Program-made: the position numbers and the translations under genes | Source: a virus | Direction: 5' to 3' (one strand) | Virus record (IMG/VR): IMGVR_UViG_3300033064_001806 | Location: 1-64,000 of that record | DNA: 64,000 bases | The notes under the pieces: model-generated | Told to the model about the DNA's origin: nothing | Database searches by the model: none | Seen by the model: the letters and a program-made list of their open reading frames with translations, nothing else | Shown here: positions 1 through 64,000 of the stretch, one piece after another | Numbering within the stretch: position 1 is the first letter of the stretch | How the letters are laid out: each line of letters begins with the position of its first letter

Positions 1-888
1 GATACTGCAACAGGTAAATCATCACCAGTTCAAGTAGGTACACTAACTAATTGGAGTAGTGTATCAGCAGGAAACAATCAGACAATTGCAATTAAAACAG
101 ATGGTACTGCATGGGCTTGGGGGGTTAATACAAACGGTAGGTTAGGTTTGGGTGATTCAGCAAATAGATCATCACCAGTTCAAGTAGGAACACTAACTAA
201 TTGGGTATCTGGTTCAGCTACTTCAACAGTTAGTGCAATATTAAATTCATCTGGCATTGTATATACCGCTGGTAATAATGCAAGTGTAATAGTTAACGCG
301 TTAGGAAGGTATGTTTCTTCTACATTTGACAGATCATCACCAGTTCAAGTAGGAACACTAACTAATTGGAGTAGTATTTCATTGAAGTACAATCATTGTC
401 TTGCGATAACAACAGCTGGCTCTCTCTACTCGTGGGGAGCTAATAGTTTTGGTCAACTTGGAAATTGGACGGGTGGACCGATTTTTGATAAGTCATCTCC
501 TGTTCAAGTGGGAGGATTAACTGATTGGAGTACTGCACAAGCGGGTGACTTCCATAGTGTTGGAACAGCAACAGATGGTACATTATGGACTTGGGGGTTA
601 AATGATAGTGGTCAACTTGGTCTTGGGGTTACTACTAATCGATCAAGTCCAGTTCAAGTAGGTACACTTGCAACATGGAACAAATCGTCTGCTGGAGTTT
701 CTTTTACCATGGCAATTAAAACGGATGGAACTCTTTGGGGTTGGGGATTGAATACGGGTGGTCAATTAGGTTTGGATGCTATTGGTAATTTTAATAAATC
801 ATCTCCAGTTCAAGTAGGAACATCTATCAGTTGGCATTCTGTTTCAATTGATGAAGTACAAAGTATTTTAATAAAGCGGTATCAATAA
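1..888 (+). CDS. RCC1-repeat protein, tail-fibre-like (5' end outside window)
   Basis: The reading frame is open from base 1 to the TAA at 886-888, so the start lies upstream of the window. The visible 295 residues are a series of about 50-residue repeats with the RCC1 signature: 'SSPVQVG', a Trp, 'TDGTLW.WG.N..GQLG'. RCC1 repeats form seven-bladed beta-propellers, and in phages such repeats occur in adhesin or tail-fibre-like proteins. The following genes (glycosyltransferases, then a tail-fibre chaperone-like gene at 4084) fit a receptor-binding role at the cell surface. That role is inferred; no trimerisation or attachment domain is visible. The protein ends on a repeat blade without a distinct C-terminal domain. 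Confidence 0.75.
   Translation, partial: DTATGKSSPVQVGTLTNWSSVSAGNNQTIAIKTDGTAWAWGVNTNGRLGLGDSANRSSPVQVGTLTNWVSGSATSTVSAILNSSGIVYTAGNNASVIVNALGRYVSSTFDRSSPVQVGTLTNWSSISLKYNHCLAITTAGSLYSWGANSFGQLGNWTGGPIFDKSSPVQVGGLTDWSTAQAGDFHSVGTATDGTLWTWGLNDSGQLGLGVTTNRSSPVQVGTLATWNKSSAGVSFTMAIKTDGTLWGWGLNTGGQLGLDAIGNFNKSSPVQVGTSISWHSVSIDEVQSILIKRYQ
19..369 (+). repeat. Near-identical 36-nt direct repeats in RCC1 gene
   Basis: A 36-base segment encoding SSPVQVGTLTNW recurs at 19-54, 169-204 and 334-369 with at most one or two base differences. The copies are 150 and 165 nt apart, matching the repeat unit of the protein. The copy near 490 is clearly more diverged. Such DNA identity favours slippage or recombination between blades. 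Confidence 0.8.
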
Positions 889-890
889 TA

Positions 891-922
891 TTTGGTTTAT
901 ACCTATAAAAAGTGTATATTTG
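891..922 (+). promoter_or_regulatory. Bacteroidota-type promoter (TTTG-N20-TATATTTG)
   Basis: TTTG at 891-894 and TATATTTG at 915-922 are separated by exactly 20 bp. This matches the -33 TTTG / -7 TAnnTTTG consensus of the Bacteroidota primary sigma factor. It sits in the only gap between the RCC1 gene and the glycosyltransferase cassette, 33 nt before the ATG at 956, and would drive that cassette. Confidence 0.65.
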
Positions 923-955
923 TAGTTAACATATTAAAAATAAAAGGTTTTGTTT

Positions 956-1963
956 ATGGATAAAAATAAAATGCATCCACTTGATGTTGCATTGGAAGCA
1001 TCTATTGGCGGTAATCCAAATTTAAGTGAAGAAATTTTAAGAAGTGAATCACAAGCAGACTATCGTGTTCTGTTTAACTTAGGTTGGCATGAAATGCGCC
1101 ATGGAAACATGATGAAAGCGTTTGAACATTTCAATTATGGTAGATTTATTAATGTATTCGGTCTTCCAGCACTACCAGGAAAGATATGGAAGGATGAACC
1201 ACTTGTGGGCAAAACACTTCTTTTCAGATGCGAAGGTGGTTATGGAGACCAAATTCTTAATTTTCGTTTCGCTAAGAGATTTGAGGAAATGGGTGCAAGA
1301 GTTTTAGTATCATGTGCACCAGAATTAAAAGAAATTTTCTCTCGTCACGGTTTTATCTGTGTTGATAATGAAGTAATTATGTGTGCACATTATGATTATT
1401 GGATTCCAGCTATGTCTACTCCTTATGTTTTGGGGATGGAATTGGATGATTTAGATGGAAAACCTTTTATATTCCCAAAAGAAAAAAGAAATTTGTTTTC
1501 TAAGAAGGGTGCATTGAAGGTTGGTATTCGTTGGAGTGGTTCATCTGAATTTGAAGACGAACAACACAGAAGATTTCCATCGGAATTGATGATTGATCTT
1601 CATGATATTCCAAATACAACATTTTACTCACTACAAAGAGATGAAAACCTTGTAGATGGTCTTCCATTTGGTGATATGCGTGAACAAATGAAGACTTGGG
1701 AAGATACTGCTTCTATTATTGCAGGTTGCGATGTCATAATTACATCTTGTACATCTATCGCACACCTTTCTGCTGCTATGGGAATATCAACATGGATTGT
1801 TACACCTATCATGCCTTACTATACGTGGGTATTTCCAGGTGATAATTCACATTGGTATGATTCTGTTAGACTATTCAGACAAGAAAAATATGGAGAATGG
1901 GATGCACCTTTTCAAAAAATTCGTGAAGAACTCACTAAACTGGTAGAAGGATATGGAAAATGA
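956..1963 (+). CDS. TPR/GT-B glycosyltransferase-like protein
   Basis: A 335-residue protein. Residues about 30-70 look like a tetratricopeptide helix pair ('LFNLGWHEMRHGNMMKAFEH'). The rest resembles glycosyltransferase family 9/GT-B proteins often fused to TPRs: a Gly-rich 'CEGGYGDQILNFRF' loop near residue 95, 'VGIRWSGS' near 190, and 'DTASIIAGCDVIIT' with 'IAHLSAAMG' at 250-275, which is the usual sugar-nucleotide-binding half. ATG 956 is preferred over the in-frame TTG at 950 because AAAGG lies 8 nt before it. The gene overlaps the next by 4 bp. Acceptor and sugar cannot be read from sequence; a virion fibre or host surface glycan is possible. Confidence 0.75.
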   Translation: MDKNKMHPLDVALEASIGGNPNLSEEILRSESQADYRVLFNLGWHEMRHGNMMKAFEHFNYGRFINVFGLPALPGKIWKDEPLVGKTLLFRCEGGYGDQILNFRFAKRFEEMGARVLVSCAPELKEIFSRHGFICVDNEVIMCAHYDYWIPAMSTPYVLGMELDDLDGKPFIFPKEKRNLFSKKGALKVGIRWSGSSEFEDEQHRRFPSELMIDLHDIPNTTFYSLQRDENLVDGLPFGDMREQMKTWEDTASIIAGCDVIITSCTSIAHLSAAMGISTWIVTPIMPYYTWVFPGDNSHWYDSVRLFRQEKYGEWDAPFQKIREELTKLVEGYGK

Positions 1964-2577
1964 TACAACATTATTATTTCGCTGTTCCAGGATGGTTTGT
2001 ACAAGAAAATTTATTTACCCAAATGGTTTTATCATGTAATGATAGTGACCAATATCATTTTGTAGAGATTGGCAGTTGGAAAGGTAAATCATCAACTTAT
2101 ATGGGCGTTGAAATAATCAACAGCGGTAAAAAAATTAAATTTGACTGTGTAGACACATGGTTGGGTTCACCCGAACACTTGGATAAAAACAATGATGCAT
2201 ACGAACCACTACTTGAAATACCAAATGGTTTATACAATGAGTTTATAAAAAATATACATCCAGTTAAATCTGCCATACATCCGATACAAATGACTTCGGT
2301 TGAGGCATCTAAATTATATGAAGATGGGAGTTTAGATTTTATTTTCATAGACGGAGCACATGATTACAAAAGTGTTAAAGAAGATGTAGAACACTGGTTT
2401 CCAAAATTAAAAGTTGGTGGATATATTACCGGTGATGATTATGTAGGGCATGGACTTTCTGTTAGTAATGCGGTTGATGAATACTTTGGTAAAAATAATG
2501 TAACCACTATAAAAGCTCCTGCATACAAATATGCAGAACAAACTTGGGTAGTTAAAAAGAAAGAGGAGTTATTATGA
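1960..2577 (+). CDS. Class I SAM-dependent methyltransferase (Methyltransf_24-like)
   Basis: A 205-residue protein. It has the SAM-binding motif I 'VEIGSWKGKSS' at residues 35-45 and the conserved 'DFIFIDGAHDY' with a 'GGYITGDDY' strand at 126-161. These are typical of the family found beside glycosyltransferases in polysaccharide clusters. It overlaps both neighbours by 4 bp (ATGA), so it is translationally coupled to the two glycosyltransferases. It probably methylates a sugar or another small group in the same modification pathway. Substrate unknown. Confidence 0.8.
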   Translation: MIQHYYFAVPGWFVQENLFTQMVLSCNDSDQYHFVEIGSWKGKSSTYMGVEIINSGKKIKFDCVDTWLGSPEHLDKNNDAYEPLLEIPNGLYNEFIKNIHPVKSAIHPIQMTSVEASKLYEDGSLDFIFIDGAHDYKSVKEDVEHWFPKLKVGGYITGDDYVGHGLSVSNAVDEYFGKNNVTTIKAPAYKYAEQTWVVKKKEELL

Positions 2578-3350
2578 ATATAGATATTATACTACGAACA
2601 CATGATTTAATAGATATTCATCCTGCGAGAGAACCTAGATACTGTGGTGTTGATAAACAAACACTTATTCGTAAGTCTGTAACTTCACTTGTAAATAGTG
2701 CGGATAATTATGAGGGTGGTAAAGTAAAATTTATTTGGTTAGATGACCACTCATTTCAATCTACGATAGATTATATACACGAAATATTTAAGAAATCCAA
2801 ACATGAATACGAATATATCCCGCTTGAAGAAAAGGGTTTTAATTATTCAGGATATATGCAATTTGAAATGGGTAGAAGATCAACTGCAGATTTAATTTAT
2901 TTCGTAGAGGATGATTATCTACATTATCCAACTGCAATAGAAGAAATGGTTGATTCCTATGTAACATTCAAAAAAAATCTTGGTGTTGAAGTTGCTATTC
3001 ATCCATTTGATGATCCAGACAACTATAAAACAAAATACATAGATGAATGCAGAATTGTTCTCGGTAAGAACAGAAGATTTAGAACAAACAAATATTCTAC
3101 TTTTGTTTTCATTTGTTCACCAGAATTGATTAGAAAACATTGGAGTAGATTCTATATGCTTTCAACTGAATACATGACAGAATGGGGAGAAAGAAATTTA
3201 GTTCACGAAGGAACAACTATCAACCATATTTGGAGATGGGAAGCAAAATTGTTCACACCAATCACTTCACTAGCACTTCATATGGGGTTTGATGAACAAA
3301 AAGATGCCTTTTTAGATTGGAAAGAATTGTGGAACTCAATAAAGATATAA
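2574..3350 (+). CDS. GT-A-like glycosyltransferase
   Basis: A 258-residue protein with a Rossmann-like N-terminus ('MNIDIILRTHD'), an acidic 'WLDDHS' at residues 55-60 and 'VEDDYLHYP' at 111-119. The EDD triplet is the likely metal/nucleotide-binding DxD equivalent of GT-A enzymes. The family assignment (GT2-like) is moderate because overall similarity is judged by eye. It is coupled by a 4-bp overlap to the methyltransferase and is 2 bp from the next gene, so all four genes from 956 probably work in one pathway. Confidence 0.65.
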   Translation: MNIDIILRTHDLIDIHPAREPRYCGVDKQTLIRKSVTSLVNSADNYEGGKVKFIWLDDHSFQSTIDYIHEIFKKSKHEYEYIPLEEKGFNYSGYMQFEMGRRSTADLIYFVEDDYLHYPTAIEEMVDSYVTFKKNLGVEVAIHPFDDPDNYKTKYIDECRIVLGKNRRFRTNKYSTFVFICSPELIRKHWSRFYMLSTEYMTEWGERNLVHEGTTINHIWRWEAKLFTPITSLALHMGFDEQKDAFLDWKELWNSIKI

Positions 3351-3352
3351 CT

Positions 3353-4036
3353 ATGAAAATATCATACCATACTTTACATTGGGATAATGTAGATAGTAAA
3401 ATTTTAGAATCACATAAAAAAGTATTTAATCATTTTGGAATTGATATTCAATATACGAACATGAATGTTAATCAAGGTGTTTGGATGACAAGTGTTTGCC
3501 GTAATACAATATCCGATGTTTATGTATTTTTTGAAGTGGACTGTGTTCCACTTAATAAACAAGTTATTGATGATTGTATAAAATATGCAGTTGATAATAA
3601 TTCAATGGTTGGTGCTGCTCAAGTTTCAAATCATATATTACCAAAAACTCATGTTTATGTTGCACCATGTTTTCTTGTTTTGTCTCGTAAATGTTATGAA
3701 GAATTAAATATGCCTTCTATGTATCCATCGGAGAGGGGTGATACAGCGGAAGAATTAAGTTATGCCGCTGAATATTATGGAAAGAGATACCGTTGCCTTT
3801 ATCCTACAAAATTCGATGGTGTTCCAAAGAATGATGGTGTTTGGAGATTATCCAATTATGGATATTATGGAATAGGTACATTGTACGAAAATAAAATTTA
3901 TCATTTGTTTGAAAGTAGATGGAATGACCATATTGATTTGTTCGAGAAAAGATGTAATCAAATAATCGATGGTAATTTTGATACAAATGGTATGTATAAT
4001 TCGTTAGACGAATTTAATGGAAAGACAATTGTTTAA
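3353..4036 (+). CDS. Putative glycosyltransferase-like protein
   Basis: A 227-residue protein. I chose ATG 3353 over an upstream in-frame TTG (3317) because it starts just after the previous stop and gives a normal 'MKISYHTLHWD' N-terminus. 'VYVFFEVDCVPLNKQ' at about 56-70 looks like a GT-A DxD strand (D-x-x-P), and 'APCFLVLSRKCYEEL' resembles the acceptor-side segment of GT2-like enzymes. The last gene of the modification cassette. The function is plausible from context but the family is not certain. Confidence 0.55.
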   Translation: MKISYHTLHWDNVDSKILESHKKVFNHFGIDIQYTNMNVNQGVWMTSVCRNTISDVYVFFEVDCVPLNKQVIDDCIKYAVDNNSMVGAAQVSNHILPKTHVYVAPCFLVLSRKCYEELNMPSMYPSERGDTAEELSYAAEYYGKRYRCLYPTKFDGVPKNDGVWRLSNYGYYGIGTLYENKIYHLFESRWNDHIDLFEKRCNQIIDGNFDTNGMYNSLDEFNGKTIV

Positions 4037-4041
4037 TGTTT

Positions 4042-4049
4042 ATATTTAT
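4042..4049 (+). promoter_or_regulatory. Candidate phage late promoter element (ATATTTAT)
   Basis: ATATTTAT lies 34 nt before the ATG at 4084 in an otherwise featureless gap. It is one of fifteen such elements in the window, ten of them 29-37 nt before a start codon. Confidence 0.5.
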
Positions 4050-4083
4050 ATATGATTCATTTTACTAACTAATGGAACTATAA

Positions 4084-4536
4084 ATGAGATACGTGTATGT
4101 AGAAAACGGTATAGTTGCAAGTGAAAATCGTTATTTACCTATGAATTGGAATAATATATCTAATTTTAATTCATTGGATGCCGATTCATTGAAGCAATTT
4201 GGGTGGTATCCATACCGATTTGTTGGAGCAACAATACCAAGTGGTTATACAGTTGATAGTTCTTATTATGAAATTACTGATGATGAAGTACTTGAAATTC
4301 AAACTGCAAGACCTTTAACAGATGAAGAAAATCAAACTATAATTGAGTCACAATGGAATAATATAAGATCAAGACGAAATATTGAATTAAATGAAAGTGA
4401 TTGGACACACATTTCAGATTCACCATTAACTGCTGAAAAAAAAGAAGAATGGCAAATATATCGTCAAGAATTAAGAGACATAACTAAGCAATCTAACCCA
4501 TTTTCAGTAGAATGGCCAACTCCACCGGATGCATAA
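4084..4536 (+). CDS. Tail-fibre assembly chaperone-like protein
   Basis: A 150-residue protein. Its C-terminal half follows the pattern of phage tail assembly chaperone domains (Phage_tail_APC type): 'WNNIRSRRN..LNESDWTHI', 'SPLTAEKKEEWQIYRQELRDI' shortened, then 'VEWPTPP' close to the end. Such proteins help fold or attach tail fibres and are usually encoded just after the fibre gene. Here the glycosyltransferase cassette lies between the RCC1 gene and this one. The N-terminal 70 residues are not recognised. It overlaps the next gene by 8 bp. Confidence 0.65.
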   Translation: MRYVYVENGIVASENRYLPMNWNNISNFNSLDADSLKQFGWYPYRFVGATIPSGYTVDSSYYEITDDEVLEIQTARPLTDEENQTIIESQWNNIRSRRNIELNESDWTHISDSPLTAEKKEEWQIYRQELRDITKQSNPFSVEWPTPPDA

Positions 4537-6817
4537 AGTGAAAAATAAAGTATTACAACTAATAAAAGAAATGAATCTTGCTATCTTCAATGAAAATGAT
4601 TTGGTAGATAAGCAGATTATTGTTTTATATCCAGGTACTTTTAATCCAATGGCTTTGCACCATAAAGAAGAATATGATAGATTGTGCCGTAGATTTGGTT
4701 CAGATAGTGTGTATATTGTTACCGATGATATACAAGACGCTATTAGAAAACCACTTACGTTTGCAGAAAAAAACGCTATAATGAAGCGTCATAATGTAAA
4801 GAATGTTATTAAAACAACAAATCCTTATAACCCACTTGAATTATTAGAAGACTTCGATTCAACACATACGGTAGTTATATACGCAGTTGGAAAAGATAAT
4901 ATCGGTAAATTAAATGAATTCAAGCGGTTAACTAAGTATAATAAGGCTTCTAATTTACCTTATAAAGATATTCAAAATCCTTATTTATATTATGTAATTA
5001 CAAATCATGTTGTTTATAATATACCCAGCTTTGGACAAATGAATCAAGAAAATATTCAAAAAGCGTTGGGTGATAAAACTGCTAAACTAACAGAATTAAA
5101 ATCTCGTTTTATTTCTATTTTTGGTTGGTTTGATGCTCAGATTTTTAATACAGTTGTTGCAAGAATGAATGTAAAACGCGGTGAAATGATTGAAGTAAAA
5201 AAGAAAAAGAAAGGCGAGTTAAGACCACTTCACATGATAACAAAAAAGTTTTGGGATAAAGTATTTGAATCTGTTATAACAGAAGAAATAATAGCTTATC
5301 ACAGAAGTTCAAAAAATCTTCATAAGTTTGATATATCAAATGTTAGTGTTGATAGTAATAGACAAAGATATGGATATGGGCTTTATTTTTCTGATAATAT
5401 ACCACATAATCAGTACGGTGATTACTTATATAAAGTAAAACTTTTTAAAGATAAAAAAGAATATGTTTTAATAGACACACAGAATCCAGTTGAAGAAGAT
5501 ATAGTTAATAAAATTGTAGAATCAATTAAGGGGTATGGTAAAAATTCTGATGAAGTTGTTAAGTTTGCTTATAGTGGTTGGTTATTTTACAAAACTTTAT
5601 CAAGAATTTTAGGTGGTGATAAATACGCTTCTTTATTTTTATTTAATAATGGCGTTGATGGTTTAAAAAATAGGATAAGTAATAATTGGAATGATTATAT
5701 ATTATTTAATGATGATTCTATAACTATTGAAGATATTAAATATGACAAAGTATTTGAATCTGTTATAACAGAAGAAGTAGAACAAATAAATGAAGTAGCA
5801 ACATTACCGACTGGTTTATTGAAAGAAATAGAACCAGTTGCCATAGAACTTTTTACGGAAATTGCTGATTTAATACGATTAGATTCGAGTTTTAATGGAT
5901 TTAAGCGTATTTTAGTTTCTAAAACCGAATCTGGACTTGAAAATCAACAATATATTACAACAATTGTAAACCGTTGGATTAAAAACGAAGACTATGTTAA
6001 ACAATATGGTAATGAATTTTTTAAGAGTATTAAGTTACAATCTGTTGAAATTGAAATTGAAGGTGGATTTGCTGCCAAATTTCCTGAAATAACAAAAGTT
6101 GTACAGTATTGTTTTAAAAATGGTAAAGATGTAGAAAATGCAGGATTCTCTTTGGAAATAGAACATTTACTTGATCCAGATTTTGATTCAGAATATGAAT
6201 TAAATAATAAAATAAATTATACAAAATTTAATTCTGAGTTGACACAATTTTCTACCTTTAGTGATGAGTTTGCCGGCGGTGCTGCATTAGGTTCTTCTAC
6301 TAACTTTTTAGATAAAGCACGATTTATAATATATTTCACATTTGAATTTATTCCATTCTTTATAAAGATACAACTTGTAAAACGTGGTACAATAGAAACT
6401 ACAGTTGATACTATAATACAAGAATTTGTTAAAAAAGTATTTTTACCTACTATTGCACATGAGTTGATACATTATGTACAAAGAGTAAAAGAATTTTCTA
6501 ATTCTCAAACACTTCATGGTGCATCATATAATCGTTTACCGAAAGATGATCCAAATTTTTGGAAAACATATTTGTCTGATACTATGGAAATTGGTGCTCA
6601 TGCAGAAGAATTTGTAGAACAAATGAGATCGAATTTTCCAATGGAAACTGATAAATCAATATTGAAAATGTTACAATACGATGAAATACCACTCGGTGCA
6701 TCAGACGCACTAAAAAAATATTACGATGCGTTTTTCAAGGAAATGGGTAATAGTCCAAATGATCCAGTTAAGAAAAGATTTATAAAAACAGTTTATCAAA
6801 TCATAGATAAAAGTTAA
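4529..6817 (+). CDS. Multidomain effector: nucleotidyltransferase + ADP-ribosyltransferase + zincin
   Basis: A 762-residue protein with three separable domains. (1) Residues 28-160 are a HIGH-type nucleotidyltransferase: 'PGTFNPMALHH' at 35-45 and 'FAEKNAIMKRH' near 80. (2) Residues 254-405 look like an ADP-ribosyltransferase of the kind found in 'polyvalent' phage proteins: 'HRSS' at 258, 'YGYGLYFSD' at 281-289, 'YGDYLYKVKL', and 'NDYILFNDDSI' at the end. (3) Residues 430-762 end in a metallopeptidase-like domain with HELIH at 644-648 and an acidic 'HAEEF' about 45 residues later as a possible third zinc ligand. The linkers before domains 2 and 3 are identical (KVFESVITEE, 244-253 and 407-416). 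They contain I-T-E, matching T4 gp21 prohead-protease sites. I infer a packaged, cleaved polyprotein delivered with the DNA. Known families: all three domains. Packaging is inference. Confidence 0.7.
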   Translation: MHKVKNKVLQLIKEMNLAIFNENDLVDKQIIVLYPGTFNPMALHHKEEYDRLCRRFGSDSVYIVTDDIQDAIRKPLTFAEKNAIMKRHNVKNVIKTTNPYNPLELLEDFDSTHTVVIYAVGKDNIGKLNEFKRLTKYNKASNLPYKDIQNPYLYYVITNHVVYNIPSFGQMNQENIQKALGDKTAKLTELKSRFISIFGWFDAQIFNTVVARMNVKRGEMIEVKKKKKGELRPLHMITKKFWDKVFESVITEEIIAYHRSSKNLHKFDISNVSVDSNRQRYGYGLYFSDNIPHNQYGDYLYKVKLFKDKKEYVLIDTQNPVEEDIVNKIVESIKGYGKNSDEVVKFAYSGWLFYKTLSRILGGDKYASLFLFNNGVDGLKNRISNNWNDYILFNDDSITIEDIKYDKVFESVITEEVEQINEVATLPTGLLKEIEPVAIELFTEIADLIRLDSSFNGFKRILVSKTESGLENQQYITTIVNRWIKNEDYVKQYGNEFFKSIKLQSVEIEIEGGFAAKFPEITKVVQYCFKNGKDVENAGFSLEIEHLLDPDFDSEYELNNKINYTKFNSELTQFSTFSDEFAGGAALGSSTNFLDKARFIIYFTFEFIPFFIKIQLVKRGTIETTVDTIIQEFVKKVFLPTIAHELIHYVQRVKEFSNSQTLHGASYNRLPKDDPNFWKTYLSDTMEIGAHAEEFVEQMRSNFPMETDKSILKMLQYDEIPLGASDALKKYYDAFFKEMGNSPNDPVKKRFIKTVYQIIDKS
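5255..5287 (+). repeat. 33-nt direct repeat, copy 1, flanking ADP-ribosyltransferase module
   Basis: 33 bases encoding DKVFESVITEE. Identical to 5744-5776 except for one synonymous base. The two copies bracket the ADP-ribosyltransferase domain in frame. Confidence 0.9.
5744..5776 (+). repeat. 33-nt direct repeat, copy 2, flanking ADP-ribosyltransferase module
   Basis: Second copy of the linker repeat, 489 bp (163 codons) downstream of the first. Recombination between the copies would remove the ADP-ribosyltransferase domain cleanly and keep the frame. Confidence 0.9.
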
Positions 6818-6839
6818 TAAAGTAATAAAAGGTTATGTT

Positions 6840-7481
6840 ATGGAAATAAAAATTGAGAATATACAAGATGTTAAAAAACTTCTTGCAGGTGAACACGATA
6901 GTCAGAATAAAGTTCAAATCGGTTATGTGGGTGAACCATTAGAAGATACAGAAACAAGAAAAGTTGGTGATAAATGGTTTGATTCTGATGGAAATGAATG
7001 GGAACAAAAGAATGGATATAAAGTAAAACTTGGAAAACAATGGCAACAAGAATTACATCAGTATTTAACTACATTCAAAAATTGTCCAAAAGAAACTTGT
7101 ACTTGTTCAATGCCAAAGCGATTAGATGAAAAGATGAGAAATATACATGGAATGTGTTTTGACTGTGTAATTGACATGGAACACAAACTTCGCTTAGAAG
7201 GTAAGTGGGATGAATATGAAAACAGAAAAGTAAAAGAAAATGCTATTGCTTGGTTAGCGGAAGCAGAAAGAGATAAAAATGTAGTAGCAGAAGAATTGTC
7301 TAAAGTAGATTTTGCTAATTCTTTCGGTGATTCTGAAAAATGGAATGTTCCAATAAGTAAAGATGAATTATTAGAAAAAATAGAAAAGGAATTTGAAGAG
7401 TTTAGAAAAAACTTTATTGCAAAGTTGGAAAATGGAGAACAGAATGAAACAGTTAATAGTAGAGCGAGCAGTACCAACTAA
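6840..7481 (+). CDS. Conserved phage protein with Cys-rich putative zinc ribbon
   Basis: A 213-residue protein. Residues about 81-106 hold five cysteines in the order CPKETCTC...GMCFDC, which looks like a zinc ribbon, followed by 'IDMEHKLRLEGKWDEYE', a pattern I associate with uncharacterised proteins of marine T4-like phages. The C-terminal third is a charged, probably helical segment. AAAGG precedes the ATG by 9 nt. It overlaps the next gene by 38 bp in another frame. No enzymatic motif is visible. Function unknown. Confidence 0.6.
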   Translation: MEIKIENIQDVKKLLAGEHDSQNKVQIGYVGEPLEDTETRKVGDKWFDSDGNEWEQKNGYKVKLGKQWQQELHQYLTTFKNCPKETCTCSMPKRLDEKMRNIHGMCFDCVIDMEHKLRLEGKWDEYENRKVKENAIAWLAEAERDKNVVAEELSKVDFANSFGDSEKWNVPISKDELLEKIEKEFEEFRKNFIAKLENGEQNETVNSRASSTN

Positions 7482-8019
7482 CAAGAAATTATACTCTAGT
7501 ATAAAATCTCGCGTTAAAAAAAGATTTAAGGTATGGCCAAGTGCATATGCTTCCGCTGCATTAGTAAAAGCATACAAAAAAGCAGGTGGAGGATATAGAA
7601 CTGTTAAGGAAACTATTCAAAATCCGCAATATACATTAGAAGGATTCTCTACTGATTGTAGTGATTCAATTGTTGAATTGCATTTCAAACTCGGTGACGG
7701 TACAAAAGAAAATTTAACAGAAGCAAAATACCGTGGAAGAAAAGTTTCACTTGGTAAACCATTCAGAACTCCAGATGGACCAAAAAAGTTTTCTGTTTAT
7801 GTAAAAAAACCAAACGGAAATATAGTAAAAGTAAACTTTGGACATAAAGGAAAAGGCGGTGAAAAAACAATGCGTATAAAGAAAAGTAACCCTACTCGTA
7901 GAAAAGCGTTTCGTTCAAGGCATAACTGCGATAATCCTGGAAAAAGATGGAAAGCAAGATACTGGTCATGTAGATTCGGTTGGCCTAGCTCTGGTAAAGG
8001 TGCAATAGATAAAACATAA
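7444..8019 (+). CDS. Two-domain basic protein (DUF5872-like + RHNCDNPG domain)
   Basis: A 191-residue, strongly basic protein. Residues 15-50 carry the 'KRFKVWPSAYASAALVKAYK' pattern of DUF5872-like viral domains. Residues 103-180 carry a second phage domain with 'FRTPDGPKKFSVYVK' and 'RRKAFRSRHNCDNPG' then 'ARYWSCRF'. The two are joined by 'ENLTEAKYRG' (residues 89-98), whose L-T-E/A matches the prohead protease consensus, so the domains may be separated during head maturation. ATG 7444 (MKQLIVE) is chosen over 7393, which lies deeper inside the previous gene. The basic charge suggests DNA or core binding. The family names are recognised; function is not established. Confidence 0.65.
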   Translation: MKQLIVERAVPTNKKLYSSIKSRVKKRFKVWPSAYASAALVKAYKKAGGGYRTVKETIQNPQYTLEGFSTDCSDSIVELHFKLGDGTKENLTEAKYRGRKVSLGKPFRTPDGPKKFSVYVKKPNGNIVKVNFGHKGKGGEKTMRIKKSNPTRRKAFRSRHNCDNPGKRWKARYWSCRFGWPSSGKGAIDKT

Positions 8020-8022
8020 GTT

Positions 8023-8793
8023 ATGAACAAAGAAACATTCAAATCAATTTTACAACCAGAAATGGGTGCAAATAATGTTGCAACAACTGATGATGCTGCA
8101 CGGATATTATCGGACGCTTATGATTACGCAAACATTGCAAATACTTGTACTTTTTTCGGTTCTATGGTTGCAAGTGGTGATAAAGCAACATTAAAAGATT
8201 TGATAAAAAATGGATTTGACTTAAATAGAGCAACTGGTGGTGATGAGGGTTATATATTAATTGCAACTGGCTTTTGTTTGTATTGGATAAAATCTACGTT
8301 CACACAATTACCACCAATGCCACCAACAACAGTTCCACTCGCTGGAACAATGGTTTTATTTCCAGGAAATCCAAAAGATTTAGAAAAGGAAATTAAATTA
8401 GCTTTTAGTCAAGGTGATTTTAATCTTTTTGTTGATTCTTTATACTCTGCTCTCGTTGGTCATCAGACTACAATAGTAGGTACTTACAATGGACTTGTTC
8501 CATCTGTTCCTGCTCCTATAGCAGTAACATTACCTTGGTTGGGCTTACTGAGTGTACCACCACCGTCTGGAAGTGGGTTATCTGGTAGTGCAGCGATTGA
8601 GGATGAACTGAAAAGTAAAGCAGGTGAGAAACTTGAAGACTTAAAAAAATTGGTTGAGGATGCAGTTAAAAAAGCAGCAGCGGGTGGAACTAAAGAAACA
8701 CTAAAAGGAACATTAGATGATGTAATTGGAAAGGTTGGTGAGTTAGGAAAATCAGTTGCAACAAATTCTATAACAGAACCAACAGTTAAATAA
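8023..8793 (+). CDS. Conserved hypothetical protein, probable virion component
   Basis: A 256-residue protein starting 3 bp after the previous stop. Residues 1-170 are of mixed composition with a hydrophobic stretch (about 75-90, 'GYILIATGFCLYWI') and Pro-rich loops ('PPMPPTTVP'). Residues 185-256 are an Ala/Lys/Glu helical tail. I do not recognise a named family. Similar proteins with an 'FVDSLYSALVGHQTTIVG'-type segment occur near terminase and structural genes in tailed phages. No signal peptide is seen. A structural role is inference from position. Confidence 0.45.
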   Translation: MNKETFKSILQPEMGANNVATTDDAARILSDAYDYANIANTCTFFGSMVASGDKATLKDLIKNGFDLNRATGGDEGYILIATGFCLYWIKSTFTQLPPMPPTTVPLAGTMVLFPGNPKDLEKEIKLAFSQGDFNLFVDSLYSALVGHQTTIVGTYNGLVPSVPAPIAVTLPWLGLLSVPPPSGSGLSGSAAIEDELKSKAGEKLEDLKKLVEDAVKKAAAGGTKETLKGTLDDVIGKVGELGKSVATNSITEPTVK

Positions 8794-8838
8794 CCACCAA
8801 TTGAAACTCTTGGACCAAATAACTTTTCTGGATAAAGC

Positions 8839-8846
8839 ATATTTAT
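8839..8846 (+). promoter_or_regulatory. ATATTTAT element next to a start codon
   Basis: Same octamer as the candidate late promoters but ending only 4 nt before the ATG at 8851. If it is a -10 element the transcript would be essentially leaderless, or would serve the genes after 8851. Confidence 0.3.
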
Positions 8847-8850
8847 CTGT

Positions 8851-9183
8851 ATGAACAACACACAGAAAAATATAACAAAGAAAATAATACGTGAGTATGT
8901 GATAAACTATTTAATGGAAGGTAAGAAACCAAAAGGTGGACTTTCCAAATGGTTTAAAGAAAAATGGATTGATATTTCACGTAAAAGCAAAAAAGGTGGG
9001 CATCCACCATGTGGTGATTCCGCTGGAAGTAAGTCAAGAAAAGGTGGAAAGAGAGCATATCCAAAATGTGTACCTGCGAGTAAAGCAACATCAATGACTG
9101 CAAAACAAAAGAAAAGTGCAGTAACACGTAAAAGAAAATATGGTGCAACTAAACGTGGAAAAGCAAAAATGGTTTCAACTTAA
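8851..9183 (+). CDS. Small basic DUF6321-like protein with cleavable N-terminus
   Basis: A 110-residue, very basic protein. After an N-terminal helix (residues 1-23, 'IIREYVINYLME') comes 'GGLSKWFKEKWIDISRKSKK', then 'GGHPPCGDSAGSK' and 'YPKCVPASKA'. This is the order seen in the DUF6321-type domain of phages and some large viruses. L-M-E/G at 21-24 fits prohead protease cleavage that would release the basic domain. Two cysteines may bind metal. Probably a DNA-associated virion protein; function unknown. Confidence 0.65.
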   Translation: MNNTQKNITKKIIREYVINYLMEGKKPKGGLSKWFKEKWIDISRKSKKGGHPPCGDSAGSKSRKGGKRAYPKCVPASKATSMTAKQKKSAVTRKRKYGATKRGKAKMVST

Positions 9184-9197
9184 ACGGAAGGTTAGTT

Positions 9198-9530
9198 ATG
9201 GAAATGGATAAAAAAATAGAAATGATATTGAAGGCACTTGCCGTATTTGGTTTGATTGGTGTTATATTATTTATATTCATAGATACAAAAATTGAAGGTG
9301 ATAATATAAGACAATACACAAAAACAAAAGATAGTTTGGAAGGTGTAATTCAAATGTATCAAGCGGAGTACATAATTCTAAAAGAACACTCTGATAGATT
9401 GGATTCCATTATAAAGTCGCAAACCGAGAAGGTAAAATATATTAAGAAAAACTTTTATATATTTAAAACACCAAAGATTAATAATCCAGATTCAGCAACA
9501 AAGTACATTCAGAATTTTATAAAAGAGTAA
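9198..9530 (+). CDS. Membrane-anchored coiled-coil protein, spanin-like candidate
   Basis: A 110-residue protein. One transmembrane helix at residues 10-30 ('ILKALAVFGLIGVILFIFI') follows a short charged N-terminus, then a long polar helical region. This N-in, single-anchor, coiled-coil layout resembles inner-membrane spanins (Rz). It is paired with another membrane coiled-coil gene 3 bp downstream, as lysis genes often are. GGAAGG precedes the ATG. No endolysin is recognised nearby, so the lysis role is tentative. Confidence 0.45.
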   Translation: MEMDKKIEMILKALAVFGLIGVILFIFIDTKIEGDNIRQYTKTKDSLEGVIQMYQAEYIILKEHSDRLDSIIKSQTEKVKYIKKNFYIFKTPKINNPDSATKYIQNFIKE

Positions 9531-9533
9531 GTT

Positions 9534-9923
9534 ATGAAATATATATTAGTTTTTTTATTTGCAACTGCGGTTATGTTTTCTAAGGAAAAAGAAACTATTA
9601 AAAAAATAGATTCTGTTGTTTGCTTCAACAAAATAGAAATTACAATTCTTGCTAATAAAATACAGACATTAAAGGATTCAATTGATTATTTGAAATTAAT
9701 AGTAAGTGAACAAGACACTTTAATTGATTTTCACAAAACAAAAATTAATTGGTATAATTTAATGCTATCGAATCGCCAAAAAGCATTTGATGCTTGTAGA
9801 ATTCAATCCGATACACTACAAAGAACTGTGGATGAATTACAACCACGTTGGTATGATAATAAATTATTGTGGTTTATGAGTGGAGCAGCAACGGTGATTT
9901 CAATAATATTGGTTACTAAATGA
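9534..9923 (+). CDS. Membrane coiled-coil protein with signal-like N-terminus and C-terminal TM
   Basis: A 129-residue protein. Residues 1-16 are hydrophobic ('YILVFLFATAVMF'), residues 25-100 are predicted helical with Leu/Ile spacing ('ILANKIQTLKDSIDYLKLIV'), and residues 110-127 form a C-terminal transmembrane helix ('LWFMSGAATVISIILV'). No lipobox cysteine follows the N-terminal segment, so it is not a clear outer-membrane spanin. It overlaps the terminase gene by 4 bp. It may act with the preceding gene in lysis or in the envelope. Low certainty. Confidence 0.4.
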   Translation: MKYILVFLFATAVMFSKEKETIKKIDSVVCFNKIEITILANKIQTLKDSIDYLKLIVSEQDTLIDFHKTKINWYNLMLSNRQKAFDACRIQSDTLQRTVDELQPRWYDNKLLWFMSGAATVISIILVTK

Positions 9924-11512
9924 GTGGTATTCCAAAGAATCTTAAAGAAATTGTAAAAGACGAGTATGCAAAATGTGCTAAAAATCCTGCGTACTTTATG
10001 AAACGATACGCAAAGATTCAGCATCCAACTCGTGGCAAAATGTTATTTGAATTATACCCATTCCAAGAAGATGTATTACATGAATTTAATGAACACCGTT
10101 ACAACATTGTACTCAAGTCAAGGCAGTTGGGTATTTCTACGTTAATCGCTGGATATTCGCTTTGGATGATGTTATTTAATAATGACAAAAATATTCTTGT
10201 TATTGCTACAAAACAAGATACTGCAAAAAACTTGGTAACTAAAGTTAGAGTTATGTATGATAATTTACCAAGTTGGTTAAAAACAGGAGTTCAAGAAGAT
10301 AATAAATTATCACTCCGTTTTAATAATGGTTCACAAATTAAAGCAGTATCGGCTGCATCGGACTCTGGACGTTCTGAAGCGTTGTCACTTTTGGTGATAG
10401 ATGAGGCAGCGTTTATTGAAGAGATTGAACCAATATGGGCTTCCGCACAACAAACTCTTTCAACAGGTGGCTCTGCGATTATAAATTCCACTCCAAATGG
10501 TGTTGGTAATTTTTATCACAAAAAATGGGTAGACGCTAAATTAGGTCAGGGTGGATTTAATCCAATAGAATTATTGTGGCAACTCCATCCCGAACGTGAT
10601 CAAGAATGGCGAGATGAACAAGATATACTACTTGGTCCAAACATGGCTAAGCAAGAATGTGATGGGAACTTCTTAGCTTCTGGACGTGCAGTTGTTGATG
10701 GGGAATTGGTACAATGGTATGAGCAAACACACGCAATGGATCCACTTGAAAAACGTGGTGGTGAAGAAGCATTATGGATTTGGAAATATCCAGACCCAAC
10801 AAGAGATTATATTGTAGTTGCTGACGTTGCACGTGGTGACGGAAACGATTACTCCGCATTCCATGTAATTGATGTTGAAAGTTTAGAACAAGTTGCTGAG
10901 TATAAAGGTAAGTTGGATACAAAATCTTATGGTAATACATTAGTTTCAATAGCAACTGAATATAATGACGCATTACTTGTTGTTGAAAATGCGAATGTTG
11001 GTTGGGCAGCAATTCAACAAATAATTGACAGAAATTATGGAAATCTATATTATACGTACCGTGAAGATGGTTACGTAGACCCATCGGTACAATTACCAAA
11101 AGGTTATGACTTAAAATTAAAGCAAAATATGGTTCCTGGATTTACAACGTCATCGAAAACTCGCCCACTCTTAATTTCTAAATTGGAAACATACTTCAGA
11201 GAAAGGGGTCCAATAGTTCATTCAAGACGGTTAATTGAAGAATTATATGTATTCATTTGGAATGGACCAAAAGCAGAAGCACAGCGTGGTTATAATGACG
11301 ATTTAGTAATGTCTTTTGCAATTGGTCTTTGGGTAAGGGACACTGCTATGAAATTAAGAAAAGAAGGTATAGAACAAACTCGTTTAAGTTTGAATTATAT
11401 TAATAAATCAGCAACTCCACATAAAACATCATATTCTTTCAATGACAACAATAATGGTTGGAGTATGAAAGTAAATAATACAGACGAAGATTTAACTTGG
11501 TTAATTAAATAG
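9920..11512 (+). CDS. gp17: Terminase large subunit (T4 gp17-like)
   Basis: A 530-residue DNA-packaging ATPase/nuclease. The N-terminal ATPase has the variant Walker A 'SRQLGIST' at 67-74, Walker B 'LLVIDEAAF' at 157-165 with the catalytic Glu, and motif III 'STPNGVGN' near 191. The C-terminal RNase H-like nuclease starts with 'VADVARGDGNDYSAF' near 301, has 'VVENANVG' near 355, and an acidic 'YNDDLVMS' near 463. Length is close to the usual 550-610 of the family. The motor docks on the portal encoded next. The start overlaps the upstream stop (ATGA). Confidence 0.97.
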   Translation: MSGIPKNLKEIVKDEYAKCAKNPAYFMKRYAKIQHPTRGKMLFELYPFQEDVLHEFNEHRYNIVLKSRQLGISTLIAGYSLWMMLFNNDKNILVIATKQDTAKNLVTKVRVMYDNLPSWLKTGVQEDNKLSLRFNNGSQIKAVSAASDSGRSEALSLLVIDEAAFIEEIEPIWASAQQTLSTGGSAIINSTPNGVGNFYHKKWVDAKLGQGGFNPIELLWQLHPERDQEWRDEQDILLGPNMAKQECDGNFLASGRAVVDGELVQWYEQTHAMDPLEKRGGEEALWIWKYPDPTRDYIVVADVARGDGNDYSAFHVIDVESLEQVAEYKGKLDTKSYGNTLVSIATEYNDALLVVENANVGWAAIQQIIDRNYGNLYYTYREDGYVDPSVQLPKGYDLKLKQNMVPGFTTSSKTRPLLISKLETYFRERGPIVHSRRLIEELYVFIWNGPKAEAQRGYNDDLVMSFAIGLWVRDTAMKLRKEGIEQTRLSLNYINKSATPHKTSYSFNDNNNGWSMKVNNTDEDLTWLIK

Positions 11513-11532
11513 CGTTTAAGCATTTTTAATCT

Positions 11533-11540
11533 ATATTTAT
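11533..11540 (+). promoter_or_regulatory. Candidate phage late promoter element (ATATTTAT)
   Basis: Located 29 nt before the portal ATG. It overlaps TATAAATA at 11540-11547, the T4 late consensus, by one base; the two form an inverted pair. Confidence 0.55.
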
Positions 11541-11569
11541 ATAAATAATACTATTATAATAGGTGATAC

Positions 11570-13435
11570 ATGGCTGAAAAGAAATCATTGTTTGACAGAC
11601 TTAAAACTCTGTTTTCTACCAATGTTGTTGTAAGAAATGTTGGTGGTAAAAAATTAAAAGTAGTGGATACTGCCCGTTATCAAGCGGATGGTAATCCTCA
11701 TACTTCAAAAGTTATTGACAGATACGGTCGCCTACACGGTACTCGTGGTACACCTATTTCTGTTTATAATCAGTACAATTCATTTTCAGCAACAAAGATA
11801 GACTTATACACCGATTATGAAGCGATGGATACCGATGCAATTATTTCTTCTGCATTGGATATTTACTCAGATGAAAGTACATTGAAAAATGATCAAGGTG
11901 ATGTTTTAACTATTAGAACCGATAATGATAATATTCGTAAAATTCTTAAAAATCTTTTTTATGATGTATTAAACATAGAATATAACCTTTGGCCTTGGAT
12001 TCGTAATCTTTGTAAGTACGGAGATTTTTATTTGTATTTGGACGTAAAAGATGAATTGGGTGTAACTAACGTTGTTCCTTTTTCTCCATACGAAATGCAA
12101 CGTGAAGAAGGAACTGATCCAGAACATATTTATATGACTAAGTTTATATATGAAGGTCCACTTGGAAAGGGTGAATTTCAAAATTATGAAATAGCTCATT
12201 TCCGTTTACTCGGTGATACAAATTATCTTCCCTATGGTAAAAGCATGTTAGAAGGTGCTCGTAAACTCTACAAACAATTAATTTTGATGGAAGACGCTAT
12301 GTTAATCCACCGAATTATGAGAGCTCCTGAAAAAAGAGTATTCAAAGTTGATATTGGGAATATTCCGCCAGCCGAAGTTGACCAATATATGCAAAATATT
12401 ATGAATCGTATGAAGAAAACTCCAGTTATAAATGAACAGACCGGTGACTATAATCTTAAATTCAATATGCAAAATCTTTTGGAAGATTTCTATCTTCCAG
12501 TTCGTGGTGGTCAATCTGGTACTCAAATTGAAACTCTTGCTGGTTTACAGTATCAGGCAATAGAAGATGTTGAATACTTAAAGAGTAAACTATTCGCCGC
12601 TCTAAAAGTACCAAAGCCGTTTTTAGGATATGATGAAAGATCAGACGGTAAAGCAACACTTGCTGCATTAGATATTCGTTTTGCAAGAACAATTGAAAGA
12701 ATACAACGAATAGTTGTTTCAGAACTAACTAAAATTGCGATAGTTCATTTGTATGCACAAGGTTATGAAAATGCAGATTTGGTAAATTTTGAACTTGGTC
12801 TTACTGGTCCATCGATAATTTACGAACAAGAAAAAGTAGCTTTAATGAAAGAGAGAGTTGATTTAGCTGGTTCTTTAATAGAAAAGAAATTATTTTCAAT
12901 GAAATATATTTATTCAAACATATTCAACCTTTCAGAAGATGAAGCTGAATTTGAAAAGAATGAAGTTCTTGAAGATATTAAACACGCTTTCCGTCAGAAA
13001 CAAATTGAAAGTGAAGGAAACGACCCAGCGGTAACTAAAGAATCGTTTGGTACACCACACGATATTGCAACACTTACAGTCAGAGGCGGTGGTAGAGTGA
13101 TAAACGATGTAGAAACTCCAGAAGGTGGATGGCCAGGTGCTGGTAGACCTGCTAAAAATCTAAATTATGCAACGGATAATCATCCAATGGGAAGAGATCC
13201 AATCGGAAGTAAAGACTTAGGTAGAACATTATCAAGAACAAAAACTATGAGACCAGAGGGTAAATCTGGTTCTTCACTTTCTTTAGAAAATAAAGAACTT
13301 GGAAATTTACTTAATAGTATGGCTGGAATTAAAATTAAAACTAAAAAAATAATAGCAGAGAGTCTTAAACCCGCTGTTAAAATAGAAAATGAACCAAATA
13401 TGCTTGATGAGAATAATTTATTAGATGAATTATGA
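11570..13435 (+). CDS. gp20: Portal protein (T4 gp20-like)
   Basis: A 621-residue dodecameric portal that forms the DNA channel at the head vertex. The core pattern is that of T4-type portals: 'YEAMDTDAIISSALDIYSDE' near residue 85, 'APEKRVFKVDIGNIPP' near 250, 'GTQIETLAGLQYQAIEDVEY' near 320 and 'KPFLGYDERSDGKATLAALD' near 350. The C-terminal 120 residues are Gly/Pro-rich and variable. Placed between terminase and prohead genes as in T4-like phages. GGTGAT precedes the ATG; the ribosome-binding site is weak. Confidence 0.96.
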   Translation: MAEKKSLFDRLKTLFSTNVVVRNVGGKKLKVVDTARYQADGNPHTSKVIDRYGRLHGTRGTPISVYNQYNSFSATKIDLYTDYEAMDTDAIISSALDIYSDESTLKNDQGDVLTIRTDNDNIRKILKNLFYDVLNIEYNLWPWIRNLCKYGDFYLYLDVKDELGVTNVVPFSPYEMQREEGTDPEHIYMTKFIYEGPLGKGEFQNYEIAHFRLLGDTNYLPYGKSMLEGARKLYKQLILMEDAMLIHRIMRAPEKRVFKVDIGNIPPAEVDQYMQNIMNRMKKTPVINEQTGDYNLKFNMQNLLEDFYLPVRGGQSGTQIETLAGLQYQAIEDVEYLKSKLFAALKVPKPFLGYDERSDGKATLAALDIRFARTIERIQRIVVSELTKIAIVHLYAQGYENADLVNFELGLTGPSIIYEQEKVALMKERVDLAGSLIEKKLFSMKYIYSNIFNLSEDEAEFEKNEVLEDIKHAFRQKQIESEGNDPAVTKESFGTPHDIATLTVRGGGRVINDVETPEGGWPGAGRPAKNLNYATDNHPMGRDPIGSKDLGRTLSRTKTMRPEGKSGSSLSLENKELGNLLNSMAGIKIKTKKIIAESLKPAVKIENEPNMLDENNLLDEL

Positions 13436-13443
13436 TTTTTGTT

Positions 13444-13451
13444 ATATTTAT
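13444..13451 (+). promoter_or_regulatory. Candidate phage late promoter element (ATATTTAT)
   Basis: ATATTTAT 35 nt before the ATG at 13487, in the 51-nt gap after the portal gene. Confidence 0.5.
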
Positions 13452-13486
13452 TTAATGATAATGTACATTAACAGGTATAAGGAAAA

Positions 13487-14329
13487 ATGAAAAAAATTAA
13501 ACACTCAAAGTTTAAAAATACTGCTATGTTATTTGAATTGCTAACGCGTCAAATAACATCTGATATTATTTCCTCGAATGAGTCCGTAGCAATACAGATT
13601 CTAAAAAAGTATTTTAACAAAAATACCGAACTTATAAAAGAATATAAGTTGTACAAGACTTTATGCGATGAGCGTCTTAAATCCGATACAAAAGCAGTTA
13701 TGCTTATTGAAGCGGTATTAAAAGCAAGACGTGGGTTAAATAGAAAAAAACTAAATGAAGAAAAATATCAACTTATTAAAACTATAAAAGAAAACTTTGA
13801 TATAGATTCATTTTTCCAAACAAAAGTTCAAAACTATAAACTACTTGCTTCTGTTTATAAAATATTTGAAAATAATGAAATAGATAATCCAGTTGAGTTT
13901 ACTAAATCACGTATAACAATTTTAGAAACAATTACTTCTAATAGTAAGAAAACAATTGTTAATGAAGAATTTTCTATTAAAAACGAACCAAAAGAAATTA
14001 GATTATTAGCGTATGCATATTTAGTTGAGAAGTTTAATAGAAAATACGGTGATTTAAGTGAATCACAAAAAACTCTTTTAAGAGAATACATTGGAAATAT
14101 TAGTAACACTAACAATTTAAAATCTCTTATACAATCAGAAGCGGTAAGTGTAAAAAATACTTTTAAGAAAAATATACATAGAGTTAGTGATAAATCTTTA
14201 AAAATAAAATTAATAGAAGTCATTAATCTTTTAGATGATTATTCAACAATTAAGAAAGTAGAAGAAAACCATATATCTGCACTTCTTCGTTATTACAGTT
14301 TAATAGACGATTTATCATGGAGTAAATAA
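13487..14329 (+). CDS. Conserved T4-like head-cluster protein, function unknown
   Basis: A 280-residue, Lys-rich, all-helical-looking protein. Segments such as 'KNTAMLFELLTRQITSDI', 'ILKKYFNKNTELIKEYKLYK', 'KYQLIKTIKENFDIDSFF' and 'LREYIGNISN' match my memory of an uncharacterised protein next to the portal gene in marine T4-like phages. No catalytic motif or membrane segment is visible. Position between portal and prohead protease suggests a prohead core or packaging role (inference). AAGGA precedes the ATG. Confidence 0.65.
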   Translation: MKKIKHSKFKNTAMLFELLTRQITSDIISSNESVAIQILKKYFNKNTELIKEYKLYKTLCDERLKSDTKAVMLIEAVLKARRGLNRKKLNEEKYQLIKTIKENFDIDSFFQTKVQNYKLLASVYKIFENNEIDNPVEFTKSRITILETITSNSKKTIVNEEFSIKNEPKEIRLLAYAYLVEKFNRKYGDLSESQKTLLREYIGNISNTNNLKSLIQSEAVSVKNTFKKNIHRVSDKSLKIKLIEVINLLDDYSTIKKVEENHISALLRYYSLIDDLSWSK

Positions 14330-14649
14330 TGCCAGGCATAAACGAAATACATCCTTACAATTTTCCTGTTTCACAAGCGTCTGATTTTGAAAGATTTGGT
14401 AATCCAGGAAAATGGTTTAAATCAATTACTTGTACAACTGGTATAACTGCATTTACTAGCTCTAATTTTGGTGTTGGTGGGGTTATTGTAGCAGCGAGTT
14501 CTACGGGAACTGCATCGTTATCTGGTGGTGGAACGGTCGCACTTGCTACACTAGCAACAACACAAACTGTTCATGAACTATCATTGAGTAGTGTTAAGGT
14601 AGATAGTGGTACTGTATACGCATTAGTTCGTAATCAAGTGATTAGGTAA
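14329..14649 (+). CDS. Small Ser/Thr/Gly-rich putative virion protein
   Basis: A 106-residue protein overlapping the previous gene by 1 bp. After 'MPGINEIHPYNFPVSQASDF' it is almost entirely short beta-prone Ser/Thr/Gly/Ala segments ('VIVAASSTGTASLSGGG') ending 'ALVRNQVIR'. Composition and position fit a small head decoration or fibre protein. I do not recognise a family. Confidence 0.45.
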   Translation: MPGINEIHPYNFPVSQASDFERFGNPGKWFKSITCTTGITAFTSSNFGVGGVIVAASSTGTASLSGGGTVALATLATTQTVHELSLSSVKVDSGTVYALVRNQVIR

Positions 14650-14653
14650 CAGT

Positions 14654-15337
14654 ATGGATGTAAACGCTTTCATACATAAAATAAAAGAATCCGAAGAATT
14701 CAAACAGTTTCAAGAAGAACTTGATGAAATGAGTGTAACTAGTATGGTCGCTGGATATGAAACTCCAAAGGCATTTGCTGCTAATGAAGATGATTTTGAA
14801 GAACATAATAAAGAAACTGCGGAAGTTTACGGATATAAACTTGTTCCAAAGACTAAAAAAAGAAATTATGAATCTGTATATAAACAAACTATGCGTTTAT
14901 TAAATGAAGCATCTGTTTCGGTATTTGCATCCGATGGTGATGAATTCAAAGATGGATTTGTAAAAGATGAAGACACTTGGAGAAAATACGTATCAACAAA
15001 AGCAGAAGCTTCTGGATATAAAATAGTTAATGAAAAGAATGTTTTTGGTAAAACTCCAGAAAAATTAAAATCTGTAAAAGAATATTTAAGTGAAGCATCA
15101 TATAAAGAATTCCGTAAAGATGAAACAAGAACTACAAATAGAAAAATAAATGATTCTATTAAACGCATAAATAGAATTATGTATGAAGTTGAGAAAGTAG
15201 TAGAACATGCTTCACGATTAAAGACTGAAATGGCAGTTGATCAAAGAACACTTTGGGGGGAATCACGTAATCGTCTTGTAAAAATATCAGAACGAATTAA
15301 TAGAATTAGTAAAAAAATACACGAATTAGGTGCTTAA
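14654..15337 (+). CDS. Prohead core/internal polyprotein with repeated modules
   Basis: A 227-residue acidic/charged protein. Two related modules follow each other: 'FAANEDDFEE...AEVYGYKLV' (residues 41-64) and 'FASDGDEFKD...AEASGYKIV' (91-125). Each is followed by a segment ending in a perfect prohead-protease site: 'RLLNEAS' (81-87, L-N-E/A) and 'EYLSEAS' (143-149, L-S-E/A). Residues 160-227 form a helical domain. The neighbour is the protease gene, whose stop-start spacing is 1 bp. I infer a core protein cut into peptides during head maturation. Family not named. Confidence 0.6.
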   Translation: MDVNAFIHKIKESEEFKQFQEELDEMSVTSMVAGYETPKAFAANEDDFEEHNKETAEVYGYKLVPKTKKRNYESVYKQTMRLLNEASVSVFASDGDEFKDGFVKDEDTWRKYVSTKAEASGYKIVNEKNVFGKTPEKLKSVKEYLSEASYKEFRKDETRTTNRKINDSIKRINRIMYEVEKVVEHASRLKTEMAVDQRTLWGESRNRLVKISERINRISKKIHELGA

Positions 15338-15338
15338 A

Positions 15339-16001
15339 ATGAAACAATTACTCGTAGATACTATACTATTTAGTGCAAGTCCAAGAATGATTGCAGAATC
15401 TGAAAAGAAAAACGATGGTAAAGTTATAGTTTCGGGTGTTTTACAAAGAGCAGAAGTAAAAAATCAAAATGGTAGAGTTTACCCAAAAAAGATTTTAATG
15501 CGTGAAGTGAAAAAATATGCTGAAACAAATATTAAAGAAAATAGAGCGTTGGGTGAGTTGGATCATCCAGATTCTTCTGTTATTAATTTAAGAAATGTTT
15601 CTCATAATGTATTGAGTGTAGATTGGAAAGGCAATGATGTAATTGGTACAGTAGAGATACTTCCAACCCCATCTGGCAATATTCTAAAACAACTGCTTGG
15701 TGCAGGAATTCGCCTTGGTATTTCTTCTCGTGGTTTAGGTTCGGTTGAAGAAATAAGTGAAAATACAGTTGAAGTACAAGAGGACTTTGAATTAATAGGT
15801 TGGGACTTTGTATCGAATCCATCCACACAAGGTGCATTCATGTATGACGATGGTCATCAGAATGAAGGTTTAATTAGAGAGGGTGTTAGTTTAGAAACTA
15901 TTTCTAAGATTGATCCTAAAATTCAACGTATTCATAATAACATTACAAATATTATTTGTGAAATTGGAAATATTTGTGAATGTATATTTGGAGATAAATG
16001 A
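15339..16001 (+). CDS. gp21: Prohead maturation protease (T4 gp21-like)
   Basis: A 220-residue serine protease that degrades the scaffold and trims capsid proteins. 'VVKNQNGRVYP'-type strand ('EVKNQNGRVYPKKIL', 39-53), catalytic His in 'GELDHPDSS' (His76) and Ser in 'LGISSRGLGSV' (Ser129/130) follow the assemblin-like fold of gp21. Residues 17-21 (MIAE/S) would be a self-cleavage site of the (L/I)-x-E type. ATG 15339 is preferred to GTG 15330. It lies between the putative core polyprotein and the DUF3008-like gene, and overlaps the latter by 4 bp. Confidence 0.93.
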   Translation: MKQLLVDTILFSASPRMIAESEKKNDGKVIVSGVLQRAEVKNQNGRVYPKKILMREVKKYAETNIKENRALGELDHPDSSVINLRNVSHNVLSVDWKGNDVIGTVEILPTPSGNILKQLLGAGIRLGISSRGLGSVEEISENTVEVQEDFELIGWDFVSNPSTQGAFMYDDGHQNEGLIREGVSLETISKIDPKIQRIHNNITNIICEIGNICECIFGDK

Positions 16002-16603
16002 TGCCTGCACTTTCACAAAAACAACAAAAATTAATGGGACTTGCTTTAGCAGTTAAACGTGGTCAAATTCCTGCTTCAAAAGTTAATAAATCTATTGAAC
16101 AACTTGCAAAATCAATGACTGAGAAAGATATTGAAAAGTTTGCAGCAACAAAACACAAAGGACTTCCAAAAAAAGTTGGTGAAAGTAAAACAACATTAAC
16201 AAAAGAAGAATTAAATCAATTAGTTGCCGATGCTGTTCAAGAAGTAATGAAAGAGAGATTTAGTACAAAAGTTCTTACATCAGAACAAAAAAGAATGTAT
16301 ATAGAATCAATCGGTAGATACAATGAATATCGTGCAGTAGTTCATCGTTCAAAACAACTACCCGCAGTTGTATCTGAAATTAAAAGAATGGTTGAGTTTG
16401 CAAGTAAAAACATGGTTGAAGAATCTGGTGATTGGTTTGAAGGTGTTTCTCATAGAAGAAGTTCAAAGCAGTTAAAAGAATCTGTGAAAGTTTTTGAACA
16501 AACAACACAAAAGATTGTAAAACTACAAAGAACTTTGGAATCAATTTACGAGAATATAGGTAAAAATCTCAGTAAATTCTATGAGATAAAAGAGATTAAT
16601 TAA
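15998..16603 (+). CDS. DUF3008-like protein with helical C-terminus
   Basis: A 201-residue protein. Residues 3-66 follow the DUF3008 pattern seen in phages: 'QKQQKLMGLALAVKRGQ', 'KSMTEKDIEKFAATKHKGLP'. Residues 70-200 are helical; 'VVSEIKRMVEFAS' followed by a Trp and a second helix pair resembles the C-terminal domain of the gene at 14654, suggesting a shared ancestry (tentative). ATG 15998 and 16001 are adjacent alternatives. Probably a prohead component; function unknown. Confidence 0.6.
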   Translation: MMPALSQKQQKLMGLALAVKRGQIPASKVNKSIEQLAKSMTEKDIEKFAATKHKGLPKKVGESKTTLTKEELNQLVADAVQEVMKERFSTKVLTSEQKRMYIESIGRYNEYRAVVHRSKQLPAVVSEIKRMVEFASKNMVEESGDWFEGVSHRRSSKQLKESVKVFEQTTQKIVKLQRTLESIYENIGKNLSKFYEIKEIN

Positions 16604-16621
16604 CAATAAGGAAAGAAAGTT

Positions 16622-16849
16622 ATGAATGATAGAGTATATACAAACTCTAATTCGGCTCATGTAAAAGTAAAAAATACAGGTATGCCGGTTGATGTTATGA
16701 TTAAAATATTCAAACGTAAAGTAAAAGAAGCAGGTATTCTTGAAGAATATAAAAATCGTATGGAATATATTAAACCATCAAAGAAAAAAGCTGAAAAAAG
16801 AAACGCTGCTATTAGAAGACAGCGAAAATTAGACGTAGAAAATATCTAA
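16622..16849 (+). CDS. rpsU: Ribosomal protein bS21-like protein
   Basis: A 75-residue, basic protein. Residues 28-65 match bS21: 'IFKRKVKEAGILEEYKNR' then 'MEYIKPSKKKAEKRNAAIRR', against the bS21 pattern FKRxxxxxGIlxExxxRxxYxKPSxxRxRK. bS21 sits near the anti-Shine-Dalgarno end of 16S rRNA. Phage-encoded bS21 is known from other large phages. Here it lies inside the head cassette, with its own AAGGA ribosome-binding site, 20 bp before the ADP-ribosyltransferase gene. After IKPS it has a Lys/Arg-rich tail where Flavobacterium bS21, as I recall, has a Tyr that helps hide the anti-Shine-Dalgarno. Confidence 0.8.
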   Translation: MNDRVYTNSNSAHVKVKNTGMPVDVMIKIFKRKVKEAGILEEYKNRMEYIKPSKKKAEKRNAAIRRQRKLDVENI

Positions 16850-16868
16850 CATAGCAGGAGTATTTTTA

Positions 16869-17930
16869 ATGACCTCGCATTATATCGAAGAAATTATTCG
16901 TGAAGAAATACGGAAAATCATTGAAGATATGGAAAGAAATTCTTTTTTATCCGAGGAAGACGAGGAAGCGCCCGCAGCAGAGGAAACTCCAAAGGAAGAA
17001 CCAAAAGAGGAAACTCCAAAGGAAGAACCAAAAGAGGAAGAGAAAAAATCAGCGGATGATACTGCTTCGAGTGAAGAAGGTGGTGATGAAAAAAAAGAAG
17101 AAGAACCACCAGCAGAAGAAGAATCACCAACAGGTTTAAAATCAGTTGAATTGACAAATCCAGTTGAAGTTCAAAACTTAAAAAAGAAATCAACGAGTAT
17201 TGGTCCAGAAACTCAAGGTAAACTTCTATCATTTGAGTACGAAGAAATTTTAGATGTTTACGATCAGGCTGTTCAAAAAGCAGAAGATGAAGACTCAAAA
17301 AAGAAAATTGGTTTAATAACTAAAAAAATCCAAAACATTTCAATTCTAAAACATAGTATAATTAGTAAAAAACCATTGGACAGGGAAACAACAATGGCTT
17401 TAGATTATTACTACAAACACACTTCTGATATAAATGAATTAGTTCGCTCTGATATTCAATTAGCAACTAAAAAGCAAATTGAAAAGCAATTAAGACTTGG
17501 CAAACCAAAAGAAAAAGAAAGTAAAAGAACTCCAGTATTTACTGATGCCATACAAACGTTCACCGTTAGCAGTTTAGACTTTGCATTCAGAGAAGAAATG
17601 CAACGTTTAGATTTTAATTTAGTTGTATATCGTTCAATAGAAACACCAAATGTTTTACAGCATTTTTTGGATGCGGGTACATGGATTGATAAGGGCTATG
17701 TAACTACTTCCCTAAATCCACTTATAGTTGAAAGTTTGAATAAGAAACGATTACCACTTTTTGAAATGTTAATTCCAGCAGGTTCATCGGTACTCACATT
17801 ACCATGTAAAGTAAATGATTACTGCCATGAAACAGAAGTAACCTTACCGAGAAATTGTAAATTTACAATCCACGGATATAATGAAACACGAAACATATAC
17901 AAAGTATTAGTGGAGCAAAACAATGCCTGA
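16869..17930 (+). CDS. Alt-like ADP-ribosyltransferase, probably packaged in head
   Basis: A 353-residue protein. Residues 1-29 are helical and end in 'FLSE' (L-S-E/E), a possible prohead-protease site. Residues 30-90 are a Glu/Pro/Lys low-complexity linker. Residues 220-350 form an R-S-E type ADP-ribosyltransferase: Arg255 in 'VVYRSIETP', 'GYVTTSLNP' (276-284) as the STS motif, 'FEMLIPAGSSVL', and the catalytic E-x-E as 'HETEVTLPR' (Glu321/Glu323). T4 Alt is such an enzyme; it is packaged, cut by gp21 and modifies host RNA polymerase. The same role is inferred here from position and the cleavage motif; the target is unknown. AGGAG precedes the ATG. Confidence 0.8.
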   Translation: MTSHYIEEIIREEIRKIIEDMERNSFLSEEDEEAPAAEETPKEEPKEETPKEEPKEEEKKSADDTASSEEGGDEKKEEEPPAEEESPTGLKSVELTNPVEVQNLKKKSTSIGPETQGKLLSFEYEEILDVYDQAVQKAEDEDSKKKIGLITKKIQNISILKHSIISKKPLDRETTMALDYYYKHTSDINELVRSDIQLATKKQIEKQLRLGKPKEKESKRTPVFTDAIQTFTVSSLDFAFREEMQRLDFNLVVYRSIETPNVLQHFLDAGTWIDKGYVTTSLNPLIVESLNKKRLPLFEMLIPAGSSVLTLPCKVNDYCHETEVTLPRNCKFTIHGYNETRNIYKVLVEQNNA

Positions 17931-18051
17931 TGATAAAAAAGAAAAGAAAATTGATACAAAAGATAGAGATAGGAGATTTCTTTATACTGAAATCGATTTA
18001 AGTTCTATTTTTGGTATTCCTGCCGAAGAAAAAAAATCACAAAAACAATAA
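17923..18051 (+). CDS. Small charged protein (42 aa) downstream of ADP-ribosyltransferase
   Basis: ATG at 17923 overlaps the end of the previous gene by 8 bp and GGAG lies just upstream (17912-17915). The 42 residues start with a charged 'MPDDKKEKKIDTKDRDRR' segment, continue 'FLYTEIDLSSIFGIP' and end Lys/Gln-rich. The codon content looks like its neighbours. Possibly a small prohead-core protein similar in position to T4 gp67/gp68. Not recognised. Confidence 0.45.
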   Translation: MPDDKKEKKIDTKDRDRRFLYTEIDLSSIFGIPAEEKKSQKQ

Positions 18052-18089
18052 AAAATTAACAATACACCATACTTATTTATGACATAATA

Positions 18090-18126
18090 CCCTATGAAGA
18101 ACCAATATTATCTTCAACTTATAGGG
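18090..18126 (+). other. Imperfect hairpin in leader of scaffold gene
   Basis: CCCTATGAAG at 18090-18099 can pair with CTTATAGGG at 18118-18126 (9 bp with one bulge). No U-tract follows. It lies in the 137-bp gap before the scaffold gene, which has no exact ATATTTAT element; the nearest match is TTATTTAT at 18073-18080. It may be a leader or processing structure. Confidence 0.3.
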
Positions 18127-18188
18127 GCATATACTATTTTTATATTAATTAGACGTTAACAATAACGCTAGAATAGTTGGAGATTATA

Positions 18189-19220
18189 ATGAATGATTTA
18201 CTGAAAGAAGCAATTGCAGATGCTAAAGCAGTTAAAGAAGTAGCACTCGCAAACGCAAAACTCGCTTTGGAAGAAGCGTTCACACCTCGTTTACAGTCTA
18301 TGCTTTCTAAGAAACTTTCTGAAGAAGCAGAAGCCGAAGAAACAGAAGAACCTGTTGAAGAATACGGTTTCTACAATGAAGCAGAAGAAGAAGAGAAAGA
18401 ACCAGCAATGGAAGAGGGCGATGAAGAAACTGAAGAACCAGCAATGGAAGAAGCAGAAGATGAAGAAGAACCAGCAATGGAAGAAGGTGAAGATGAAGAA
18501 GAACCAATGGACGAAGATTTGATGGAAATAATCCGTCAACTTGAAGAAGATTTAGTATCGTCTGACATTGGTGGTGGTGACAATAAAAAACCAGCTCCAA
18601 AAGCATCATCTACATCTACTCAAATGAAAGGAGAAAAATTGGTTCAATTAGTTGAAGAAGAAGGTGAAGAAGATGACGAAGAAGTAGCAGAAATCCAAGA
18701 GATTTTACGTGCTCTTCGTGAAGAAGAAGAAACAGAAGAACCAATGGAAGAAGCAGAAGAAGAAGAAGTTGACATCAAAGAAGTTTTACGTGCTCTTCGT
18801 GAAGAAGATGAAGAAGAAGCTCCTGTTGAGGAAGGCGAAGAAGAATCAGAAGAAGAACCAGTTGCAGAATCAAGACTTCGTGAAGCATATGCTGTTATTA
18901 AGTTCTTACGTTCAAAAATCAACGAAGTTAATCTTTTGAATTCAAAGTTATTGTTCTCTAACAAATTGTTTAGAAGTAACTCTTTAACCGAAGCTCAAAA
19001 AATGACTGTTATTGAAAACTTTGATCGTGCAACAACTCTCCGTGAAGTCAAACTTGTGTATACAACTTTGGGTGAAGCATTGAAAGGTGCAACTAAAACT
19101 CGTCGAATTAAAGAATCGTTTGCATCTAAACCAACTGCAAGCACACGTCCTTCAAGTAATATTTTGAATGAAGGCGATGTTATGGCAAGCCGTTTACGCA
19201 AATTAGCAGGTTTAAAATAA
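18189..19220 (+). CDS. gp22: Prohead scaffold protein (T4 gp22-like)
   Basis: A 343-residue scaffold around which the capsid shell assembles, degraded later by the gp21-like protease. It is extremely acidic, with Glu-rich runs over residues 40-240 and duplicated 'EILRALREEEE' / 'EVLRALREEDE' units. Helical ends carry several protease sites: 'LLKEAI' (4-9), 'KLSEEA', 'SLTEAQ', 'ILNEGD'. It sits immediately before the capsid gene as in T4. ATG 18189 with GGAGAT just upstream is preferred to the TTG at 18177. Confidence 0.88.
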   Translation: MNDLLKEAIADAKAVKEVALANAKLALEEAFTPRLQSMLSKKLSEEAEAEETEEPVEEYGFYNEAEEEEKEPAMEEGDEETEEPAMEEAEDEEEPAMEEGEDEEEPMDEDLMEIIRQLEEDLVSSDIGGGDNKKPAPKASSTSTQMKGEKLVQLVEEEGEEDDEEVAEIQEILRALREEEETEEPMEEAEEEEVDIKEVLRALREEDEEEAPVEEGEEESEEEPVAESRLREAYAVIKFLRSKINEVNLLNSKLLFSNKLFRSNSLTEAQKMTVIENFDRATTLREVKLVYTTLGEALKGATKTRRIKESFASKPTASTRPSSNILNEGDVMASRLRKLAGLK

Positions 19221-19241
19221 TTTTATTATAGGAAGAAAAAA

Positions 19242-20879
19242 ATGAATGTACAATCTTTATTAAATGCTTCTGGAAGTCCCCACAAGCAACTTATCAAAGA
19301 AAACCGTCAAATAGTTAACAAATGGTCAAAGACAGGTTTACTTGATAACTTAAACAACGACTATGAAAAGAACTCTATTGCAGTTCTTTTAGAAAACCAA
19401 GCAAAACAACTTATAGATGAATCAAACCGTACAGGTACAGCAGCTGGCTCAGAAGAATGGGCAGGTGTTGCACTTCCATTGGTTCGCAGAATTTTCTCTG
19501 AAATTGCTGCGAAAGATTTTGTGTCTGTTCAACCAATGAACTTACCTTCTGGTCTTGTATTCTTCTTAGATTTCAAATATGGTACAGCACAACCTGGATT
19601 CACAGCCGCTCAAGGTAAAGATACACAGACTGACTCTGTATTTGGTGTAACAGGTGCAGAAGCAAAAGACGCTGATGCTTCAGGTGGTCTTTATGGTGCA
19701 GGTCGTTTTGGTTATTCAATCAATGAAGCAAATATCAGTTTAGCAAAAGCAGCTACATTATCTGCAACAGAATTCGTAACTGGTTCTGTAACACACGCAA
19801 CACCATCATTATTCCAACACGATACAGAATTCAAAGACGCTTACTCTGGATCTCTTGTAGCTGGCGGTATTATGACAATTACAATTAATTCAAGTTCTCT
19901 TGTAAATGAAGATTTTGACGCAGTTCGTGCTTTCAAAATTAGTGGTTCAACTATCTTCAGCTATTTTCCACAATACACATTCACATCAAACAATAATTCA
20001 ACAATTACATTCGTTGTTTCTGCATCAGCAGCTCCTGCAACAATCGGTATTGCATACGAAAAGCAACCTACAGCAACAACTCGTGGTGACTTTGAAGATG
20101 GTTTAGCAGGTTCAAGTCTTGATATTCCAGAAATCAACTTAGAATTACGTTCAGAATCCATTGTTGCTAAAACACGTAAGTTGAAAGCAGTATGGACACC
20201 TGAATTCGCACAAGATTTGAATGCATATCACTCAATCGATGCAGAAGCTGAATTAACTTCTATGTTGTCTGAGTATATCTCTCAAGAAATTGACTTAGAA
20301 ATTCTTGATATGTTGATTAAGAATGCACAAACAACAGAAAGATGGTCAGCACGTATCGGTCGGGCTTATAACTCTGCTACAAGTGCATTTGCAGATTATT
20401 CAACAGCACAAGGTGCAGCATCTGCATATAACCAACAAACTTGGTTCCAAACATTAGGTACAAAGATTCAAAAAGTATCCAACATCATTCATCAGAAAAC
20501 ATTACGTGGTGGTGCAAACTTCTTAGTATGTTCTCCACAAGTTGCTACAATTCTTGAATCTATGCCTGGCTATGCAGTTGATGGCGAAGGTATGAAATTC
20601 GCAATGGGTGTTCAAAAAGTTGGTCAATTAAATGGCCGTATCACAGTTTACAAGAACCCATATATGTTAGAAAACCAAATGTTAGTTGGTTTCCGTGGAA
20701 CACAATTCCTCGAAACTGGCGCGGTTTATGCACCATATATTCCACTTGTAATGACACCATTGGTTTACGATCCAACTAACTTCACACCAAGAAAAGGTGT
20801 GTTGACACGCTATGCGAAGAAAATTGTTCGTCCTGAATTCTACGGTTTGATTCAAATCGAGTCTTTAGGTGACATCTAG
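19242..20879 (+). CDS. gp23: Major capsid protein (T4 gp23-like)
   Basis: A 545-residue HK97-fold shell protein. Recognisable blocks are 'LPLVRRIFSEIAAKDFVSVQPM' (shortened; residues 79-99), 'FFLDFKYGT' near 107, 'TRKLKAVWTPEFAQDL' near 310, and the conserved C-terminus with 'YAPYIPLVMTPLVYDP' and 'RYAKKIVRPEFYGLIQI'. The likely maturation cut is after Glu60 ('LIDE/SNRTG'), close to position 65 in T4. AGGAAG precedes the ATG, and a strong GAAA-loop terminator follows, which closes the head operon. Confidence 0.97.
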   Translation: MNVQSLLNASGSPHKQLIKENRQIVNKWSKTGLLDNLNNDYEKNSIAVLLENQAKQLIDESNRTGTAAGSEEWAGVALPLVRRIFSEIAAKDFVSVQPMNLPSGLVFFLDFKYGTAQPGFTAAQGKDTQTDSVFGVTGAEAKDADASGGLYGAGRFGYSINEANISLAKAATLSATEFVTGSVTHATPSLFQHDTEFKDAYSGSLVAGGIMTITINSSSLVNEDFDAVRAFKISGSTIFSYFPQYTFTSNNNSTITFVVSASAAPATIGIAYEKQPTATTRGDFEDGLAGSSLDIPEINLELRSESIVAKTRKLKAVWTPEFAQDLNAYHSIDAEAELTSMLSEYISQEIDLEILDMLIKNAQTTERWSARIGRAYNSATSAFADYSTAQGAASAYNQQTWFQTLGTKIQKVSNIIHQKTLRGGANFLVCSPQVATILESMPGYAVDGEGMKFAMGVQKVGQLNGRITVYKNPYMLENQMLVGFRGTQFLETGAVYAPYIPLVMTPLVYDPTNFTPRKGVLTRYAKKIVRPEFYGLIQIESLGDI

Positions 20880-20903
20880 TATTAGATAGTTAGTTGAAAA
20901 ATT

Positions 20904-20930
20904 AAAGGAGTGAGAAATCACTCCTTTTTT
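20904..20930 (+). terminator. Rho-independent terminator after major capsid gene
   Basis: AAAGGAGTGA (20904-20913), GAAA tetraloop, TCACTCCTTT (20918-20927), then more T: a perfect 10-bp stem with a GNRA-type loop. Confidence 0.92.
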
Positions 20931-20940
20931 ATTTTATGTT

Positions 20941-20948
20941 ATATTTAT
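20941..20948 (+). promoter_or_regulatory. Candidate phage late promoter element (ATATTTAT)
   Basis: Directly after the capsid terminator. A second weak hairpin (GAGTGT 20953-20958 / ACACTC 20970-20975, then T6) follows about 5 nt later, so transcripts from here would start within or just before it. The start codons at 21004 and 21016 are 55 and 67 nt away. Confidence 0.4.
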
Positions 20949-21015
20949 TTACGAGTGTTCAAACAGATTACACTCTTTTTTATATTTAGTATTTTTAAAA
21001 ATAATGGGAAATAGT

Positions 21016-22008
21016 ATGAAAACGATTAATGGGAGAAAAAAACTGTTTGAAGATGATGAAATTTTTGGTACAACAGACACACTCGGTTTAAGTAAAGTAC
21101 CAGTAGATGCAGCTAAAGCGGCTTATAAAGGTGGAAAAAATGATGGTGATATGGAAGATGATAAGATACCATCGAAGAAAGTTTCCGTTGCTGCTGGAAA
21201 ATTAAAACCATCTCAAAAAGAAGTAGTTCCACAGAAAGCAGTTGAATTTGCATTTTCTGCAATCATGAAAATTAATCCTATGCCAAGTGGTCCAGGTGGA
21301 GATTTACAAGCAATTATTTCAAATGATAATTATATCATGGATGGACACCACCGTTGGGCTGCAACTTTCTTAGTTGATCCATCTGCTACTCTTGATGCAA
21401 CACAGATTGACCTTCCAGGTGGAGCGCTGGTTACAGCATTGAATGTTGTAACTAAGGGATTGGGTAGAGGGGGAAATACAGGTAAAGGTGATATATCTAA
21501 ATTTGGTGGTAAACCAATCGAAGACGCTATTGATGCAGTTTTAGCTAATGGATATTGGGCAGAGAAAGATCCAGAAAAATGTAAAGCAGCGTTTGAAGAA
21601 TGGGGTGGTGGTTCTGTGGAAGAAGGAAAGAAAAAAATGGTTGCTAATGCAGCTAAAATGCCAAAAGCAATTCCTGGTTGGGCTCCAAATCGTGTTGATA
21701 TGCCAGTTATCAATGCACCCGAAGTTGGTAAGATTGCAACAGCTATCGCAGCAGGTGTTATTGATCTCAAAACTCCTTATGGTGATGACGTTAAATCAAA
21801 GATGGAATCTTATTATAAAATGAGAAGAGGACAAAAACCATTATCAGAAAACATAATGAAAAAACTCCGCCAATATAATACGGTAAATCAAAAGAGACTT
21901 CAAGAATCATATTTGAAAAAAGTTAGAAAACAAAAATTACAAGAAAAACTTATTAGTGCATTGCGCCCATTGGTTAAAGAAGCAATTAGAACAATGATAA
22001 ATAAATAA
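21016..22008 (+). CDS. ParB/sulfiredoxin-fold-like protein, copy 1
   Basis: A 330-residue protein. 'YIMDGHHRWAAT' at about 106-117 is the ParB/Srx-fold nuclease-like signature (GHHR). Before it, 'AVEFAFSAIMKINP' and 'LQAIISNDN' fit the preceding strands of that fold. Residues 9-11 give L-F-E near the N-terminus ('MKTINGRKKLFED'), and the start resembles the T4 capsid-targeting sequence MKTYQEFIAE. The C-terminus is basic and helical. ATG 21016 has GGGA upstream; ATG 21004 is an alternative. It shares the core motif with the gene at 51884. Activity (DNase, ATPase/CTPase or none) is unknown. Confidence 0.65.
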   Translation: MKTINGRKKLFEDDEIFGTTDTLGLSKVPVDAAKAAYKGGKNDGDMEDDKIPSKKVSVAAGKLKPSQKEVVPQKAVEFAFSAIMKINPMPSGPGGDLQAIISNDNYIMDGHHRWAATFLVDPSATLDATQIDLPGGALVTALNVVTKGLGRGGNTGKGDISKFGGKPIEDAIDAVLANGYWAEKDPEKCKAAFEEWGGGSVEEGKKKMVANAAKMPKAIPGWAPNRVDMPVINAPEVGKIATAIAAGVIDLKTPYGDDVKSKMESYYKMRRGQKPLSENIMKKLRQYNTVNQKRLQESYLKKVRKQKLQEKLISALRPLVKEAIRTMINK

Positions 22009-22032
22009 GTTAAAAATAATAATAGACGATAT

Positions 22033-22065
22033 AACCCAGTATGATAATATTGGGTTTTTATTTTT
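22033..22065 (+). terminator. Rho-independent terminator
   Basis: AACCCAGTAT (22033-22042), loop GATA, ATATTGGGTT (22047-22056; one G-T pair), followed by a T-rich tract. Confidence 0.85.
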
Positions 22066-22070
22066 ATTAT

Positions 22071-22078
22071 ATATTTAT
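22071..22078 (+). promoter_or_regulatory. Candidate phage late promoter element (ATATTTAT)
   Basis: 31 nt before the ATG at 22110 and just downstream of a terminator, so it would start a new transcript. Confidence 0.55.
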
Positions 22079-22109
22079 TTAAAAATGATGTATACATACA
22101 GGAACAAAT

Positions 22110-23402
22110 ATGACTAACAAAAATCAAACTTCATTGAAATCAATAGTGAATGGACTTTTATCTGAAAAAAAGATGGTTCGTACATTAAATAAAACTACAA
22201 AAAAAGCTATTTCTTTAGATGAGACTACAATTGGCTCAATATTGAACTCAGATGTTTTTTCTGTTAGAGAATCCAAAGCATTAAAAATGTTATTTCGTAA
22301 AACAAGAACAAAGTCATTGAGTGAAGTAACCATTAAAAGATTGGATAAACAAGTAAAAATTATATCCGAATTAAGAGATGGACATATTAAATTATCCGAG
22401 GGATTTTTCGGTGATATGTGGGATGGCTTGAAAAGTCTTGGAGATAAAGCTAAAGAAGCAGTTGTAGGTGGTTGGAGTAAAATGAAAGCAATTTGGAGTG
22501 AATTCAAAGAATTAGTTCAAGAAGTTATTAATTCTGCAAAAAATGGATTATTGAAATTGTGTAACATTGGTGCTAATGTTGGAAATGCTGGTCAAGAAAT
22601 GGTTGATGGGATGAAAAATAAAAAAATTATTGCTGATCCAGACTTTATTAAAGAGATTAAACAATTAAAGGAAACTGGTGGATGGTGGAAATCATCATGG
22701 TTTCAGAAATGGATAGTAAATCCAACTTGGGAAAAAGATGTATTGGCTGGAAATGGTACTGTTGATCAAGAACCTAAAGTTGACCCTAAAGCAGCAGAAC
22801 AAGGATTACAGGCAATACCTCAATTAGAAAGTTTTATAAACAAAAGAAATTCATTGTTATCGGACTATCACGTTTTATCTGAATTATTAAAAAGAAATCG
22901 TAGAAAAAATAATATATCAGAAGGTCATGCAGTAGAACATCTTGAGGATGCAATAAAAAATCCTGCATTGAAAAAAGTTATACATTATGCAATAGAGTTG
23001 ATACAATGGGTATTTATTCCGTTTGCTAAATTAGGACAAGTTGTTGCTAAATGGGCAGGTCCAAAGGCACTCGCAGCGTTCTCAGGTGCTACTAAAGCAT
23101 TAGGTGGTCCAGGAACTTATGGATTTGAATTACTCGGTACACTTTTTGGTGAAATTCTTGAAGTTATTGTAAAGAAATTTACCGGTAACATGACAGTTGA
23201 ATTTGTTGCAAAAACATTGTTTCCAGGCGTTGGGCTTGCAGTTGATGTTGTTAAAGTAGTACACACTGCTCTCCTTTGCTGGACTATTGCGAATATATTG
23301 ATAAACTTGGTTGATGTTGCTGATAAACAAAAGGCAGAGTCATATACACCAAAGGGTGAATTTAAAATGCAGAACGGTAATTTATTATTTATTACAGAAT
23401 AA
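22110..23402 (+). CDS. Putative internal/pilot protein with amphipathic and hydrophobic segments
   Basis: A 430-residue protein of unknown family. The N-terminal 97 residues are charged and helical and end in 'IKLSE/GFFGDMW' (L-S-E/G at 95-98), a strong prohead-protease site. The exposed product would start with the amphipathic 'FFGDMWDGLKSLGDKAKEA'. A second site, 'NISE/GHAVE', lies near residue 270. After it come hydrophobic stretches ('IHYAIELIQWVFIPFAKLG', 'LLCWTIANILINLV'). The layout suggests a packaged protein that interacts with membranes during DNA entry. That is inference. AGGA precedes the ATG. Confidence 0.55.
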   Translation: MTNKNQTSLKSIVNGLLSEKKMVRTLNKTTKKAISLDETTIGSILNSDVFSVRESKALKMLFRKTRTKSLSEVTIKRLDKQVKIISELRDGHIKLSEGFFGDMWDGLKSLGDKAKEAVVGGWSKMKAIWSEFKELVQEVINSAKNGLLKLCNIGANVGNAGQEMVDGMKNKKIIADPDFIKEIKQLKETGGWWKSSWFQKWIVNPTWEKDVLAGNGTVDQEPKVDPKAAEQGLQAIPQLESFINKRNSLLSDYHVLSELLKRNRRKNNISEGHAVEHLEDAIKNPALKKVIHYAIELIQWVFIPFAKLGQVVAKWAGPKALAAFSGATKALGGPGTYGFELLGTLFGEILEVIVKKFTGNMTVEFVAKTLFPGVGLAVDVVKVVHTALLCWTIANILINLVDVADKQKAESYTPKGEFKMQNGNLLFITE

Positions 23403-23414
23403 TTGCAATCAAAA

Positions 23415-23951
23415 ATGAATAAAAATACCATAAAATTAAAGAAACTCCTCGATGAAATAAAAGTCGAGGAGTCTTCTAATTTAGTTAAGGAATTTTCGTT
23501 TGACCCATTAACAGTTACCGCAGTTGCACTTTCTGCTCCTGATGTTGCTAGAGTTACTGCTGACGGTATAGATTTTATTTCAAAAGAAATTGGTATGGGT
23601 GATAAAACTAAAGCAGCAGAATTACTGAGGACTGGTGCAGATAAATTGCATCAATTTTATATAAATGATATTATGAAAATGTTGAACGTCGGTGTACCTG
23701 GCTTTGATAAAATTCCGATGGATAAAAAACAAAAAATAGCTAATTCCGTATTTGCCGTTATTATAACTTCAATTGGATTTCATATAGCAATGGATGCTCC
23801 AGGTTTATTTGCTGCATTCATGCGATTAAAGCATATTTGGTGGTATAGTGATATTCGAGAAAAAATAAAAAATATTTTATATTCTATTAAGTTTGGAAAC
23901 CTCGGTGCTTTCTTTAAAAAAGAACTTGACACCATACTTGCAAACGAGTAA
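23415..23951 (+). CDS. Putative membrane-associated protein following 22110
   Basis: A 178-residue protein. ATG 23415 is chosen over TTG 23403. The N-terminus 'NTIKLKKLLDEIKVEE' is a short basic-acidic helix containing L-D-E. Residues 110-135 are hydrophobic ('SVFAVIITSIGFHIAMDAPGL'), and the C-terminus is aromatic and basic ('MRLKHIWWYSDIREKIKNIL'). It is 12 bp after the gene at 22110 and shares its style (hydrophobic plus amphipathic), so the two may act together. Not recognised. Confidence 0.5.
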   Translation: MNKNTIKLKKLLDEIKVEESSNLVKEFSFDPLTVTAVALSAPDVARVTADGIDFISKEIGMGDKTKAAELLRTGADKLHQFYINDIMKMLNVGVPGFDKIPMDKKQKIANSVFAVIITSIGFHIAMDAPGLFAAFMRLKHIWWYSDIREKIKNILYSIKFGNLGAFFKKELDTILANE

Positions 23952-23971
23952 TTAATAAAATTAAATTTTAC

Positions 23972-23999
23972 AAAGGTAACTAATTCGTTACCTTTTTTT
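23972..23999 (+). terminator. Rho-independent terminator
   Basis: AAAGGTAAC (23972-23980), 6-nt loop, GTTACCTTT (23987-23995), then T-run. Perfect 9-bp stem. Confidence 0.88.
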
Positions 24000-24022
24000 A
24001 TGCTTAATTCTATTTATTACAA

Positions 24023-24622
24023 ATGGAAACTAACACTCAATATATAGATATTTTAAAACTTATACTTCCAAGTGCAGCAACTCTCCTTGGTGTAGTACTG
24101 TCTTGGTACTTAAAATACAAATACGGTGAATATAAACAAAAGAAAATTGACCGCGAACTCTCACATTCCAAATTAATTCAAACAATATTAGACCAGTTAT
24201 TGGTTGAGTATAAATGTCAACGGGCATTTATATTTCAACGGCACAACGGTGGACGCTATCAAACTGGTAAATCTATGACTAAATTATCTACATCGTTTGA
24301 AGCGTTGGAAGAAGGTGTTAGTACTGAAGTTAGTAGATACCAAAACTTACCAATATCATTATATACAAATTTTGTGGAGGACGTACTTGGACATAAAGCT
24401 GTTTATGCATCCGTAGAAGATATTTCAGATTTAATAACAAAGGCCTTTTTTACACAGAGAGGTTCAAAATCCGCAGTTGTATATCCAATCAGAAAAAATA
24501 ATGAACTTATTGCTTTAGTTGGATTTGAATGGACACATAAGTCAGAGAAAATAGATAACCTTTTATTGAAAATAGAAGAAGACTTAAATACAACTAGCGA
24601 AACTCTCTCCAAATTATTATAG
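24023..24622 (+). CDS. Membrane-anchored GAF-like domain protein
   Basis: A 199-residue protein. A transmembrane helix at residues 12-30 ('LILPSAATLLGVVLSWYL') is followed by a short Lys-rich linker and, from about 45 to 175, a domain resembling a GAF fold: 'CQRAFIFQRHNGGRY' and 'KSAVVYPIRKNNELIALVGFEW'. GAF domains bind small ligands or mediate dimerisation. No output domain is attached. The ATG follows CTATTTAT closely with little leader. Its role in the phage is unknown. Confidence 0.55.
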   Translation: METNTQYIDILKLILPSAATLLGVVLSWYLKYKYGEYKQKKIDRELSHSKLIQTILDQLLVEYKCQRAFIFQRHNGGRYQTGKSMTKLSTSFEALEEGVSTEVSRYQNLPISLYTNFVEDVLGHKAVYASVEDISDLITKAFFTQRGSKSAVVYPIRKNNELIALVGFEWTHKSEKIDNLLLKIEEDLNTTSETLSKLL

Positions 24623-24630
24623 GAGTTGAC

Positions 24631-25359
24631 ATGGATTTAACCCATAACGAAATGAATGAAAATAAAAATGTTGTTGGATTAAATGGTCCTGATATAAAGA
24701 AAGGAAGAAAAACGATAAAAAATAAAATAGGGTTTCACTTATCATTAAACGAAGAACAAAAAAATATTAAATCAGAAGCATTGCTAGATACCGTTTCTGT
24801 TTTTTTAGGAAAAGCAGGATCTGGTAAAACCTTATTAGCAACTCAAATTGCACTGGAATGTCTTTATTATAAAGAAGTTGATAAAATTATAATTACAAGA
24901 CCAACCGTATCAAATGAAGATCTTGGGTTTTTACCTGGAAATATAAAAGAAAAAATGGATCCATGGTTATCTCCTATTCATGCAAACATGGCAATGTTAT
25001 CCGGTAAAGAAAAAGTTGACAAATTAATACAAGAAGATAAAATTGAAATCGCACCTATAAGTTTTCTACGTGGTAGAACATTTGTTAAGTCTTGTGTAAT
25101 TGTAGATGAATGCCAGAATGTAACTAAAGTACAATTAGAGATGATTCTTTCAAGACTTGGGGTTAATTCAAAAATGATCCTAACAGGTGATTCTGCACAA
25201 ATTGACCTTAAAAATAAGAAAGATTCTGGATTACCATATTTATATAATATGAAAGACAAAATTAAAGGATTAGGGGTTTATGAATTGTTAACTAACCACC
25301 GCCATCCAATTGTTGATAGTATATTACAATATTTTGATGAAACAAAAACTGAGAAGTAA
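24631..25359 (+). CDS. phoH: PhoH-like ATPase
   Basis: A 242-residue P-loop ATPase of the PhoH family, frequent in large phages. Walker A is 'GKAGSGKT' at 60-67, 'ITRPTVSNEDLGFLPG' near 89-104 is the family signature, Walker B is 'CVIVDECQN' near 156, and 'LTGDSAQID' near 186 is the sensor motif. The C-terminal 'GVYELLTNHRHPIVDSIL' is also typical. AGGAG precedes the ATG. Physiological role in phages is not settled; RNA-related functions have been proposed. Confidence 0.93.
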   Translation: MDLTHNEMNENKNVVGLNGPDIKKGRKTIKNKIGFHLSLNEEQKNIKSEALLDTVSVFLGKAGSGKTLLATQIALECLYYKEVDKIIITRPTVSNEDLGFLPGNIKEKMDPWLSPIHANMAMLSGKEKVDKLIQEDKIEIAPISFLRGRTFVKSCVIVDECQNVTKVQLEMILSRLGVNSKMILTGDSAQIDLKNKKDSGLPYLYNMKDKIKGLGVYELLTNHRHPIVDSILQYFDETKTEK

Positions 25360-26490
25360 ATGACAGACATTCCAATTTGGCCAGGTAGTTCATCGTTCAC
25401 AACTGGTAGTACACCATTTGGGTATTTTGATTCTGAGGCATCTTTTCAAGTAGATGCAGATAAAGTAGCGAATTGGTGTGCTAAAAGACTCGGTTATCCA
25501 TTGGTTGATGTGGAATTACAACGAGTAAACTTTTATGCTTGTTTTGAAGAAGCAGTAGCTGAATATTCAAACCATGTTAATCAGTATAACATTCAGCAGA
25601 ATTTATTAAGTATCATGGGTTCACCTACTGCATCTAATTTAACTCATAGAAACATTTCAGCAAATATGGGTGGCCTTATACAGTTAGGAACTGAGTATGG
25701 AAGTGAAACATTTACCAATGGTAATGTGAAGTTTTATTCCGCTTCTATTGATTGTGTGACAGGTGTACAACGATATAATTTAGACACACTTATTCGTGAT
25801 ATAAAAGCACCAACACAAAATATAGAAATAAAAAGAGTTCATCACTATGCACCACCCGCTTCCATGCGTTTCTATGACCCTTATTTAGGTAATCAAGCGA
25901 TGTTAGATACATTCGGATTTGGTGCTTATTCAACTGGTGTTTCTTTTACGTTGATGCCTATGTATGCTGATTTATTGCGTGTTCAAGCAATTGAGTTTAA
26001 CGATATGATGCGAAAATCTGCATTTACATTTGAATTGATAAATAATGAGCTAAAGGTATTTCCGTTACCAGTAAGAGACTTTAAACTTTGGATTGAATAT
26101 ATTATAAAAGAAGAGCGTTCAAATCCATTAAAATATCCAAATGGAACTGTTTCTGATATTTCAAACGCTCCATATAGTTTAATGAAGTATTCTTATATAA
26201 ATTCGCCTGGAACACGGTGGATATTTAACTTTACACTTGCATTGGTAAAAGAAATGTTGGGTTATGTTCGTGGTAAGTATGGAAATATACCAATACCAAA
26301 CGGTGAAACAACATTAAATGCTGCAGATTTACTATCTGCTGCAACATCTGAAAAACAAGCACTTGTAACGGAACTTCGCACTATGTTAGAAAACATGACA
26401 CGCGCAAAACTATTAGAGGCTAAAAGAGCAGAAACAGAACACTTGAATGTTAGTTTGAATGGTACTCCACTTTCAATTTATATAGGATAA
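25360..26490 (+). CDS. gp13: Neck protein (T4 gp13-like)
   Basis: A 376-residue head-completion/neck protein. The N-terminal block 'VANWCAKRLGYPLVDVEL' followed by 'FEEAVAEYSNHVN' parallels T4 gp13 'LRRLGAPIINVEL...RALELYGEYH'. The central 'FKLWIEYIIKEE' and C-terminal 'AATSEKQALVTELRTMLENM' correspond to the gp13 C-terminal helix. It starts immediately after the phoH stop. Gene order with the next two (gp14-, gp15-like) matches T4 neck genes, which connect the portal to the tail. Confidence 0.85.
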   Translation: MTDIPIWPGSSSFTTGSTPFGYFDSEASFQVDADKVANWCAKRLGYPLVDVELQRVNFYACFEEAVAEYSNHVNQYNIQQNLLSIMGSPTASNLTHRNISANMGGLIQLGTEYGSETFTNGNVKFYSASIDCVTGVQRYNLDTLIRDIKAPTQNIEIKRVHHYAPPASMRFYDPYLGNQAMLDTFGFGAYSTGVSFTLMPMYADLLRVQAIEFNDMMRKSAFTFELINNELKVFPLPVRDFKLWIEYIIKEERSNPLKYPNGTVSDISNAPYSLMKYSYINSPGTRWIFNFTLALVKEMLGYVRGKYGNIPIPNGETTLNAADLLSAATSEKQALVTELRTMLENMTRAKLLEAKRAETEHLNVSLNGTPLSIYIG

Positions 26491-26494
26491 ATAA

Positions 26495-27019
26495 ATGCCA
26501 TTATTTCACGGAACACGAGATGCTGGTCTTGTACATAAATTCAATATGGAATTAATTGCAGATATTATAGATACTGAGGTTGCTGTTTATAAACTTTCAT
26601 TAGAAGATACAAAGACAAATATGTACAATGAATCTGATAAGAAGGTTTACTTTAGTCCTGTAAAAGTTTCTGCTTTAATAAATCGTCAACCTCAAGCATA
26701 TGAAGGAACTGAGTTTGGACAAGATTATAATCAAGCATGTGATTTTGGTTTTATTCGTGAGTTATTAAAAGACGTTGAAATATTTGTTGAAGTCGGTGAT
26801 GTTATTGAATATAACGGTGAATGGTGGGAGGTTGACTCTGTACAAGAGAATCAGTATTTTGGTGGTAAGAATCCCGATTATGCTTTCTCTGGCGATAAGT
26901 GGGGACATAATGTTTCCATTATTGCTACAACCCACTTAACAAGACGTTCAAGAATTCACATAGAAGAATTCAGACCAAGTATAGAAAATAATTTGAATGA
27001 TTTACCGAGCAACATATAA
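26495..27019 (+). CDS. gp14: Neck protein (T4 gp14-like)
   Basis: A 174-residue protein, shorter than T4 gp14 (256). The second half, 'FIRELLKDVEIFVEVGDVIEYN' shortened and 'WWEVDSVQENQYF', resembles the gp14 region where a GD-I-Y strand is followed by 'FEINWVEP..PFYQLG'. The identification rests on this and on the position between gp13- and gp15-like genes. It overlaps the next gene by 1 bp. Confidence 0.7.
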   Translation: MPLFHGTRDAGLVHKFNMELIADIIDTEVAVYKLSLEDTKTNMYNESDKKVYFSPVKVSALINRQPQAYEGTEFGQDYNQACDFGFIRELLKDVEIFVEVGDVIEYNGEWWEVDSVQENQYFGGKNPDYAFSGDKWGHNVSIIATTHLTRRSRIHIEEFRPSIENNLNDLPSNI

Positions 27020-28104
27020 TGCAAAATTCTTCCAAATATAGAAAACCACCATTAAAACGAACTCGTGATAGTTTCATAGATGACAAAAATTCGGTGGAAA
27101 ATCCAAGGATAGATTTTGGACAGGCTCGTAGTACACAAATACGTAGAGATAAGGATAAAGTAAGAAATCTTGGTGTTACATTATATGATGTAGATTTTGC
27201 AATAAAATCATTCATAGACCAAAGTATGAAATTGAAAGTTGAAGACAATGGTGAACTTATACAAGTTCCAACGATATATGCTAATTCAGAAAAATGGGCT
27301 TCAATTCAAAAAGATGGATTTCTAAAAGATAAAAAAGGAAAAACATTAGTTCCGCTAATAACGTTTAGACGTTCAAATGTTACAATAAAAAATGAACTGA
27401 AGCGTAATAAAGTTGCTTCTATAAATCAAGGTATGGCTTATATTACACGTCAAAAATATAATACATCCACACCATATGATAAGTTTTCTGCAATGTATGA
27501 GAAAAAAAGACCAAGTGAATACTTCTTAACTCCAATTCCAGATTATGTAGATATAAGTTATGATTTTATAGTATGGTGTGAATACCAAAATCAATTGAAT
27601 TTTTTGATAGAAAACTTTATTTACTTTTCTGGACAAACATTTGGTGATAAAAATTTCTTCAAATTTTCTACAAATATGGATAGTGTTAGTATTGAAGACA
27701 GTAATACAACAGGGCAAGATCGTGTAGTGAGAGCTTCATTTTCAATTACAGCACATGCTTATTTAATACCAAAAGAAATAGCAAATCAAGCATCGATGCA
27801 ACGAACTGTTACTGCAAATAAATTATCTTTTGGGTTTGAAACAATTAGTTCACTTTCTGATTTATATAATAACAGTTCCATAGATAGATTAACGGATGAA
27901 GGTAGAATTGGTGGTGCGGTAGGTGGACCAGGTGGTAGAGATATTGGAATTAGAGACAGTAAGTCTAATTTTAGAAAGTTAAATCAGAAAGGCGATGAAG
28001 CAAATCTCGCTTATTATAGAAGAAAAGCGCAAGAGTTTATTGATGTATCTGAAAATAATGCACCTGGAATATATCCAAAAGAAAATGATTTTACAGATAA
28101 ATAA
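27019..28104 (+). CDS. gp15: Tail terminator/completion protein (T4 gp15-like)
   Basis: A 361-residue protein. Residues 80-250 follow T4 gp15: 'IQVPTIYANSEKWASIQKDG', a 'LVPLITFRR' strand, 'PYDKFSAMYEKKRPS', and 'PIPDYVDISYDFIVWCEYQNQ' (shortened) as the tail-terminator beta-sandwich. N-terminal 75 and C-terminal 110 residues are extensions compared with T4 (272). It would cap the sheath and tube and join the neck. The preceding two genes support this. Confidence 0.82.
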   Translation: MQNSSKYRKPPLKRTRDSFIDDKNSVENPRIDFGQARSTQIRRDKDKVRNLGVTLYDVDFAIKSFIDQSMKLKVEDNGELIQVPTIYANSEKWASIQKDGFLKDKKGKTLVPLITFRRSNVTIKNELKRNKVASINQGMAYITRQKYNTSTPYDKFSAMYEKKRPSEYFLTPIPDYVDISYDFIVWCEYQNQLNFLIENFIYFSGQTFGDKNFFKFSTNMDSVSIEDSNTTGQDRVVRASFSITAHAYLIPKEIANQASMQRTVTANKLSFGFETISSLSDLYNNSSIDRLTDEGRIGGAVGGPGGRDIGIRDSKSNFRKLNQKGDEANLAYYRRKAQEFIDVSENNAPGIYPKENDFTDK

Positions 28105-28107
28105 TTG

Positions 28108-28115
28108 ATATTTAT
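28108..28115 (+). promoter_or_regulatory. Candidate phage late promoter element (ATATTTAT)
   Basis: 37 nt before the ATG at 28153, in the gap after the gp15-like gene. Confidence 0.5.
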
Positions 28116-28152
28116 ATATGTTATATTTTTAATTTTTTAATTGAGGTTTTAT

Positions 28153-28440
28153 ATGTCAGAGCAAGTTGAAAGCAAAGATTTTACGCAAGAAGATATTGCT
28201 ACGGTAAAAGGGTTACAATCGGGTTATGCAAGAACTACTGCACAGATTGGACAAGTCGAAATTGAGTTACATTTACTACAAAAGCGATTGAAGGGTATGC
28301 ATGAATTACGAGATACTTTATTTGAAGAATACGCTAAGTTACAAATTCAAGAAAAAGAACTCATAGATTCACTAAATGAAAAATATGGAGATGGTGTTTT
28401 AGATTTAGACTCTGGTAAATTTATTCCGGCTAAATCTTAA
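28153..28440 (+). CDS. Small coiled-coil protein upstream of sheath
   Basis: A 95-residue protein. I take ATG 28153 ('MSEQVESKDF') rather than TTG 28141. Residues 12-80 form one long heptad-like helix ('GQVEIELHLLQKRLKGMHEL', 'LFEEYAKLQIQEKELIDSL'), then a short acidic tail. Not recognised; probably an assembly factor for the tail, as it is flanked by separate candidate promoters. Confidence 0.6.
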   Translation: MSEQVESKDFTQEDIATVKGLQSGYARTTAQIGQVEIELHLLQKRLKGMHELRDTLFEEYAKLQIQEKELIDSLNEKYGDGVLDLDSGKFIPAKS

Positions 28441-28457
28441 TTTGATTTTTTTGTTTC

Positions 28458-28465
28458 ATATTTAT
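28458..28465 (+). promoter_or_regulatory. Candidate phage late promoter element (ATATTTAT)
   Basis: 36 nt before the GTG start of the sheath gene, supporting that GTG. Confidence 0.55.
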
Positions 28466-28501
28466 ATGAAGACTTAATTCTATAATTTTTTGGAGATAAT
28501 A

Positions 28502-30943
28502 GTGGCTACAGAAAGAATTGTAAGTCCTGGTGTTTTTACCAACGAAAACGATCTATCTTTCCTTCAACAAGGGATAGGACAAATTGGTGCTGCACTTATT
28601 GGACCAACTATGAAGGGACCGGCTTTCGTCCCAACACTTGTTCAGGGATACAGCGATTTTGTTACAAAATTTGGCGGTACTTACGAACAATCATATTTAC
28701 CATACACAGCTAAAAACTATCTAAATAATGCAGGTAGTGCAACAATAGTTCGTGTACTTGGTTCAGGTGGATACTCATTAAAACACCCAATTGCTATTGT
28801 AGCAAGTGGTTCTGGACAAGGTAGGAAATTAATATCCTTTTTACATCCAACATTTGTTGTAACAAGTGGCGATTCTACTTCATTGTTTGCAAATTCTATT
28901 CTTACTTCAGGTGGAACAGGTTCTTTTGTATTGACTGTTTCTGGTGCATTTACAACAGACACATCAACATTTACAAATGCAACAAATGAAAATGGAACAG
29001 CATTTAGTTCTTCTATTAATCCAGAAAATAATTCATATATCGGTGATTTATATGGATATAATCCTTACGGTACACACGCAGTTTATAACTACGTAAACTT
29101 TAAAAAACAAGCATCCGCTTCTTTAGCAGCAGACGCTTCCGTTGTTATTTCTATTGAAACTGGTTCTGCTGGTTCTCCATGGGACTTTACAGACGATTAT
29201 CTTGAAGCAGCAACTCCTTGGGTTAATTCTCAATTAATCGGTAATATAAAATCTGATTTATTTAAGTTTCATACTTTATCCCATGGTATTCATTCTAACT
29301 ATGAAACCAAAGTTGGTATTTCAAACATTCGTCCTGCTGGTACAATTGCAGGTTCTGAATATGGTGATTTCGATGTTATCGTTAGATTCGTTGATCAATC
29401 CAAATTACCACAGACACCATTCAATTCACAAGACGAAGATATTCGCCCAACAATAGTTGAACAATTCAAGTGTAATCTCGATCCAAATTCTCCTAAATAT
29501 ATTGCAAGAGTTGTTGGTGATAGATACATTACAGTTGATGATGACGGTAAAGTTATTGTAAACGGTGATTATTCTAATAAATCAAAATATATTCGTGTAG
29601 AAACAACAGAAGCAGTAGCAAACGGTGCAGTTTCTCCAAACTTAGTGCCATTCGGTTTCCGTGCTCTTGCTACTCCAATTCCAAGTGCATTCACTCAACC
29701 CCCTGCTTGTTCTTATGTATCTGACCAACTTTCTGGTGGTTCATATAACAGAAGAGTGTTCTGGGGATTCAATTATGATTTCGCTAACACAGATAACTTT
29801 AATTACTTACGTTCATTACCAATTGCAGCAAATCAGTCAACTGGCTCTAATATAGATTTCTACTTAGGTAACTTTTCTCAAAATGCTGCAGCTAATTTCC
29901 CATCATCTGCAACATCATATACTGCATCTATTGATTTAAGTACAAATACTTCTCTTGATTCACGTAAATTTATGTTACCGTTTCAAGGTGGATTTGATGG
30001 TCACAAACCAAACTTACAAAAAAAGATAGGTACTTATATATTAGCAGGTAACACACAAGGCTTTGATATTTCATCAAACTCTTCAGCTGGTTATACATCT
30101 TATAAAAAAGCAGTCGATGCTATTTCAAACGCAGATGAATTTGATATTAACTTAGTTGTAACACCAGGTGTTCTTCATTCAATACACTCAGCAATTACAA
30201 CACACGTAATTGATGTTTGTGAAGACCGTGGTGATTGTTTCTTTGTAATGGATAACTCACAAATTTCCGATAATATTGCAACAGCGGTATCTTCACTTGA
30301 AGGTTTAGATACAAACTATGCAGCAACATATTATCCTTGGGTTAAAATTCTTGATTTCGATAGAAACAAACCAATCTGGGTTCCACCTTCAGTAGTTCTT
30401 CCTGGTGTAATAGCATTCAATGACCGTGTGTCTGCTGAATGGTTTGCTCCTGCTGGCTTAAATCGTGGTGGCTTAACAGAAGTTGTTGAAGTTAAAACAA
30501 GATTAACACACGCAGAACGTGATTCATTATATGAAGGTCGTATTAATCCTATCGCAGTATTTCCATCAACTGGTGTATGTGTATGGGGACAAAAGACACT
30601 TCAAGGTCGTCCATCTGCTCTTGACCGTATTAATGTTCGTCGTTTGTTAATTGCAACTAAGAAGTTTATCGCTTCTTCTACAAGATACTTAGTGTTTGAA
30701 CAAAACACTTCACAAACAAGAACTCGCTTCTTGAACATCGTGAACCCATATCTTGAGTCAATACAACAACGTCAAGGTTTATACGCATTCCGTGTTATCA
30801 TGGATGAGAGTAACAATACGCCAGACATTATAGATCGCAACATATTGTACGGACAATTGTTCTTACAACCTGCAAAAACTGCTGAATTCATTATTCTTGA
30901 TTTCAACATTCAATCAACAGGTGCTGCGTTTCCAGGTGCGTAA
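28502..30943 (+). CDS. gp18: Tail sheath protein (T4 gp18-like)
   Basis: An 813-residue contractile sheath subunit. The start is GTG at 28502 (reading 'ATERIVSPGVFTNEND'), with GGAG 6 nt upstream; the frame also opens from TTG 28490. The N-terminal 'SPGVFTNEND' and 'AALIGPTMKGPAFVPTLVQG' are sheath signatures, and the C-terminal half has 'NDRVSAEWFAPAGLNRGGL', 'LYEGRINPIAVFPSTGVCVW' and 'INVRRLLIATKKFI', the conserved contractile core. It is about 150 residues longer than T4 gp18 because of an enlarged central domain. A terminator follows. Confidence 0.97.
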   Translation: MATERIVSPGVFTNENDLSFLQQGIGQIGAALIGPTMKGPAFVPTLVQGYSDFVTKFGGTYEQSYLPYTAKNYLNNAGSATIVRVLGSGGYSLKHPIAIVASGSGQGRKLISFLHPTFVVTSGDSTSLFANSILTSGGTGSFVLTVSGAFTTDTSTFTNATNENGTAFSSSINPENNSYIGDLYGYNPYGTHAVYNYVNFKKQASASLAADASVVISIETGSAGSPWDFTDDYLEAATPWVNSQLIGNIKSDLFKFHTLSHGIHSNYETKVGISNIRPAGTIAGSEYGDFDVIVRFVDQSKLPQTPFNSQDEDIRPTIVEQFKCNLDPNSPKYIARVVGDRYITVDDDGKVIVNGDYSNKSKYIRVETTEAVANGAVSPNLVPFGFRALATPIPSAFTQPPACSYVSDQLSGGSYNRRVFWGFNYDFANTDNFNYLRSLPIAANQSTGSNIDFYLGNFSQNAAANFPSSATSYTASIDLSTNTSLDSRKFMLPFQGGFDGHKPNLQKKIGTYILAGNTQGFDISSNSSAGYTSYKKAVDAISNADEFDINLVVTPGVLHSIHSAITTHVIDVCEDRGDCFFVMDNSQISDNIATAVSSLEGLDTNYAATYYPWVKILDFDRNKPIWVPPSVVLPGVIAFNDRVSAEWFAPAGLNRGGLTEVVEVKTRLTHAERDSLYEGRINPIAVFPSTGVCVWGQKTLQGRPSALDRINVRRLLIATKKFIASSTRYLVFEQNTSQTRTRFLNIVNPYLESIQQRQGLYAFRVIMDESNNTPDIIDRNILYGQLFLQPAKTAEFIILDFNIQSTGAAFPGA

Positions 30944-30955
30944 TTAAATTAAAAA

Positions 30956-30986
30956 TGGGAAGATGAAATACTCTTCCCACTTTTTT
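30956..30986 (+). terminator. Rho-independent terminator after sheath
   Basis: TGGGAAGA (30956-30963), 8-nt loop, TCTTCCCA (30972-30979), then C and T6. Confidence 0.85.
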
Positions 30987-30995
30987 GAAATTGAT

Positions 30996-31003
30996 ATATT
31001 TAT
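30996..31003 (+). promoter_or_regulatory. Candidate phage late promoter element (ATATTTAT)
   Basis: 32 nt before the tail-tube ATG; lies directly after the sheath terminator. Confidence 0.55.
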
Positions 31004-31035
31004 ACTTAAAGGATATTTTAAAATTGGAGATATAA

Positions 31036-31524
31036 ATGGCTGAATTACTTGACCCCACGGAAATATTTTTTACCCCGTTTGAGCCGAAGTTACAAAATAG
31101 ATTTATTTTGTACATCGAGGGTGTTCCTGCTTATTTAGTGAAAGGTGCTGGTAGACCTAACATTAGCTTTAACCCTATCACGCTCGATCACATTAATATT
31201 AAACGTAAAGTAAAAGGTAAGGGCGAATGGCAAGATATTTCTATTAAATTATACGATCCAATCGTTCCTTCTGCTGCACAAGCGGTAATGGAATGGGTTC
31301 GTTTATCACATGAATCTGTAACTGGTCGTGATGGTTATTCTGACTTCTACAAGAAAGATTTAACACTTCATGTACTTGGTCCAGTTGGTGATAAGATTGA
31401 AGAATGGACTATTAAAGGTGCATTTATCACCGCTACTACATTTGGTGATATGGATTGGGCAAACGACGCATTTGTTGAGATTGGACTCACATTAGCATAC
31501 GATTACGCTATCCTTCAATACTAA
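31036..31524 (+). CDS. gp19: Tail tube protein (T4 gp19-like)
   Basis: A 162-residue tube subunit, close to T4 gp19 (163). It has the typical 'FEPKLQNRFILYIEGVPAYL' N-terminal strand, 'KVKGKGEWQDISIKLYDPI' in the middle, and a C-terminal 'ATTFGDMDWANDAFVEIGLT' segment. Located right after the sheath, with GGAG before its ATG. A very strong terminator follows. Confidence 0.95.
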   Translation: MAELLDPTEIFFTPFEPKLQNRFILYIEGVPAYLVKGAGRPNISFNPITLDHINIKRKVKGKGEWQDISIKLYDPIVPSAAQAVMEWVRLSHESVTGRDGYSDFYKKDLTLHVLGPVGDKIEEWTIKGAFITATTFGDMDWANDAFVEIGLTLAYDYAILQY

Positions 31525-31550
31525 TTTAATATTAGAACTAAAAGAAATTA

Positions 31551-31595
31551 CCCCATACTTATTAATAGAAATATTAGTAAGTATGGGGATTTTTT
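31551..31595 (+). terminator. Strong Rho-independent terminator after tail tube
   Basis: A 17-bp stem from 31551-31567 to 31572-31588 with a GAAA loop (one G-T pair), starting CCCC and ending GGGG, followed by ATTTTTT. The strongest terminator seen in the window. Confidence 0.95.
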
Positions 31596-31829
31596 ATCAA
31601 ACACTTTTGTAGTTTACATAAAGACTCCATTGCAACCATTGTATATTATGGAAGCAATACACCATTCATCCGACGTTTACAAGAACTCGGATTAATTGTT
31701 GGTACAACCTTTACTGTTATTAGAAAAGCACCGTTTGGTGGACCAACTGAGATTCATTACGGTTATACGAGATTGGCAATTAGGCCAGACCCAAAAGTAG
31801 ATATTATTATGGTTGACGAAGAATGGTAG
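31581..31829 (+). pseudogene. FeoA-like domain fragment lacking a start codon
   Basis: The frame is open from 31581 (after TAA 31578-31580) to TAG 31827-31829. From about 31623 it reads as a FeoA-type SH3-like domain: 'DSIATIVYYG', 'FIRRLQELGLIVGTTF', 'VIRKAPFGGPTEIHYG', 'RLAIRPD'. There is no in-frame ATG, GTG or TTG before the domain, and the frame begins inside the terminator stem. The first strand is therefore at the very edge and the usual N-terminus is missing. FeoA helps ferrous iron transport by FeoB. This looks like a captured, 5'-truncated host gene; an ATT start cannot be excluded. It fills the 374-bp gap between the tube and gp26-like genes, with the terminator and promoter. Confidence 0.55.
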
Positions 31830-31845
31830 TTTTTCTAAGTTAATC

Positions 31846-31853
31846 ATATTTAT
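31846..31853 (+). promoter_or_regulatory. Candidate phage late promoter element (ATATTTAT)
   Basis: 45 nt before the ATG at 31899, downstream of the FeoA-like fragment. Confidence 0.45.
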
Positions 31854-31898
31854 AAGTGTATAAAAATTGTTTTATTATGAATTGTTATAGGATTAGTT

Positions 31899-32765
31899 AT
31901 GACTAAAATTCCAACCGGCTACGATGTTGGTCAACGAGAAATTACTTCTGACGCTGACATTAAAGCCCACTTACTATCTGAGCATAAAGTTTCAGATGTT
32001 AAACGTACAAACTTTCCAACTGAAATTATCCCCTTACCTTCAAAAGGTCTTATATATCCATTAGGTCATCCACTTGAAAGTGGCGTGATTGAAATGAAGT
32101 ATATGACTGCAAGGGAAGAAGATATTTTAACATCACAAAACCTTATTAAACAAGGTGTTGTGTTAGACAAATTGTTTGAGTCTTTGATTGTTACTCCTGT
32201 TAATTATAATGATTTATATATGGGTGACAAGAACGCAATTATGGTTGCAGCGAGAATATTGGGTTACGGTAAAGATTATCAAGTCGAAGTTGATGATCCA
32301 TTCTCTCCTGGAACAAAACAAAAAGTAACAATAGATTTAACTCAAATTGAGCACAAGGAGGTTGATTACAGCTTATTTGAGAGGAGAGTAAACGAATTTG
32401 ATTACGAACTACCTAATTCAAAAAGAGTAGTAACATTTCGTTTAATGACTCATGCTTTGGAAAAAGACATCCAAGCAGAATTAAAAACAATGAATAAGAC
32501 ATTAGTAAGAACCGGAATTGACAGGGAACTTACAACAAGACTCAAACATATTATTACTTCCGTAGACGCTGAAAGTGGTAGAGCAGCGGTAAATCATTTT
32601 GTAGATAATGAACTATTTGCAGCAGATTCACGTGCTTTAAGACAATATATTAAATCAATATCACCTGACCTTGATTTAACGTACACTTTTAATTCAGATA
32701 CAACTGGCGAGGTGAAGGAGTTGGAAATACCTATGGGTGTTTCATTTTTTTGGCCTGGGAACTGA
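31899..32765 (+). CDS. Baseplate hub/tail chaperone protein (T4 gp26-like family)
   Basis: A 288-residue protein. 'PTEIIPLPSKGLIYPLGHPL' (residues 40-59) and 'MKYMTAREEDILTSQNLIKQG' (shortened) are the signature of the family containing T4 gp26. In other phages this gene type is found just before the tape measure, where it acts like a tail assembly chaperone. The 3' end contains a run of seven T at 32745-32751, and the next reading frame overlaps it, so a longer fusion by frameshifting is possible. Confidence 0.7.
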   Translation: MTKIPTGYDVGQREITSDADIKAHLLSEHKVSDVKRTNFPTEIIPLPSKGLIYPLGHPLESGVIEMKYMTAREEDILTSQNLIKQGVVLDKLFESLIVTPVNYNDLYMGDKNAIMVAARILGYGKDYQVEVDDPFSPGTKQKVTIDLTQIEHKEVDYSLFERRVNEFDYELPNSKRVVTFRLMTHALEKDIQAELKTMNKTLVRTGIDRELTTRLKHIITSVDAESGRAAVNHFVDNELFAADSRALRQYIKSISPDLDLTYTFNSDTTGEVKELEIPMGVSFFWPGN

Positions 32766-32973
32766 TTATAAATTAGGTTTGCACGAAGAGTTATTTGTGT
32801 TATGTTATAGAGGACAAGGCGGGTGGACGTGGAATGACGTTTATAATTTACCAATACACCTTAGACGATTCTATATAAAGCAAGTTTCTAAAGCAGTTGA
32901 AGAACACAATAAACAATATGAAGAGTCAGGCAAATCTAAATCTCCAGCAATGCCTACATTTAGACCAAAATAA
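32737..32973 (+). CDS. C-terminal tail-chaperone extension (possible frameshift product)
   Basis: A 78-codon frame whose first possible start is GTG 32737, overlapping the gp26-like gene by 29 bp. It lacks a well-spaced ribosome-binding site; the nearest GGAG is 16 nt away. The product 'LHEELFVLCYRGQGGWTWND' (shortened), 'VYNLPIHLRRFYIKQVSKAV' resembles the small proteins found between chaperone and tape-measure genes. I judge expression as a fusion with the upstream protein more likely than independent initiation. A terminator follows. Confidence 0.6.
   Translation: MFHFFGLGTDYKLGLHEELFVLCYRGQGGWTWNDVYNLPIHLRRFYIKQVSKAVEEHNKQYEESGKSKSPAMPTFRPK
32745..32751 (+). promoter_or_regulatory. Candidate programmed ribosomal frameshift site (T7 run)
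   Basis: In the gp26-like frame the sequence reads TTT TTT TGG CCT GGG AAC TGA. A +1 (or -2) shift on the Phe codons continues into the 'GLGTDYKLGLHEE' frame that runs to 32973. tRNA-Phe can re-pair with UUU after either shift. Confidence 0.45.
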
Positions 32974-32975
32974 TC

Positions 32976-33007
32976 AAAGTCCGTATATTTATTTATACGG
33001 ACTTTTT
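32976..33007 (+). terminator. Rho-independent terminator with a promoter in its loop
   Basis: AAAGTCCGTATA (32976-32987), 6-nt loop, TATACGGACTTT (32994-33005), then TT. The ATATTTAT element at 32985-32992 covers the loop and upper stem. Confidence 0.85.
32985..32992 (+). promoter_or_regulatory. Candidate phage late promoter element (ATATTTAT) inside a terminator
   Basis: 36 nt before the tape-measure ATG, the standard spacing, although it is part of the terminator hairpin. Confidence 0.55.
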
Positions 33008-33028
33008 GTTTAATTATAATGTGGTATA

Positions 33029-36000
33029 ATGGCTAAAGAAGACAAGAAAGAATCAGAAGAGTTACGTGACCTCCGCAGACAAGAAGCAGAAATCACACGT
33101 GAAATCATAGATCTTCGTGAAAAACTCGTTGCACTATCCAAATCTGATGGTGCAAATTTACGAGAAGTTCAGAAAGTTCAGGAAAGTCTATTAGGTTTAG
33201 AAAAACAGAAGCAGGGAGTTCAGGGGCAAATATACAACCAATACGGTGAAATACTTAAAAGTGAACAAACTCATTTAGATAGTATTCAGAAAATAGTAGA
33301 AACACAAGAAGACTTACTAGAATTAACAGAAGAAACAAATGAGGAGTATAAAAAGGCTCGTGCTGTTAAAATGGAATTGCTTGATCTTGAAGATGAATTA
33401 AAAACAAAATATGATGATATTCAAAAAGGTCTTTCTGAAACTATAAAAAGTTCGCATGAGTATAATTTTGTAACCGATATGATTTCCCAAACAACTGCAG
33501 CAGTTCAAGAGCGAGTAGAGGGTACAAGTAAAGAAATGATTGCCTTGGGTGATGCAACGCGTAAAAATCTTTACACTAATATTGATTTGGTTGATACATT
33601 ACAAGATATGGATGTTTCAGCAAAAGCGGTTCGTGAGGGTAAATTTATTGAATTAAGTTCAGTTCGTGAAGAATTATCTTTAAAGAAAACAGGTAGAATG
33701 CTTGACGCACTCAAAGAAGATTTTAACCGTGGTTCAGTAAAAGACGCTGCGGGTAAGACAAAGTATTCTCAACAAGATTTGGATTTTATTCAGAAACAAA
33801 TGGGAATCTATACAATACAAGAAAAGAGTTTGAATAGTATTATTTCTCTTAAACAAAAATCCAATGAAGAAAATAAACAAGATGCTAGTACGCAAGCAAA
33901 AATTATACAAAAAACAGAAGAATTACAGAGTGCAATTGGTGAAACAAAATTTGGGGCGGTTTTCGATGGTTTAGAAAGTGGTATAAAGAAAATACCAGGT
34001 GGTACAGCACTTACAAAAGTTCTTGGATTTGATACATTTAAGAAAAACATGCAAGAAAATGTTGGTAAGTCATTAACAGGCATAGCAACTGGCTTCCAAG
34101 GAGGAATGGTTTCTGGTATGAAAGCATCTGGACAAGCAGTAATGGGATTTGGTAAAACATTGTTGATGGGACCACAAGCCGTAATATTTGGAATAATTGC
34201 AGCAGTAGGAGCGTTGGTTGCATTGTTTGTTTCATTAGATGGAAAAACTTCAAAGATACAAAAAACTTTCGGTGGAACAAAAGCAGAAGCTGAAAAAACA
34301 CATCATGCTGCACATAAATTAGCAGAAAACATGAAAGTAGCAGGCATTAATTCAGAGCAAACATTAAAAGCAATGGAAGATGTTAGTGAAAGAATGGGTG
34401 GACTTGATGTTTCTGCCATAATGCAAGGTGGTAATAAAGCAATGGCTCAGATGGTTTCTGATAGTGCTGTACTTTCTGAGAAGTTTGGTTTGAGTGCAGA
34501 TGAGATTGGAAATATACAAACATTGGCAACTTTAACTGGTACAAGTGTTGGTAGTTTAGTAAACCAAACAACAAAATTGGGTAAAGGTTTACTAACAGAT
34601 AAAGCAGCAATGAAAACTTTAGCTGAAATACCAAAGCAAGTTACCGTTGCATTTAAGGGTACAACACAAGAACTTATTAAAGCTGCTCAAAAAGCAAAAT
34701 TGTACGGAACTACCTTGGAATCAATTCAAAAAGTAGGTAGAGGAATGTTAGATATTGAATCCTCATTATCAGCAGAAATGGAAGCTAGGGTGTTAACTGG
34801 TAAAAATATAAACTTTGATGCTGCAAGGGGTTACGCATTGAACGGTTTAACTGCTAAATTACAAGATGAGATATTAACTCAAATGGGTTCTATGGAAGAT
34901 TTCAAAAAAATGAATGTACTTCAACAAGAATCTATGGCAAAAGCGTTTGGTATGTCTGTTGAAGAAATGACTACTATGTTAGCCAAGGGTGAAGAACTAA
35001 AAAATGTTGGTTTGAGTGCTGCAAAATTAGAAGAAAAACAATATCAAAATGCCGTTGGTTTAAGAGAAGAAGCAGAAAAAGCTCGTCAAGCAGGAAAAGG
35101 TGATTTGGCCGCTAAGTTAACAAGTATGGCTGCAGAAAAAGATTCCGCCACAATGGCAGAAAAACTCGGTGACATAATGACAAAAGTGAAAGAAAAATTT
35201 GAATCACTTATGTTTCCTATTGTTGAAATGGTTCATGGATTATTTGACGCAAAAGACGCAGGTGGCGGTATTATGGCAGTATTTGATGATGTTGTTAATT
35301 CTATAAAACCAATTTTATCTATACTTGGTGTTATAATTAAAATTATTTTAGCTGGTATGATTCCTGCATTCAAATTCACATTCAGTATTATATCTATGTT
35401 AGTTAAACCACTTTCATGGGTTGCTTCATTATTTGGTAGTGTAGAAGAAAAAACAGAACAAGTTGGAAAAACTGTGAAGGGTGTATCTGACGGTGTAAAT
35501 AAAATAACCAAACCAGTTAAAGAAGTAGAATCAGGATTTGGTGGTGTTCTAAAGTTAGTTGGATTAATAGGTGCAGCTTTTGCAGGTAAGGCTTTGATTG
35601 GAAAGGGTTTAGGGATGCTTAAAGATAAAGCTATGGATTTGGGTACAACATTGATGAGTAAAGTTGGTGGTGCTGCAAGTAAAGTGACAGGAAAATTAAC
35701 TGGAAAGATGGGTGGATTGGCAAGTAAGGTAGCAGGAAAATTACCTGGAAAAATGGGCGGATTTGCACAAAAGGCATTGGGTAAACTCACAGGGGCAGGT
35801 GGTGATGCAGGTGGTGGAGATGCCACAAGTAAAATGTTAGATACACAAACAGCAAATCTTGATAAAACATCTAAACTAGCAGATGGTGCTAAATCTATGG
35901 GTGATAAAATTGCTGATTTCGGTAAAGGATTGGGTTCTGCTATACAATCAATTGGTACAGGTATTGGTGGTGCATTTCAAGGAATTTTAACAGGAATAGG

Positions 36001-37435
36001 AAAAGGAATAGAAGCGCTTGGACAATCATTAGCAACAATGACTCCTATTGGTCCAGTTGGGGTTGCAGTTGGTTTATTTTTCTTAGCGTTGGGTGCTTCA
36101 CTACTTATGGCAGCACCTGCAATAAAAGCAATTGCTCCCGTATTAATGAAGTTTGTAGAAATTATAGGTGTAGCATTGGTTAAGGCGTTAGAAGTTGCAG
36201 GACCCATAATACAAAAAGTAATAGAAACTGTTGGTATAGTTCTAACCGCTTTTATGCCAGTATTGATTAGAGTTGCTGAAGTTCTTGGTACAGTATTTAT
36301 TGCGGCAATAAAAGAAATTGGTCCAATTGTAAAAACTGTGTTTGAAGGTATTGCAAGCGTAATGAGTACAATAGGCACACAGATAGTTAACATAATAAAT
36401 ACGATTGGTGATAATATAGTAAAAATAGTCGATAAACTTATGGCTATAACTGGTATCAATCCATTAACATTAATGGCAATTGCAGCGGGTATAGTTATAT
36501 TAGGTGGTGCTCTTGCCGGATTTGGTGCAGGTGCTGGTGCAGGTGCACTTATGGAGGGTCTCGGTAGTTTAGTCGGTGGTGACAGTCCAATAGACCAATT
36601 AATAACAATCTTAGATAAGGTTGACCCAAAAACAATTGGTGCTGTTGTTGCCGGTATTGCAGGTATTGGTGTTGCTATGAAAGTCATGGCAGAGCATTTG
36701 GGTAATATCGATGCTAGTAAATTAGAAGAATTTGGTGACGCTTTAAGTGGATTGATGAAAAACATGAGTGGTGGACTTATGGAAGGACTTAGTAGTTTGG
36801 CTGGAGGTAAAAGTCCATTAGAGCAAATGAGTGAACTTGTTACTAAGTTAAATCCAGAAAAAATATCTGGTGCAGCAAAAGCATTTAGTCAAATATCAGA
36901 TTCACTAAAAAAACTTTCCGATACTATTTCAACACTTGATGTTGATAAATTATCTACAGTTATGGATAAAGTTGGCGGTGGTGGGGGTGTTGCTAATGTA
37001 GTTGGTTCTATTATGGGTGGGATAACTTCATTATTTGGTGGTGGTGGTACTGAAGAAAGTAAACCGGCATCCGCAGCAAATAAAGCAAATGAATATACAG
37101 CAAAATCAACAATAACAAGTATTCCACAAACTACTACACCAGCTACAACAGCAGCAATAACAAGTATTCCACAAACTACTACACCATCTACAACAGCAGC
37201 ACCACCAACAGTTACAGGTGTACCTCCTGGTGAAGCACCTGGTAAAGCGAAGGGTGATGTTGGAGATGCGTTGGGTTCTAAATTAGATAGATTAATTTCT
37301 ATCATAGAAAGTATGGCTAGTCAGCCAACTATAATAAAGTTTGGTGAAAAAACAGTTGAAGAGATACAAAGTAAAATTGATTTCAAAAAAGCGTATAATA
37401 TAGCGATAGATAATACATACGGCCGTAGAATTTAA
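33029..37435 (+). CDS. Tail tape measure protein
   Basis: A 1468-residue protein that sets tail length and is extruded through the tube. Residues 1-130 are coiled coil ('RRQEAEITREIIDLREKLVA'). The middle alternates charged helices with hydrophobic patches ('GPQAVIFGIIAAVGALVALF' near 385), and residues 1010-1190 form a long hydrophobic zone with likely membrane-spanning segments ('VGVAVGLFFLALGASLLMAA'). A Thr/Pro-rich linker near 1365-1395 precedes the C-terminus, which ends 'AYNIAIDNTYGRRI'. It is more than twice T4 gp29 (590), which predicts a long tail. It follows the chaperone genes as expected. Confidence 0.88.
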   Translation: MAKEDKKESEELRDLRRQEAEITREIIDLREKLVALSKSDGANLREVQKVQESLLGLEKQKQGVQGQIYNQYGEILKSEQTHLDSIQKIVETQEDLLELTEETNEEYKKARAVKMELLDLEDELKTKYDDIQKGLSETIKSSHEYNFVTDMISQTTAAVQERVEGTSKEMIALGDATRKNLYTNIDLVDTLQDMDVSAKAVREGKFIELSSVREELSLKKTGRMLDALKEDFNRGSVKDAAGKTKYSQQDLDFIQKQMGIYTIQEKSLNSIISLKQKSNEENKQDASTQAKIIQKTEELQSAIGETKFGAVFDGLESGIKKIPGGTALTKVLGFDTFKKNMQENVGKSLTGIATGFQGGMVSGMKASGQAVMGFGKTLLMGPQAVIFGIIAAVGALVALFVSLDGKTSKIQKTFGGTKAEAEKTHHAAHKLAENMKVAGINSEQTLKAMEDVSERMGGLDVSAIMQGGNKAMAQMVSDSAVLSEKFGLSADEIGNIQTLATLTGTSVGSLVNQTTKLGKGLLTDKAAMKTLAEIPKQVTVAFKGTTQELIKAAQKAKLYGTTLESIQKVGRGMLDIESSLSAEMEARVLTGKNINFDAARGYALNGLTAKLQDEILTQMGSMEDFKKMNVLQQESMAKAFGMSVEEMTTMLAKGEELKNVGLSAAKLEEKQYQNAVGLREEAEKARQAGKGDLAAKLTSMAAEKDSATMAEKLGDIMTKVKEKFESLMFPIVEMVHGLFDAKDAGGGIMAVFDDVVNSIKPILSILGVIIKIILAGMIPAFKFTFSIISMLVKPLSWVASLFGSVEEKTEQVGKTVKGVSDGVNKITKPVKEVESGFGGVLKLVGLIGAAFAGKALIGKGLGMLKDKAMDLGTTLMSKVGGAASKVTGKLTGKMGGLASKVAGKLPGKMGGFAQKALGKLTGAGGDAGGGDATSKMLDTQTANLDKTSKLADGAKSMGDKIADFGKGLGSAIQSIGTGIGGAFQGILTGIGKGIEALGQSLATMTPIGPVGVAVGLFFLALGASLLMAAPAIKAIAPVLMKFVEIIGVALVKALEVAGPIIQKVIETVGIVLTAFMPVLIRVAEVLGTVFIAAIKEIGPIVKTVFEGIASVMSTIGTQIVNIINTIGDNIVKIVDKLMAITGINPLTLMAIAAGIVILGGALAGFGAGAGAGALMEGLGSLVGGDSPIDQLITILDKVDPKTIGAVVAGIAGIGVAMKVMAEHLGNIDASKLEEFGDALSGLMKNMSGGLMEGLSSLAGGKSPLEQMSELVTKLNPEKISGAAKAFSQISDSLKKLSDTISTLDVDKLSTVMDKVGGGGGVANVVGSIMGGITSLFGGGGTEESKPASAANKANEYTAKSTITSIPQTTTPATTAAITSIPQTTTPSTTAAPPTVTGVPPGEAPGKAKGDVGDALGSKLDRLISIIESMASQPTIIKFGEKTVEEIQSKIDFKKAYNIAIDNTYGRRI
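37111..37199 (+). repeat. 45-bp tandem repeat in tape-measure gene
   Basis: A segment encoding ITSIPQTTTPATTAA occurs twice in tandem at 37111 and 37156 with nearly identical DNA, in the Thr/Pro-rich linker. Confidence 0.8.
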
Positions 37436-37451
37436 TAATATACTTAGAGTT

Positions 37452-37459
37452 ATATTTAT
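37452..37459 (+). promoter_or_regulatory. Candidate phage late promoter element (ATATTTAT)
   Basis: 18-21 nt before the adjacent ATGs at 37478 and 37481, closer than the usual 29-37 nt. Confidence 0.4.
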
Positions 37460-37477
37460 ATGAAATAATTAGGATGC

Positions 37478-40400
37478 ATGATGTCATTAATAGATTTACA
37501 ATCAGACTTATCAAAATTTAGATCAACCTCTGTAAAGCAAGCAAAAACTACATCTGCTTCTTCAAAAGCTAAGGATGGTAAGAATTTTGCCAATGTAACT
37601 CCTGTTTCTGATAAAATGGAATCCATGTCTCCTAATATAAATCCACTCGAACAAAGTAATTTAGAAGGAATGATGAGTTCAACTAAATTGGATGATATAA
37701 AAAAATTCAATACAAAACCATTATCTGGACTACTTGGTAAAACTAAATTAGACGATATAAAGAAATTCAATACAAAACCATTATCTGGACTACTTGGTAA
37801 AACTAAATTAGACGATATAAAGAAATTCAATACAAAACCAATAGAAGATTTGTTGGGTAAATCTAATTTGGATGATAATAAGGCGTTTAAAACAACACCA
37901 ATTGAAAGTAGATTGGAAGGAACTAAATTAGATGATGTAAACCCGTTTACAACCACACCCATAGAAAAAAGATTCGAGACTTCTAAATTAGATGATATTG
38001 TGAAAAAAGTTTTTCAAGAGGGACTTGTAAACGCTGTTTCTAAATACTCTAACATTAATATTGATTCGGAATTAACACCGTTGGCTAAATTATCTTCTGG
38101 TACTATTGCATCTAAATTTGCTCAAATACGTGAAGAAAATTTTGAAAGTAAATTAAATAAATCAGAAATAAATCCAAGAATAATCGGCATTGGTCAAAAT
38201 AATTTACAATCTAATATACAACCAAAACAAACTACATTAACTTTTAATAGAAAAGATTCTACACCAGAAATACCAATAAACAGTTCAGACCCATCTGATA
38301 ATATAACAGATCCTAAAGTTGAGATAAATAGAATACCATTGTCTTTAGATAGAAATAGTCAGTCTGTTGATATAACATCAAGAGGGGTTGTATTGCCCAA
38401 TGATGATGTAGTTGATCCAAAAGTTATTATAAATACTAAACCATTATTTAATGATTTGAAACCACAATCTGTTATTATAAATAAAGATTTATTTTCTCCG
38501 TTAAATAATATATTAAATCCAGACATTGCATTCGAGCGTTCTATTTTGTCAATGGATAAAACAATAGAATCACCAGAATTGTTTACTGACTTACCAGTTG
38601 ATGGATTTATTACAATACCAGATACAAAAATATTTAAAACTGATTTACGAACTAAATTGGTAAAAGATATAAGTGATTATAATGTAGATGGTATTCCTGC
38701 GAAGTATGCACCCATTTCAAAATTAATGGAAATGACTCCATCGCAAATAGTTGATACAATTCGATATGATTTAGAATCTGTTCAATTAGAAGACAACAGT
38801 AAATATAATTTAGATAAGGCTATAAAAACTATTCCTTTTGGTAGAAATGAAGATCCATCAAAATCAAAATATTCTGCAGTTGACACACAAGAAGTAAACT
38901 TTTTTCCAGATTCAATGGCAAGTGGATTTACAGCAAGACAGCAGTTAGGTGATAGTAAATTCAATGGTGATTCAACATATGGTTGGGTTGGAAAATCTGG
39001 TGCAGCACCTTCTGTAAATTATATGAGTGATGAGAACGCAAAAGGATTTAAAACTTTTGTTGAAAAAAATAAAACTGCTTTTGTTATCAATAGTTCAGGA
39101 TTTGGATTTGTAAAGATACCAGAAGTTAATTACTTTGATGAAAATAAACTTTATACAAAAGAAGGGTTTAAGGCGTTTACTTCACAGTTAGAAAGTGCTT
39201 ATATAGATAATTCTTCTAAGTATGGATGGGAAGGAAAATCTGGTGCAGCACCTGAAGTTAATTACTTTGATATAACTGAAACAAATACAACAGCTGGTTT
39301 TACTAAATTTGTACAACTGTATGATAGTAAATATATTCCAGACTCTTCTGTATTTAATTGGGAGGGAGCAGCACCTGCGGTAAACTACTTTGATATTACA
39401 AATACACATACAGCCGACGGTTTTAAAACTTTATCTCAACCATTTATATCAAGTTATATTCCTGACTCTTCTCAATTTGATTGGGACGGAACACGTGATC
39501 AATCACCAGAAGTAAATTATTTTGATTTACTCGGTAGATATACTACTACCGGATTTACTAAATTCGCACAGAACTATGATAGTAAATATATCCAAGATGC
39601 TTCACAATTCGACTGGGACGGTTCAAAAGAGCAGGCTCCAGTTGTAAACTACTTTGACTTGACTAGCACGTATACAAACGATGGATTTACTTCTTTCTCA
39701 AATTTGTACGATAGCAAGTATATTCAAGATTCTTCCCAATTTGATTGGAATGGTAATAAAGAAAATGTTCCAACTGTTAATTATTTTGATTTAACAAACG
39801 CGCATACTAATATTGGTTTTCATTCGTTTGCAGCTAAATTAGATTCTAAGTACATTAAAGAATCTTCCCAATTTGATTGGAATGGTGCACGTGACAAAGC
39901 ACCTGCGGTTGATTACTTTGATTTAACAAAGAGAAACACAACATCTGGATTTACAACATTTCACATACTACATGATTCAAAATATGTAAAAGAATCATCA
40001 ATATTCGATTGGGATGGTGTTCGTTCACAAGCACCTGCGATAAACTATTTAGACTTATTGAAACAGTATACAACAGAAGGATTCAATACCTTTACTCAGT
40101 TTCAAATAACAAAGTATATTCCTGACTCTTCTCAATTTGATTGGAATGGAACACGTTCAGACGCTCCAGCGGTGGATTATTTTGATTTAACTAAAAAGAA
40201 TACAACAGTTGGTTTCCATGCATTTTCAAGAAAATATGAGAGTAAATACGTACCAGAATCATCAGAATTTGATTGGGACGGAACAAAACAAAAAGCGCCT
40301 GCTGTTGATTACTTTGATTTAACTAAGAAATTTACCACGGTAGGTTTTCATACGTTTGCAAGAAAATTAGAAACAAAGTATATACCAGAATCATCGGAAT

Positions 40401-43400
40401 TTGATTGGGATGGACAGAAGCAAAAAGCACCTGCGGTTAATTACTTTGACTTGAATAAAAGAAACACAACAATAGGCTTTCACACATTTGCACAACAGTA
40501 TGATACAAAGTATATACCAGAATCATCAGTATTCGATTGGAATGGAAATAGAGGTAAAGCACCTGCTGTAAATTATTTTGATAAATCAAATATTGCAACA
40601 TCCAAAGGTTTTCATATATTATCACAACAACAAGAACCAACTTCTTATCAAACAAGTGGCAACCAACTAAAAGGTGGTGCATCAATATTTGATTGGGATG
40701 GTTCTCGCACTGCTGCACCAGAAGTTAACTACTTTGATACGGGTAATCAAAGAACAACAAAAGGATTTCATAAGTTTGCTAAGCAACTTGAGCCAACTAA
40801 ATATCAAATAGCAGGAACAACTCTAAAAGATGATGCTTCTGAGTTTGATTGGAATGGTACAAGAGCAAAATCACCAGAAGTTGATTACTTTGATTTAACT
40901 AAAAGATTTACAAAAAAAGGTTTCCATAGATTAGCAGAAGTTAGAGAGGAAACCAAATACAAAACAGAGGCTTCAGAATTTACATTCAAAGGTTCACGGC
41001 CTAAAAAAGGTGTAAACTATTTCGATGCTACTGCAAAAAATGCTGCTGGTTTTACTCAAAAACCAGAATCATTACAAACAGAATATAAACACGAATCTTC
41101 AAATTTTGGGTTTACTGGTAAATTACCAAGTCCAATTGATTTCTTTGATAATAAAGATTCAGATGGTTTTGTATTAAATGCAGAGCCACTTCAAAGTAAA
41201 TTTAAGGAAGATACTAGTAGGTTTACATTTCTAGGAAAAAGAAGTAATGCACCTGCAATTGATTATATAGAAAATAAAAATGCTCCAGGTTTTAATTCAT
41301 TTCCACCATTACTCGAATCCAAATATGATTTAGATTCTACACAATTTGGTTGGAAGGGTGTTAGAATAAGTGCACCATCAGTAGATTTCTTAGATAACGC
41401 TGCTTCAAGTGGGTTTACAACGTTCGCACAAACATATCAAAGTTTTTATACTGAAGATTTTGGTACATATAATTGGAAAGGACCACGTTCAGACGCACCA
41501 AATGTTAGTTGGTTTGGTATTACACCAAAAAGAAAAATGCAACTACCAGACTTGGATTCTGCTACCCGTAGTGTTATGACTGATCAAGGGTTTAAAACTT
41601 TCTTTGAAAATAAAGAAAATACAAACTTAGCTTCAAGTTATTCAACACTATCAACTGAAAATGGACTGAACAAATCTTTAGTGAATAATATTCCTATGAC
41701 TAATTTCTTTGGATATACGCCTTCCACAAGAAACGGGTTTATGATAAAAATGACATCAACGAATGATACTATGTATCCGATAGTTTCACCAATGATGCGA
41801 TACGATTTACAACTGCAACAAAGAACTCCTATTCAAATATCAAGAGGTGAACTCCAAGGTGGACTCATTAAAGATAGAGAATTGTATGCACCCAACACTT
41901 TTGGTAAAAAGATTTTCGGTAATGGTAGATTATCTTCTTTACAAAATCAAGTACCAGATTCAAAGGTTGATACTGATTCTTCTTACTATGGAAGAACATA
42001 CGAAGAAAACATAAGAAACTTTACAGAGAAAAAAGGATACGTTGCTAAATGGGCAATAAAACAAAATTCACCTTCACCATTAGACTTACAATATTCCAAA
42101 TTTAATTTAAGAGCAGACTCTTATAATCCAGACTTCTTAGGTTCAGCAGACCAACCATTTGTGATGAGAGACATTGGACAGCGATGGGGATTTGGTGTAA
42201 ACTTTGATGAAGGACTTGTTCGTGGTGGTGCTGTTACAATGGCAGACCGTATTCTTAATGACGTAATACGTATTGGTAAATTCTTGATAACTGGTAAAGG
42301 TTTACTGTTCTTAGCAAAACAAGTTGGCTTACAATTAATGAATCCGAATGTAGATGAAAGGCCAGTGAACGGTATTATTGATTCATTAGCTTCTGCAACT
42401 TCATTTGGAATGTCACCAACACAAATTTTCAATCCTTTGGCTTTAATTGCAAATGTAGGTGGTGCACCAATTGGTTTAAGACTACCAAGACATAGTTTGT
42501 TGGGTGCTTTAGATTCATCGATGTTGAACAGATACGGTGATACTGCTATAAAAAGAGAATTTTTAGAAGATGGTACACCTGCTGGTTCAAATTTCAAAGA
42601 ATTAGAAGTACCAGAAAGCGATGGTGATCAAACAGATTACAGTAGATTAATCGGATTGATGAAAGAATTATTACCTAATTCATTCAAACCTAATGTTGCA
42701 GGTTTAACATTTGATCATGAACACGCAAAAATATATAGAATTTCAAGTGGATTTGGTGGACCAGGTGCTCCATTAGGAATTGGTGGTACAAAAATAAGAA
42801 GAGCAACTCATCCATACCTTACTTATTATACAACCAATGCATTCTTAGTTGAGGCTGTACCACCAACTCCACCTGCCACAACAACCGCAGCAAGTGCAGT
42901 ACCAACTTCTCCGGCTGCTGCAGCTGCTTCAGCAGGTGCTGCATTAGGACTTGGTACAACTTCAAATCCACAATATCAAAAAACTGCACTTAGAAATCAA
43001 TTTTATAATCTTGGTGATAAAAATGGTGATGTGAATCCAGGTGGAAGTTATTCTGCTGAATTGTTTAATCAATATAACACAAGTGAAAAATCTGCATTCG
43101 GTATGATTAAAGGACTTATAAACTTGTTACCAAATGGTCCAGGTAATACTGTAAGTGCAGGTGGTGGTACAGCGAGTACAGGTAGTGTAGGTACTTCTGG
43201 AAGTGCTGCATCCATTCCAATATCTTTACATTCTGAGACAATAAACAGAATAAAAGGTTTGAACACATTCACTCCAAAAACAAAAACATTTTCATCGATA
43301 ATTAAACCAGAAACATATGCTAACGCATTGAATAATCAAGACGTTCCGTTACATAAAAGTTCTCCAACTGAATCAGATCCACTTAAAAAATATTTAACAT

Positions 43401-45115
43401 CAACTTACAGTAACTTACGTAAGGCAGATGTTGGATCAGTTGATTCACGTTCACGTAAATACAATGACTTTAGACACGATATATATGATAGTGAAGTTCC
43501 ACCAACTACTCCATCTGGTTCAAGCCCAGCAGCAGGTCAATTACAAATAAAACAATTTATAATGTCTGACCCTAAGTTTGTACGCTACCATAAACAAAAT
43601 TTAGAAAATTTCTATGGTCTTGGTGCACACGGAGAACCAGGCAGTCAGAGAAATTTACCATTTGTATCAAATATACATTATATGAAAGATAAGAAAACCG
43701 GTGCTTCTGTACCAGTTTTGAAGAAAGGTAGACAATTCCGTGGTGATAGAATTAATATTATAGATTATAAACAAGTAAAGAGTGCGATTAATAAGAATTT
43801 AGTATATGAAAAAGATTTAGATGGATTAAAAGGTGCTGAAGACTTAGTAGAATTTTACTTTACTAGCTTAAAGATTGGTGCAGGTGGTGTTAACAAACCC
43901 GCTGAAGCAATAGTATTTAGAGCAACTTTTGATAACATTCAAGACACACATAGTCCAAAATGGAATGCCGTAAAATATATGGGTAGAGGAGATCCACTCT
44001 ATACTTATGATGGTTATGAAAGAAGTATTTCGTTTGGATTTACTGTGCACATTGGTTCTCGTGATGAAATGAAAGCATCATGGAGAAAGTTAAATTATCT
44101 TGCTTCATGGACAGCACCAGATTACACAACAGCTGGTTTAATTCGTGGTCCAGTTATTCGTTTGAATATTGGTCACTTATATCGTAAAATGCCAGGGTTT
44201 ATAAGTTCATTATCATATACATTTGATAATGTTGGTAGTACATGGGAAACATCAAAATTACCAGAAGATAGATCACAAACGGTAAAAACTGCTGATAATG
44301 ACGCAACACCTAACGTATTACTTTCTTCACCTGGCGTACTACAATTACCAAAAAATATTCAGGTATCTGTTGGATTTACTCCGTTTGGTGTGTATCGTCC
44401 AGAATACAATGGTGTCATGTACTCATTGTATGATGATGGAAATACAGGTGATGGTATTGAATCTGGTCTAATGCCAAGTTCTGATACTAAGGTAAACTAC
44501 TTCAGAGCAATTGATACTAAGGATGATGGTACACGTGCAAGTATAACCGATGCTGATAATACAGCGCTGTTCTCATCACCTAAGCCAGATGGTAACGAAG
44601 CCAAATTGGTTGATGTACAACCTAAGCTAAGCGAAAATACTAATGATGATGCTCCATCTACTGCAGGCGATGATTTTCTAGGACTAGTTGACGGTGCAAG
44701 AGTCACACAAACTGAAAAAGATGTACCAAAAGATGATGCAACAAAAGTCGATGGTAATGCACCGGCTGGTACTGGTATTTTATTATCAACCGATAATGGT
44801 GCAGTTAAGCAAGGTGCTAATTCTCTAGATCCTGGAAAATTAACTGGCCTTGGTGGATTTGGTGGAAGTACAGAAACTCAACAATCTAATAACTATATAG
44901 CGATTCCTAAGACTGGAGGTAACATACCTGCATATATACCAGCAATAGAAACTGAAGTTGTGACAGGCGCTGAATTTGATGCTGCATTTACTCCGGCACC
45001 AATAGCATCTGAGCAGGTAGGAACACCTACTAACTTTACTGAAACAACTGGTAAAACAGATAAACCTAAGAGTAAAAAAAATGCGAAGGTGATAAATAAA
45101 AAGAAAAAGCCATAG
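37478..45115 (+). CDS. Giant repeat-rich tail/baseplate protein (2545 aa)
   Basis: Residues 69-170 hold about five 20-residue repeats ('TKLDDIKKFNTKPLSGLLGK'). Residues 470-1350 contain about 20 copies of a 44-residue repeat: 'VNYFDLT', a Thr-rich turn, 'GFHTFA', 'SKYIPESS', 'FDWDG', 'APA'. The C-terminal part (from about 2080) looks like a tail-tube initiator/baseplate domain of the gp48/gp54 sort: 'AIVFRATFDNIQDTHSPKW', 'YMGRGDPLYTYDGYERSISF', 'RKLNYLASWTAPDY', 'RKMPGFISSLSYTFDN'. It would therefore lie at the baseplate-tube junction with a long repetitive arm. ATG 37478 and 37481 are both possible (AGGA upstream). No comparable architecture is known to me. Confidence 0.7.
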   Translation: MMSLIDLQSDLSKFRSTSVKQAKTTSASSKAKDGKNFANVTPVSDKMESMSPNINPLEQSNLEGMMSSTKLDDIKKFNTKPLSGLLGKTKLDDIKKFNTKPLSGLLGKTKLDDIKKFNTKPIEDLLGKSNLDDNKAFKTTPIESRLEGTKLDDVNPFTTTPIEKRFETSKLDDIVKKVFQEGLVNAVSKYSNINIDSELTPLAKLSSGTIASKFAQIREENFESKLNKSEINPRIIGIGQNNLQSNIQPKQTTLTFNRKDSTPEIPINSSDPSDNITDPKVEINRIPLSLDRNSQSVDITSRGVVLPNDDVVDPKVIINTKPLFNDLKPQSVIINKDLFSPLNNILNPDIAFERSILSMDKTIESPELFTDLPVDGFITIPDTKIFKTDLRTKLVKDISDYNVDGIPAKYAPISKLMEMTPSQIVDTIRYDLESVQLEDNSKYNLDKAIKTIPFGRNEDPSKSKYSAVDTQEVNFFPDSMASGFTARQQLGDSKFNGDSTYGWVGKSGAAPSVNYMSDENAKGFKTFVEKNKTAFVINSSGFGFVKIPEVNYFDENKLYTKEGFKAFTSQLESAYIDNSSKYGWEGKSGAAPEVNYFDITETNTTAGFTKFVQLYDSKYIPDSSVFNWEGAAPAVNYFDITNTHTADGFKTLSQPFISSYIPDSSQFDWDGTRDQSPEVNYFDLLGRYTTTGFTKFAQNYDSKYIQDASQFDWDGSKEQAPVVNYFDLTSTYTNDGFTSFSNLYDSKYIQDSSQFDWNGNKENVPTVNYFDLTNAHTNIGFHSFAAKLDSKYIKESSQFDWNGARDKAPAVDYFDLTKRNTTSGFTTFHILHDSKYVKESSIFDWDGVRSQAPAINYLDLLKQYTTEGFNTFTQFQITKYIPDSSQFDWNGTRSDAPAVDYFDLTKKNTTVGFHAFSRKYESKYVPESSEFDWDGTKQKAPAVDYFDLTKKFTTVGFHTFARKLETKYIPESSEFDWDGQKQKAPAVNYFDLNKRNTTIGFHTFAQQYDTKYIPESSVFDWNGNRGKAPAVNYFDKSNIATSKGFHILSQQQEPTSYQTSGNQLKGGASIFDWDGSRTAAPEVNYFDTGNQRTTKGFHKFAKQLEPTKYQIAGTTLKDDASEFDWNGTRAKSPEVDYFDLTKRFTKKGFHRLAEVREETKYKTEASEFTFKGSRPKKGVNYFDATAKNAAGFTQKPESLQTEYKHESSNFGFTGKLPSPIDFFDNKDSDGFVLNAEPLQSKFKEDTSRFTFLGKRSNAPAIDYIENKNAPGFNSFPPLLESKYDLDSTQFGWKGVRISAPSVDFLDNAASSGFTTFAQTYQSFYTEDFGTYNWKGPRSDAPNVSWFGITPKRKMQLPDLDSATRSVMTDQGFKTFFENKENTNLASSYSTLSTENGLNKSLVNNIPMTNFFGYTPSTRNGFMIKMTSTNDTMYPIVSPMMRYDLQLQQRTPIQISRGELQGGLIKDRELYAPNTFGKKIFGNGRLSSLQNQVPDSKVDTDSSYYGRTYEENIRNFTEKKGYVAKWAIKQNSPSPLDLQYSKFNLRADSYNPDFLGSADQPFVMRDIGQRWGFGVNFDEGLVRGGAVTMADRILNDVIRIGKFLITGKGLLFLAKQVGLQLMNPNVDERPVNGIIDSLASATSFGMSPTQIFNPLALIANVGGAPIGLRLPRHSLLGALDSSMLNRYGDTAIKREFLEDGTPAGSNFKELEVPESDGDQTDYSRLIGLMKELLPNSFKPNVAGLTFDHEHAKIYRISSGFGGPGAPLGIGGTKIRRATHPYLTYYTTNAFLVEAVPPTPPATTTAASAVPTSPAAAAASAGAALGLGTTSNPQYQKTALRNQFYNLGDKNGDVNPGGSYSAELFNQYNTSEKSAFGMIKGLINLLPNGPGNTVSAGGGTASTGSVGTSGSAASIPISLHSETINRIKGLNTFTPKTKTFSSIIKPETYANALNNQDVPLHKSSPTESDPLKKYLTSTYSNLRKADVGSVDSRSRKYNDFRHDIYDSEVPPTTPSGSSPAAGQLQIKQFIMSDPKFVRYHKQNLENFYGLGAHGEPGSQRNLPFVSNIHYMKDKKTGASVPVLKKGRQFRGDRINIIDYKQVKSAINKNLVYEKDLDGLKGAEDLVEFYFTSLKIGAGGVNKPAEAIVFRATFDNIQDTHSPKWNAVKYMGRGDPLYTYDGYERSISFGFTVHIGSRDEMKASWRKLNYLASWTAPDYTTAGLIRGPVIRLNIGHLYRKMPGFISSLSYTFDNVGSTWETSKLPEDRSQTVKTADNDATPNVLLSSPGVLQLPKNIQVSVGFTPFGVYRPEYNGVMYSLYDDGNTGDGIESGLMPSSDTKVNYFRAIDTKDDGTRASITDADNTALFSSPKPDGNEAKLVDVQPKLSENTNDDAPSTAGDDFLGLVDGARVTQTEKDVPKDDATKVDGNAPAGTGILLSTDNGAVKQGANSLDPGKLTGLGGFGGSTETQQSNNYIAIPKTGGNIPAYIPAIETEVVTGAEFDAAFTPAPIASEQVGTPTNFTETTGKTDKPKSKKNAKVINKKKKP
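37681..37860 (+). repeat. Three 60-bp tandem repeats
   Basis: Copies at 37681-37740, 37741-37800 and 37801-37860. The first two differ at a handful of bases and the second and third share their first 40 bases exactly. More diverged copies continue to about 37990. Confidence 0.9.
38889..41520 (+). repeat. About 20 tandem 132-bp coding repeats
   Basis: The protein motif V-(N/D)-Y-F-D...GF...F...SKYI..SS.F.W.G...AP recurs with a 44-residue period. The central copies (about 39490-40560) are regular; copies with 12-residue insertions occur near 40620 and 40790, and the last four are shortened and more diverged. Confidence 0.9.
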
Positions 45116-45198
45116 AAAAAATATGGATTGACGGTAAAAAAAGAAAGGGTAATAATTATATATAGTATATTCTATAATCAATATTATTAGAGAGTTTT

Positions 45199-45534
45199 AT
45201 GGCAAAACGCTATGAACGCGCATACATAGTTAGTAACGCAAAGAAAATTGAATCGGACGGTAATGAAAAATATATTAGACGATTATCCAGTATATTTTAT
45301 CCGAACTTTTCTAAAGCAGAAGATGTTCAAATTCTTTCACAGGAAGGTGATAGGTTAGATATTCTTGCACAAGAATACTATAATGATCCAGCACTTTGGT
45401 TTGTTATAGCTAAAGTTAATAATTTGGGAAAAGGAAGTTTGAATGTTCCAGGTGGAATGATATTACGAATACCATACTATCAGGAAGATACTGGTATACT
45501 TTCATTATTGGATAATTATAATACTTGGAGGTAA
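45199..45534 (+). CDS. LysM-domain baseplate/tail protein (gp53/gpX-like)
   Basis: A 111-residue protein. 'ILSQEGDRLDILAQEYYNDP' followed by 'ALWFVIAKVNNLG' and 'NVPGGMILRIPYY' (residues 50-95) is a LysM-type repeat as used in phage tail proteins such as P2 gpX and T4 gp53. It probably joins the tube-end protein to the hub. It is 3 bp before the hub-like gene. Confidence 0.8.
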   Translation: MAKRYERAYIVSNAKKIESDGNEKYIRRLSSIFYPNFSKAEDVQILSQEGDRLDILAQEYYNDPALWFVIAKVNNLGKGSLNVPGGMILRIPYYQEDTGILSLLDNYNTWR

Positions 45535-45537
45535 ACA

Positions 45538-47550
45538 ATGCCTACATGGTCTTCTGGTTATGAAAATCCATTTTATCATGCATCACTTGGTTATGTAAGA
45601 GGTGAACTTAATTCAAGGGCGATCAATGCAGGTGCTAAAGTAAGAGCAGGAAAAACTAATAAAGCACTTGAATGGTCATATGGAAAAACAGCATACGGTC
45701 ACGTAACGGGTGGCGGTGTTACATTAGGGTTTCCTGGAACTAAAGTAATGTCTAATTCAAAAGGTGATTTAACATTATATAATTCACGTAATACGCCAAA
45801 GTTTCCATTATTGATGGGGATAGATGTTACAAATGATGGAGCTTTGGGTTCTTTGTTACGAGGTAAGTTTACCTTTACATATTTTCCACAGCTCGGTAGT
45901 AGTGGATTCAGCATGGCTGGAATTGATAAAGCGTTCTTCACTCCTGGAAAAGATGTTGTTCTTTCTTGGGGTTGGAGTTATGGTGGAGCTGGTTCAAGAC
46001 AATCGTTTACTGGAATAGTTAATAATTTTAATTGGTCGTTCAATGCGGATTTATCAATGACTGCTGACTGTTCTGTTGTATCTGCCGCAACTATTGCACT
46101 CGGTATGTCAGGTGATCAAAGTGTAAAGTCGGGTGATGGTGAGCCTCCAGTAGAAACAGTAGATCCAACTGAAGTTGCAATACCGGCAAGTAATTTATCT
46201 TCGGTTATTGATGCTGATTTAGGACTTGGTGATAAAGAACCAGACGCAGAGCCACCAGTAGATCCAAAAGATCCACCAATAGTAACAGATGCGGGTGGCG
46301 CTGGTATTCCTGTGTTTGAACCAAAGACGGCAGGTGAGGTATTTCCTTTACCAAAAGGTAATACTGTTAATAAATATTTAGATTATATTGGCATTGGGTG
46401 GCCATTTCAAGATAGTGAACCAGACGAAGAAGAAGTTGATGCAAAAGACCCACCAGATGACCCACCAATAGATGGTGAAGGTGCAGCGGTAAAACCATTT
46501 TGGTATATTACAGTTGCAACACTTGTGGATTTTACAAATATGTTGGTAGAAAAGTTTGAAGGTACAGGGAATGCTACTGCACTTGGCAGAATAATAGAAG
46601 TGAGTTGTAACAAGAATTACACACAAGGATATACAGATGGTTCTGTAAAATCGGCATACCCGATAGATGTTATTTTTCCCAACACCGCCATGGGTTCTTA
46701 TGGAGATTGCGTACCAGTATATGGTTTAGACGGTCTTTTCGGTACTGGTAATAAAATTTATATAGATGGTATTTTACTTGGAGTTGACTGGGTTAAAAAG
46801 GCGTATGATGAGTTTGTGGTAGACAACGCTGCAAATATACCATATAAGAATATTACAAAGTTTCTTGAAAGTGTATTAAAGCGAATAAATATTGCTTCTG
46901 GTGACATATACCAAATATCAGCAGTCTTATGTGAACCACCGAATAATTTTGATGGTGCTGTTAGTGGTGGTATATCAAAAACAATATTATCGATTGAGGA
47001 CGCAAATATTGGACAAGCTATTACAGAAGCGGTTGACAGTAAGGCAATCAAATTTGAAGCAACTATATTCAAGCCACTTATAAAATCTGTTAGTATATCA
47101 TCGAAACCACCTGCAGCAATGACTGCTGCTGCTTATACACAGGTTCGGGGTGGTAAGGCTGCCAATCTTGAAACACCAACTGGTGCGGATGGTGGTAGGA
47201 GTTCAGTACTTAATGAAATGAAAAAGGCAGAAGCAAATTTTACAAAAACTGGTTTTAATTTATCTTGGTGTGAGGCATATCGTGGTTTACAGAGCAAGAT
47301 GAAAAAATTAGGAAACGGAAAGGGTGATCATTGGATTAATCAAGCGCTGTATCCAGTTGACTTTACGGTAACTATTGATGGTATTAGTGGATTTAGATTT
47401 GGTGATGTTATAAAAACATCGTTAATTCCGTCAGCATACAGTAATGCAGGTTTAGTATTTGTTGTTACTAAAATAGATCATAAAATTACTGCAGGTGGTT
47501 GGGAAACTACATTATCAACTGCTGCCAGACTTACCGGTAAATTAGGATAA
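45538..47550 (+). CDS. Baseplate hub-like protein
   Basis: A 670-residue protein. The C-terminus 'DFTVTIDGISGFRFGDVIKT' and 'FVVTKIDHKITAGGWETTLS' is the pattern of hub proteins (T4 gp27 / P2 gpD type). The N-terminal 'FTPGKDVVLSWGWSYGG' and 'FTGIVNNFNWSFNADLSMTA' fit the first hub barrel. A Pro/Asp-rich linker ('DAEPPVDPKDPP') lies between. No lysozyme domain like that of T4 gp5 is visible. AGGTAA precedes the ATG. Confidence 0.7.
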   Translation: MPTWSSGYENPFYHASLGYVRGELNSRAINAGAKVRAGKTNKALEWSYGKTAYGHVTGGGVTLGFPGTKVMSNSKGDLTLYNSRNTPKFPLLMGIDVTNDGALGSLLRGKFTFTYFPQLGSSGFSMAGIDKAFFTPGKDVVLSWGWSYGGAGSRQSFTGIVNNFNWSFNADLSMTADCSVVSAATIALGMSGDQSVKSGDGEPPVETVDPTEVAIPASNLSSVIDADLGLGDKEPDAEPPVDPKDPPIVTDAGGAGIPVFEPKTAGEVFPLPKGNTVNKYLDYIGIGWPFQDSEPDEEEVDAKDPPDDPPIDGEGAAVKPFWYITVATLVDFTNMLVEKFEGTGNATALGRIIEVSCNKNYTQGYTDGSVKSAYPIDVIFPNTAMGSYGDCVPVYGLDGLFGTGNKIYIDGILLGVDWVKKAYDEFVVDNAANIPYKNITKFLESVLKRINIASGDIYQISAVLCEPPNNFDGAVSGGISKTILSIEDANIGQAITEAVDSKAIKFEATIFKPLIKSVSISSKPPAAMTAAAYTQVRGGKAANLETPTGADGGRSSVLNEMKKAEANFTKTGFNLSWCEAYRGLQSKMKKLGNGKGDHWINQALYPVDFTVTIDGISGFRFGDVIKTSLIPSAYSNAGLVFVVTKIDHKITAGGWETTLSTAARLTGKLG

Positions 47551-47558
47551 GGAATACT

Positions 47559-48251
47559 ATGGCAAAAAGAAGAAAAATATATTATCCCGATGAACAGATA
47601 GAGAAAAATCTCTTTACTGCCGGTAGGGAATATATGCTTTTAGATAATTGGCAAGAATATTCTGGATATTATCATAGGTACGCAGGTAAGGAAGTATTTA
47701 CTGAAAAGGAATGGGATCCTAACAAATCAAACAGATTAATCCGCTTCAAAGAAGGAACAAATACATATTTCAAATATTTGGATTTGAAACAATTTACTGT
47801 ATTATCAAACGGTGATAAAAGAAAGATAATTGGGGAAACTACTCAATTTTACAGATACCGTGCACCAAGAGTTGTTGTAGTAAAACCAACTTCTGAAAAC
47901 TTGAAGAAAGGGAAGATACTAAGATATTTCGTTTATAAAAGAAATGAACCAGAACGTGTATTTTTTGAAATAGATGCAAATCAAGTAAAAAATTACTCTT
48001 CACTTAATAAAGGAATAAATCATATATTATATGGATTAGTTAACATTACTTGGAAAGTAGATGGACCAGAATACGATATTTATAGTGGTTCTATTTTAAT
48101 GAAGCCTGGTGTACACGATACAAATAAAAGAATTGTATTGAGGAATTCAAAAAAATACCCTATGTTAGCGAAAGTAGTAACTAACTTTAGAAAATATTCT
48201 AAATATGATACTGGCTTATCACAAAGTACCGGTTGTATTAATTGTAAATAA
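47559..48251 (+). CDS. Hypothetical tail/baseplate-adjacent protein
   Basis: A 230-residue basic protein with a characteristic N-terminus 'YYPDEQIEKNLFTAGREYML' and 'EYSGYYHRYAGKEVFTEKEW', then 'TQFYRYRAPR'. I have seen this type of N-terminus in uncharacterised phage structural proteins but cannot name it. It ends with two cysteines ('TGCINCK'). It lies 8 bp after the hub gene, so a baseplate role is plausible. A shared transcript with the polymerase gene 6 bp downstream is likely. Confidence 0.5.
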   Translation: MAKRRKIYYPDEQIEKNLFTAGREYMLLDNWQEYSGYYHRYAGKEVFTEKEWDPNKSNRLIRFKEGTNTYFKYLDLKQFTVLSNGDKRKIIGETTQFYRYRAPRVVVVKPTSENLKKGKILRYFVYKRNEPERVFFEIDANQVKNYSSLNKGINHILYGLVNITWKVDGPEYDIYSGSILMKPGVHDTNKRIVLRNSKKYPMLAKVVTNFRKYSKYDTGLSQSTGCINCK

Positions 48252-48257
48252 AATTTT

Positions 48258-49478
48258 ATGTTTCAAGATAAATCGTGCGTTTGTGTTCCATTACTTTCAA
48301 ATTGGAACAAACATTCTTCTGATACCGCAGTAATTGGTCTGTACTTTCGATTCACCGATGGTACAGATAGGTATATTAACTTTACACATCCAGATGAACT
48401 AGATTCCGATATTCAATTAACTCAGATTAAGTTATCCTCAACTTCTCTTGTGTTTAACAAGAAGGCAATGCTTTATCATGGGTTCAATGAAGGTATTGAT
48501 TTGAATTCATACTTACATTATTACGCTGGTGATAGTATTAATCCAAGAGAATTTTATCCAAAGGGGATGGAAGTTTTATCCACTAAGTTCTTTAGAATAG
48601 AAGATTTAGGTCATGTTATACCGTTGGCGAATCAATTGGAGTGGGCAAAGAAGATTGGGGAATATGTTTTGGGGTTTGAACAGTTTAGAAGTGAAATGAC
48701 AATAACTGAACAATGTATTGATTATTGCAATGACTTTACTAATGTTTTTTATGAAATAGAAAAGAATGAAATTCTTGTTGGTGATGAACGTAAAAAGCAA
48801 AACTATATGTGGTATACCGCAACAAGTAGACCGAGCAATGCGTGGAATAACTTTAACTTTTCTGCATTGAATAAAAAAGACGGTACACGGAATAAAATTC
48901 ACTCAAGATTTGAAGGTGGGAAAATAGTTCAGTTTGATTATGACGCTTTCCATATTAAGTTATTAGCAAAGATTTTAGATTATAAATTCGATTACCACCC
49001 ATATGAACAAATAAAAGCAGAATTAGGAATGAATGGTGAGTATGACGCATTCAAAACAAGAGTGTTTCAAAACATCTATGGTAGAATAACACCAGACTTT
49101 ATTCAACATCCATTCTTCCAACGTGTACAAGTGGTTATAGATCAGTTGTGGGAAGGGTATGAAAAGGATGGTTATGTTGATTCTCACTTCTATGGCAAAC
49201 TATTCAGAGGTATTCAAGATCCAACACCGAATAAAGTATTTAATTATATACTTCAATCGTTAGAAACTGAATATAATGTGAAAAAGATTAAAACTGTTTT
49301 ACCTGTTATTAACGATAAAAAGTCCATTTTCTCTATGTATTTGTACGATGCGTTCGTGTTTGATATACATCCAGACGAAGAAAACCTAATAAATCTATTA
49401 AAAAATATTTTTGAAACTGATGGAATGACAGTAAAAGTTTATGCTGGTGATGACTTTGGTGCTATTAAAAGAATTTAA
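48258..49478 (+). CDS. Small family A DNA polymerase (palm/fingers, no exonuclease)
   Basis: A 406-residue protein. 'TATSRPSNAWNNFNFSALNK' (187-206) corresponds to the T-x-T-G-R-x-S motif of Pol I enzymes, motif A is 'VQFDYDAFHIKL' (224-235) with metal-binding Asp227 or Asp229, motif B is 'FKTRVFQNIYG' (265-275), and motif C is 'YLYDAFVFDIHPDE' (361-374) in place of the usual HDE. No 3'-5' or 5'-3' exonuclease motifs are present, and the length is about half of a usual phage Pol A. A 5' nuclease is encoded separately at 54861. A split polymerase is known, as I recall, in Rhodothermus phage RM378. The gene sits unusually within the tail region. Confidence 0.8.
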   Translation: MFQDKSCVCVPLLSNWNKHSSDTAVIGLYFRFTDGTDRYINFTHPDELDSDIQLTQIKLSSTSLVFNKKAMLYHGFNEGIDLNSYLHYYAGDSINPREFYPKGMEVLSTKFFRIEDLGHVIPLANQLEWAKKIGEYVLGFEQFRSEMTITEQCIDYCNDFTNVFYEIEKNEILVGDERKKQNYMWYTATSRPSNAWNNFNFSALNKKDGTRNKIHSRFEGGKIVQFDYDAFHIKLLAKILDYKFDYHPYEQIKAELGMNGEYDAFKTRVFQNIYGRITPDFIQHPFFQRVQVVIDQLWEGYEKDGYVDSHFYGKLFRGIQDPTPNKVFNYILQSLETEYNVKKIKTVLPVINDKKSIFSMYLYDAFVFDIHPDEENLINLLKNIFETDGMTVKVYAGDDFGAIKRI

Positions 49479-49482
49479 TTTG

Positions 49483-49490
49483 ATATTTAT
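49483..49490 (+). promoter_or_regulatory. Candidate phage late promoter element (ATATTTAT)
   Basis: 36 nt before the TTG start at 49527. Confidence 0.5.
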
Positions 49491-49526
49491 GTAAGTACAA
49501 TTTATGTAAAAATTGAGAGAGAATTA

Positions 49527-49916
49527 TTGAAAACGCAGTTGGTATGTACTTTTGCTAAAAAATATCAAATAGAAAGAACGCTGGATAATATAAAAGAAAA
49601 TTTTAATGTATTAAACAACAAAGTTTTCTTATTCCGTTCTTTTGATGTTAAAGATGAATGCATCCTTTCTTATAATATTATAATGGATACATATAAAAAG
49701 TTTTTACCCAATTCAATCATGGTTCATCAGAAGAAAGAAACAAATACGATATATACGATAAACGCTTTAAACGAACTGATTATGAACTTGAATAATGGTG
49801 TATTGGATAAAACGTATCCTATTGAATGGGAAAGATATAGAAATTGTGCTTTATTGAAAAATAAAGACGGTTTCAAGGTTGTTAAAATAATACTAGTTAA
49901 TATATATAATTTATAA
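49527..49916 (+). CDS. Conserved phage hypothetical protein (TTG start)
   Basis: A 129-residue protein. TTG 49527 is supported by the GAGAGAG ribosome-binding site 5 nt upstream and the promoter spacing. 'PNSIMVHQKKETNTIYTINA' followed by 'LNNGVLD' is a block I associate with a conserved protein of T4-like phages. The N-terminal 'TQLVCTFAKKYQIERTL' looks like a beta-alpha start. Function unknown. Confidence 0.65.
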   Translation: MKTQLVCTFAKKYQIERTLDNIKENFNVLNNKVFLFRSFDVKDECILSYNIIMDTYKKFLPNSIMVHQKKETNTIYTINALNELIMNLNNGVLDKTYPIEWERYRNCALLKNKDGFKVVKIILVNIYNL

Positions 49917-49922
49917 ACAATT

Positions 49923-49930
49923 ATATTTAT
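49923..49930 (+). promoter_or_regulatory. Candidate phage late promoter element (ATATTTAT)
   Basis: 34 nt before the ATG at 49965. Confidence 0.5.
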
Positions 49931-49964
49931 AGTATATGTATTACATTATATATTAGAAGAAAAT

Positions 49965-50282
49965 ATGAAAAAAGAAGAACTTGTAGAAGTAATTACACAG
50001 AGAGTACTTGAAACACTCAGCGAACGAATTTCATTATTGGAATCGAGTGGATTTGATATTATATTCAGTTCTCTTAGAAAAGAGTTGAATAAAATAACTA
50101 TACTTCCAGATAATGTAATTGACGCAAGCCAGTATAAAGAACACGAATTAGTCGATGCTTTGAAGAAAATTGGTTATGAGTATAAAAAACCAATGGGTAA
50201 TAAACTACATTTTTTTAATAAAAAAACAAGTATAAGTCTTTATCTAATTCAGAAAACTTTGAAAATAACACTTATGCCATAA
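49965..50282 (+). CDS. Hypothetical protein, 105 aa, with CTS-like N-terminus
   Basis: The first 20 residues, 'EELVEVITQRVLETLSE', are an amphipathic helix ending L-S-E/R, similar to the N-termini of other suspected packaged proteins in this window. The remainder is a small alpha/beta domain ('ELVDALKKIGYEYKKPMGNK', 'ISLYLIQKTLKITLMP'). Not recognised. It precedes another candidate of the same style by 10 bp. Confidence 0.45.
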   Translation: MKKEELVEVITQRVLETLSERISLLESSGFDIIFSSLRKELNKITILPDNVIDASQYKEHELVDALKKIGYEYKKPMGNKLHFFNKKTSISLYLIQKTLKITLMP

Positions 50283-50292
50283 GAGACATTAA

Positions 50293-51162
50293 ATGAAAAA
50301 AACACAGACTAAAAAAGTACGTATTATTAAAGAAGATGTTTCTTCTGCAAATATAAGCCCCATAAGTTACATGGTGTTTATAGATATTTCTAGTTATCTA
50401 TCCAAAGGTCGTGGTTTATTAAATTCTATGTTTTCAAGTAAAGCAACTGAATCTATTACAAAATGGTTTGGTAGAGTAAAAGAAGACGAAACTTATAAGG
50501 AAAATGAAGAGGCATTCAAAGCCATTTCTTCAAGATTTATGGGCAATCCTATTTTGAAAAAACTTTATAGTTCAATAGACAAACTTAAAACCATTTCAAC
50601 TGGCGAAACAGATCAAAGTGAAAGAGATAAAGATATTGAAAACTTATTGGGTAAAATAAGTTTATTTATTAAAAATAGACTTACAAAAAAAGACAGGGAA
50701 CTTATTGGTAAAATTTCAACTGTAGTTAATTCGATTGGTAATAATATTTCTTCTACCATAAAATCAGACTTAGAAGTAATGACAAAAGCAGAAGCACCTG
50801 CACCAATCCAGTCAAAATCTAATGAAGAAAAACCAAAAGTAGAAGGAAAAGTAAATGAAAGACTAAAAAATAAGTTGCGTAAGAAAATCAAAGAAATAAT
50901 TAGAACTCAGATGCTAACCCCAAAATTAACTAAAGAAACTCCATTGTATGACATTGCAGCCCTTATTAGGAAAGATTGGAAGAATGTTTATCTCGGTGCT
51001 AAACCTTATCTTGATGCAATGAGTAAGCTCACTAATATATCAGATAGACATGGTGCAGATGATGCTAAAACTATTGTTCTTTATTTTCTTTCTAATGCTT
51101 CTGCATGGAGAGGAGATACAGCAAAGGCAGTAAAGGCTCATCTTAAATCATTAGTCAAGTAA
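50293..51162 (+). CDS. Hypothetical Lys-rich protein, 289 aa
   Basis: N-terminus 'QTKKVRIIKE/D' gives an I-K-E near residue 14. Residues 60-165 are helical and charged. 'RLKNKLRKKIKEIIRTQM' near 198-215 is a basic helix like the C-terminal helix of the ParB-like protein at 21016 ('LRPLVKEAIRTM'). Residues 225-289 form a small globular domain ('ETPLYDIAALIRKDWKNVYL'). No family recognised. It shares the region with the hydrolase and ParB-like genes and may be co-packaged. Confidence 0.45.
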   Translation: MKKTQTKKVRIIKEDVSSANISPISYMVFIDISSYLSKGRGLLNSMFSSKATESITKWFGRVKEDETYKENEEAFKAISSRFMGNPILKKLYSSIDKLKTISTGETDQSERDKDIENLLGKISLFIKNRLTKKDRELIGKISTVVNSIGNNISSTIKSDLEVMTKAEAPAPIQSKSNEEKPKVEGKVNERLKNKLRKKIKEIIRTQMLTPKLTKETPLYDIAALIRKDWKNVYLGAKPYLDAMSKLTNISDRHGADDAKTIVLYFLSNASAWRGDTAKAVKAHLKSLVK

Positions 51163-51251
51163 ATATTATTTTACATAACATTATTAAATTAAAGTAAATT
51201 GAGAGTGGGTATAATGAAAAAGCAAAAAGACTTAGTGAAAAAAAACAATAA

Positions 51252-51887
51252 ATGTACGTGATAAAGTTAATAGATATATTAAAAGAAATGGGGATTGATA
51301 AAGGTGCGTTCCATGGATTTGGAATGAAACCACAAGATATGCGTGTTGATAGTTGCAATGTGGAATGGACAAGTCCAGACCAAGATACTGGTTGCCCTGC
51401 GTTTTCTGATTCAACTAAAATTACAGAAGAAGATATTACCAAGGCAATCGAATATCTAAATACGGAAAAACTAAAAACATTAATAGCATATTCAAGGGGT
51501 GGTGCAATATTATTACAAGCGTTATCTATGGGTGCTAAGAAACCATCAACAGTTTATTTAGTGGCTCCTGCTTGGAATAGACAATGGCCTACTGTGAGTT
51601 TAACTGGTTCTGAAGTAAACGGAAGTGGTGCAATAATTCATGGTGGTAGTGATAATGTAGTTCCATTAAAACATTCTGTAATATTAGCAAAGGCAAGTGG
51701 TATGCCATTATATGTGTTCCTTGGAATGAATCATGTTAGCATATTAAAAAACAAAGATAATCCAACTTCTGGAATACTATTGAAAAATTTAGAAAATGCT
51801 ATGGAGGTTTTGCCAGATTGGGGTGCAAGTGGAAAAGCAACGGAAGAAGAGTTAAAAATGCAAGAAGAGTTTATAAATAATATTTGA
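51252..51887 (+). CDS. Alpha/beta-hydrolase-fold protein
   Basis: A 211-residue protein. 'TLIAYSRGGAILLQAL' (about 77-92) contains the nucleophile elbow (Y-S-R-G-G, with Ser as nucleophile), 'AIIHGGSDNVVPLKHS' (about 127-142) offers the acid (Asp), and 'LGMNHVSIL' (about 157-165) the His. This order is that of alpha/beta serine hydrolases. The N-terminus 'YVIKLIDILKE/MG' again ends L-K-E at residue 12, like a capsid-targeting sequence. Substrate unknown; a hydrolase for host lipid, peptide or ester is possible. It overlaps the next gene by 4 bp (TTGA). Confidence 0.65.
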   Translation: MYVIKLIDILKEMGIDKGAFHGFGMKPQDMRVDSCNVEWTSPDQDTGCPAFSDSTKITEEDITKAIEYLNTEKLKTLIAYSRGGAILLQALSMGAKKPSTVYLVAPAWNRQWPTVSLTGSEVNGSGAIIHGGSDNVVPLKHSVILAKASGMPLYVFLGMNHVSILKNKDNPTSGILLKNLENAMEVLPDWGASGKATEEELKMQEEFINNI

Positions 51888-52795
51888 GAAAAATTATCAG
51901 TAAATTAAGTGTATTATTAAATGAAGTTAGAGACTTCAGAAAAAATGCAATAGATAATGCTAAATTTCGCCTTAGAGAAACATTCATTAATGAAGAAGGT
52001 GAAGACAAATCACAAGATGAAATAAAGGCAATTCTGAAAAAAGATTACTCTTCTTTTGTTAAAGAGTTGGGTGATAATATAAAAGATGAAAAATTTCTAA
52101 ACGCTATAAAATCACTTTCTAACACATCACCTCTTAAAGTATCAGGAATGTCTCCCGTAGTTACAGATTTACAACCAACACAGAATGAAGTTATAATGGA
52201 TAAATCTTTAAGTTATCCACTAACAGATGTACCAAGTGCCGAACAATACTTAAAAGGTGGAGTGGTTGCCGTTGCAGGTAAATCAATTATAACATCAGGT
52301 GGTGGTAAGTATGTAATAGATGGACATCACAGATGGTCGCAAGTGTTGTGTATCAATCCAGACGCTAAAATTAAAGCATTAGATTTAACAGACATTAAAA
52401 AACCGATTGAAGCATTAAAAGCAACACAGATTGGAATAGCTGCACAAACAGGTGCAGTTCCAACCGCAGCAGGTGGTGGAGTAAACCTTTTTACAGTTGG
52501 TGAGGGTGAGTTAAAAAAATATGTTATTGATAAAATAAAAGAACCAGTTGTTGCTGTATTTGAAAAATATGGTAAAGGTGATACACCAGAAACAATTGCA
52601 GATTATATTTGGGAAAATGTTCAAATACTTAAAAAACAATCTCCCCCAGTAGCAGGTGCACCTAAACGTGATGTGATGCCACAAACAGATGATGCACCAC
52701 AATGGGTTGACAATACTTTCAATGTAGAACAAATACCAGAAGAATTAACTAATCGATTCAAAGAACTATTACGGTATAACAACAGAAATAAATAA
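51884..52795 (+). CDS. ParB/sulfiredoxin-fold-like protein, copy 2
   Basis: A 303-residue protein starting with TTG inside the hydrolase stop (TTGA). 'KYVIDGHHRWSQV' at 142-154 is the same core as in the gene at 21016. The flanking 'AVAGKSIITSGG' and 'NPDAKIKALDL' also fit. The N-terminal 14 residues end in 'LLNE/V', a possible prohead-protease site. The C-terminus ends 'LTNRFKELLRYNNRNK'. Outside the ParB-like core the two copies differ, so they are old paralogues or separate acquisitions. A terminator follows. Confidence 0.65.
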   Translation: MRKIISKLSVLLNEVRDFRKNAIDNAKFRLRETFINEEGEDKSQDEIKAILKKDYSSFVKELGDNIKDEKFLNAIKSLSNTSPLKVSGMSPVVTDLQPTQNEVIMDKSLSYPLTDVPSAEQYLKGGVVAVAGKSIITSGGGKYVIDGHHRWSQVLCINPDAKIKALDLTDIKKPIEALKATQIGIAAQTGAVPTAAGGGVNLFTVGEGELKKYVIDKIKEPVVAVFEKYGKGDTPETIADYIWENVQILKKQSPPVAGAPKRDVMPQTDDAPQWVDNTFNVEQIPEELTNRFKELLRYNNRNK

Positions 52796-52801
52796 AATCA
52801 C

Positions 52802-52830
52802 TGGGGACAAAATGTCCCCATGTTTATTTT
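52802..52830 (+). terminator. Rho-independent terminator
   Basis: TGGGGACA (52802-52809), AAA loop, TGTCCCCA (52813-52820), then TGTTTATTTT. Confidence 0.8.
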
Positions 52831-52838
52831 ACATAAGA

Positions 52839-52870
52839 TTTGAATATTAAACATTAAAACATTATATTTG
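52839..52870 (+). promoter_or_regulatory. Bacteroidota-type promoter upstream of replication genes
   Basis: TTTG at 52839-52842 and TATATTTG at 52863-52870 with exactly 20 bp between, identical in architecture to the promoter at 891-922. It would drive the SSB-UvsX-nuclease-helicase operon with host polymerase early in infection. Confidence 0.7.
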
Positions 52871-52930
52871 TACTAACATATTGAACGATATGAGTTCAAC
52901 ATTATTTATTATTTATTAAGGAGTTACATC

Positions 52931-53701
52931 ATGGCTATCAATCTTGATGCAATTAAAAATCGTTTGTCTTCATTAAAAAACACAAACAATCGTGTTTCAA
53001 ACATTTGGAAACCAGAACCAGGTGAACATCAAATCCGAATTGTTCCTTATGTTCACAACTTAGAAAATCCATTCATTGACCTTTACTTTCATTACAACAT
53101 AGGAAAGCGGTCTATTCTTTCTCCTGTAACATATGGTCGCCCTGACCCTATTCTTGAGTTTGCTGAGAAGTTAAAACAAACAGGTGACAAAGAAGATTGG
53201 CTAATGGGAAGAAAGCTCGAACCAAAAATGAGAACATATTTACCAGTTATTATCCGTGGACAAGAATCTGAGGGTGTAAAGTTTTGGGGATTTGGTAAAA
53301 TGATTTATGAAGAACTTTTAACATTTTTTGCTGATGAAGATTACGGTGATTTATCCGATCCTAAAAATGGGCGTGATATTGTAGTTACTGTTAAGTCAGC
53401 AGAAGAAATCGGTAAGTCTTATGCAGAAACATCTATTCGTGTTAAACCAAAACAAACACCACTTACAGAAAATGCTGCGGTTCTTGAGAAAGTTAAACAG
53501 CAACCAAAAATCAATGAACTTTATCCAGAACCAACTTATGATGAATTAAAATCCCAATTACAAACTTGGATGGGAACTACACACGAAGATGTTGTAAAAA
53601 GTTCTACAAACAACACATATGGTAAAACCAGTAATTCAGAAGAACATACAAAAGCGGTAACTTCTTCAACAGTTGCTTCTTCTTTCGATGACTTATTTTA
53701 A
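52931..53701 (+). CDS. gp32: Single-stranded DNA-binding protein (T4 gp32-like)
   Basis: A 256-residue ssDNA-binding protein. 'IWKPEPGEHQIRIVPYVHN' followed by 'PFIDLYFHYNIG' is the entry to the gp32 OB-fold, 'VIIRGQESEGVKFWGFGKMI' and 'GRDIVVTV' continue it, and a Ser/Thr-rich linker leads to the acidic tip 'FDDLF'. It has a strong AAGGAG site. It heads the replication operon, as expected for a protein needed in quantity by UvsX and helicase. Confidence 0.92.
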   Translation: MAINLDAIKNRLSSLKNTNNRVSNIWKPEPGEHQIRIVPYVHNLENPFIDLYFHYNIGKRSILSPVTYGRPDPILEFAEKLKQTGDKEDWLMGRKLEPKMRTYLPVIIRGQESEGVKFWGFGKMIYEELLTFFADEDYGDLSDPKNGRDIVVTVKSAEEIGKSYAETSIRVKPKQTPLTENAAVLEKVKQQPKINELYPEPTYDELKSQLQTWMGTTHEDVVKSSTNNTYGKTSNSEEHTKAVTSSTVASSFDDLF

Positions 53702-53715
53702 TAGGGATATACGTT

Positions 53716-54861
53716 ATGGCAAAATCAAAGAGTGACTTATCCGATGAACTCGGTGGAGTTATTGCAGAAACAATAAATAAAAAGTTCAAAGAACAGCATT
53801 TTAAAACCGCTTATTTTCTTGAGGGTGATAGTGATGCACCCACGATTGTAAAAGAATGGGTTGGTACTGGCTCAACAATTCTTGATTTGGCAATTTCAAA
53901 TCGTAAGAATGGTGGATTTCCAGTAGGTAGAGTGTGTGAAATAACAGGATTAGAACAATCAGGTAAATCTCTATTAGCAGCACACGCTCTACTAAACACT
54001 CAAAGAAAAGGCGGACTTGCAGTTTACATAGACACAGAAAATGCTATCTCTACTGAATATCTAACCGCAATTGGTTTGAACCTTAAAGACATGCTCTACA
54101 TTCCATTGGATACAATGGAAGATGTGTTTGAAGCGGTTGAGGTTATTATTGAGAAGGTTCGTTCTTCCGATAAAAATAAATTGGTTACAATAGTTATTGA
54201 TTCTATTGCCGGTGCATCTACTAAAACAGAGATGGCTGCAGATTTTGATAAAGATGGTTATGCTACTGCAAAGGCACTTATCATTTCAAAGGCAATGAGA
54301 AAAATAACAAATTTAATCGGTAGAGAACGCATTTGTCTTATTATCACAAATCAACTTCGTCAAAAACTAAATGCACCTGCATTTTCAGACCAATGGACTG
54401 CACCCGGTGGTAAAGCACTTCCGTTTCATGCTTCCGTTCGTATTCGTCTCTCTTCAATCGGTTCAATTAAAGTAAAGGTTGAAGGACATGATGAAATCGT
54501 TGGTTCAAGAGTAAAGGCTAAATTAGTAAAGAACAGAGTTGGTCCACCACTACGAGAATGTGAATACGAGATTTATTTTGATTCTGGCATAGATGACTAC
54601 AGTAGTTGGCTTACCACGATGAAAGATTATAACCTTGTTGCACAAGCAGGTGCTTGGTATTCATGGACAAACAAAGAAACGGGCGAAGTTATTAAATTTC
54701 AATCGAAAGATTTTGTTGAAAAAATTATGAATCATCCAAAATTAAAAGAAATGGTTTATGATGAAATTGCTGATAAAGTAATTATGAAATACCAACAACT
54801 TGACTCTGCTCGTATTGATGAAGTAATTATTTCAAATCAGTCAATTGATACAGACGCATAA
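53716..54861 (+). CDS. uvsX: UvsX/RecA-like recombinase
   Basis: A 381-residue strand-exchange ATPase. Walker A 'GLEQSGKS' at about 77-84, 'VYIDTENAISTEYL' near 102-115, Walker B 'LVTIVIDSIAG' near 155, and the L1/L2 region with 'ICLIITNQLRQKL' and 'TAPGGKALPFHASVRIRLS' are all in RecA order. It overlaps the next gene by 1 bp. It acts in recombination-dependent replication with the SSB upstream. Confidence 0.95.
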   Translation: MAKSKSDLSDELGGVIAETINKKFKEQHFKTAYFLEGDSDAPTIVKEWVGTGSTILDLAISNRKNGGFPVGRVCEITGLEQSGKSLLAAHALLNTQRKGGLAVYIDTENAISTEYLTAIGLNLKDMLYIPLDTMEDVFEAVEVIIEKVRSSDKNKLVTIVIDSIAGASTKTEMAADFDKDGYATAKALIISKAMRKITNLIGRERICLIITNQLRQKLNAPAFSDQWTAPGGKALPFHASVRIRLSSIGSIKVKVEGHDEIVGSRVKAKLVKNRVGPPLRECEYEIYFDSGIDDYSSWLTTMKDYNLVAQAGAWYSWTNKETGEVIKFQSKDFVEKIMNHPKLKEMVYDEIADKVIMKYQQLDSARIDEVIISNQSIDTDA

Positions 54862-55904
54862 TGAACAAGTATCAGAAACTACTTCAAGAAATAGAAACTG
54901 AGAAAGAACTACAAGGTAATTTACACCGCGATAGTAAGGTTTTGATTGTAGATGGGATGAACTTATTTATAAGAACATTCTCGGCTATTCCTTCATTAAA
55001 TGAAGATGGTCAACATATTGGTGGTCTATCTGGCTTTCTCAAATCACTTGCTGCAACAATTCGTATGACGAATCCAACACGAGTCGTGATTGTCTTTGAT
55101 GGGAAGGGTGGTTCACTAAGAAGAAAGAAAATATATTCAAATTACAAGGAAGGTAGAGCAAATAAATCTAAATTAAATAGGGTTGCGGGTTTTGAGAATC
55201 TTGAGGATGAACAAAAGTCTATGAGGTTTCAACTGTTTCGTCTGTTTACTTATTTACAGAATTTGCCATTAACCATTATATCGATGGATAATATTGAGGC
55301 TGATGATGTTATTGCCTACCTTTCTTTTTATTTGAAAGAAAAATCTGTTATATTATCGAATGATAGAGATTTTTTACAGTTGGTATCAGAACAAGTTTCT
55401 GTGTATTTACCAACGAAAAAAAAGTTATATACACCAGAAAATCTATTAGAAGAAACTGGAGTATGGTGTGAGAATTTTATTTTATTCAAAGCATTATTAG
55501 GCGATAAGAGTGATAACATTAAAGGTATTAGTGGGTTTGGTGAAAAAACAATATTGAAACACTTCCCAATACTTTCAGAAAAAAGAAAAATTGATTTAGA
55601 TATGTTCGTAGAATTTTGTAAATTGTATGATAATAAATCTAAAGCAATCAATGAACTCAAAAATAACATTAGTGTATTAGAAACTAACTATAAGCTTATG
55701 CAATTACACGATGTTGATATTTCACAAAGTTTTAAATCATCTATACGTGGCATGGTCGATGGTGAAATCCAAAAACTAAATAAAATTGAATTGGACAAAT
55801 TATTTATAGTAGATAAATTATACTCTGCTATACCTAATTTTGAACACTGGTTACAAAGAAATTTTGGAAATCTAAATACGATTCGGAATATATATGCAGG
55901 ATAA
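54861..55904 (+). CDS. rnh: 5'-3' exonuclease / flap nuclease (T4 RNase H-like)
   Basis: A 347-residue PIN/FEN-type nuclease. Acidic clusters are 'LIVDGMNLFIRTF' (about 29-41), 'VVIVFDGKGGSLRRK', 'NIEADDVIAYL' and 'ILSNDRDFLQL', and the helix-hairpin-helix is 'LLGDKSDNIKGISGFGEK'. It removes RNA primers and flaps and supplies the nuclease the small polymerase at 48258 lacks. It overlaps the helicase gene by 11 bp. Confidence 0.93.
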   Translation: MNKYQKLLQEIETEKELQGNLHRDSKVLIVDGMNLFIRTFSAIPSLNEDGQHIGGLSGFLKSLAATIRMTNPTRVVIVFDGKGGSLRRKKIYSNYKEGRANKSKLNRVAGFENLEDEQKSMRFQLFRLFTYLQNLPLTIISMDNIEADDVIAYLSFYLKEKSVILSNDRDFLQLVSEQVSVYLPTKKKLYTPENLLEETGVWCENFILFKALLGDKSDNIKGISGFGEKTILKHFPILSEKRKIDLDMFVEFCKLYDNKSKAINELKNNISVLETNYKLMQLHDVDISQSFKSSIRGMVDGEIQKLNKIELDKLFIVDKLYSAIPNFEHWLQRNFGNLNTIRNIYAG

Positions 55905-57246
55905 TTTATCCCAATACGGTCAAACGTTTCAAACAAAAGTAATTATTTCACTATTGAAAGATAGAGAATTCTTACAACAAGTGTCAGACCTTATAGATCC
56001 AACTTATTTTGAATCACAGGCAAACTCTTGGTTAGTTGAGAAGATTATTTCTTATTATGAGAAATATAAAAGCCCACCAACATCAGATGTATTCAAATCT
56101 GAATTACTAGTGGTAGAAGATAAAATATTGAAAACAACGGTAGTTGATGCACTTAAACAAGTAAAAAAGTACACAGACAATTCAGATGATGAGTATGTTA
56201 AAAATACTGTACTTGAATTTTGTAAAAATCAAAAGATGAAAATAGCGATATTAGAATCAGTTGATTTGTTAAGAAGTGGTAAGTATGATTTGATTAAAAA
56301 GAAAATTGATAATGCACTTAAAGCAGGAGCGGATAAAGATATTGGACATGAATATAAAATTGATGTAATATCTCGCTATGCAGAAGGTGCGAGAGTGTGT
56401 GTTCCAACTGGTTGGAATATTATAAATGACATTATGTCAGGTGGGTTAGCAGAAGGAGAACTTGGTGTACTAGTTGCACCAGCAGGTGGTGGTAAGTCAT
56501 GGGGCTTAGTGAGTGTTGCTGCAAATGCAGTTAAAGCAGGTAAACGTGTTATTTATTATACACTTGAATTGAATCAACATTATGTTGCAAGAAGATTCGA
56601 TGCTTACTTCACAAAGATTGCTTTTCAAAACTTAGGCGAAGAACACGCACAAGAAAAAATTAAATCGGCAATGGAGAACTTAAAAGGTGAATTGATTGTT
56701 AAATATTATCCAACAAAAACTCCATCGATTAACACACTCACTTCACATATCGAGAAATGTATTAGTCAAGGCAAACCACCCGATTTGATTATTGTTGATT
56801 ACGCAGACTTGATTAAACCCGCAAAAGCAGGTGATAAGAGATTAGAGTTAAACGATATTTACGAAGACCTTAGAGGAATTGCAGGTTTATATCAACTTCC
56901 AATTTGGACTGCTTCACAAGCAAATCGTTCTTCATTGGAAGACGATGTTATCGAAGGTGGTAAGGTTTCAGAATCATATAATAAAATGATGATTGCTGAC
57001 TTTGTAATGTCACTATCAAGGAAGTTAGATGACAAAGTTGGTGGCACAGGTAGATGGCATATTATTAAAAATAGGTTTGGTCCAGATGGCATGACGTTTC
57101 CAAGTAAGGTAAACACAATGACTGGCCATATAGAAATATACGAACCTAACTCCGATATGGGTAAAACTGTAACGGTTACTATGAAAGGTGAAAAGAATGT
57201 AAAGAAAGCACTTTCACAGAAATTCAAAGAATTAGAAGGATTCTAA
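55894..57246 (+). CDS. gp41: DnaB-like replicative helicase (T4 gp41-like)
   Basis: A 450-residue hexameric helicase. The N-terminal domain starts 'QTFQTKVIISLLKDREFLQQ'. The RecA-like core has Walker A 'VAPAGGGKSWGL' near 192, 'VIYYTLELNQHYVARRFD' near 218, Walker B 'LIIVDYADLIKP' near 298, and 'LPIWTASQANRS' near 333. The arginine-finger region 'IIKNRFGPDGMTFP' follows. No primase is seen in the window. It unwinds DNA ahead of the replisome. Confidence 0.94.
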   Translation: MQDNLSQYGQTFQTKVIISLLKDREFLQQVSDLIDPTYFESQANSWLVEKIISYYEKYKSPPTSDVFKSELLVVEDKILKTTVVDALKQVKKYTDNSDDEYVKNTVLEFCKNQKMKIAILESVDLLRSGKYDLIKKKIDNALKAGADKDIGHEYKIDVISRYAEGARVCVPTGWNIINDIMSGGLAEGELGVLVAPAGGGKSWGLVSVAANAVKAGKRVIYYTLELNQHYVARRFDAYFTKIAFQNLGEEHAQEKIKSAMENLKGELIVKYYPTKTPSINTLTSHIEKCISQGKPPDLIIVDYADLIKPAKAGDKRLELNDIYEDLRGIAGLYQLPIWTASQANRSSLEDDVIEGGKVSESYNKMMIADFVMSLSRKLDDKVGGTGRWHIIKNRFGPDGMTFPSKVNTMTGHIEIYEPNSDMGKTVTVTMKGEKNVKKALSQKFKELEGF

Positions 57247-57256
57247 TACTTATACA

Positions 57257-57325
57257 ATGCTATGTTATAAAGCAGAATTACCTAATTTTGAGTGGTGGGA
57301 CGGTGAAAAATGGGTTATGAAATAA
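57257..57325 (+). CDS. Possible 22-aa peptide (MLCYKAELPNFEWWDGEKWV...)
   Basis: A 23-codon frame 10 bp after the helicase stop, Trp-rich ('FEWWDGEKW'). There is no clear ribosome-binding site; coupling to the helicase stop would be required. Kept only because the following terminator leaves it inside the transcript. Confidence 0.25.
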   Translation: MLCYKAELPNFEWWDGEKWVMK

Positions 57326-57348
57326 TTTTATTAAAACCCAATTTTTTT

Positions 57349-57391
57349 AATCAAAACCATATACTTATTCGTATATGGTTTTGATTTTTAT
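57349..57391 (+). terminator. Strong Rho-independent terminator after helicase
   Basis: A perfect 16-bp stem (57349-57364 / 57371-57386) with a 6-nt loop and TTTTAT tail. It closes the replication operon. Confidence 0.93.
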
Positions 57392-57433
57392 AATAAAAAT
57401 GACGTTTTCAATAAAAAAATGATGGAGAAATAA

Positions 57434-59287
57434 ATGAATATTAGCAATAGAATTCTTTCTGAGATAACAGTATATATGAAATATGCTCGTTACTTACCAG
57501 AAGTAAATAGAAGAGAAACTTGGACGGAGTTAGTAACAAGAAACAAAGAAATGCACCAACGTAAATACCCTAAACTAGTAGATGAAATTGAAAATGTCTA
57601 TAAGTTTGTTTATGATAAAAAAGTACTTCCATCTATGCGTTCTTTACAATTTGGTGGTAAGCCCATTGAAATTTCACCAAATAGAATTTACAACTGTGCG
57701 TATTTACCAATTGATGATTGGCGCGCATTTGCTGAAGTAATGTTTCTTTTACTTGGCGGTACAGGTGTAGGTTATTCAGTTCAAAAGCACCATGTAGAAC
57801 AACTTCCTCCTATTCATAAACCAAAATCTAAAGAACGTCGTTATCTTATTGGTGATTCAATTGAAGGTTGGGCTGATGCGATAAAGGCACTTCTAAAGTC
57901 TTATTTCACAGGCGGTTCATCTATTCGCTTTGATTATTCAGATATTCGTCAGAAAGGTGCTCGTTTAATTACAAGTGGTGGTAAAGCACCTGGTCCTGAA
58001 CCACTTAAAATTTGTATTGAAAAAATTCGTGCTATTCTTGATTTGAAAGGCGATGGTGAACAACTCTCACCAATTGAAGTACATGATATAGTTTGCCATA
58101 TTGCAGACGCAGTTCTTGCAGGTGGTATTCGTCGTGCTGCTCTCATTTCTCTTTTCTCCGCAGATGATGACGATATGATTTCGTGTAAGTTTGGAAACTG
58201 GTGGGAATTAGATCCACAACGTGGTAGAGCAAATAATTCTGCCGTTCTTCTTCGTAGTAAAGTATCTGAAGAATTCTTCAAATCACTTTGGAAGAAAATA
58301 GAATTATCTAATGCAGGTGAACCTGGTATTTATCTTTCAAACGATAAAGATTGGGGCACGAACCCCTGTTGTGAAATTGCACTTCGTCCTTTCCAATTTT
58401 GTAACCTTTGTGAAGTAAATGTATCAGATGTTGTTGACCAAGAAGATTTAGAAGCAAGAGTACGTGCTGCTACATTCATTGGTACACTTCAAGCGGGTTA
58501 TACAGACTTCCATTATCTTCGCCCTATTTGGCAAAGAACTACCGAGAAAGACGCATTACTTGGAATTGGTATGACAGGTATTGGTTCTGGTAAAGTAACG
58601 AAACTGGATTTGAAAGCAGCCGCTAAAGTATCAAGAGAGGAAAATGAAAGAGTTGCTTCCATACTTGATATTAATAAATCTGCTCGTACAACAACAATTA
58701 AACCAGCAGGTACATCATCTTTAACTCTTGGGTGTTCATCTGGTATTCATGCATGGCACAATGATTTTTATTTACGTAGAGTGCGTGTTGGAAAGAATGA
58801 AGCAATTTATTCTTATCTTGCAATCAATCATCCAGAGTTGGTTGAGGATGAATACTTCAGACCACATGATACTGCTGTGATTGGTGTTCCACAAAAGGCA
58901 CCAGAGGGGTCGATTCTTCGTAGTGAATCACCATTGCAATTATTAGAAAGAGTAAAATTGTTTAATCAACAATGGATAAAACCAGGACATAGAACTGGTA
59001 TGAACACTCATAATATTTCCGCAACAGTTAGTATCAGAGAAAATGAATGGCCTGCGGTAGGTCAATGGCTTTGGGATAATCGGGAACATTACAATGGACT
59101 TTCTGTATTGCCACATGACGGAGGATCTTATATCCAGAGCCCATTTCAGGATATTACAAAAGAAGAATACGAACGATTGATGGAAACACTACACGATGTT
59201 GATTTATCAAAGATTGTAGAAATGGATGATAATACTGATTTGTCTAATGAATTAGCTTGTGCAGGTGGTGCATGTGAGATAAAATAA
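57434..59287 (+). CDS. nrdJ: Class II (adenosylcobalamin-dependent) ribonucleotide reductase
   Basis: A 617-residue enzyme that makes deoxyribonucleotides. 'NRIYNCAYLP' near 84-93, 'GGTGVGYSVQKHH' near 112, the active-site 'NPCCEIAL' near 310-317 (Cys and Glu with Asn), 'ARTTTIKPAGTSS' near 417 and the C-terminal 'ACAGGACEIK' redox cysteines are in place. The monomeric, single-gene layout resembles the L. leichmannii RTPR type. No R2 subunit or NrdD/G partner and no cobalamin riboswitch are seen in the 40-bp leader. GGAG precedes the ATG. Confidence 0.9.
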   Translation: MNISNRILSEITVYMKYARYLPEVNRRETWTELVTRNKEMHQRKYPKLVDEIENVYKFVYDKKVLPSMRSLQFGGKPIEISPNRIYNCAYLPIDDWRAFAEVMFLLLGGTGVGYSVQKHHVEQLPPIHKPKSKERRYLIGDSIEGWADAIKALLKSYFTGGSSIRFDYSDIRQKGARLITSGGKAPGPEPLKICIEKIRAILDLKGDGEQLSPIEVHDIVCHIADAVLAGGIRRAALISLFSADDDDMISCKFGNWWELDPQRGRANNSAVLLRSKVSEEFFKSLWKKIELSNAGEPGIYLSNDKDWGTNPCCEIALRPFQFCNLCEVNVSDVVDQEDLEARVRAATFIGTLQAGYTDFHYLRPIWQRTTEKDALLGIGMTGIGSGKVTKLDLKAAAKVSREENERVASILDINKSARTTTIKPAGTSSLTLGCSSGIHAWHNDFYLRRVRVGKNEAIYSYLAINHPELVEDEYFRPHDTAVIGVPQKAPEGSILRSESPLQLLERVKLFNQQWIKPGHRTGMNTHNISATVSIRENEWPAVGQWLWDNREHYNGLSVLPHDGGSYIQSPFQDITKEEYERLMETLHDVDLSKIVEMDDNTDLSNELACAGGACEIK

Positions 59288-59329
59288 TTTTATATAGTTA
59301 TTGTATATGTAAACATCACAGTAATTAAT

Positions 59330-59701
59330 ATGGAGAATATAGTGAGAGATTTAGTTAATGAAGGCAGAGAACTGCAAAATAGAGTAACAAGTAAATTTTC
59401 AAAGATGGTAAAAGAAGCCGCTCAAGAAGAAGTTTCTTCACCAATAAGAAATCTTGTGAATAAAATGGAAAAATTTACAGATAATAATCAACATACCGAT
59501 ACATTGAGTGAATTGGCAAAACATTTAAAATCAAAAAAACATCAACTTTTGTTGCAAGCAATTGATGATATTCATGAAGTAGAAGGTTCTCTACCAAGTG
59601 AAATTAGTAAATATAGAGATCGTATATACAATGAATTGACAGCACTCGCTAAAAAAAGTATGAATGCTAAAGAGTATTCTGCTATTATGGGTTCGATGTA
59701 A
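59330..59701 (+). CDS. Small helical protein, paralogue of 60579, CTS-like start
   Basis: A 123-residue protein. Residues 55-123 align with the gene at 60579: 'LSELAKHLKSKKHQLLLQAI' against 'LLELAKLVGDKKYQKVLEAV', both ending in a 'KEYSAIMGSM' / 'QEFGVIYSAIG' tail. The N-terminus 'ENIVRDLVNE/GREL' ends in V-N-E/G at residue 11, like a capsid-targeting sequence. GTG 59342, with GGAG 6 nt upstream, is an alternative start. Probably a small internal head protein. Family unknown. Confidence 0.55.
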   Translation: MENIVRDLVNEGRELQNRVTSKFSKMVKEAAQEEVSSPIRNLVNKMEKFTDNNQHTDTLSELAKHLKSKKHQLLLQAIDDIHEVEGSLPSEISKYRDRIYNELTALAKKSMNAKEYSAIMGSM

Positions 59702-59753
59702 ATTAAATAGTTAAAGGTGTTATAGTTCTTTGGAATAATGAAGGAGTATAGTT

Positions 59754-60026
59754 ATGGATATTACATCATTTTTTATGGGTATATGTGCAGTTACAGTTTT
59801 AACGGCAGTTGCAGTTGTAGTTGTGGGTATGTTCAGAATTAGTAAATTAAACAAAGAACTAAATAATTTAGTTAGAAACCAAGATACGATGGATAGAATT
59901 ATTGTTGATAATGAAAGAGAAATCAGAAGAACAATAGATTCCAGAATTGACAGTTTCGGTTCAAAGATTGAAAAAGAAATAAAATTCATACATGAAAGAA
60001 TTGATGGATTGAATAAAGTAAAATAA
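59754..60026 (+). CDS. Small membrane protein with coiled coil
   Basis: A 90-residue protein. Transmembrane helix at residues 5-27 ('FFMGICAVTVLTAVAVVVVG'), then a helical, charged region ('RISKLNKELNNLVRNQDTMD', 'IDSRIDSFGSKIEKEIKFIH'). AAGGAG precedes the ATG at 8-nt spacing. The function is unknown; it could act at the inner membrane. Confidence 0.55.
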   Translation: MDITSFFMGICAVTVLTAVAVVVVGMFRISKLNKELNNLVRNQDTMDRIIVDNEREIRRTIDSRIDSFGSKIEKEIKFIHERIDGLNKVK

Positions 60027-60092
60027 ATAATAATTTTTAAAATGAATTCATAGAACTATAACACACATTTTTTATAAGTTAGGAGACTTGTT

Positions 60093-60272
60093 ATGAATAA
60101 ACAAGAATTATTTGAACAGATTTCAAATTTGTTCAATGAGTTTGTGGCAGCACACAACTCAACAAAAAAGAAAGACGCTGCAATTGCTCGTAAAGCAGCA
60201 GGTGGAATTAAGAAATTAGTTACACCTTATAACCAAGCGTCTGTGACGGAAGCTAAGGTAGCAAAGCAATAA
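60093..60272 (+). CDS. Small histone H1/Hc1-like protein (59 aa)
   Basis: ATG 60093 has a good AGGAG site and the frame ends just before a terminator. The 59 residues, 'MNKQELFEQISNLFNEFVAA' then 'KKKDAAIARKAAGGIKKLVT' and 'PYNQASVTEAKVAKQ', resemble small Hc1-type proteins of Bacteroidota/Chlorobi. These combine a short acidic helix with a Lys/Ala-rich RKA...KKL segment. It may bind DNA in the capsid or in the host nucleoid. Confidence 0.5.
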   Translation: MNKQELFEQISNLFNEFVAAHNSTKKKDAAIARKAAGGIKKLVTPYNQASVTEAKVAKQ

Positions 60273-60302
60273 AAAAGGGTGATGGAAACATCACCCTTTT
60301 TT
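60271..60302 (+). terminator. Rho-independent terminator with GAAA loop
   Basis: A6-GGGTGATG (60271-60284), GAAA, CATCACCC-T6 (60289-60302). A perfect 14-bp A/T-extended stem. Confidence 0.93.
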
Positions 60303-60311
60303 ATTTATCCC

Positions 60312-60319
60312 ATATTTAT
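60312..60319 (+). promoter_or_regulatory. Candidate phage late promoter element (ATATTTAT)
   Basis: Just after a terminator and 50 nt before the ATG at 60370 (37 nt before ATG 60357). Confidence 0.5.
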
Positions 60320-60369
60320 ATTTACAATAGTATTTTTCACATCAAGGCAAATATAAATGGGATGGCGTA

Positions 60370-60576
60370 ATGTCAGTAAAAAAACCAAGAGAATACAGAA
60401 GTGTATTGGCAAAAATATGTTTAGTACTTGGGACATTCTTCAATCCTCTTGGATTCGATGCGGCTTTTGCTTTAATGATGAAATTTACAGGGAGCTACAT
60501 ACTTACCGATATTATATTTTATTCGGTAGCTCTATTATTTTTTGGACTTTATTTTATCTTATCTCGTAGGAGTTAA
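60370..60576 (+). CDS. Small two-helix membrane protein
   Basis: A 68-residue protein starting at ATG 60370. It has a hydrophobic stretch at about 12-36 ('VLAKICLVLGTFF..LGFDAA') and a second at 46-65 ('IIFYSVALLFFGLYFIL') followed by 'SRRS'. The overlapping frame from 60357 is a less likely coding option because it has no coherent membrane pattern. It may be a holin-like or host-membrane protein; no lysis partner is adjacent. Confidence 0.55.
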   Translation: MSVKKPREYRSVLAKICLVLGTFFNPLGFDAAFALMMKFTGSYILTDIIFYSVALLFFGLYFILSRRS

Positions 60577-60578
60577 AA

Positions 60579-60932
60579 ATGAACATATCATCAAGAAAAC
60601 AACTGTTAGCAGAAGCAGGTGATGTATTAAAAAAGATTCGTGAAGAAGTTGAAGGCCTCGATAAAAAAGTAGAAACTTCTGTTAAAAAAATAATTAAGTT
60701 CTGTGAAGAAGATAAAGACATGGTATCAGGACTTCTTGAACTTGCAAAATTAGTTGGTGATAAAAAATACCAAAAAGTATTAGAAGCGGTAAAAGAAATT
60801 GTAAAAGCAGAAGAAGGCTCACACTATTTCATCGATCAATATATAACAGAAATTAAAAGTATATTATTATCTGCTGCAAAAGAACAATTTAGCTCACAAG
60901 AGTTTGGTGTAATATATTCTGCAATCGGCTAA
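60579..60932 (+). CDS. Small helical protein, paralogue of 59330, CTS-like start
   Basis: A 117-residue protein 2 bp after the membrane gene, with an AGGAG site. The N-terminus 'SSRKQLLAE/AGDVL' has a perfect prohead-protease motif L-A-E/A at residues 10-13, so about 12 residues would be removed in the head. The rest is helical, with a Lys/Glu pattern, and shares the C-terminal domain with the gene at 59330. Together they look like internal-protein paralogues. Family unknown. Confidence 0.58.
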   Translation: MNISSRKQLLAEAGDVLKKIREEVEGLDKKVETSVKKIIKFCEEDKDMVSGLLELAKLVGDKKYQKVLEAVKEIVKAEEGSHYFIDQYITEIKSILLSAAKEQFSSQEFGVIYSAIG

Positions 60933-60955
60933 TTCAAATTCAATTATAGGTAGTT

Positions 60956-63655
60956 ATGAGAAGAAACATTACATACTTAAATGGTGTTACTGTTCAACAA
61001 GAAGATTTAGTACAAGATAAAAATGGTGCTATTATTTGGAATGGGATTGAATACGGTAATCCTGTTTTCTCTGGTATGCAAGCACTCAATGGAAATGGAG
61101 ATATTGTAGATGTTTATAATATAACTTTATCTTTCTGTGAAAATACAAGATGGAAAGAAGTTGATAGAGAATTTACCAAAGATGTTTTGAAATATAGACC
61201 AGTTGGATTTTATAAATATAGATTAAAATTTACATACGATAGAGAAACTGCAAGAATACGCGGCACTTCTCAAAATGTAATAGTTGAAGATTTCACAAAA
61301 GAAACTTCAAAAATATATAAAATCATGATAATAGATAACTATCGTCAATTACCGTTGGAAGAAGGAGTTCATTATACTATTGCACCAAATGGTTATGTTT
61401 GGTTTTTAGGTACTTGGCCATATCCTGAATTGAAAATAATGATTGATTGGCTTGATACCACTACAAACGAAACAAAGACCACAGAATATATAACCAATAC
61501 GATAATAGATAATGGTTATAGTGGAGCAGCAGAAAAAAGAAGTAATGTGTTTACTATTACACAAAGTGGACAATCCGTTCTGTTTAGTGAGAACTTAAAT
61601 TTTGTTGCAAGTCTTTATTCAACTCCTGGTATAAATTCAATAATTGCATCCAATCCACTTGGTATGTGGAGAGAACCACTTATATACACTATAAATGGTG
61701 GTGAGTGTTATGTGGAAGTGGGTATTGATGGTTCATTAAAATATTTAGATTCCAATAAAATAGAAACAACAGCAGAAGAAATACGGAAAAAAAGTTTATA
61801 TCGTAATCCATTTGGCACTGGATTAGATTTAACACACAAGAGTGTAAGGGAATTTGAAACTGGTGAAAACATTTCTGGTAAACCTGCAATTGGCTTATTT
61901 CAGATAGTAGAGCCGTACATTCCAGGATTAAATTTTAATATTAAAAACAAGAATTTAGCAGCAACATCTGGCATAAGAACAGTTGATGTACAACCAAAAG
62001 GTCTTGCTTTCAGAACATATTTTCCAATACCAGTAAATACACCAGACGCACCACTTCAAGTTGGTATGAGAATGTTCGTAGATAATAGAAGGATAGAAGC
62101 TGTTCCATATAGAAGGTGCTTTGAAGGACTTAGAACTGAGTATAGTTTGAATGAAGAATTCATTGTTTATTTTGAAAAGGAAGAGCCTTGTTTTTCTGAC
62201 TCAGCAGGAGCACCTGCAATGCAATTTTCTTCTAGTATTGAATTAGAAGAAGGTGTAGTTATTGATTGGGAAGGGCAAACAGTCAACAAAGAGTTACCAG
62301 ATTGTGAATGTTTACGAGTTAGAGTTATAAGAGAACCATATGAAGAGCAAAGAACAGACTGTGGATGTAGACAAGTAACACGTTCTGACATTTATGAAAT
62401 TTGTCCAGAATCAACACCACCTGCTATTTATGCTGATTATGAATCAAGAATAAGAACAGATGGTTCTACTATTTTTACAGTTCCACCAACTGGACTTACT
62501 CCGATAGTTTCAAGAGTAGAAAGAATTGAAAAATGTAAAGATAAACCATTGTTTGAAAGAACGGATTTTACTTACCATAAAATTCCAGATAGTGATATTA
62601 TAATTGGAAACATACAAAGTGTAATCGGTGGAATGTTTAGTGCAGAAGAATCAGTTGATTGCTATGTTACTAATTCAATTCAAACTGGTTCCAATGATTA
62701 TTATTATAATATTACTGGCTGTAATACGTGTGGTAGTAGTTCTTATTTTACCGTTTCTTACGGTCATTCCGAAGGTTCTGGCTCAACATATGATTCACAA
62801 TATGAATATAAATCACCAACAAAAGTAATATACAGTAAGTATAGATTAACGGCACTTGAATCACCAGAAACAAATTTTAGTTTTTATTATACAGGAAGTA
62901 TAGAAACACCAAAGGATATTTATAGTATAAATTTTTATCGTGAATCATACGGTGATAGAATAGATCCAGGTAATTTTGAAATATCATTACAAGAACTAAA
63001 TGGAACTGCTTATCCAAATATGTATTATACTGGTAGTAATGTTCAACCAAGTTCTTCAAATAAGATTATAAGTTTAGTAGATAATTCAGAATATATAAAT
63101 GAATCAAATTGCGAAGAAGATCCGTATGCTTCCTATGATTTAGTAAGTGGTTCATTGATTCGTGGAATTTACAATACAGGTACAGGTAGTATTACTACAA
63201 ATACACAATACACAACATACGGTAAAGTTTATCCAACCCTTGGTTTAATTGTATTAAATGGTAACAGATTGAATGGAGAAGTATCATTCAATAGTGTGAG
63301 TGGTAGTAACATAGATGGCGATAATTCATTAAAGATATTTACCGCAATAAGTGGTGCTGCTTCGCTTGGTTATTCAATAAGAGCTAGAAAAGTAAAAGAA
63401 CGAGGTGTATCACATTATATAGTTAGAGTACCTGCATCAGAAGCAACCTATACAAATAACCCAAGTGCCATAAATTCAATTGGTAGATTAAAATACGATT
63501 GTATGTCTGAGCAACCAATAACGTATGTTACAACCGTTGGTTTATATAATGATGATAAAGATTTAATAGCAGTTGCTAAATTTAATAAGCCTATAAAGAA
63601 AGAACACGATGATGATTTATTTATAAAAATAAAGATGGCTAAGCAAGATATATAA
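60956..63655 (+). CDS. Large virion protein (899 aa), tail/baseplate-related
   Basis: The C-terminal 100 residues, 'HYIVRVPASEATYTNNPSAI', 'QPITYVTTVGLYNDDKDLIA' and 'VAKFNKPIKKEHDDDLFIKI' follow a conserved C-terminal block I associate with baseplate or fibre proteins in large phages. The rest is beta-rich with Cys pairs ('CECLRVRVIREPYEEQRTDC', 'ITGCNTCGSSS'), Thr/Ser/Tyr-rich stretches and no membrane segment. Position outside the main tail cassette suggests a late-assembled accessory virion component. Exact role unknown. Confidence 0.65.
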   Translation: MRRNITYLNGVTVQQEDLVQDKNGAIIWNGIEYGNPVFSGMQALNGNGDIVDVYNITLSFCENTRWKEVDREFTKDVLKYRPVGFYKYRLKFTYDRETARIRGTSQNVIVEDFTKETSKIYKIMIIDNYRQLPLEEGVHYTIAPNGYVWFLGTWPYPELKIMIDWLDTTTNETKTTEYITNTIIDNGYSGAAEKRSNVFTITQSGQSVLFSENLNFVASLYSTPGINSIIASNPLGMWREPLIYTINGGECYVEVGIDGSLKYLDSNKIETTAEEIRKKSLYRNPFGTGLDLTHKSVREFETGENISGKPAIGLFQIVEPYIPGLNFNIKNKNLAATSGIRTVDVQPKGLAFRTYFPIPVNTPDAPLQVGMRMFVDNRRIEAVPYRRCFEGLRTEYSLNEEFIVYFEKEEPCFSDSAGAPAMQFSSSIELEEGVVIDWEGQTVNKELPDCECLRVRVIREPYEEQRTDCGCRQVTRSDIYEICPESTPPAIYADYESRIRTDGSTIFTVPPTGLTPIVSRVERIEKCKDKPLFERTDFTYHKIPDSDIIIGNIQSVIGGMFSAEESVDCYVTNSIQTGSNDYYYNITGCNTCGSSSYFTVSYGHSEGSGSTYDSQYEYKSPTKVIYSKYRLTALESPETNFSFYYTGSIETPKDIYSINFYRESYGDRIDPGNFEISLQELNGTAYPNMYYTGSNVQPSSSNKIISLVDNSEYINESNCEEDPYASYDLVSGSLIRGIYNTGTGSITTNTQYTTYGKVYPTLGLIVLNGNRLNGEVSFNSVSGSNIDGDNSLKIFTAISGAASLGYSIRARKVKERGVSHYIVRVPASEATYTNNPSAINSIGRLKYDCMSEQPITYVTTVGLYNDDKDLIAVAKFNKPIKKEHDDDLFIKIKMAKQDI

Positions 63656-63676
63656 TGGTATCTGAAATATTTTTCG

Positions 63677-63684
63677 TATATTTG
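63677..63684 (+). promoter_or_regulatory. Possible Bacteroidota-type -7 element (TATATTTG)
   Basis: TATATTTG precedes the thioredoxin gene, but no TTTG lies 20 bp upstream. TATAAATA follows directly at 63685-63692. Weak. Confidence 0.35.
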
Positions 63685-63705
63685 TATAAATAATAGATTT
63701 TCAAC

Positions 63706-63724
63706 CCGTGACAATTTGTCACGG
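63706..63724 (+). terminator. Hairpin before thioredoxin gene
   Basis: CCGTGACA (63706-63713), ATT loop, TGTCACGG (63717-63724), followed by only three T. Either a weak terminator for the 899-aa gene or a leader hairpin. Confidence 0.5.
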
Positions 63725-63758
63725 TTTCACTACCATCTATTTTCATTTAAGGACGAAC

Positions 63759-64000
63759 ATGATTACCATTAAACATTACACAGCCTCTTGGTGTATGCCA
63801 TGTAAACAACTTAAACCCATTATGAGTGAAATCTTACTTAAACGTCCAAATGTCAATTATAAACTTATTGATGTGGACAATAATCCAGATGAAGCATCGA
63901 TGCATGGTGTTCGTGGAGTTCCTACTGTAATATTTATGAAAGATGGGGTTGAAGTAAATAGAATTATTGGTTTGGTTTCTAAAACAAATTACGAAATGGC
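63759..64000 (+). CDS. Thioredoxin-like protein (3' end outside window)
   Basis: The first 80 residues are visible. 'YTASWCMPCKQLKP' (7-20) is the thioredoxin redox motif WCxPC, 'YKLIDVDNNPD' follows, and 'GVRGVPTVIFMKDG' (about 57-70) has the conserved cis-Pro. It likely reduces the C-terminal cysteines of the ribonucleotide reductase encoded at 57434. AAGGA precedes the ATG. Confidence 0.9.
   Translation, partial: MITIKHYTASWCMPCKQLKPIMSEILLKRPNVNYKLIDVDNNPDEASMHGVRGVPTVIFMKDGVEVNRIIGLVSKTNYEM

Follow-up and report, generated by a model that had tools for sequence, protein, structure and literature searches.

Introduction

Proteins carried into the cell by tailed phages are known for few phages. 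The internal proteins of phage T4 bear an N-terminal tag of ~10 residues ending in (L/I)xE, which the prohead protease removes, and the cargo is diverse (portions of PMC3012670 and PMC9958956). The capsid-targeting sequence (CTS) is restricted to IPII and IPIII according to the portion of PMC9958956 used here and is ascribed to all T4 internal head proteins in that of PMC5694885, which also places the cuts of T4 Alt at ITE-6 and LTE-619. In SPN3US and phiKZ-type giant phages, a gp21-related protease removes N-terminal propeptides from ejection proteins (portions of PMC10052503 and PMC5694885). Polyvalent proteins (Iyer et al. 2017) are multidomain proteins of early infection with ADP-ribosyltransferase (ART), ParB-like, nucleotidyltransferase and peptidase domains. 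Their packaging is predicted, their processing is attributed to their own peptidase domain, and a tag is not described in the portion of PMC5512222 used here. Among the papers listed, we found no relevant one on virion proteomics of the relative immuto, a Flavobacterium phage, and none under the name of another relative, Mel-JY01.

Here we analyse a 64,000-nucleotide window of a 110-kb IMG/VR record from a T4-like virus; genes are named by their first coordinate. Our best reading is a broad, new variant of the T4 internal-protein system, as judged from sequence. The tag bearers appear to be many unrelated proteins, some of them enzyme-like, on which the tag would be a removable address for delivery to the next host cell. 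By our reading, one genome encodes a dozen or more tagged proteins.

Results

Head cassette and prohead protease

The following genes form the reference set for the predicted cleavage site. Row counts refer to distinct N-termini, among them that of the window itself; a gapped row is scored as a miss.

14654..15337, + strand, core-type protein at the gp67/gp68 position; IKE12/S in 37/39 rows, LSE147/A in 39/39
15339..16001, + strand, gp21-like prohead protease; phrog_207 E 4e-55, PDB 5jbl (T4 gp21 structure) E 2e-18
15998..16603, + strand, head-cassette protein; VGE62/S in 29/33 rows, LKE161/S in 33/33
18189..19220, + strand, scaffold at the gp22 position, between the protease and major capsid protein genes; LKE7/A in 15/16 rows
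19242..20879, + strand, major capsid protein; PDB gp23 chains, 5vf3 E 9e-32

The two profile matches establish that the gp21-like protease placed at 15339 by the initial annotation is real. Its predicted self-cut, IAE20/S, is kept in 32/34 rows, the other two being gapped, and the predicted maturation cut of the capsid protein, LIDE60/S, is present in 15/15. The same predicted site is common to the capsid, scaffold and protease rows; the scaffold has many additional [LI]xE. T4 proteins used as a yardstick fit the rule that gp21 cuts after (L/I)xE (gp21 LIE9/T, gp23 LTE65/A) and that internal proteins have a 10-residue tag ending in IAE (IAE10/A in both ipII and ipIII).

Motif counts against shuffled proteins

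The initial annotation had proposed a set of capsid-packaged effectors sharing (L/I)xE sites, with those followed by A or G carrying the weight, and had suggested counting (L/I)xE/(A/G) within residues 1–30. With the start codons of 4529, 8851, 51252 and 59330 set to its coordinates, which favours the hypothesis, this motif was not enriched: it occurs in 3/57 window genes against 2.0 after shuffling (p 0.34) and in 6/125 called genes of the record against 4.1 (p 0.23). Under the same settings, adding S at P1′ gave 7/57 against 3.3 and 12/125 against 6.7 (p about 0.03–0.04), and (L/I)xE alone gave 26/57 against 16–17 (p 0.003–0.007) and 48/125 against 35 (p 0.007–0.013), with the excess peaking at residues 7–18. 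The 232 deposited CDS of Mel-JY01 showed no excess of (L/I)xE (68 against 61–63) or of (L/I)xE/(A/G) (3 against 5.5–6.0). The restriction to A/G is too narrow, because T4 itself has LIE/T in gp21 and Alt is reportedly cut at ITE-6; P1′ here is also S, D, M, R, K or I.

The motifs themselves lie where they had been placed: LME/G at residue 23 of 8851, LAE/A at 12 of 60579, LKE/A at 7 of 18189, LSE/G at 97 and ISE/G at 271 of 22110, LNE/A at 85 and LSE/A at 147 of 14654, and LTE/A at 93 of 7444 counted from ATG 7444.

Conservation of the sites

Conservation was tested with the 19 other residues and interior positions as controls, a family being at least four distinct N-termini including the window's own; this requirement left 50/125 genes for testing, each of them in the window. 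Conserved [LIV]xE shows an excess at residues 7–40 of these 50 families (21/133 E against 80/1564 other residues, p 1.6e-5), and in the protein interior the excess is weak and not significant. The N-terminal excess persists when six head and packaging families are left out (15/116 E against 67/1377, p 0.001).

Most of the named A/G sites are conserved: 8851 (E/G in 19/19 rows), 18189 (15/16), LSE/G of 22110 (8/8), site 147 of 14654 (39/39), LTE/A of 7444 (17/17) and, among close relatives, 60579 (5/5). Two others are not. LNE/A at 85 of 14654 is kept in 4/39 rows, and ISE/G at 271 of 22110 has its exact form in 1/12 relative ORFs, with LKE/A in 3/12 and none found in 8. Aligned sites also fail in 23415 (2/7 rows). 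The motif positions of the initial observation stand and most of the named sites are conserved, but the motif as worded is not enriched.

Conserved false positives exist. The ribonucleotide-reductase-like 57434 (assigned by eye) has a conserved LSE10 in its 9 rows at the 85% threshold, and RecA (53716) and terminase (9920) also have (L/I)xE near the N-terminus; packaging is not expected for any of the three.

Other putative cargo in the window

Beyond the two proteins treated separately below, candidate tagged cargo is as follows.

7444..8019, + strand, basic two-domain protein with a DUF5872 part (Pfam E 5e-9); IVE7/R and LTE93/A each in 17/17 rows
8851..9183, + strand, small basic protein, DUF5872-like (E 6e-5, below cut-off), putative tag ending LME23/G
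21016..22008, + strand, ParB-like protein (DGHHRW, by eye; phrog_2859), putative tag LFE12/D in 8/12 rows, the other 4 gapped
22110..23402, + strand, hydrophobic protein; LSE19/K and LSE97/GFF each in 8/8 rows
49965..50282, + strand, small protein with a diverged propeptide ending [LIV]xE26/[GSA] in 13/13 rows
50293..51162, + strand, tagged protein, IIKE14/D in 13/14 rows, the other gapped
51252..51887, + strand, alpha/beta-hydrolase-like protein, putative tag ..IKLIDILKE12/M in 10/11 rows, the other gapped
51884..52795, + strand, ParB-like protein (DGHHRW, by eye); propeptide ends INE37/E, propeptides unalignable
59330..59701, + strand, propeptide of the DLVNEGRxLQ type, VKE29/A in 4/4 close rows
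60579..60932, + strand, putative tag MNISSRKQLLAE12/A in 5/5 close rows

Pfam and PHROGs gave weak matches or none for most cargo; the Abhydrolase_1 match of 51252 (E 1e-4) is under the curated cut-off. In several families P3 and P1 are kept in otherwise diverged propeptides, as in 49965 and 50293 (rows above) and in 8851, where P3 is aliphatic in 18/19 rows and the residues upstream have diverged. The 49965 homologue in the close relative G001 is 61% identical. In Mel-JY01 the 50293 homologue makes up the latter half of a fused protein whose two halves meet at KIINE/S. Propeptides like that of 59330 occur on L097:7676, L119:9803 and L003:13384.

For 51884, only 3/16 rows have the site at a fixed column; a looser rule, [LIVM]xE at most 14 residues before the mature block, was substituted and is satisfied by 13/16 in an alignment that, like that of 16869, contains mis-started rows or paralogues.

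4529, a multidomain protein with predicted sites at both junctions

By sequence, 4529 is a three-domain protein with a predicted site at both junctions.

4529..4570, + strand, N-terminal tag ending LIKE14/M, kept in 6/8 rows, the other 2 lacking the N-terminus
4571..5284, + strand, HIGH-type nucleotidyltransferase domain (phrog_395 cytidyltransferase, E 0.003), ending KVFESVITE/E
5285..5773, + strand, middle module (AYHRSS...YGLYFS), ART-like by eye, ending in a second KVFESVITE/E
5774..6814, + strand, HELIH-containing domain (IAHELIHYVQ), putative zinc metallopeptidase by motif

In relatives, the nucleotidyltransferase domain is a separate gene ending at this junction. The middle module is absent in L092 and L093, where its flanks are joined through one copy of KVFESVITE, and L064 and L066 have IVGD instead of VITE at the junction. 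HELIH is invariant in the alignment. Pfam gave no match, a PDB profile search with the 4529 alignment gave nothing convincing, and the domains were assigned partly by eye; the AlphaFold2 model of the middle and third domains has a pLDDT of 51.

16869, an ADP-ribosyltransferase-like protein

16869..17930, + strand, Alt-like putative ADP-ribosyltransferase, composed of a tag helix with the site LSE29/E, then an acidic linker and the ART domain

In the structural model, 16869 has an ART fold with the R, STS-like and ExE motifs of the Alt/VIP2 type, represented in the alignment by YRS, TTSLNP and ETEVTLPR. Foldseek against PDB ARTs gave a best E of 5.5e-7 (TM 0.33 by query, 0.55 by target) with the best of five models, whose mean pLDDT is 70 and whose mature domain is mostly >80; the other four models have 46–51. 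A PDB profile search with the 16869 alignment gave nothing convincing. The site LSE29/E is aligned in 17/26 rows, with 9 gapped.

Tag exchange and decapeptide scans

Tags are replaced in orthologues while a site remains: relatives L114 and L118 of 51884 have a 10-residue tag in place of the propeptide, and the tag of 16869 is exchanged in L062 and Mel-JY01. Two adjacent genes have tags alike at 30/32 amino acids and 92/99 nucleotides and no similarity afterwards. The tag MSKLSNILKE/S (10 residues) of L002:3638 was found after its relative L125:15079 had shown one.

A first set of decapeptide patterns was composed after examples had been seen. IMG/VR was scanned with two N-terminal patterns in which residue 10 was left free; each scan covered at least 120 stretches, a non-random sample. 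Among the matches listed, E occupies residue 10 in 44/55 families that begin with MIKLxDLL and in 50/67 families that begin with MKT[FY]xEF[ILM], the latter being shaped like the T4 capsid-targeting peptide. The binomial p of about 1e-41 for each scan is nominal, since the family counts (blastp 1e-3, short proteins) may be too high. P1′ is broad after MIKLxDLL tags and A/S after the T4-like tags, and one mature domain was found with either tag type (E 3e-9). A separate IMG/VR scan for L004:4359 gave no relatives. An N-terminal tag of ~10 residues ending in (L/I)xE was found on otherwise unrelated proteins; in several window members the predicted tag is longer, at 14–37 residues.

The matches listed (at least 160 stretches) included 72 records that were 20 kb or longer, and a gp21-like protease was sought in 70 of these, most of them fragments. 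It was found in 35/70 tag-bearing records, 33/61 with E at residue 9 or 10 and 2/9 without (p 0.15), which is no more than suggestive.

Upstream elements

TATATTTAT was noticed post hoc upstream of genes in relatives of three tagged families, the portal, cassette gene 13487 and two unassigned genes; TATATTTG stands instead upstream of 15998 (19/34) and 14654 (6/29). TATATTT[AG] is hardly enriched, lying upstream of 6/22 candidates against 26/123 genes in general. The T4-type late promoter TATAAATA was uninformative.

Discussion

The reading that we consider probable is that these N-termini are T4-type capsid-targeting propeptides, that the gp21-like protease cuts them, and that diverse cargo is loaded into the head. 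Coincidence is very improbable as an account of the whole set, that is, that (L/I)xE is simply common, favourable cases were picked and the proteins have nothing in common. The lack of enrichment of (L/I)xE/(A/G) and the conserved false positives would fit it, but the 19-residue controls, the interior positions and the scans with residue 10 free all single out E. Chance may still explain individual weak candidates, for example 23415 or 60579. The tags could also be uncut helices that dock in the core, with the conserved E in the docking surface, the proteins being packaged with their N-termini kept or leaving with the core. E10 is indeed conserved although P1′ varies, and cutting is predicted from sequence. 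This we regard as rather unlikely, since in 49965 and 50293 the residues that would be needed for docking have diverged but P3 and P1 are kept, and the same pattern recurs at the internal junctions of 4529 and at the expected cut sites of the capsid protein, protease and scaffold.

A somewhat stronger competitor, though one we still doubt, is that the tagged proteins are core components which assemble or size the head and are then degraded or expelled, rather than effectors delivered to the host. The genes 14654, 15998 and 18189, and perhaps 7444 and 8851, lie in or beside the head cassette, and T4 gp22, gp67 and gp68 end up as small peptides (portion of PMC9958956). Against it stand the ADP-ribosyltransferase fold of 16869 and the enzyme-like character, from weak matches and motifs, of 51252, L003:14926 and 4529. 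Moreover, nothing in a close relative's 177-kb record matches 51252, and of 51884 that record retains only a 17-residue remnant, which is unlike an assembly part.

For capsid-targeting propeptides on packaged cargo, we computed conserved sites, modular tag exchange, domain-junction sites, the ART fold of one cargo protein and the protease; from these we infer docking, late expression, cutting, packaging, ejection and host function. A short N-terminal helix would mark diverse proteins of the phage; its simplest version is a decapeptide such as MIKLxDLLxE, the proposed equivalent of the T4 capsid-targeting sequence MKTYQEFIAE. During late expression the tag would dock the protein into the prohead core. 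After shell closure, the gp21-like protease would cut behind the conserved [L/I/V]xE and take off the tag, would process scaffold, core and capsid proteins as well, and would split the domains of cargo such as 4529 apart. The mature proteins would stay with the DNA and presumably be ejected into the host.

The core of the earlier interpretation, a set of proteins with T4-type propeptides ending at a prohead-protease site, is well supported by conservation, tag swapping and the virosphere scans, with four corrections, two of which (the statistical argument and the A/G restriction) are given above. The term effectors does not suit 18189, a scaffold, or 14654, a core-type protein between portal and protease, both better read as head-core parts. 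The candidate list also appears too short, with more tagged genes beyond the window and 4529 having a site at both junctions.

We lean, with less assurance, towards a wider view, in which MIKLxDLLxE and MKTFxEFIxE decapeptides form a virosphere-wide modular capsid zip code that is exchanged freely between genes. T4-like phages infecting many different hosts would use it to fill their heads with unrelated protein families, numbering dozens to hundreds, and with whole polyproteins. If so, packaged and injected proteins could be read straight from sequence. Should the tags be capsid-targeting propeptides, N-termini would allow prediction of the proteins that a large group of uncultured T4-like phages injects, many of unknown function among them, and ten-residue tag swaps together with module insertion between protease sites would show how phages assemble such a set.

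The proposed system resembles that of T4 IPI–IPIII and their CTS in the short N-terminal tag ending in (L/I)xE, conserved on diverse cargo and here with predicted cutting, and a gp21-type prohead protease is present in the same genome. It differs in its tags, which are longer helices or belong to the MIKLxDLLxE type, in its broad P1′, and in its cargo, among which there seem to be enzymes as well as a multidomain protein with junction sites. Like T4 Alt, 16869 is a putative ART in a T4-like head set with an N-terminal site; unlike Alt, it is encoded next to the scaffold gene within the head cassette, its helical tag is 29 residues long and its acidic linker is long, and its sequence similarity to Alt is marginal (PHROG E 0.008). 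In SPN3US, most of the propeptides exceed 100 residues, with two of 20 and 24, in the portions of the sources used here, whereas those predicted here are mostly 7–37. The polyvalent proteins share the domain kinds proposed for the present cargo, several of which were assigned by eye, and differ from it in that here predicted prohead-protease sites lie between the domains and a putative targeting tag precedes them.

Virus, relatives and gene set

The full virus record comprises 110,363 bases, of which the window is bases 1-64000. The virus is a T4-like myovirus that encodes a terminase, a portal, a gp21-like protease and a major capsid protein. Genes were called over the whole record in four separate pieces, giving 125 genes, 57 of them within the window; the latter are named by their start coordinates. 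Judged by the protease, Microcystis phage Mel-JY01, whose listed host is Microcystis, is the nearest named relative (69% over 83% of the protein), followed by the Flavobacterium immuto phages (48% over 81%). The host of this phage group may be a Bacteroidetes. TATATTTG, which resembles the Bacteroidetes -7 element, lies upstream of several non-structural genes across the record, e.g. 956, 52931, L002:7559 and L003:16740 (L002, L003 and L004 are stretches of the record beyond the window). A ribosomal protein S21 gene (phrog_21469) is located in the head cassette at 16622-16849, and the Mel-JY01 annotation has one too. The head genes referred to below are:

14654 and 15998, probable core proteins
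15339, gp21-like protease
16869, Alt-like protein
18189, scaffold
19242, capsid protein

Conservation of N-terminal [LIV]xE sites

The initial annotation noted that many proteins around the head cassette end an N-terminal helix in (L/I)-x-E or have internal (L/I)-x-E/(A/G) sites, and suspected them to be capsid-packaged effectors sharing prohead-protease sites. Every motif of its strong cases was found in the sequence. The enrichment it put forward as a check was not obtained: residues 1-30 contained (L/I)xE/(A/G) in 3/57 window genes (2.0 expected) and in 6/125 genes of the record (4.1 expected). With S allowed at P1′ (the residue after E), the counts were 7/57 against 3.3 and 12/125 against 6.7 (p ∼0.03-0.04). 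(L/I)xE alone was mildly enriched in the genes of this record, with a peak at residues 7-18, and was not enriched in the 232 deposited CDS of Mel-JY01 (68 against 61-63). Motif counting within a single genome cannot settle the question.

Relatives were taken from IMG/VR, and families with at least 4 distinct N-termini, the window's own included, were aligned; 50 families, all from window genes, were testable. For each residue type we determined how often it was conserved together with an aliphatic residue at the second position N-terminal to it. At residues 7-40, [LIV]xE was conserved for 21/133 E compared with 80/1564 other residues (odds ratio 3.5, p 1.6e-5). The excess was small and non-significant at residues 71-140 (odds ratio 1.5, p 0.10) and 100-180 (1.46, p 0.13), indicating that conserved [LIV]xE is mainly an N-terminal feature. 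It persisted when protease, scaffold, capsid, 14654, portal and terminase were left out (15/116 vs 67/1377, p 0.001), so [LIV]xE is not confined to known head proteins. The test yields false positives, as the ribonucleotide-reductase-like 57434 keeps LSE10.

Conservation of individual sites. The window's own row is among those counted; the capsid protein, protease and scaffold show the same pattern as the tagged proteins.
49965: [LIV]xE/[GSA] in 13/13; pairwise identity 0.31 before the site vs 0.61 after, the first residues having diverged
50293: 13/14, the remaining row gapped; identity 0.17 before vs 0.44 after
8851: E/G in 19/19
Capsid protein: LIDE60/S in 15/15
Protease: IAE20/S in 32/34
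Scaffold: LKE7/A in 15/16
23415: pattern fails at the aligned sites (2/7)
14654: LNE85/A, a strong case of the initial annotation, in just 4/39

Read by the same rule, T4 gave IAE10/A in ipII and ipIII, LIE9/T in gp21 and LTE65/A in gp23. According to a review, T4 gp21 trims itself by nine residues and takes a 65-residue propeptide off gp23 (PMC9958956); another source reports T4 Alt cut at ITE-6 and LTE-619 (PMC5694885). The sites here and in T4 show that P1′ is not confined to A/G, and the A/G filter to which the initial annotation gave weight was too strict.

An element [LIV]xE/(G/N)FF, with a hydrophobic or amphipathic stretch after it, recurs at residue 97 of 22110, at about residue 355 of L003:13384, and in L097:7676 and L119:9803 of relatives; the proteins bearing it are otherwise mostly unrelated.

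Exchange of tags between proteins

The N-terminal segment ending at the predicted site (tag or propeptide) varied independently of the mature protein. Most rows of the 51884 family have a propeptide of 17-42 residues, but L114 and L118 begin with MLKLLDILKE/D and MIKLMDLLKE/D instead. The propeptides of this family are non-alignable, with the site at a fixed column in 3/16 rows; by a looser rule 13/16 have a site no more than 14 residues ahead of the mature block, the three exceptions being Mel-JY01 (tag MGILKQLLKE, different spacing) and two paralogues. The Alt-like proteins start with a helix such as MTFASLEKLIREETRKVIENLERSFSLYEE, for which L062 has MIKLKDILLE and Mel-JY01 MYEYVEYILE. The adjacent genes L004:3673 and L004:4359 have 30/32 N-terminal residues in common and nothing after; their tag regions (L004:3673-3771 and L004:4359-4457) are identical at 92/99 bases, compared with just 27/60 in the 60 bases upstream, an apparent recent tag transfer.

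A longer propeptide (DLVNEGRxLQ...NE/G type) is alike in 59330, L003:13384, L097:7676 and L119:9803, past which weak similarity was seen only between the last two. The immuto phages carry another tag, at four places per record in each of the four records found. From the tag on the relative L125:15079 a tag on L002:3638 was predicted and then found (MSKLSNILKE/S); the Mel-JY01 counterpart begins MQFKQYILGE/S. Three Mel-JY01 paralogues (L080:19277, 19924 and 21057) have MIKLxSL(L/V)xE then ISDRVWHxT, one being only 60 residues long; they form an amplified tagged family.

Decapeptide patterns were tried on the collected loci, whose unique proteins number 1356 and fall into 355 families. Directly after the strict pattern, E stood in 7 families and no other residue in more than 2; for the loose pattern the figures were 15 and at most 6. 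Because these patterns were post hoc, IMG/VR was scanned by the tag core alone, residue 10 left open. Among the matches listed, a non-random sample, residue 10 was E in 44/55 families with MIKLxDLL (119 open frames; nominal binomial p 3e-41) and in 50/67 with MKT[FY]xEF[ILM] (130 open frames; nominal p 2e-42), against a background of 7% E. Among these, P1′ was mainly A and S for the latter, T4-like tag and broad for MIKLxDLL. One mature domain was found behind either tag type (40% identity over 73 residues, E 3e-9). Segments of 7444 also match proteins that carry the one tag type and proteins that carry the other. Among the matches listed, 70 records with a tag were 20 kb or longer, most of them fragments, and a gp21-like protease was present in 35 of the 70: 33/61 with E at 9 or 10 vs 2/9 without (p 0.15).

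Identity and turnover of the putative cargo

In the best of five models, 16869 starts with a tag helix, which a disordered linker connects to an ADP-ribosyltransferase fold (Foldseek E 5.5e-7). In that model pLDDT exceeds 80 over most of the mature part; the remaining four models were poor. 16869 carries YRS, TTSLNP and ETEVTLPR motifs. Both 21016 and 51884 carry phrog_2859 and DGHHRW, which we take to be a ParB-like signature. 51252 is similar to alpha/beta hydrolases and L003:14926 to DHH phosphoesterases, in each case short of the curated cut-off; 7444 and 8851 are basic DUF5872-type proteins.

Cargo varies between close relatives. The 177-kb G001, whose protease is 99% identical to that of the window phage, has 49965 and 50293 and no match to 51252. 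Of 51884 it retains only the last 17 residues (94% identical), at the place where 51252 and 51884 would be expected (G001:37000-41800), which we read as a recent cargo deletion.

TATATTTAT was found upstream of relatives of the cassette gene 13487 (33/34), 45199 (4/9), 4084 (6/11) and portal (4/31), and of the tagged genes 21016 (5/7), 22110 (2/8) and 49965 (5/18). As a putative sign of late expression, TATATTT[AG] was hardly commoner upstream of the candidates as a set (6/22) than of genes in general (26/123). A small gene at L003:8084-8440, with TATATTTAT upstream and no tag, may be another late gene.

Modular genes

The product of 4529, a putative polyprotein, consists of a tag, a nucleotidyltransferase, a module in the middle and a domain with HELIH. 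Each of the two junctions has DKV[FY]E[SN]VITEE, both in the window and in relatives from nine contigs; cleavage at the predicted VITE/E sites would yield fragments of about 238, 163 and 347 residues. In L092 and L093 the middle module is absent and the flanks are joined through a single copy, while in L050, L052, L030 and L075 the nucleotidyltransferase is its own gene, ending at the junction. The distant L064 and L066 read IVGD, then INE/V, instead of VITE. By eye only, the middle module looks ART-like, its structure model being poor. Mel-JY01 has homologues of L002:3638 and 50293 fused, with KIINE/S between. Relatives of 50293 (L099:3626, L100:7022, L130:2324, L112:1592) span about 193 to 448 residues, a range that suggests further module gain and loss.

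Comparison with the T4 internal-protein system

By analogy, a T4-type tag and protease mechanism is best supported. The tag would dock cargo into the prohead core, as in T4; once the shell is closed, the protease would cut after [LIV]xE, and we infer that cut cargo would remain packaged with the DNA and then be ejected. The proposed effector set is retained in part: 14654, 15998 and 18189 are probably core parts, not effectors, while site conservation and tag exchange favour the other tagged genes as a cargo set. In the literature covered on the bacteriophage capsid targeting sequence, with few subscription-journal papers among it, such tags have apparently not been described as a set across a genome or the virosphere. 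We provisionally regard the tag set as a variant of the T4 internal-protein system that is both new and broad.

Follow-up and report, generated by a model that had tools for sequence, protein, structure and literature searches.

A phage-encoded ribosomal protein bS21 in a Shine-Dalgarno-rich T4-like phage probably matches its host rather than exposing a hidden anti-Shine-Dalgarno

Genomic context of the bS21 gene

The stretch of DNA analysed here (the window, 64,000 nucleotides) comprises bases 1-64000 of a virus record of 110,363 bp and belongs to a phage of lake type. It contains an open reading frame for a 75-aa protein that matches the Pfam model Ribosomal_S21 with 49.1 bits against a cut-off of 27, as well as the PHROG family "ribosomal protein S21", and the gene was found in 66 IMG/VR loci with identities of 72-100% (Table 1). 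The initial annotation as a phage-encoded bS21 is thus borne out; phage bS21 as such is already known (PMC6375957, PMC7162821, PMC9723584). The gene has a fixed slot in a large T4-like phage family, with the prohead protease gene on one side and the major capsid gene on the other, and a T4-like myovirus module with homologous terminase, gp23-like capsid, sheath and tube is present. All genes around bS21 are co-oriented with it on the + strand, and their order is identical in those IMG/VR loci that span the neighbours. Across relatives, bS21 is under purifying selection (median dN/dS 0.09).

Table 1. Features of the window discussed in the text
Feature	Position	Strand	Remarks
Second Bacteroidota-type promoter match, TTTGG...TATATTTG	891..922	+	
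Terminase large subunit	9920..11512	+	served to find the phage family
Prohead core protease (Peptidase_S77)	15330..16001	+	upstream edge of the bS21 slot; PF03420, 104 bits
DUF3008-containing protein	15998..16603	+	immediately 5' of bS21, clade-conserved; PF11450, 51 bits
Shine-Dalgarno of the bS21 gene, TAAGGA	16607..16612	+	AGGA kept in 23/23 relatives tested
bS21 (rpsU-like), 75 aa	16622..16849	+	PF01165, PHROG 21469; N-terminus ~11 residues longer than in F. johnsoniae bS21
Arg65 codon	16814..16816	+	gap-free alignment with Tyr54 of Flavobacterium johnsoniae bS21
353-aa protein	16869..17930	+	immediately 3' of bS21; mono-ADP-ribosyltransferase suggested by motifs only
Scaffold-like protein	18177	+	between the genes of the 353-aa protein and the major capsid protein
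Major capsid protein (gp23-like)	19242..20879	+	downstream edge of the slot; PHROG 138, E 5e-74
Bacteroidota-type promoter, TTTG-N20-TATATTTG	52839..52870	+	precedes the gp32-like SSB gene
gp32-like SSB gene	52931-53701	+	Shine-Dalgarno TAAGGAG

An alignment of 12-13 diverged homologues of the 353-aa protein encoded downstream of bS21 revealed conserved R, [T/S]TSLNP and ExE residues, and these motifs suggest a candidate mono-ADP-ribosyltransferase. Profile searches of Pfam, PHROG and PDB gave no match for this protein, and its AlphaFold model is poor (mean pLDDT 46). T4 has mono-ADP-ribosyltransferases, one of which modifies ribosomal protein S1.

Residue 54 was defined on the bS21 of F. johnsoniae (PDB 7JIL chain z), whose Tyr54 aligns without gaps with Arg65 of the phage protein; the earlier statement that the phage carries Lys/Arg where Flavobacterium has an aromatic residue is therefore correct. 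The window bS21 has no aromatic residue after Tyr49 and, with Arg65, lacks the one that marks the Bacteroidia-type, anti-Shine-Dalgarno-sequestering protein. Within the phage family, the Tyr54 position is non-aromatic (Arg, Lys or other) in 69/79 bS21 loci. In F. johnsoniae, the bS21 mutation Y54A or a C-terminal deletion leads to a rise in translation led by Shine-Dalgarno (SD) sequences (PMC9976891).

Shine-Dalgarno sequences and promoters

Genes were called on codon usage, with SDs given no weight, ATG starts were compared with internal in-frame ATGs, and a match of at least 4 nt was scored as an SD. Genome-wide, the window phage has an SD at 55/95 ATG starts (58%), compared with 74/640 internal ATGs (12%; Fisher p 3e-22), and SD positions peak at -13 to -10 relative to the start. 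These counts agree with the initial description of many genes with clear SDs, and those of the sites cited there that were checked are present: AAGGAG before 52931, AGGAG before 16869, 24631, 60093 and 60579, and GGAG before the tail tube gene at 31036; the SD of the sheath gene fits only if translation begins at a GTG ~12 nt into the called reading frame. The clade mates G005-G008 showed an SD at 224/346 starts. In the window and the rest of its genome (G000), 19% of starts have GTT immediately before the ATG (12% have AGTT-ATG), and GTT also precedes the bS21 gene in nearly all relatives. With a frequency of ~1-2% in the candidate host genomes G302 and G309, it is a phage-specific start context.

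The primary sigma factor of Flavobacterium has TAnnTTTG as its -7 box (PMC9723704). In the window phage, TTG-N19/20-TAnnTTTG was found in 7/45 upstream regions versus 0.1 expected, a control spacing of the same motif in 0/45, and TATAAT showed no excess in the upstream regions; four clade mates contain 5-13 matches each. These promoters place the host within Bacteroidota, and the previously proposed "probable Bacteroidota host" is upheld in this broad sense only. As the promoter is common to the phage and to genomes of the phylum with Arg at the Tyr54 position of bS21 (Arg54 type), it cannot separate classes. Genes immediately behind host-type promoters carry SDs in the window phage, in its clade mates and in the closest named phage, Mel-JY01 (PP395634.1). 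A repeated early-gene leader, GTAAGATTAAGAACAACCAA(TT)AAGGA-AAGTT-ATG, lies behind Bacteroidota-type promoters at 100-110 kb of G000 (L069-L070). Furthermore, a TATATTTAT-like motif is strongly enriched 5' of genes in the window and the rest of G000 and looks like a late promoter; related TATTTAT words occur in Mel-JY01 and in the Flavobacterium phage immuto (NC_055915.1).

Residue 54 and SD use across phages

We considered whether residue 54 decides SD use and rejected this idea, as all four combinations of residue and SD use occur among phages. Arg54 is found with SDs in the window phage and without them in phage G011 (SD at 10/114 starts). Tyr54 is found together with SDs in seven loci that carry bS21 in the same slot (L235, L250, L232, L234, L240, L243 and L245; SD use 45-82%), and G013, the only tested phage of this Tyr54, SD-rich set, is without Bacteroidota promoters. 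Finally, an aromatic residue is combined with SD-less genes in L164-L174. Eleven aromatic-type phage loci, with Tyr, Phe, His or Trp54 versions, have an SD at 0-6% of starts, and seven such loci pooled gave 1/102. SD use in phage genes thus neither requires a particular residue 54 nor follows from it. The start regions of the SD-less G011 (L162 and the rest of this genome) are A-rich.

Co-loss of bS21 and SD use within the phage family

Among the loci scorable for bS21, SD use in the 79 with the gene averages 59% for aromatic and 82% for non-aromatic bS21s and is at least 20% throughout, compared with a mean of 13% in the 54 loci in which the slot is covered and bS21 is missing. For six bS21-negative records including immuto, and also for G014, searches with the Pfam model (full-length for the six) still gave no bS21. 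In a tree of the major capsid protein with 74 representatives, the presence or absence of bS21 needs a single change, on a branch with support of 99, and the drop in SD use falls on this same branch. The clade that lost both includes a Flavobacterium phage, immuto, which pooled with its near relative G014 has an SD at 16/153 starts, below the internal background. As this is a single evolutionary event, the co-loss cannot by itself show cause; one host shift to SD-blind Flavobacteriia would be sufficient to produce it.

Cellular relatives and the likely host group

For comparison with cells, we used 297 genomes of the phylum that includes Nonlabens. When their bS21s were ranked by similarity to the phage protein, the top 30 all had Arg at the Tyr54 position, with an identity of only ~42-47% between the phage protein and the best of them. 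In the stretches of four low-GC Arg54 genomes analysed, 30-56% of starts have an SD, compared with 2-8% in Nonlabens and a Saprospirales MAG (pooled, 138/342 versus 5/134), and Arg54 genomes with low SD use also exist (G066, 12%; G194, 13%). A similar affinity was seen for the phage MetK: extra MetK copies in G218, G150 and G234, all with Arg54 bS21s, share 57-62% identity with it, and every other match listed among the 297 genomes reaches 52% at most. The Pelagibacter-bin phylum, of which 299 genomes were searched, gave no match of comparable level. Transfer of MetK between lineages may have occurred. An rpoB tree, read without L434 and L441 (extreme branches, probably due to a bad choice of reading frame), places G218, G234, G150 and G302 in one clade, apart from Nonlabens and Saprospirales.

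Comparing 20 kb of the phage with 396 genomes of the phylum for spacers yielded only low-complexity or PhoH-region matches; a 29/30-nt match in G358 was discounted because it lies outside any repeat array, and neither a spacer nor a prophage link from phage to host was found. Scans of GTDB contigs gave no close cellular relative for bS21 and few bins of mixed taxonomy for the terminase, and no host signal passed the threshold applied to asparagine synthase. An SD-rich "Nonlabens" contig (L076, NZ_RMVE01000006.1; 188 kb, from a Nonlabens xiamenensis assembly) was rejected as evidence on Bacteroidia, since it is 98.5% identical to cyanophage P-TIM40 over the 15 kb read and is probably contamination. 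From several weak to moderate lines of sequence evidence, we infer that the host most likely belongs to Bacteroidota, taken broadly, in a lineage outside the Flavobacteriales/Saprospirales branch, with an Arg54 bS21 and largely SD-led initiation.

Supply of a host-matched bS21 as the probable role

In the explanation that we consider probable, the phage makes a host-matched, Arg54-type bS21 and supplies it late to phage-loaded ribosomes of a host in which SDs are already read. The protein would be produced from the structural-gene cluster and would enter 30S subunits, to which host bS21 is only loosely bound, adding to the host protein or taking its place. The anti-SD would stay free, as it was before infection, and, while virions are being produced, the phage bS21 would maintain or promote SD-led initiation on phage mRNA. 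The late timing is deduced from gene position only: a gene within the structural cluster should affect ribosomes only late in infection, except if its product is packaged. The exact host and the preference for phage mRNA are likewise presumptive, and entry into ribosomes is suggested by analogy with the bS21 of Pelagibacter phage HTVC008M, which enters E. coli ribosomes (PMC6375957). Such ribosomes are only ~5% active in GFP synthesis (PMC6375957), so host compatibility may matter, and a need for it may fit the matching of phage and host bS21.

It had initially been proposed that the phage bS21, here with Arg65, replaces its host counterpart and thereby exposes a hidden anti-SD, in this case of a Bacteroidia host with Tyr54, redirecting ribosomes to SD-led phage messages. 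Several observations are in line with this proposal: the aromatic residue is absent from the phage protein, Y54A or C-terminal truncation has the described effect in F. johnsoniae (PMC9976891), the phage promoters are of Bacteroidota type, and bS21 and SD use vanish together within the family. However, SDs already stand behind host-type promoters, where they are presumably read before any bS21 is made, and the nearest cellular bS21 and MetK come from Arg54 lineages, with an SD at 30-56% of starts in the members measured. For this likely host group, SD use in the phage is no higher than in the host. In addition, residue 54 has no predictive value, given the SD-less Arg54 phage G011 and SD-rich Tyr54 loci such as L235 and L250. 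We therefore regard unmasking as quite improbable, and still less credit is given to its early variant, in which a non-aromatic bS21 would reach an SD-blind Bacteroidia host soon enough, for example in the head, for the anti-SD to be unmasked ahead of early translation. Delivery in the head is conceivable because the gene lies between protease and capsid genes, and, if true, an SD-only phage regime would operate inside an SD-blind cell.

A role in dosage or repair, with bS21 refilling 30S subunits that lack the host protein (for example through host or phage attack) while the choice of mRNA is unchanged, is unlikely, yet it has more in its favour: the phage protein is host-type at the functional site, it is under strong purifying selection, and phages of Tyr54 hosts carry host-like Tyr, Phe, His or Trp54 versions without using SDs. 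The joint disappearance of bS21 and SDs in one branch of the family, though a single event, is left unexplained by such a role. We also judge it improbable that the host lies outside Bacteroidota, with SD use and bS21 simply being host-like. This possibility arises from Mel-JY01 (terminase 64% and sheath 77% identical), the record of which names the cyanobacterium Microcystis elabens. However, TTG-N19/20-TAnnTTTG occurs in 13/71 upstream regions of Mel-JY01 versus 0.1 expected, with no TATAAT excess, its MetK again leads to Arg54 genomes of Bacteroidota (G218 and G150), and its annotated products include no photosynthesis gene. Given these Bacteroidota-type promoters, the recorded Microcystis host is doubtful, and the record would be accounted for if the algal culture contained a bystander bacterium. 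The combination of Bacteroidota-type promoters and a MetK of Bacteroidota affinity was noted in the Mel-JY01 loci L071 and L081-L083 (PP395634.1).

Comparison with known phages

The idea that phage bS21 redirects ribosomes has already been published (PMC9723584, PMC9976891). Because the phylum holds SD-blind lineages with an aromatic residue 54 as well as SD-using Arg54 lineages, the initiation mode of the host has to be settled before such redirection is deduced from a phage bS21. To the extent of the literature searched, the novelty lies in the family with SD use and non-aromatic bS21s, in the joint loss of bS21 and SD use and in the argument that the host regime accounts for it.

The huge phages described by Chen et al. 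2022 (PMC9723584) resemble the window phage in carrying bS21 in the neighbourhood of the genes for terminase, protease and capsid; their predicted hosts are Bacteroidota, and a late swap into host ribosomes was proposed. In contrast, their bS21s are encoded on the strand opposite to the structural genes and are aromatic at Tyr54, whereas that of the window is co-oriented and non-aromatic, and the window phage, with its SD-rich genome, belongs to a distinct family. HTVC008M (Mizuno et al. 2019, PMC6375957) is likewise a myovirus with a host-resembling bS21, but it infects an alphaproteobacterium, in which anti-SD sequestration is not at issue.

Mel-JY01 shares the gene order from terminase to tail and has a bS21 in the same slot that is 52% identical, with a non-aromatic Lys at the Tyr54 site and an SD at 74/164 starts (45%). 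It differs in its recorded cyanobacterial host, which its promoters do not support and which our analysis puts in question. Immuto belongs to the same T4-like family and has the same gene order and a terminase that is 54% identical, but there is no bS21 in its whole 160-kb record and SDs occur at 5% of starts. The family thus offers a natural comparison, in which one branch is without bS21 and SDs and its relatives have both, and with this contrast one can test whether the action of phage bS21 is confined to cells that read SDs.
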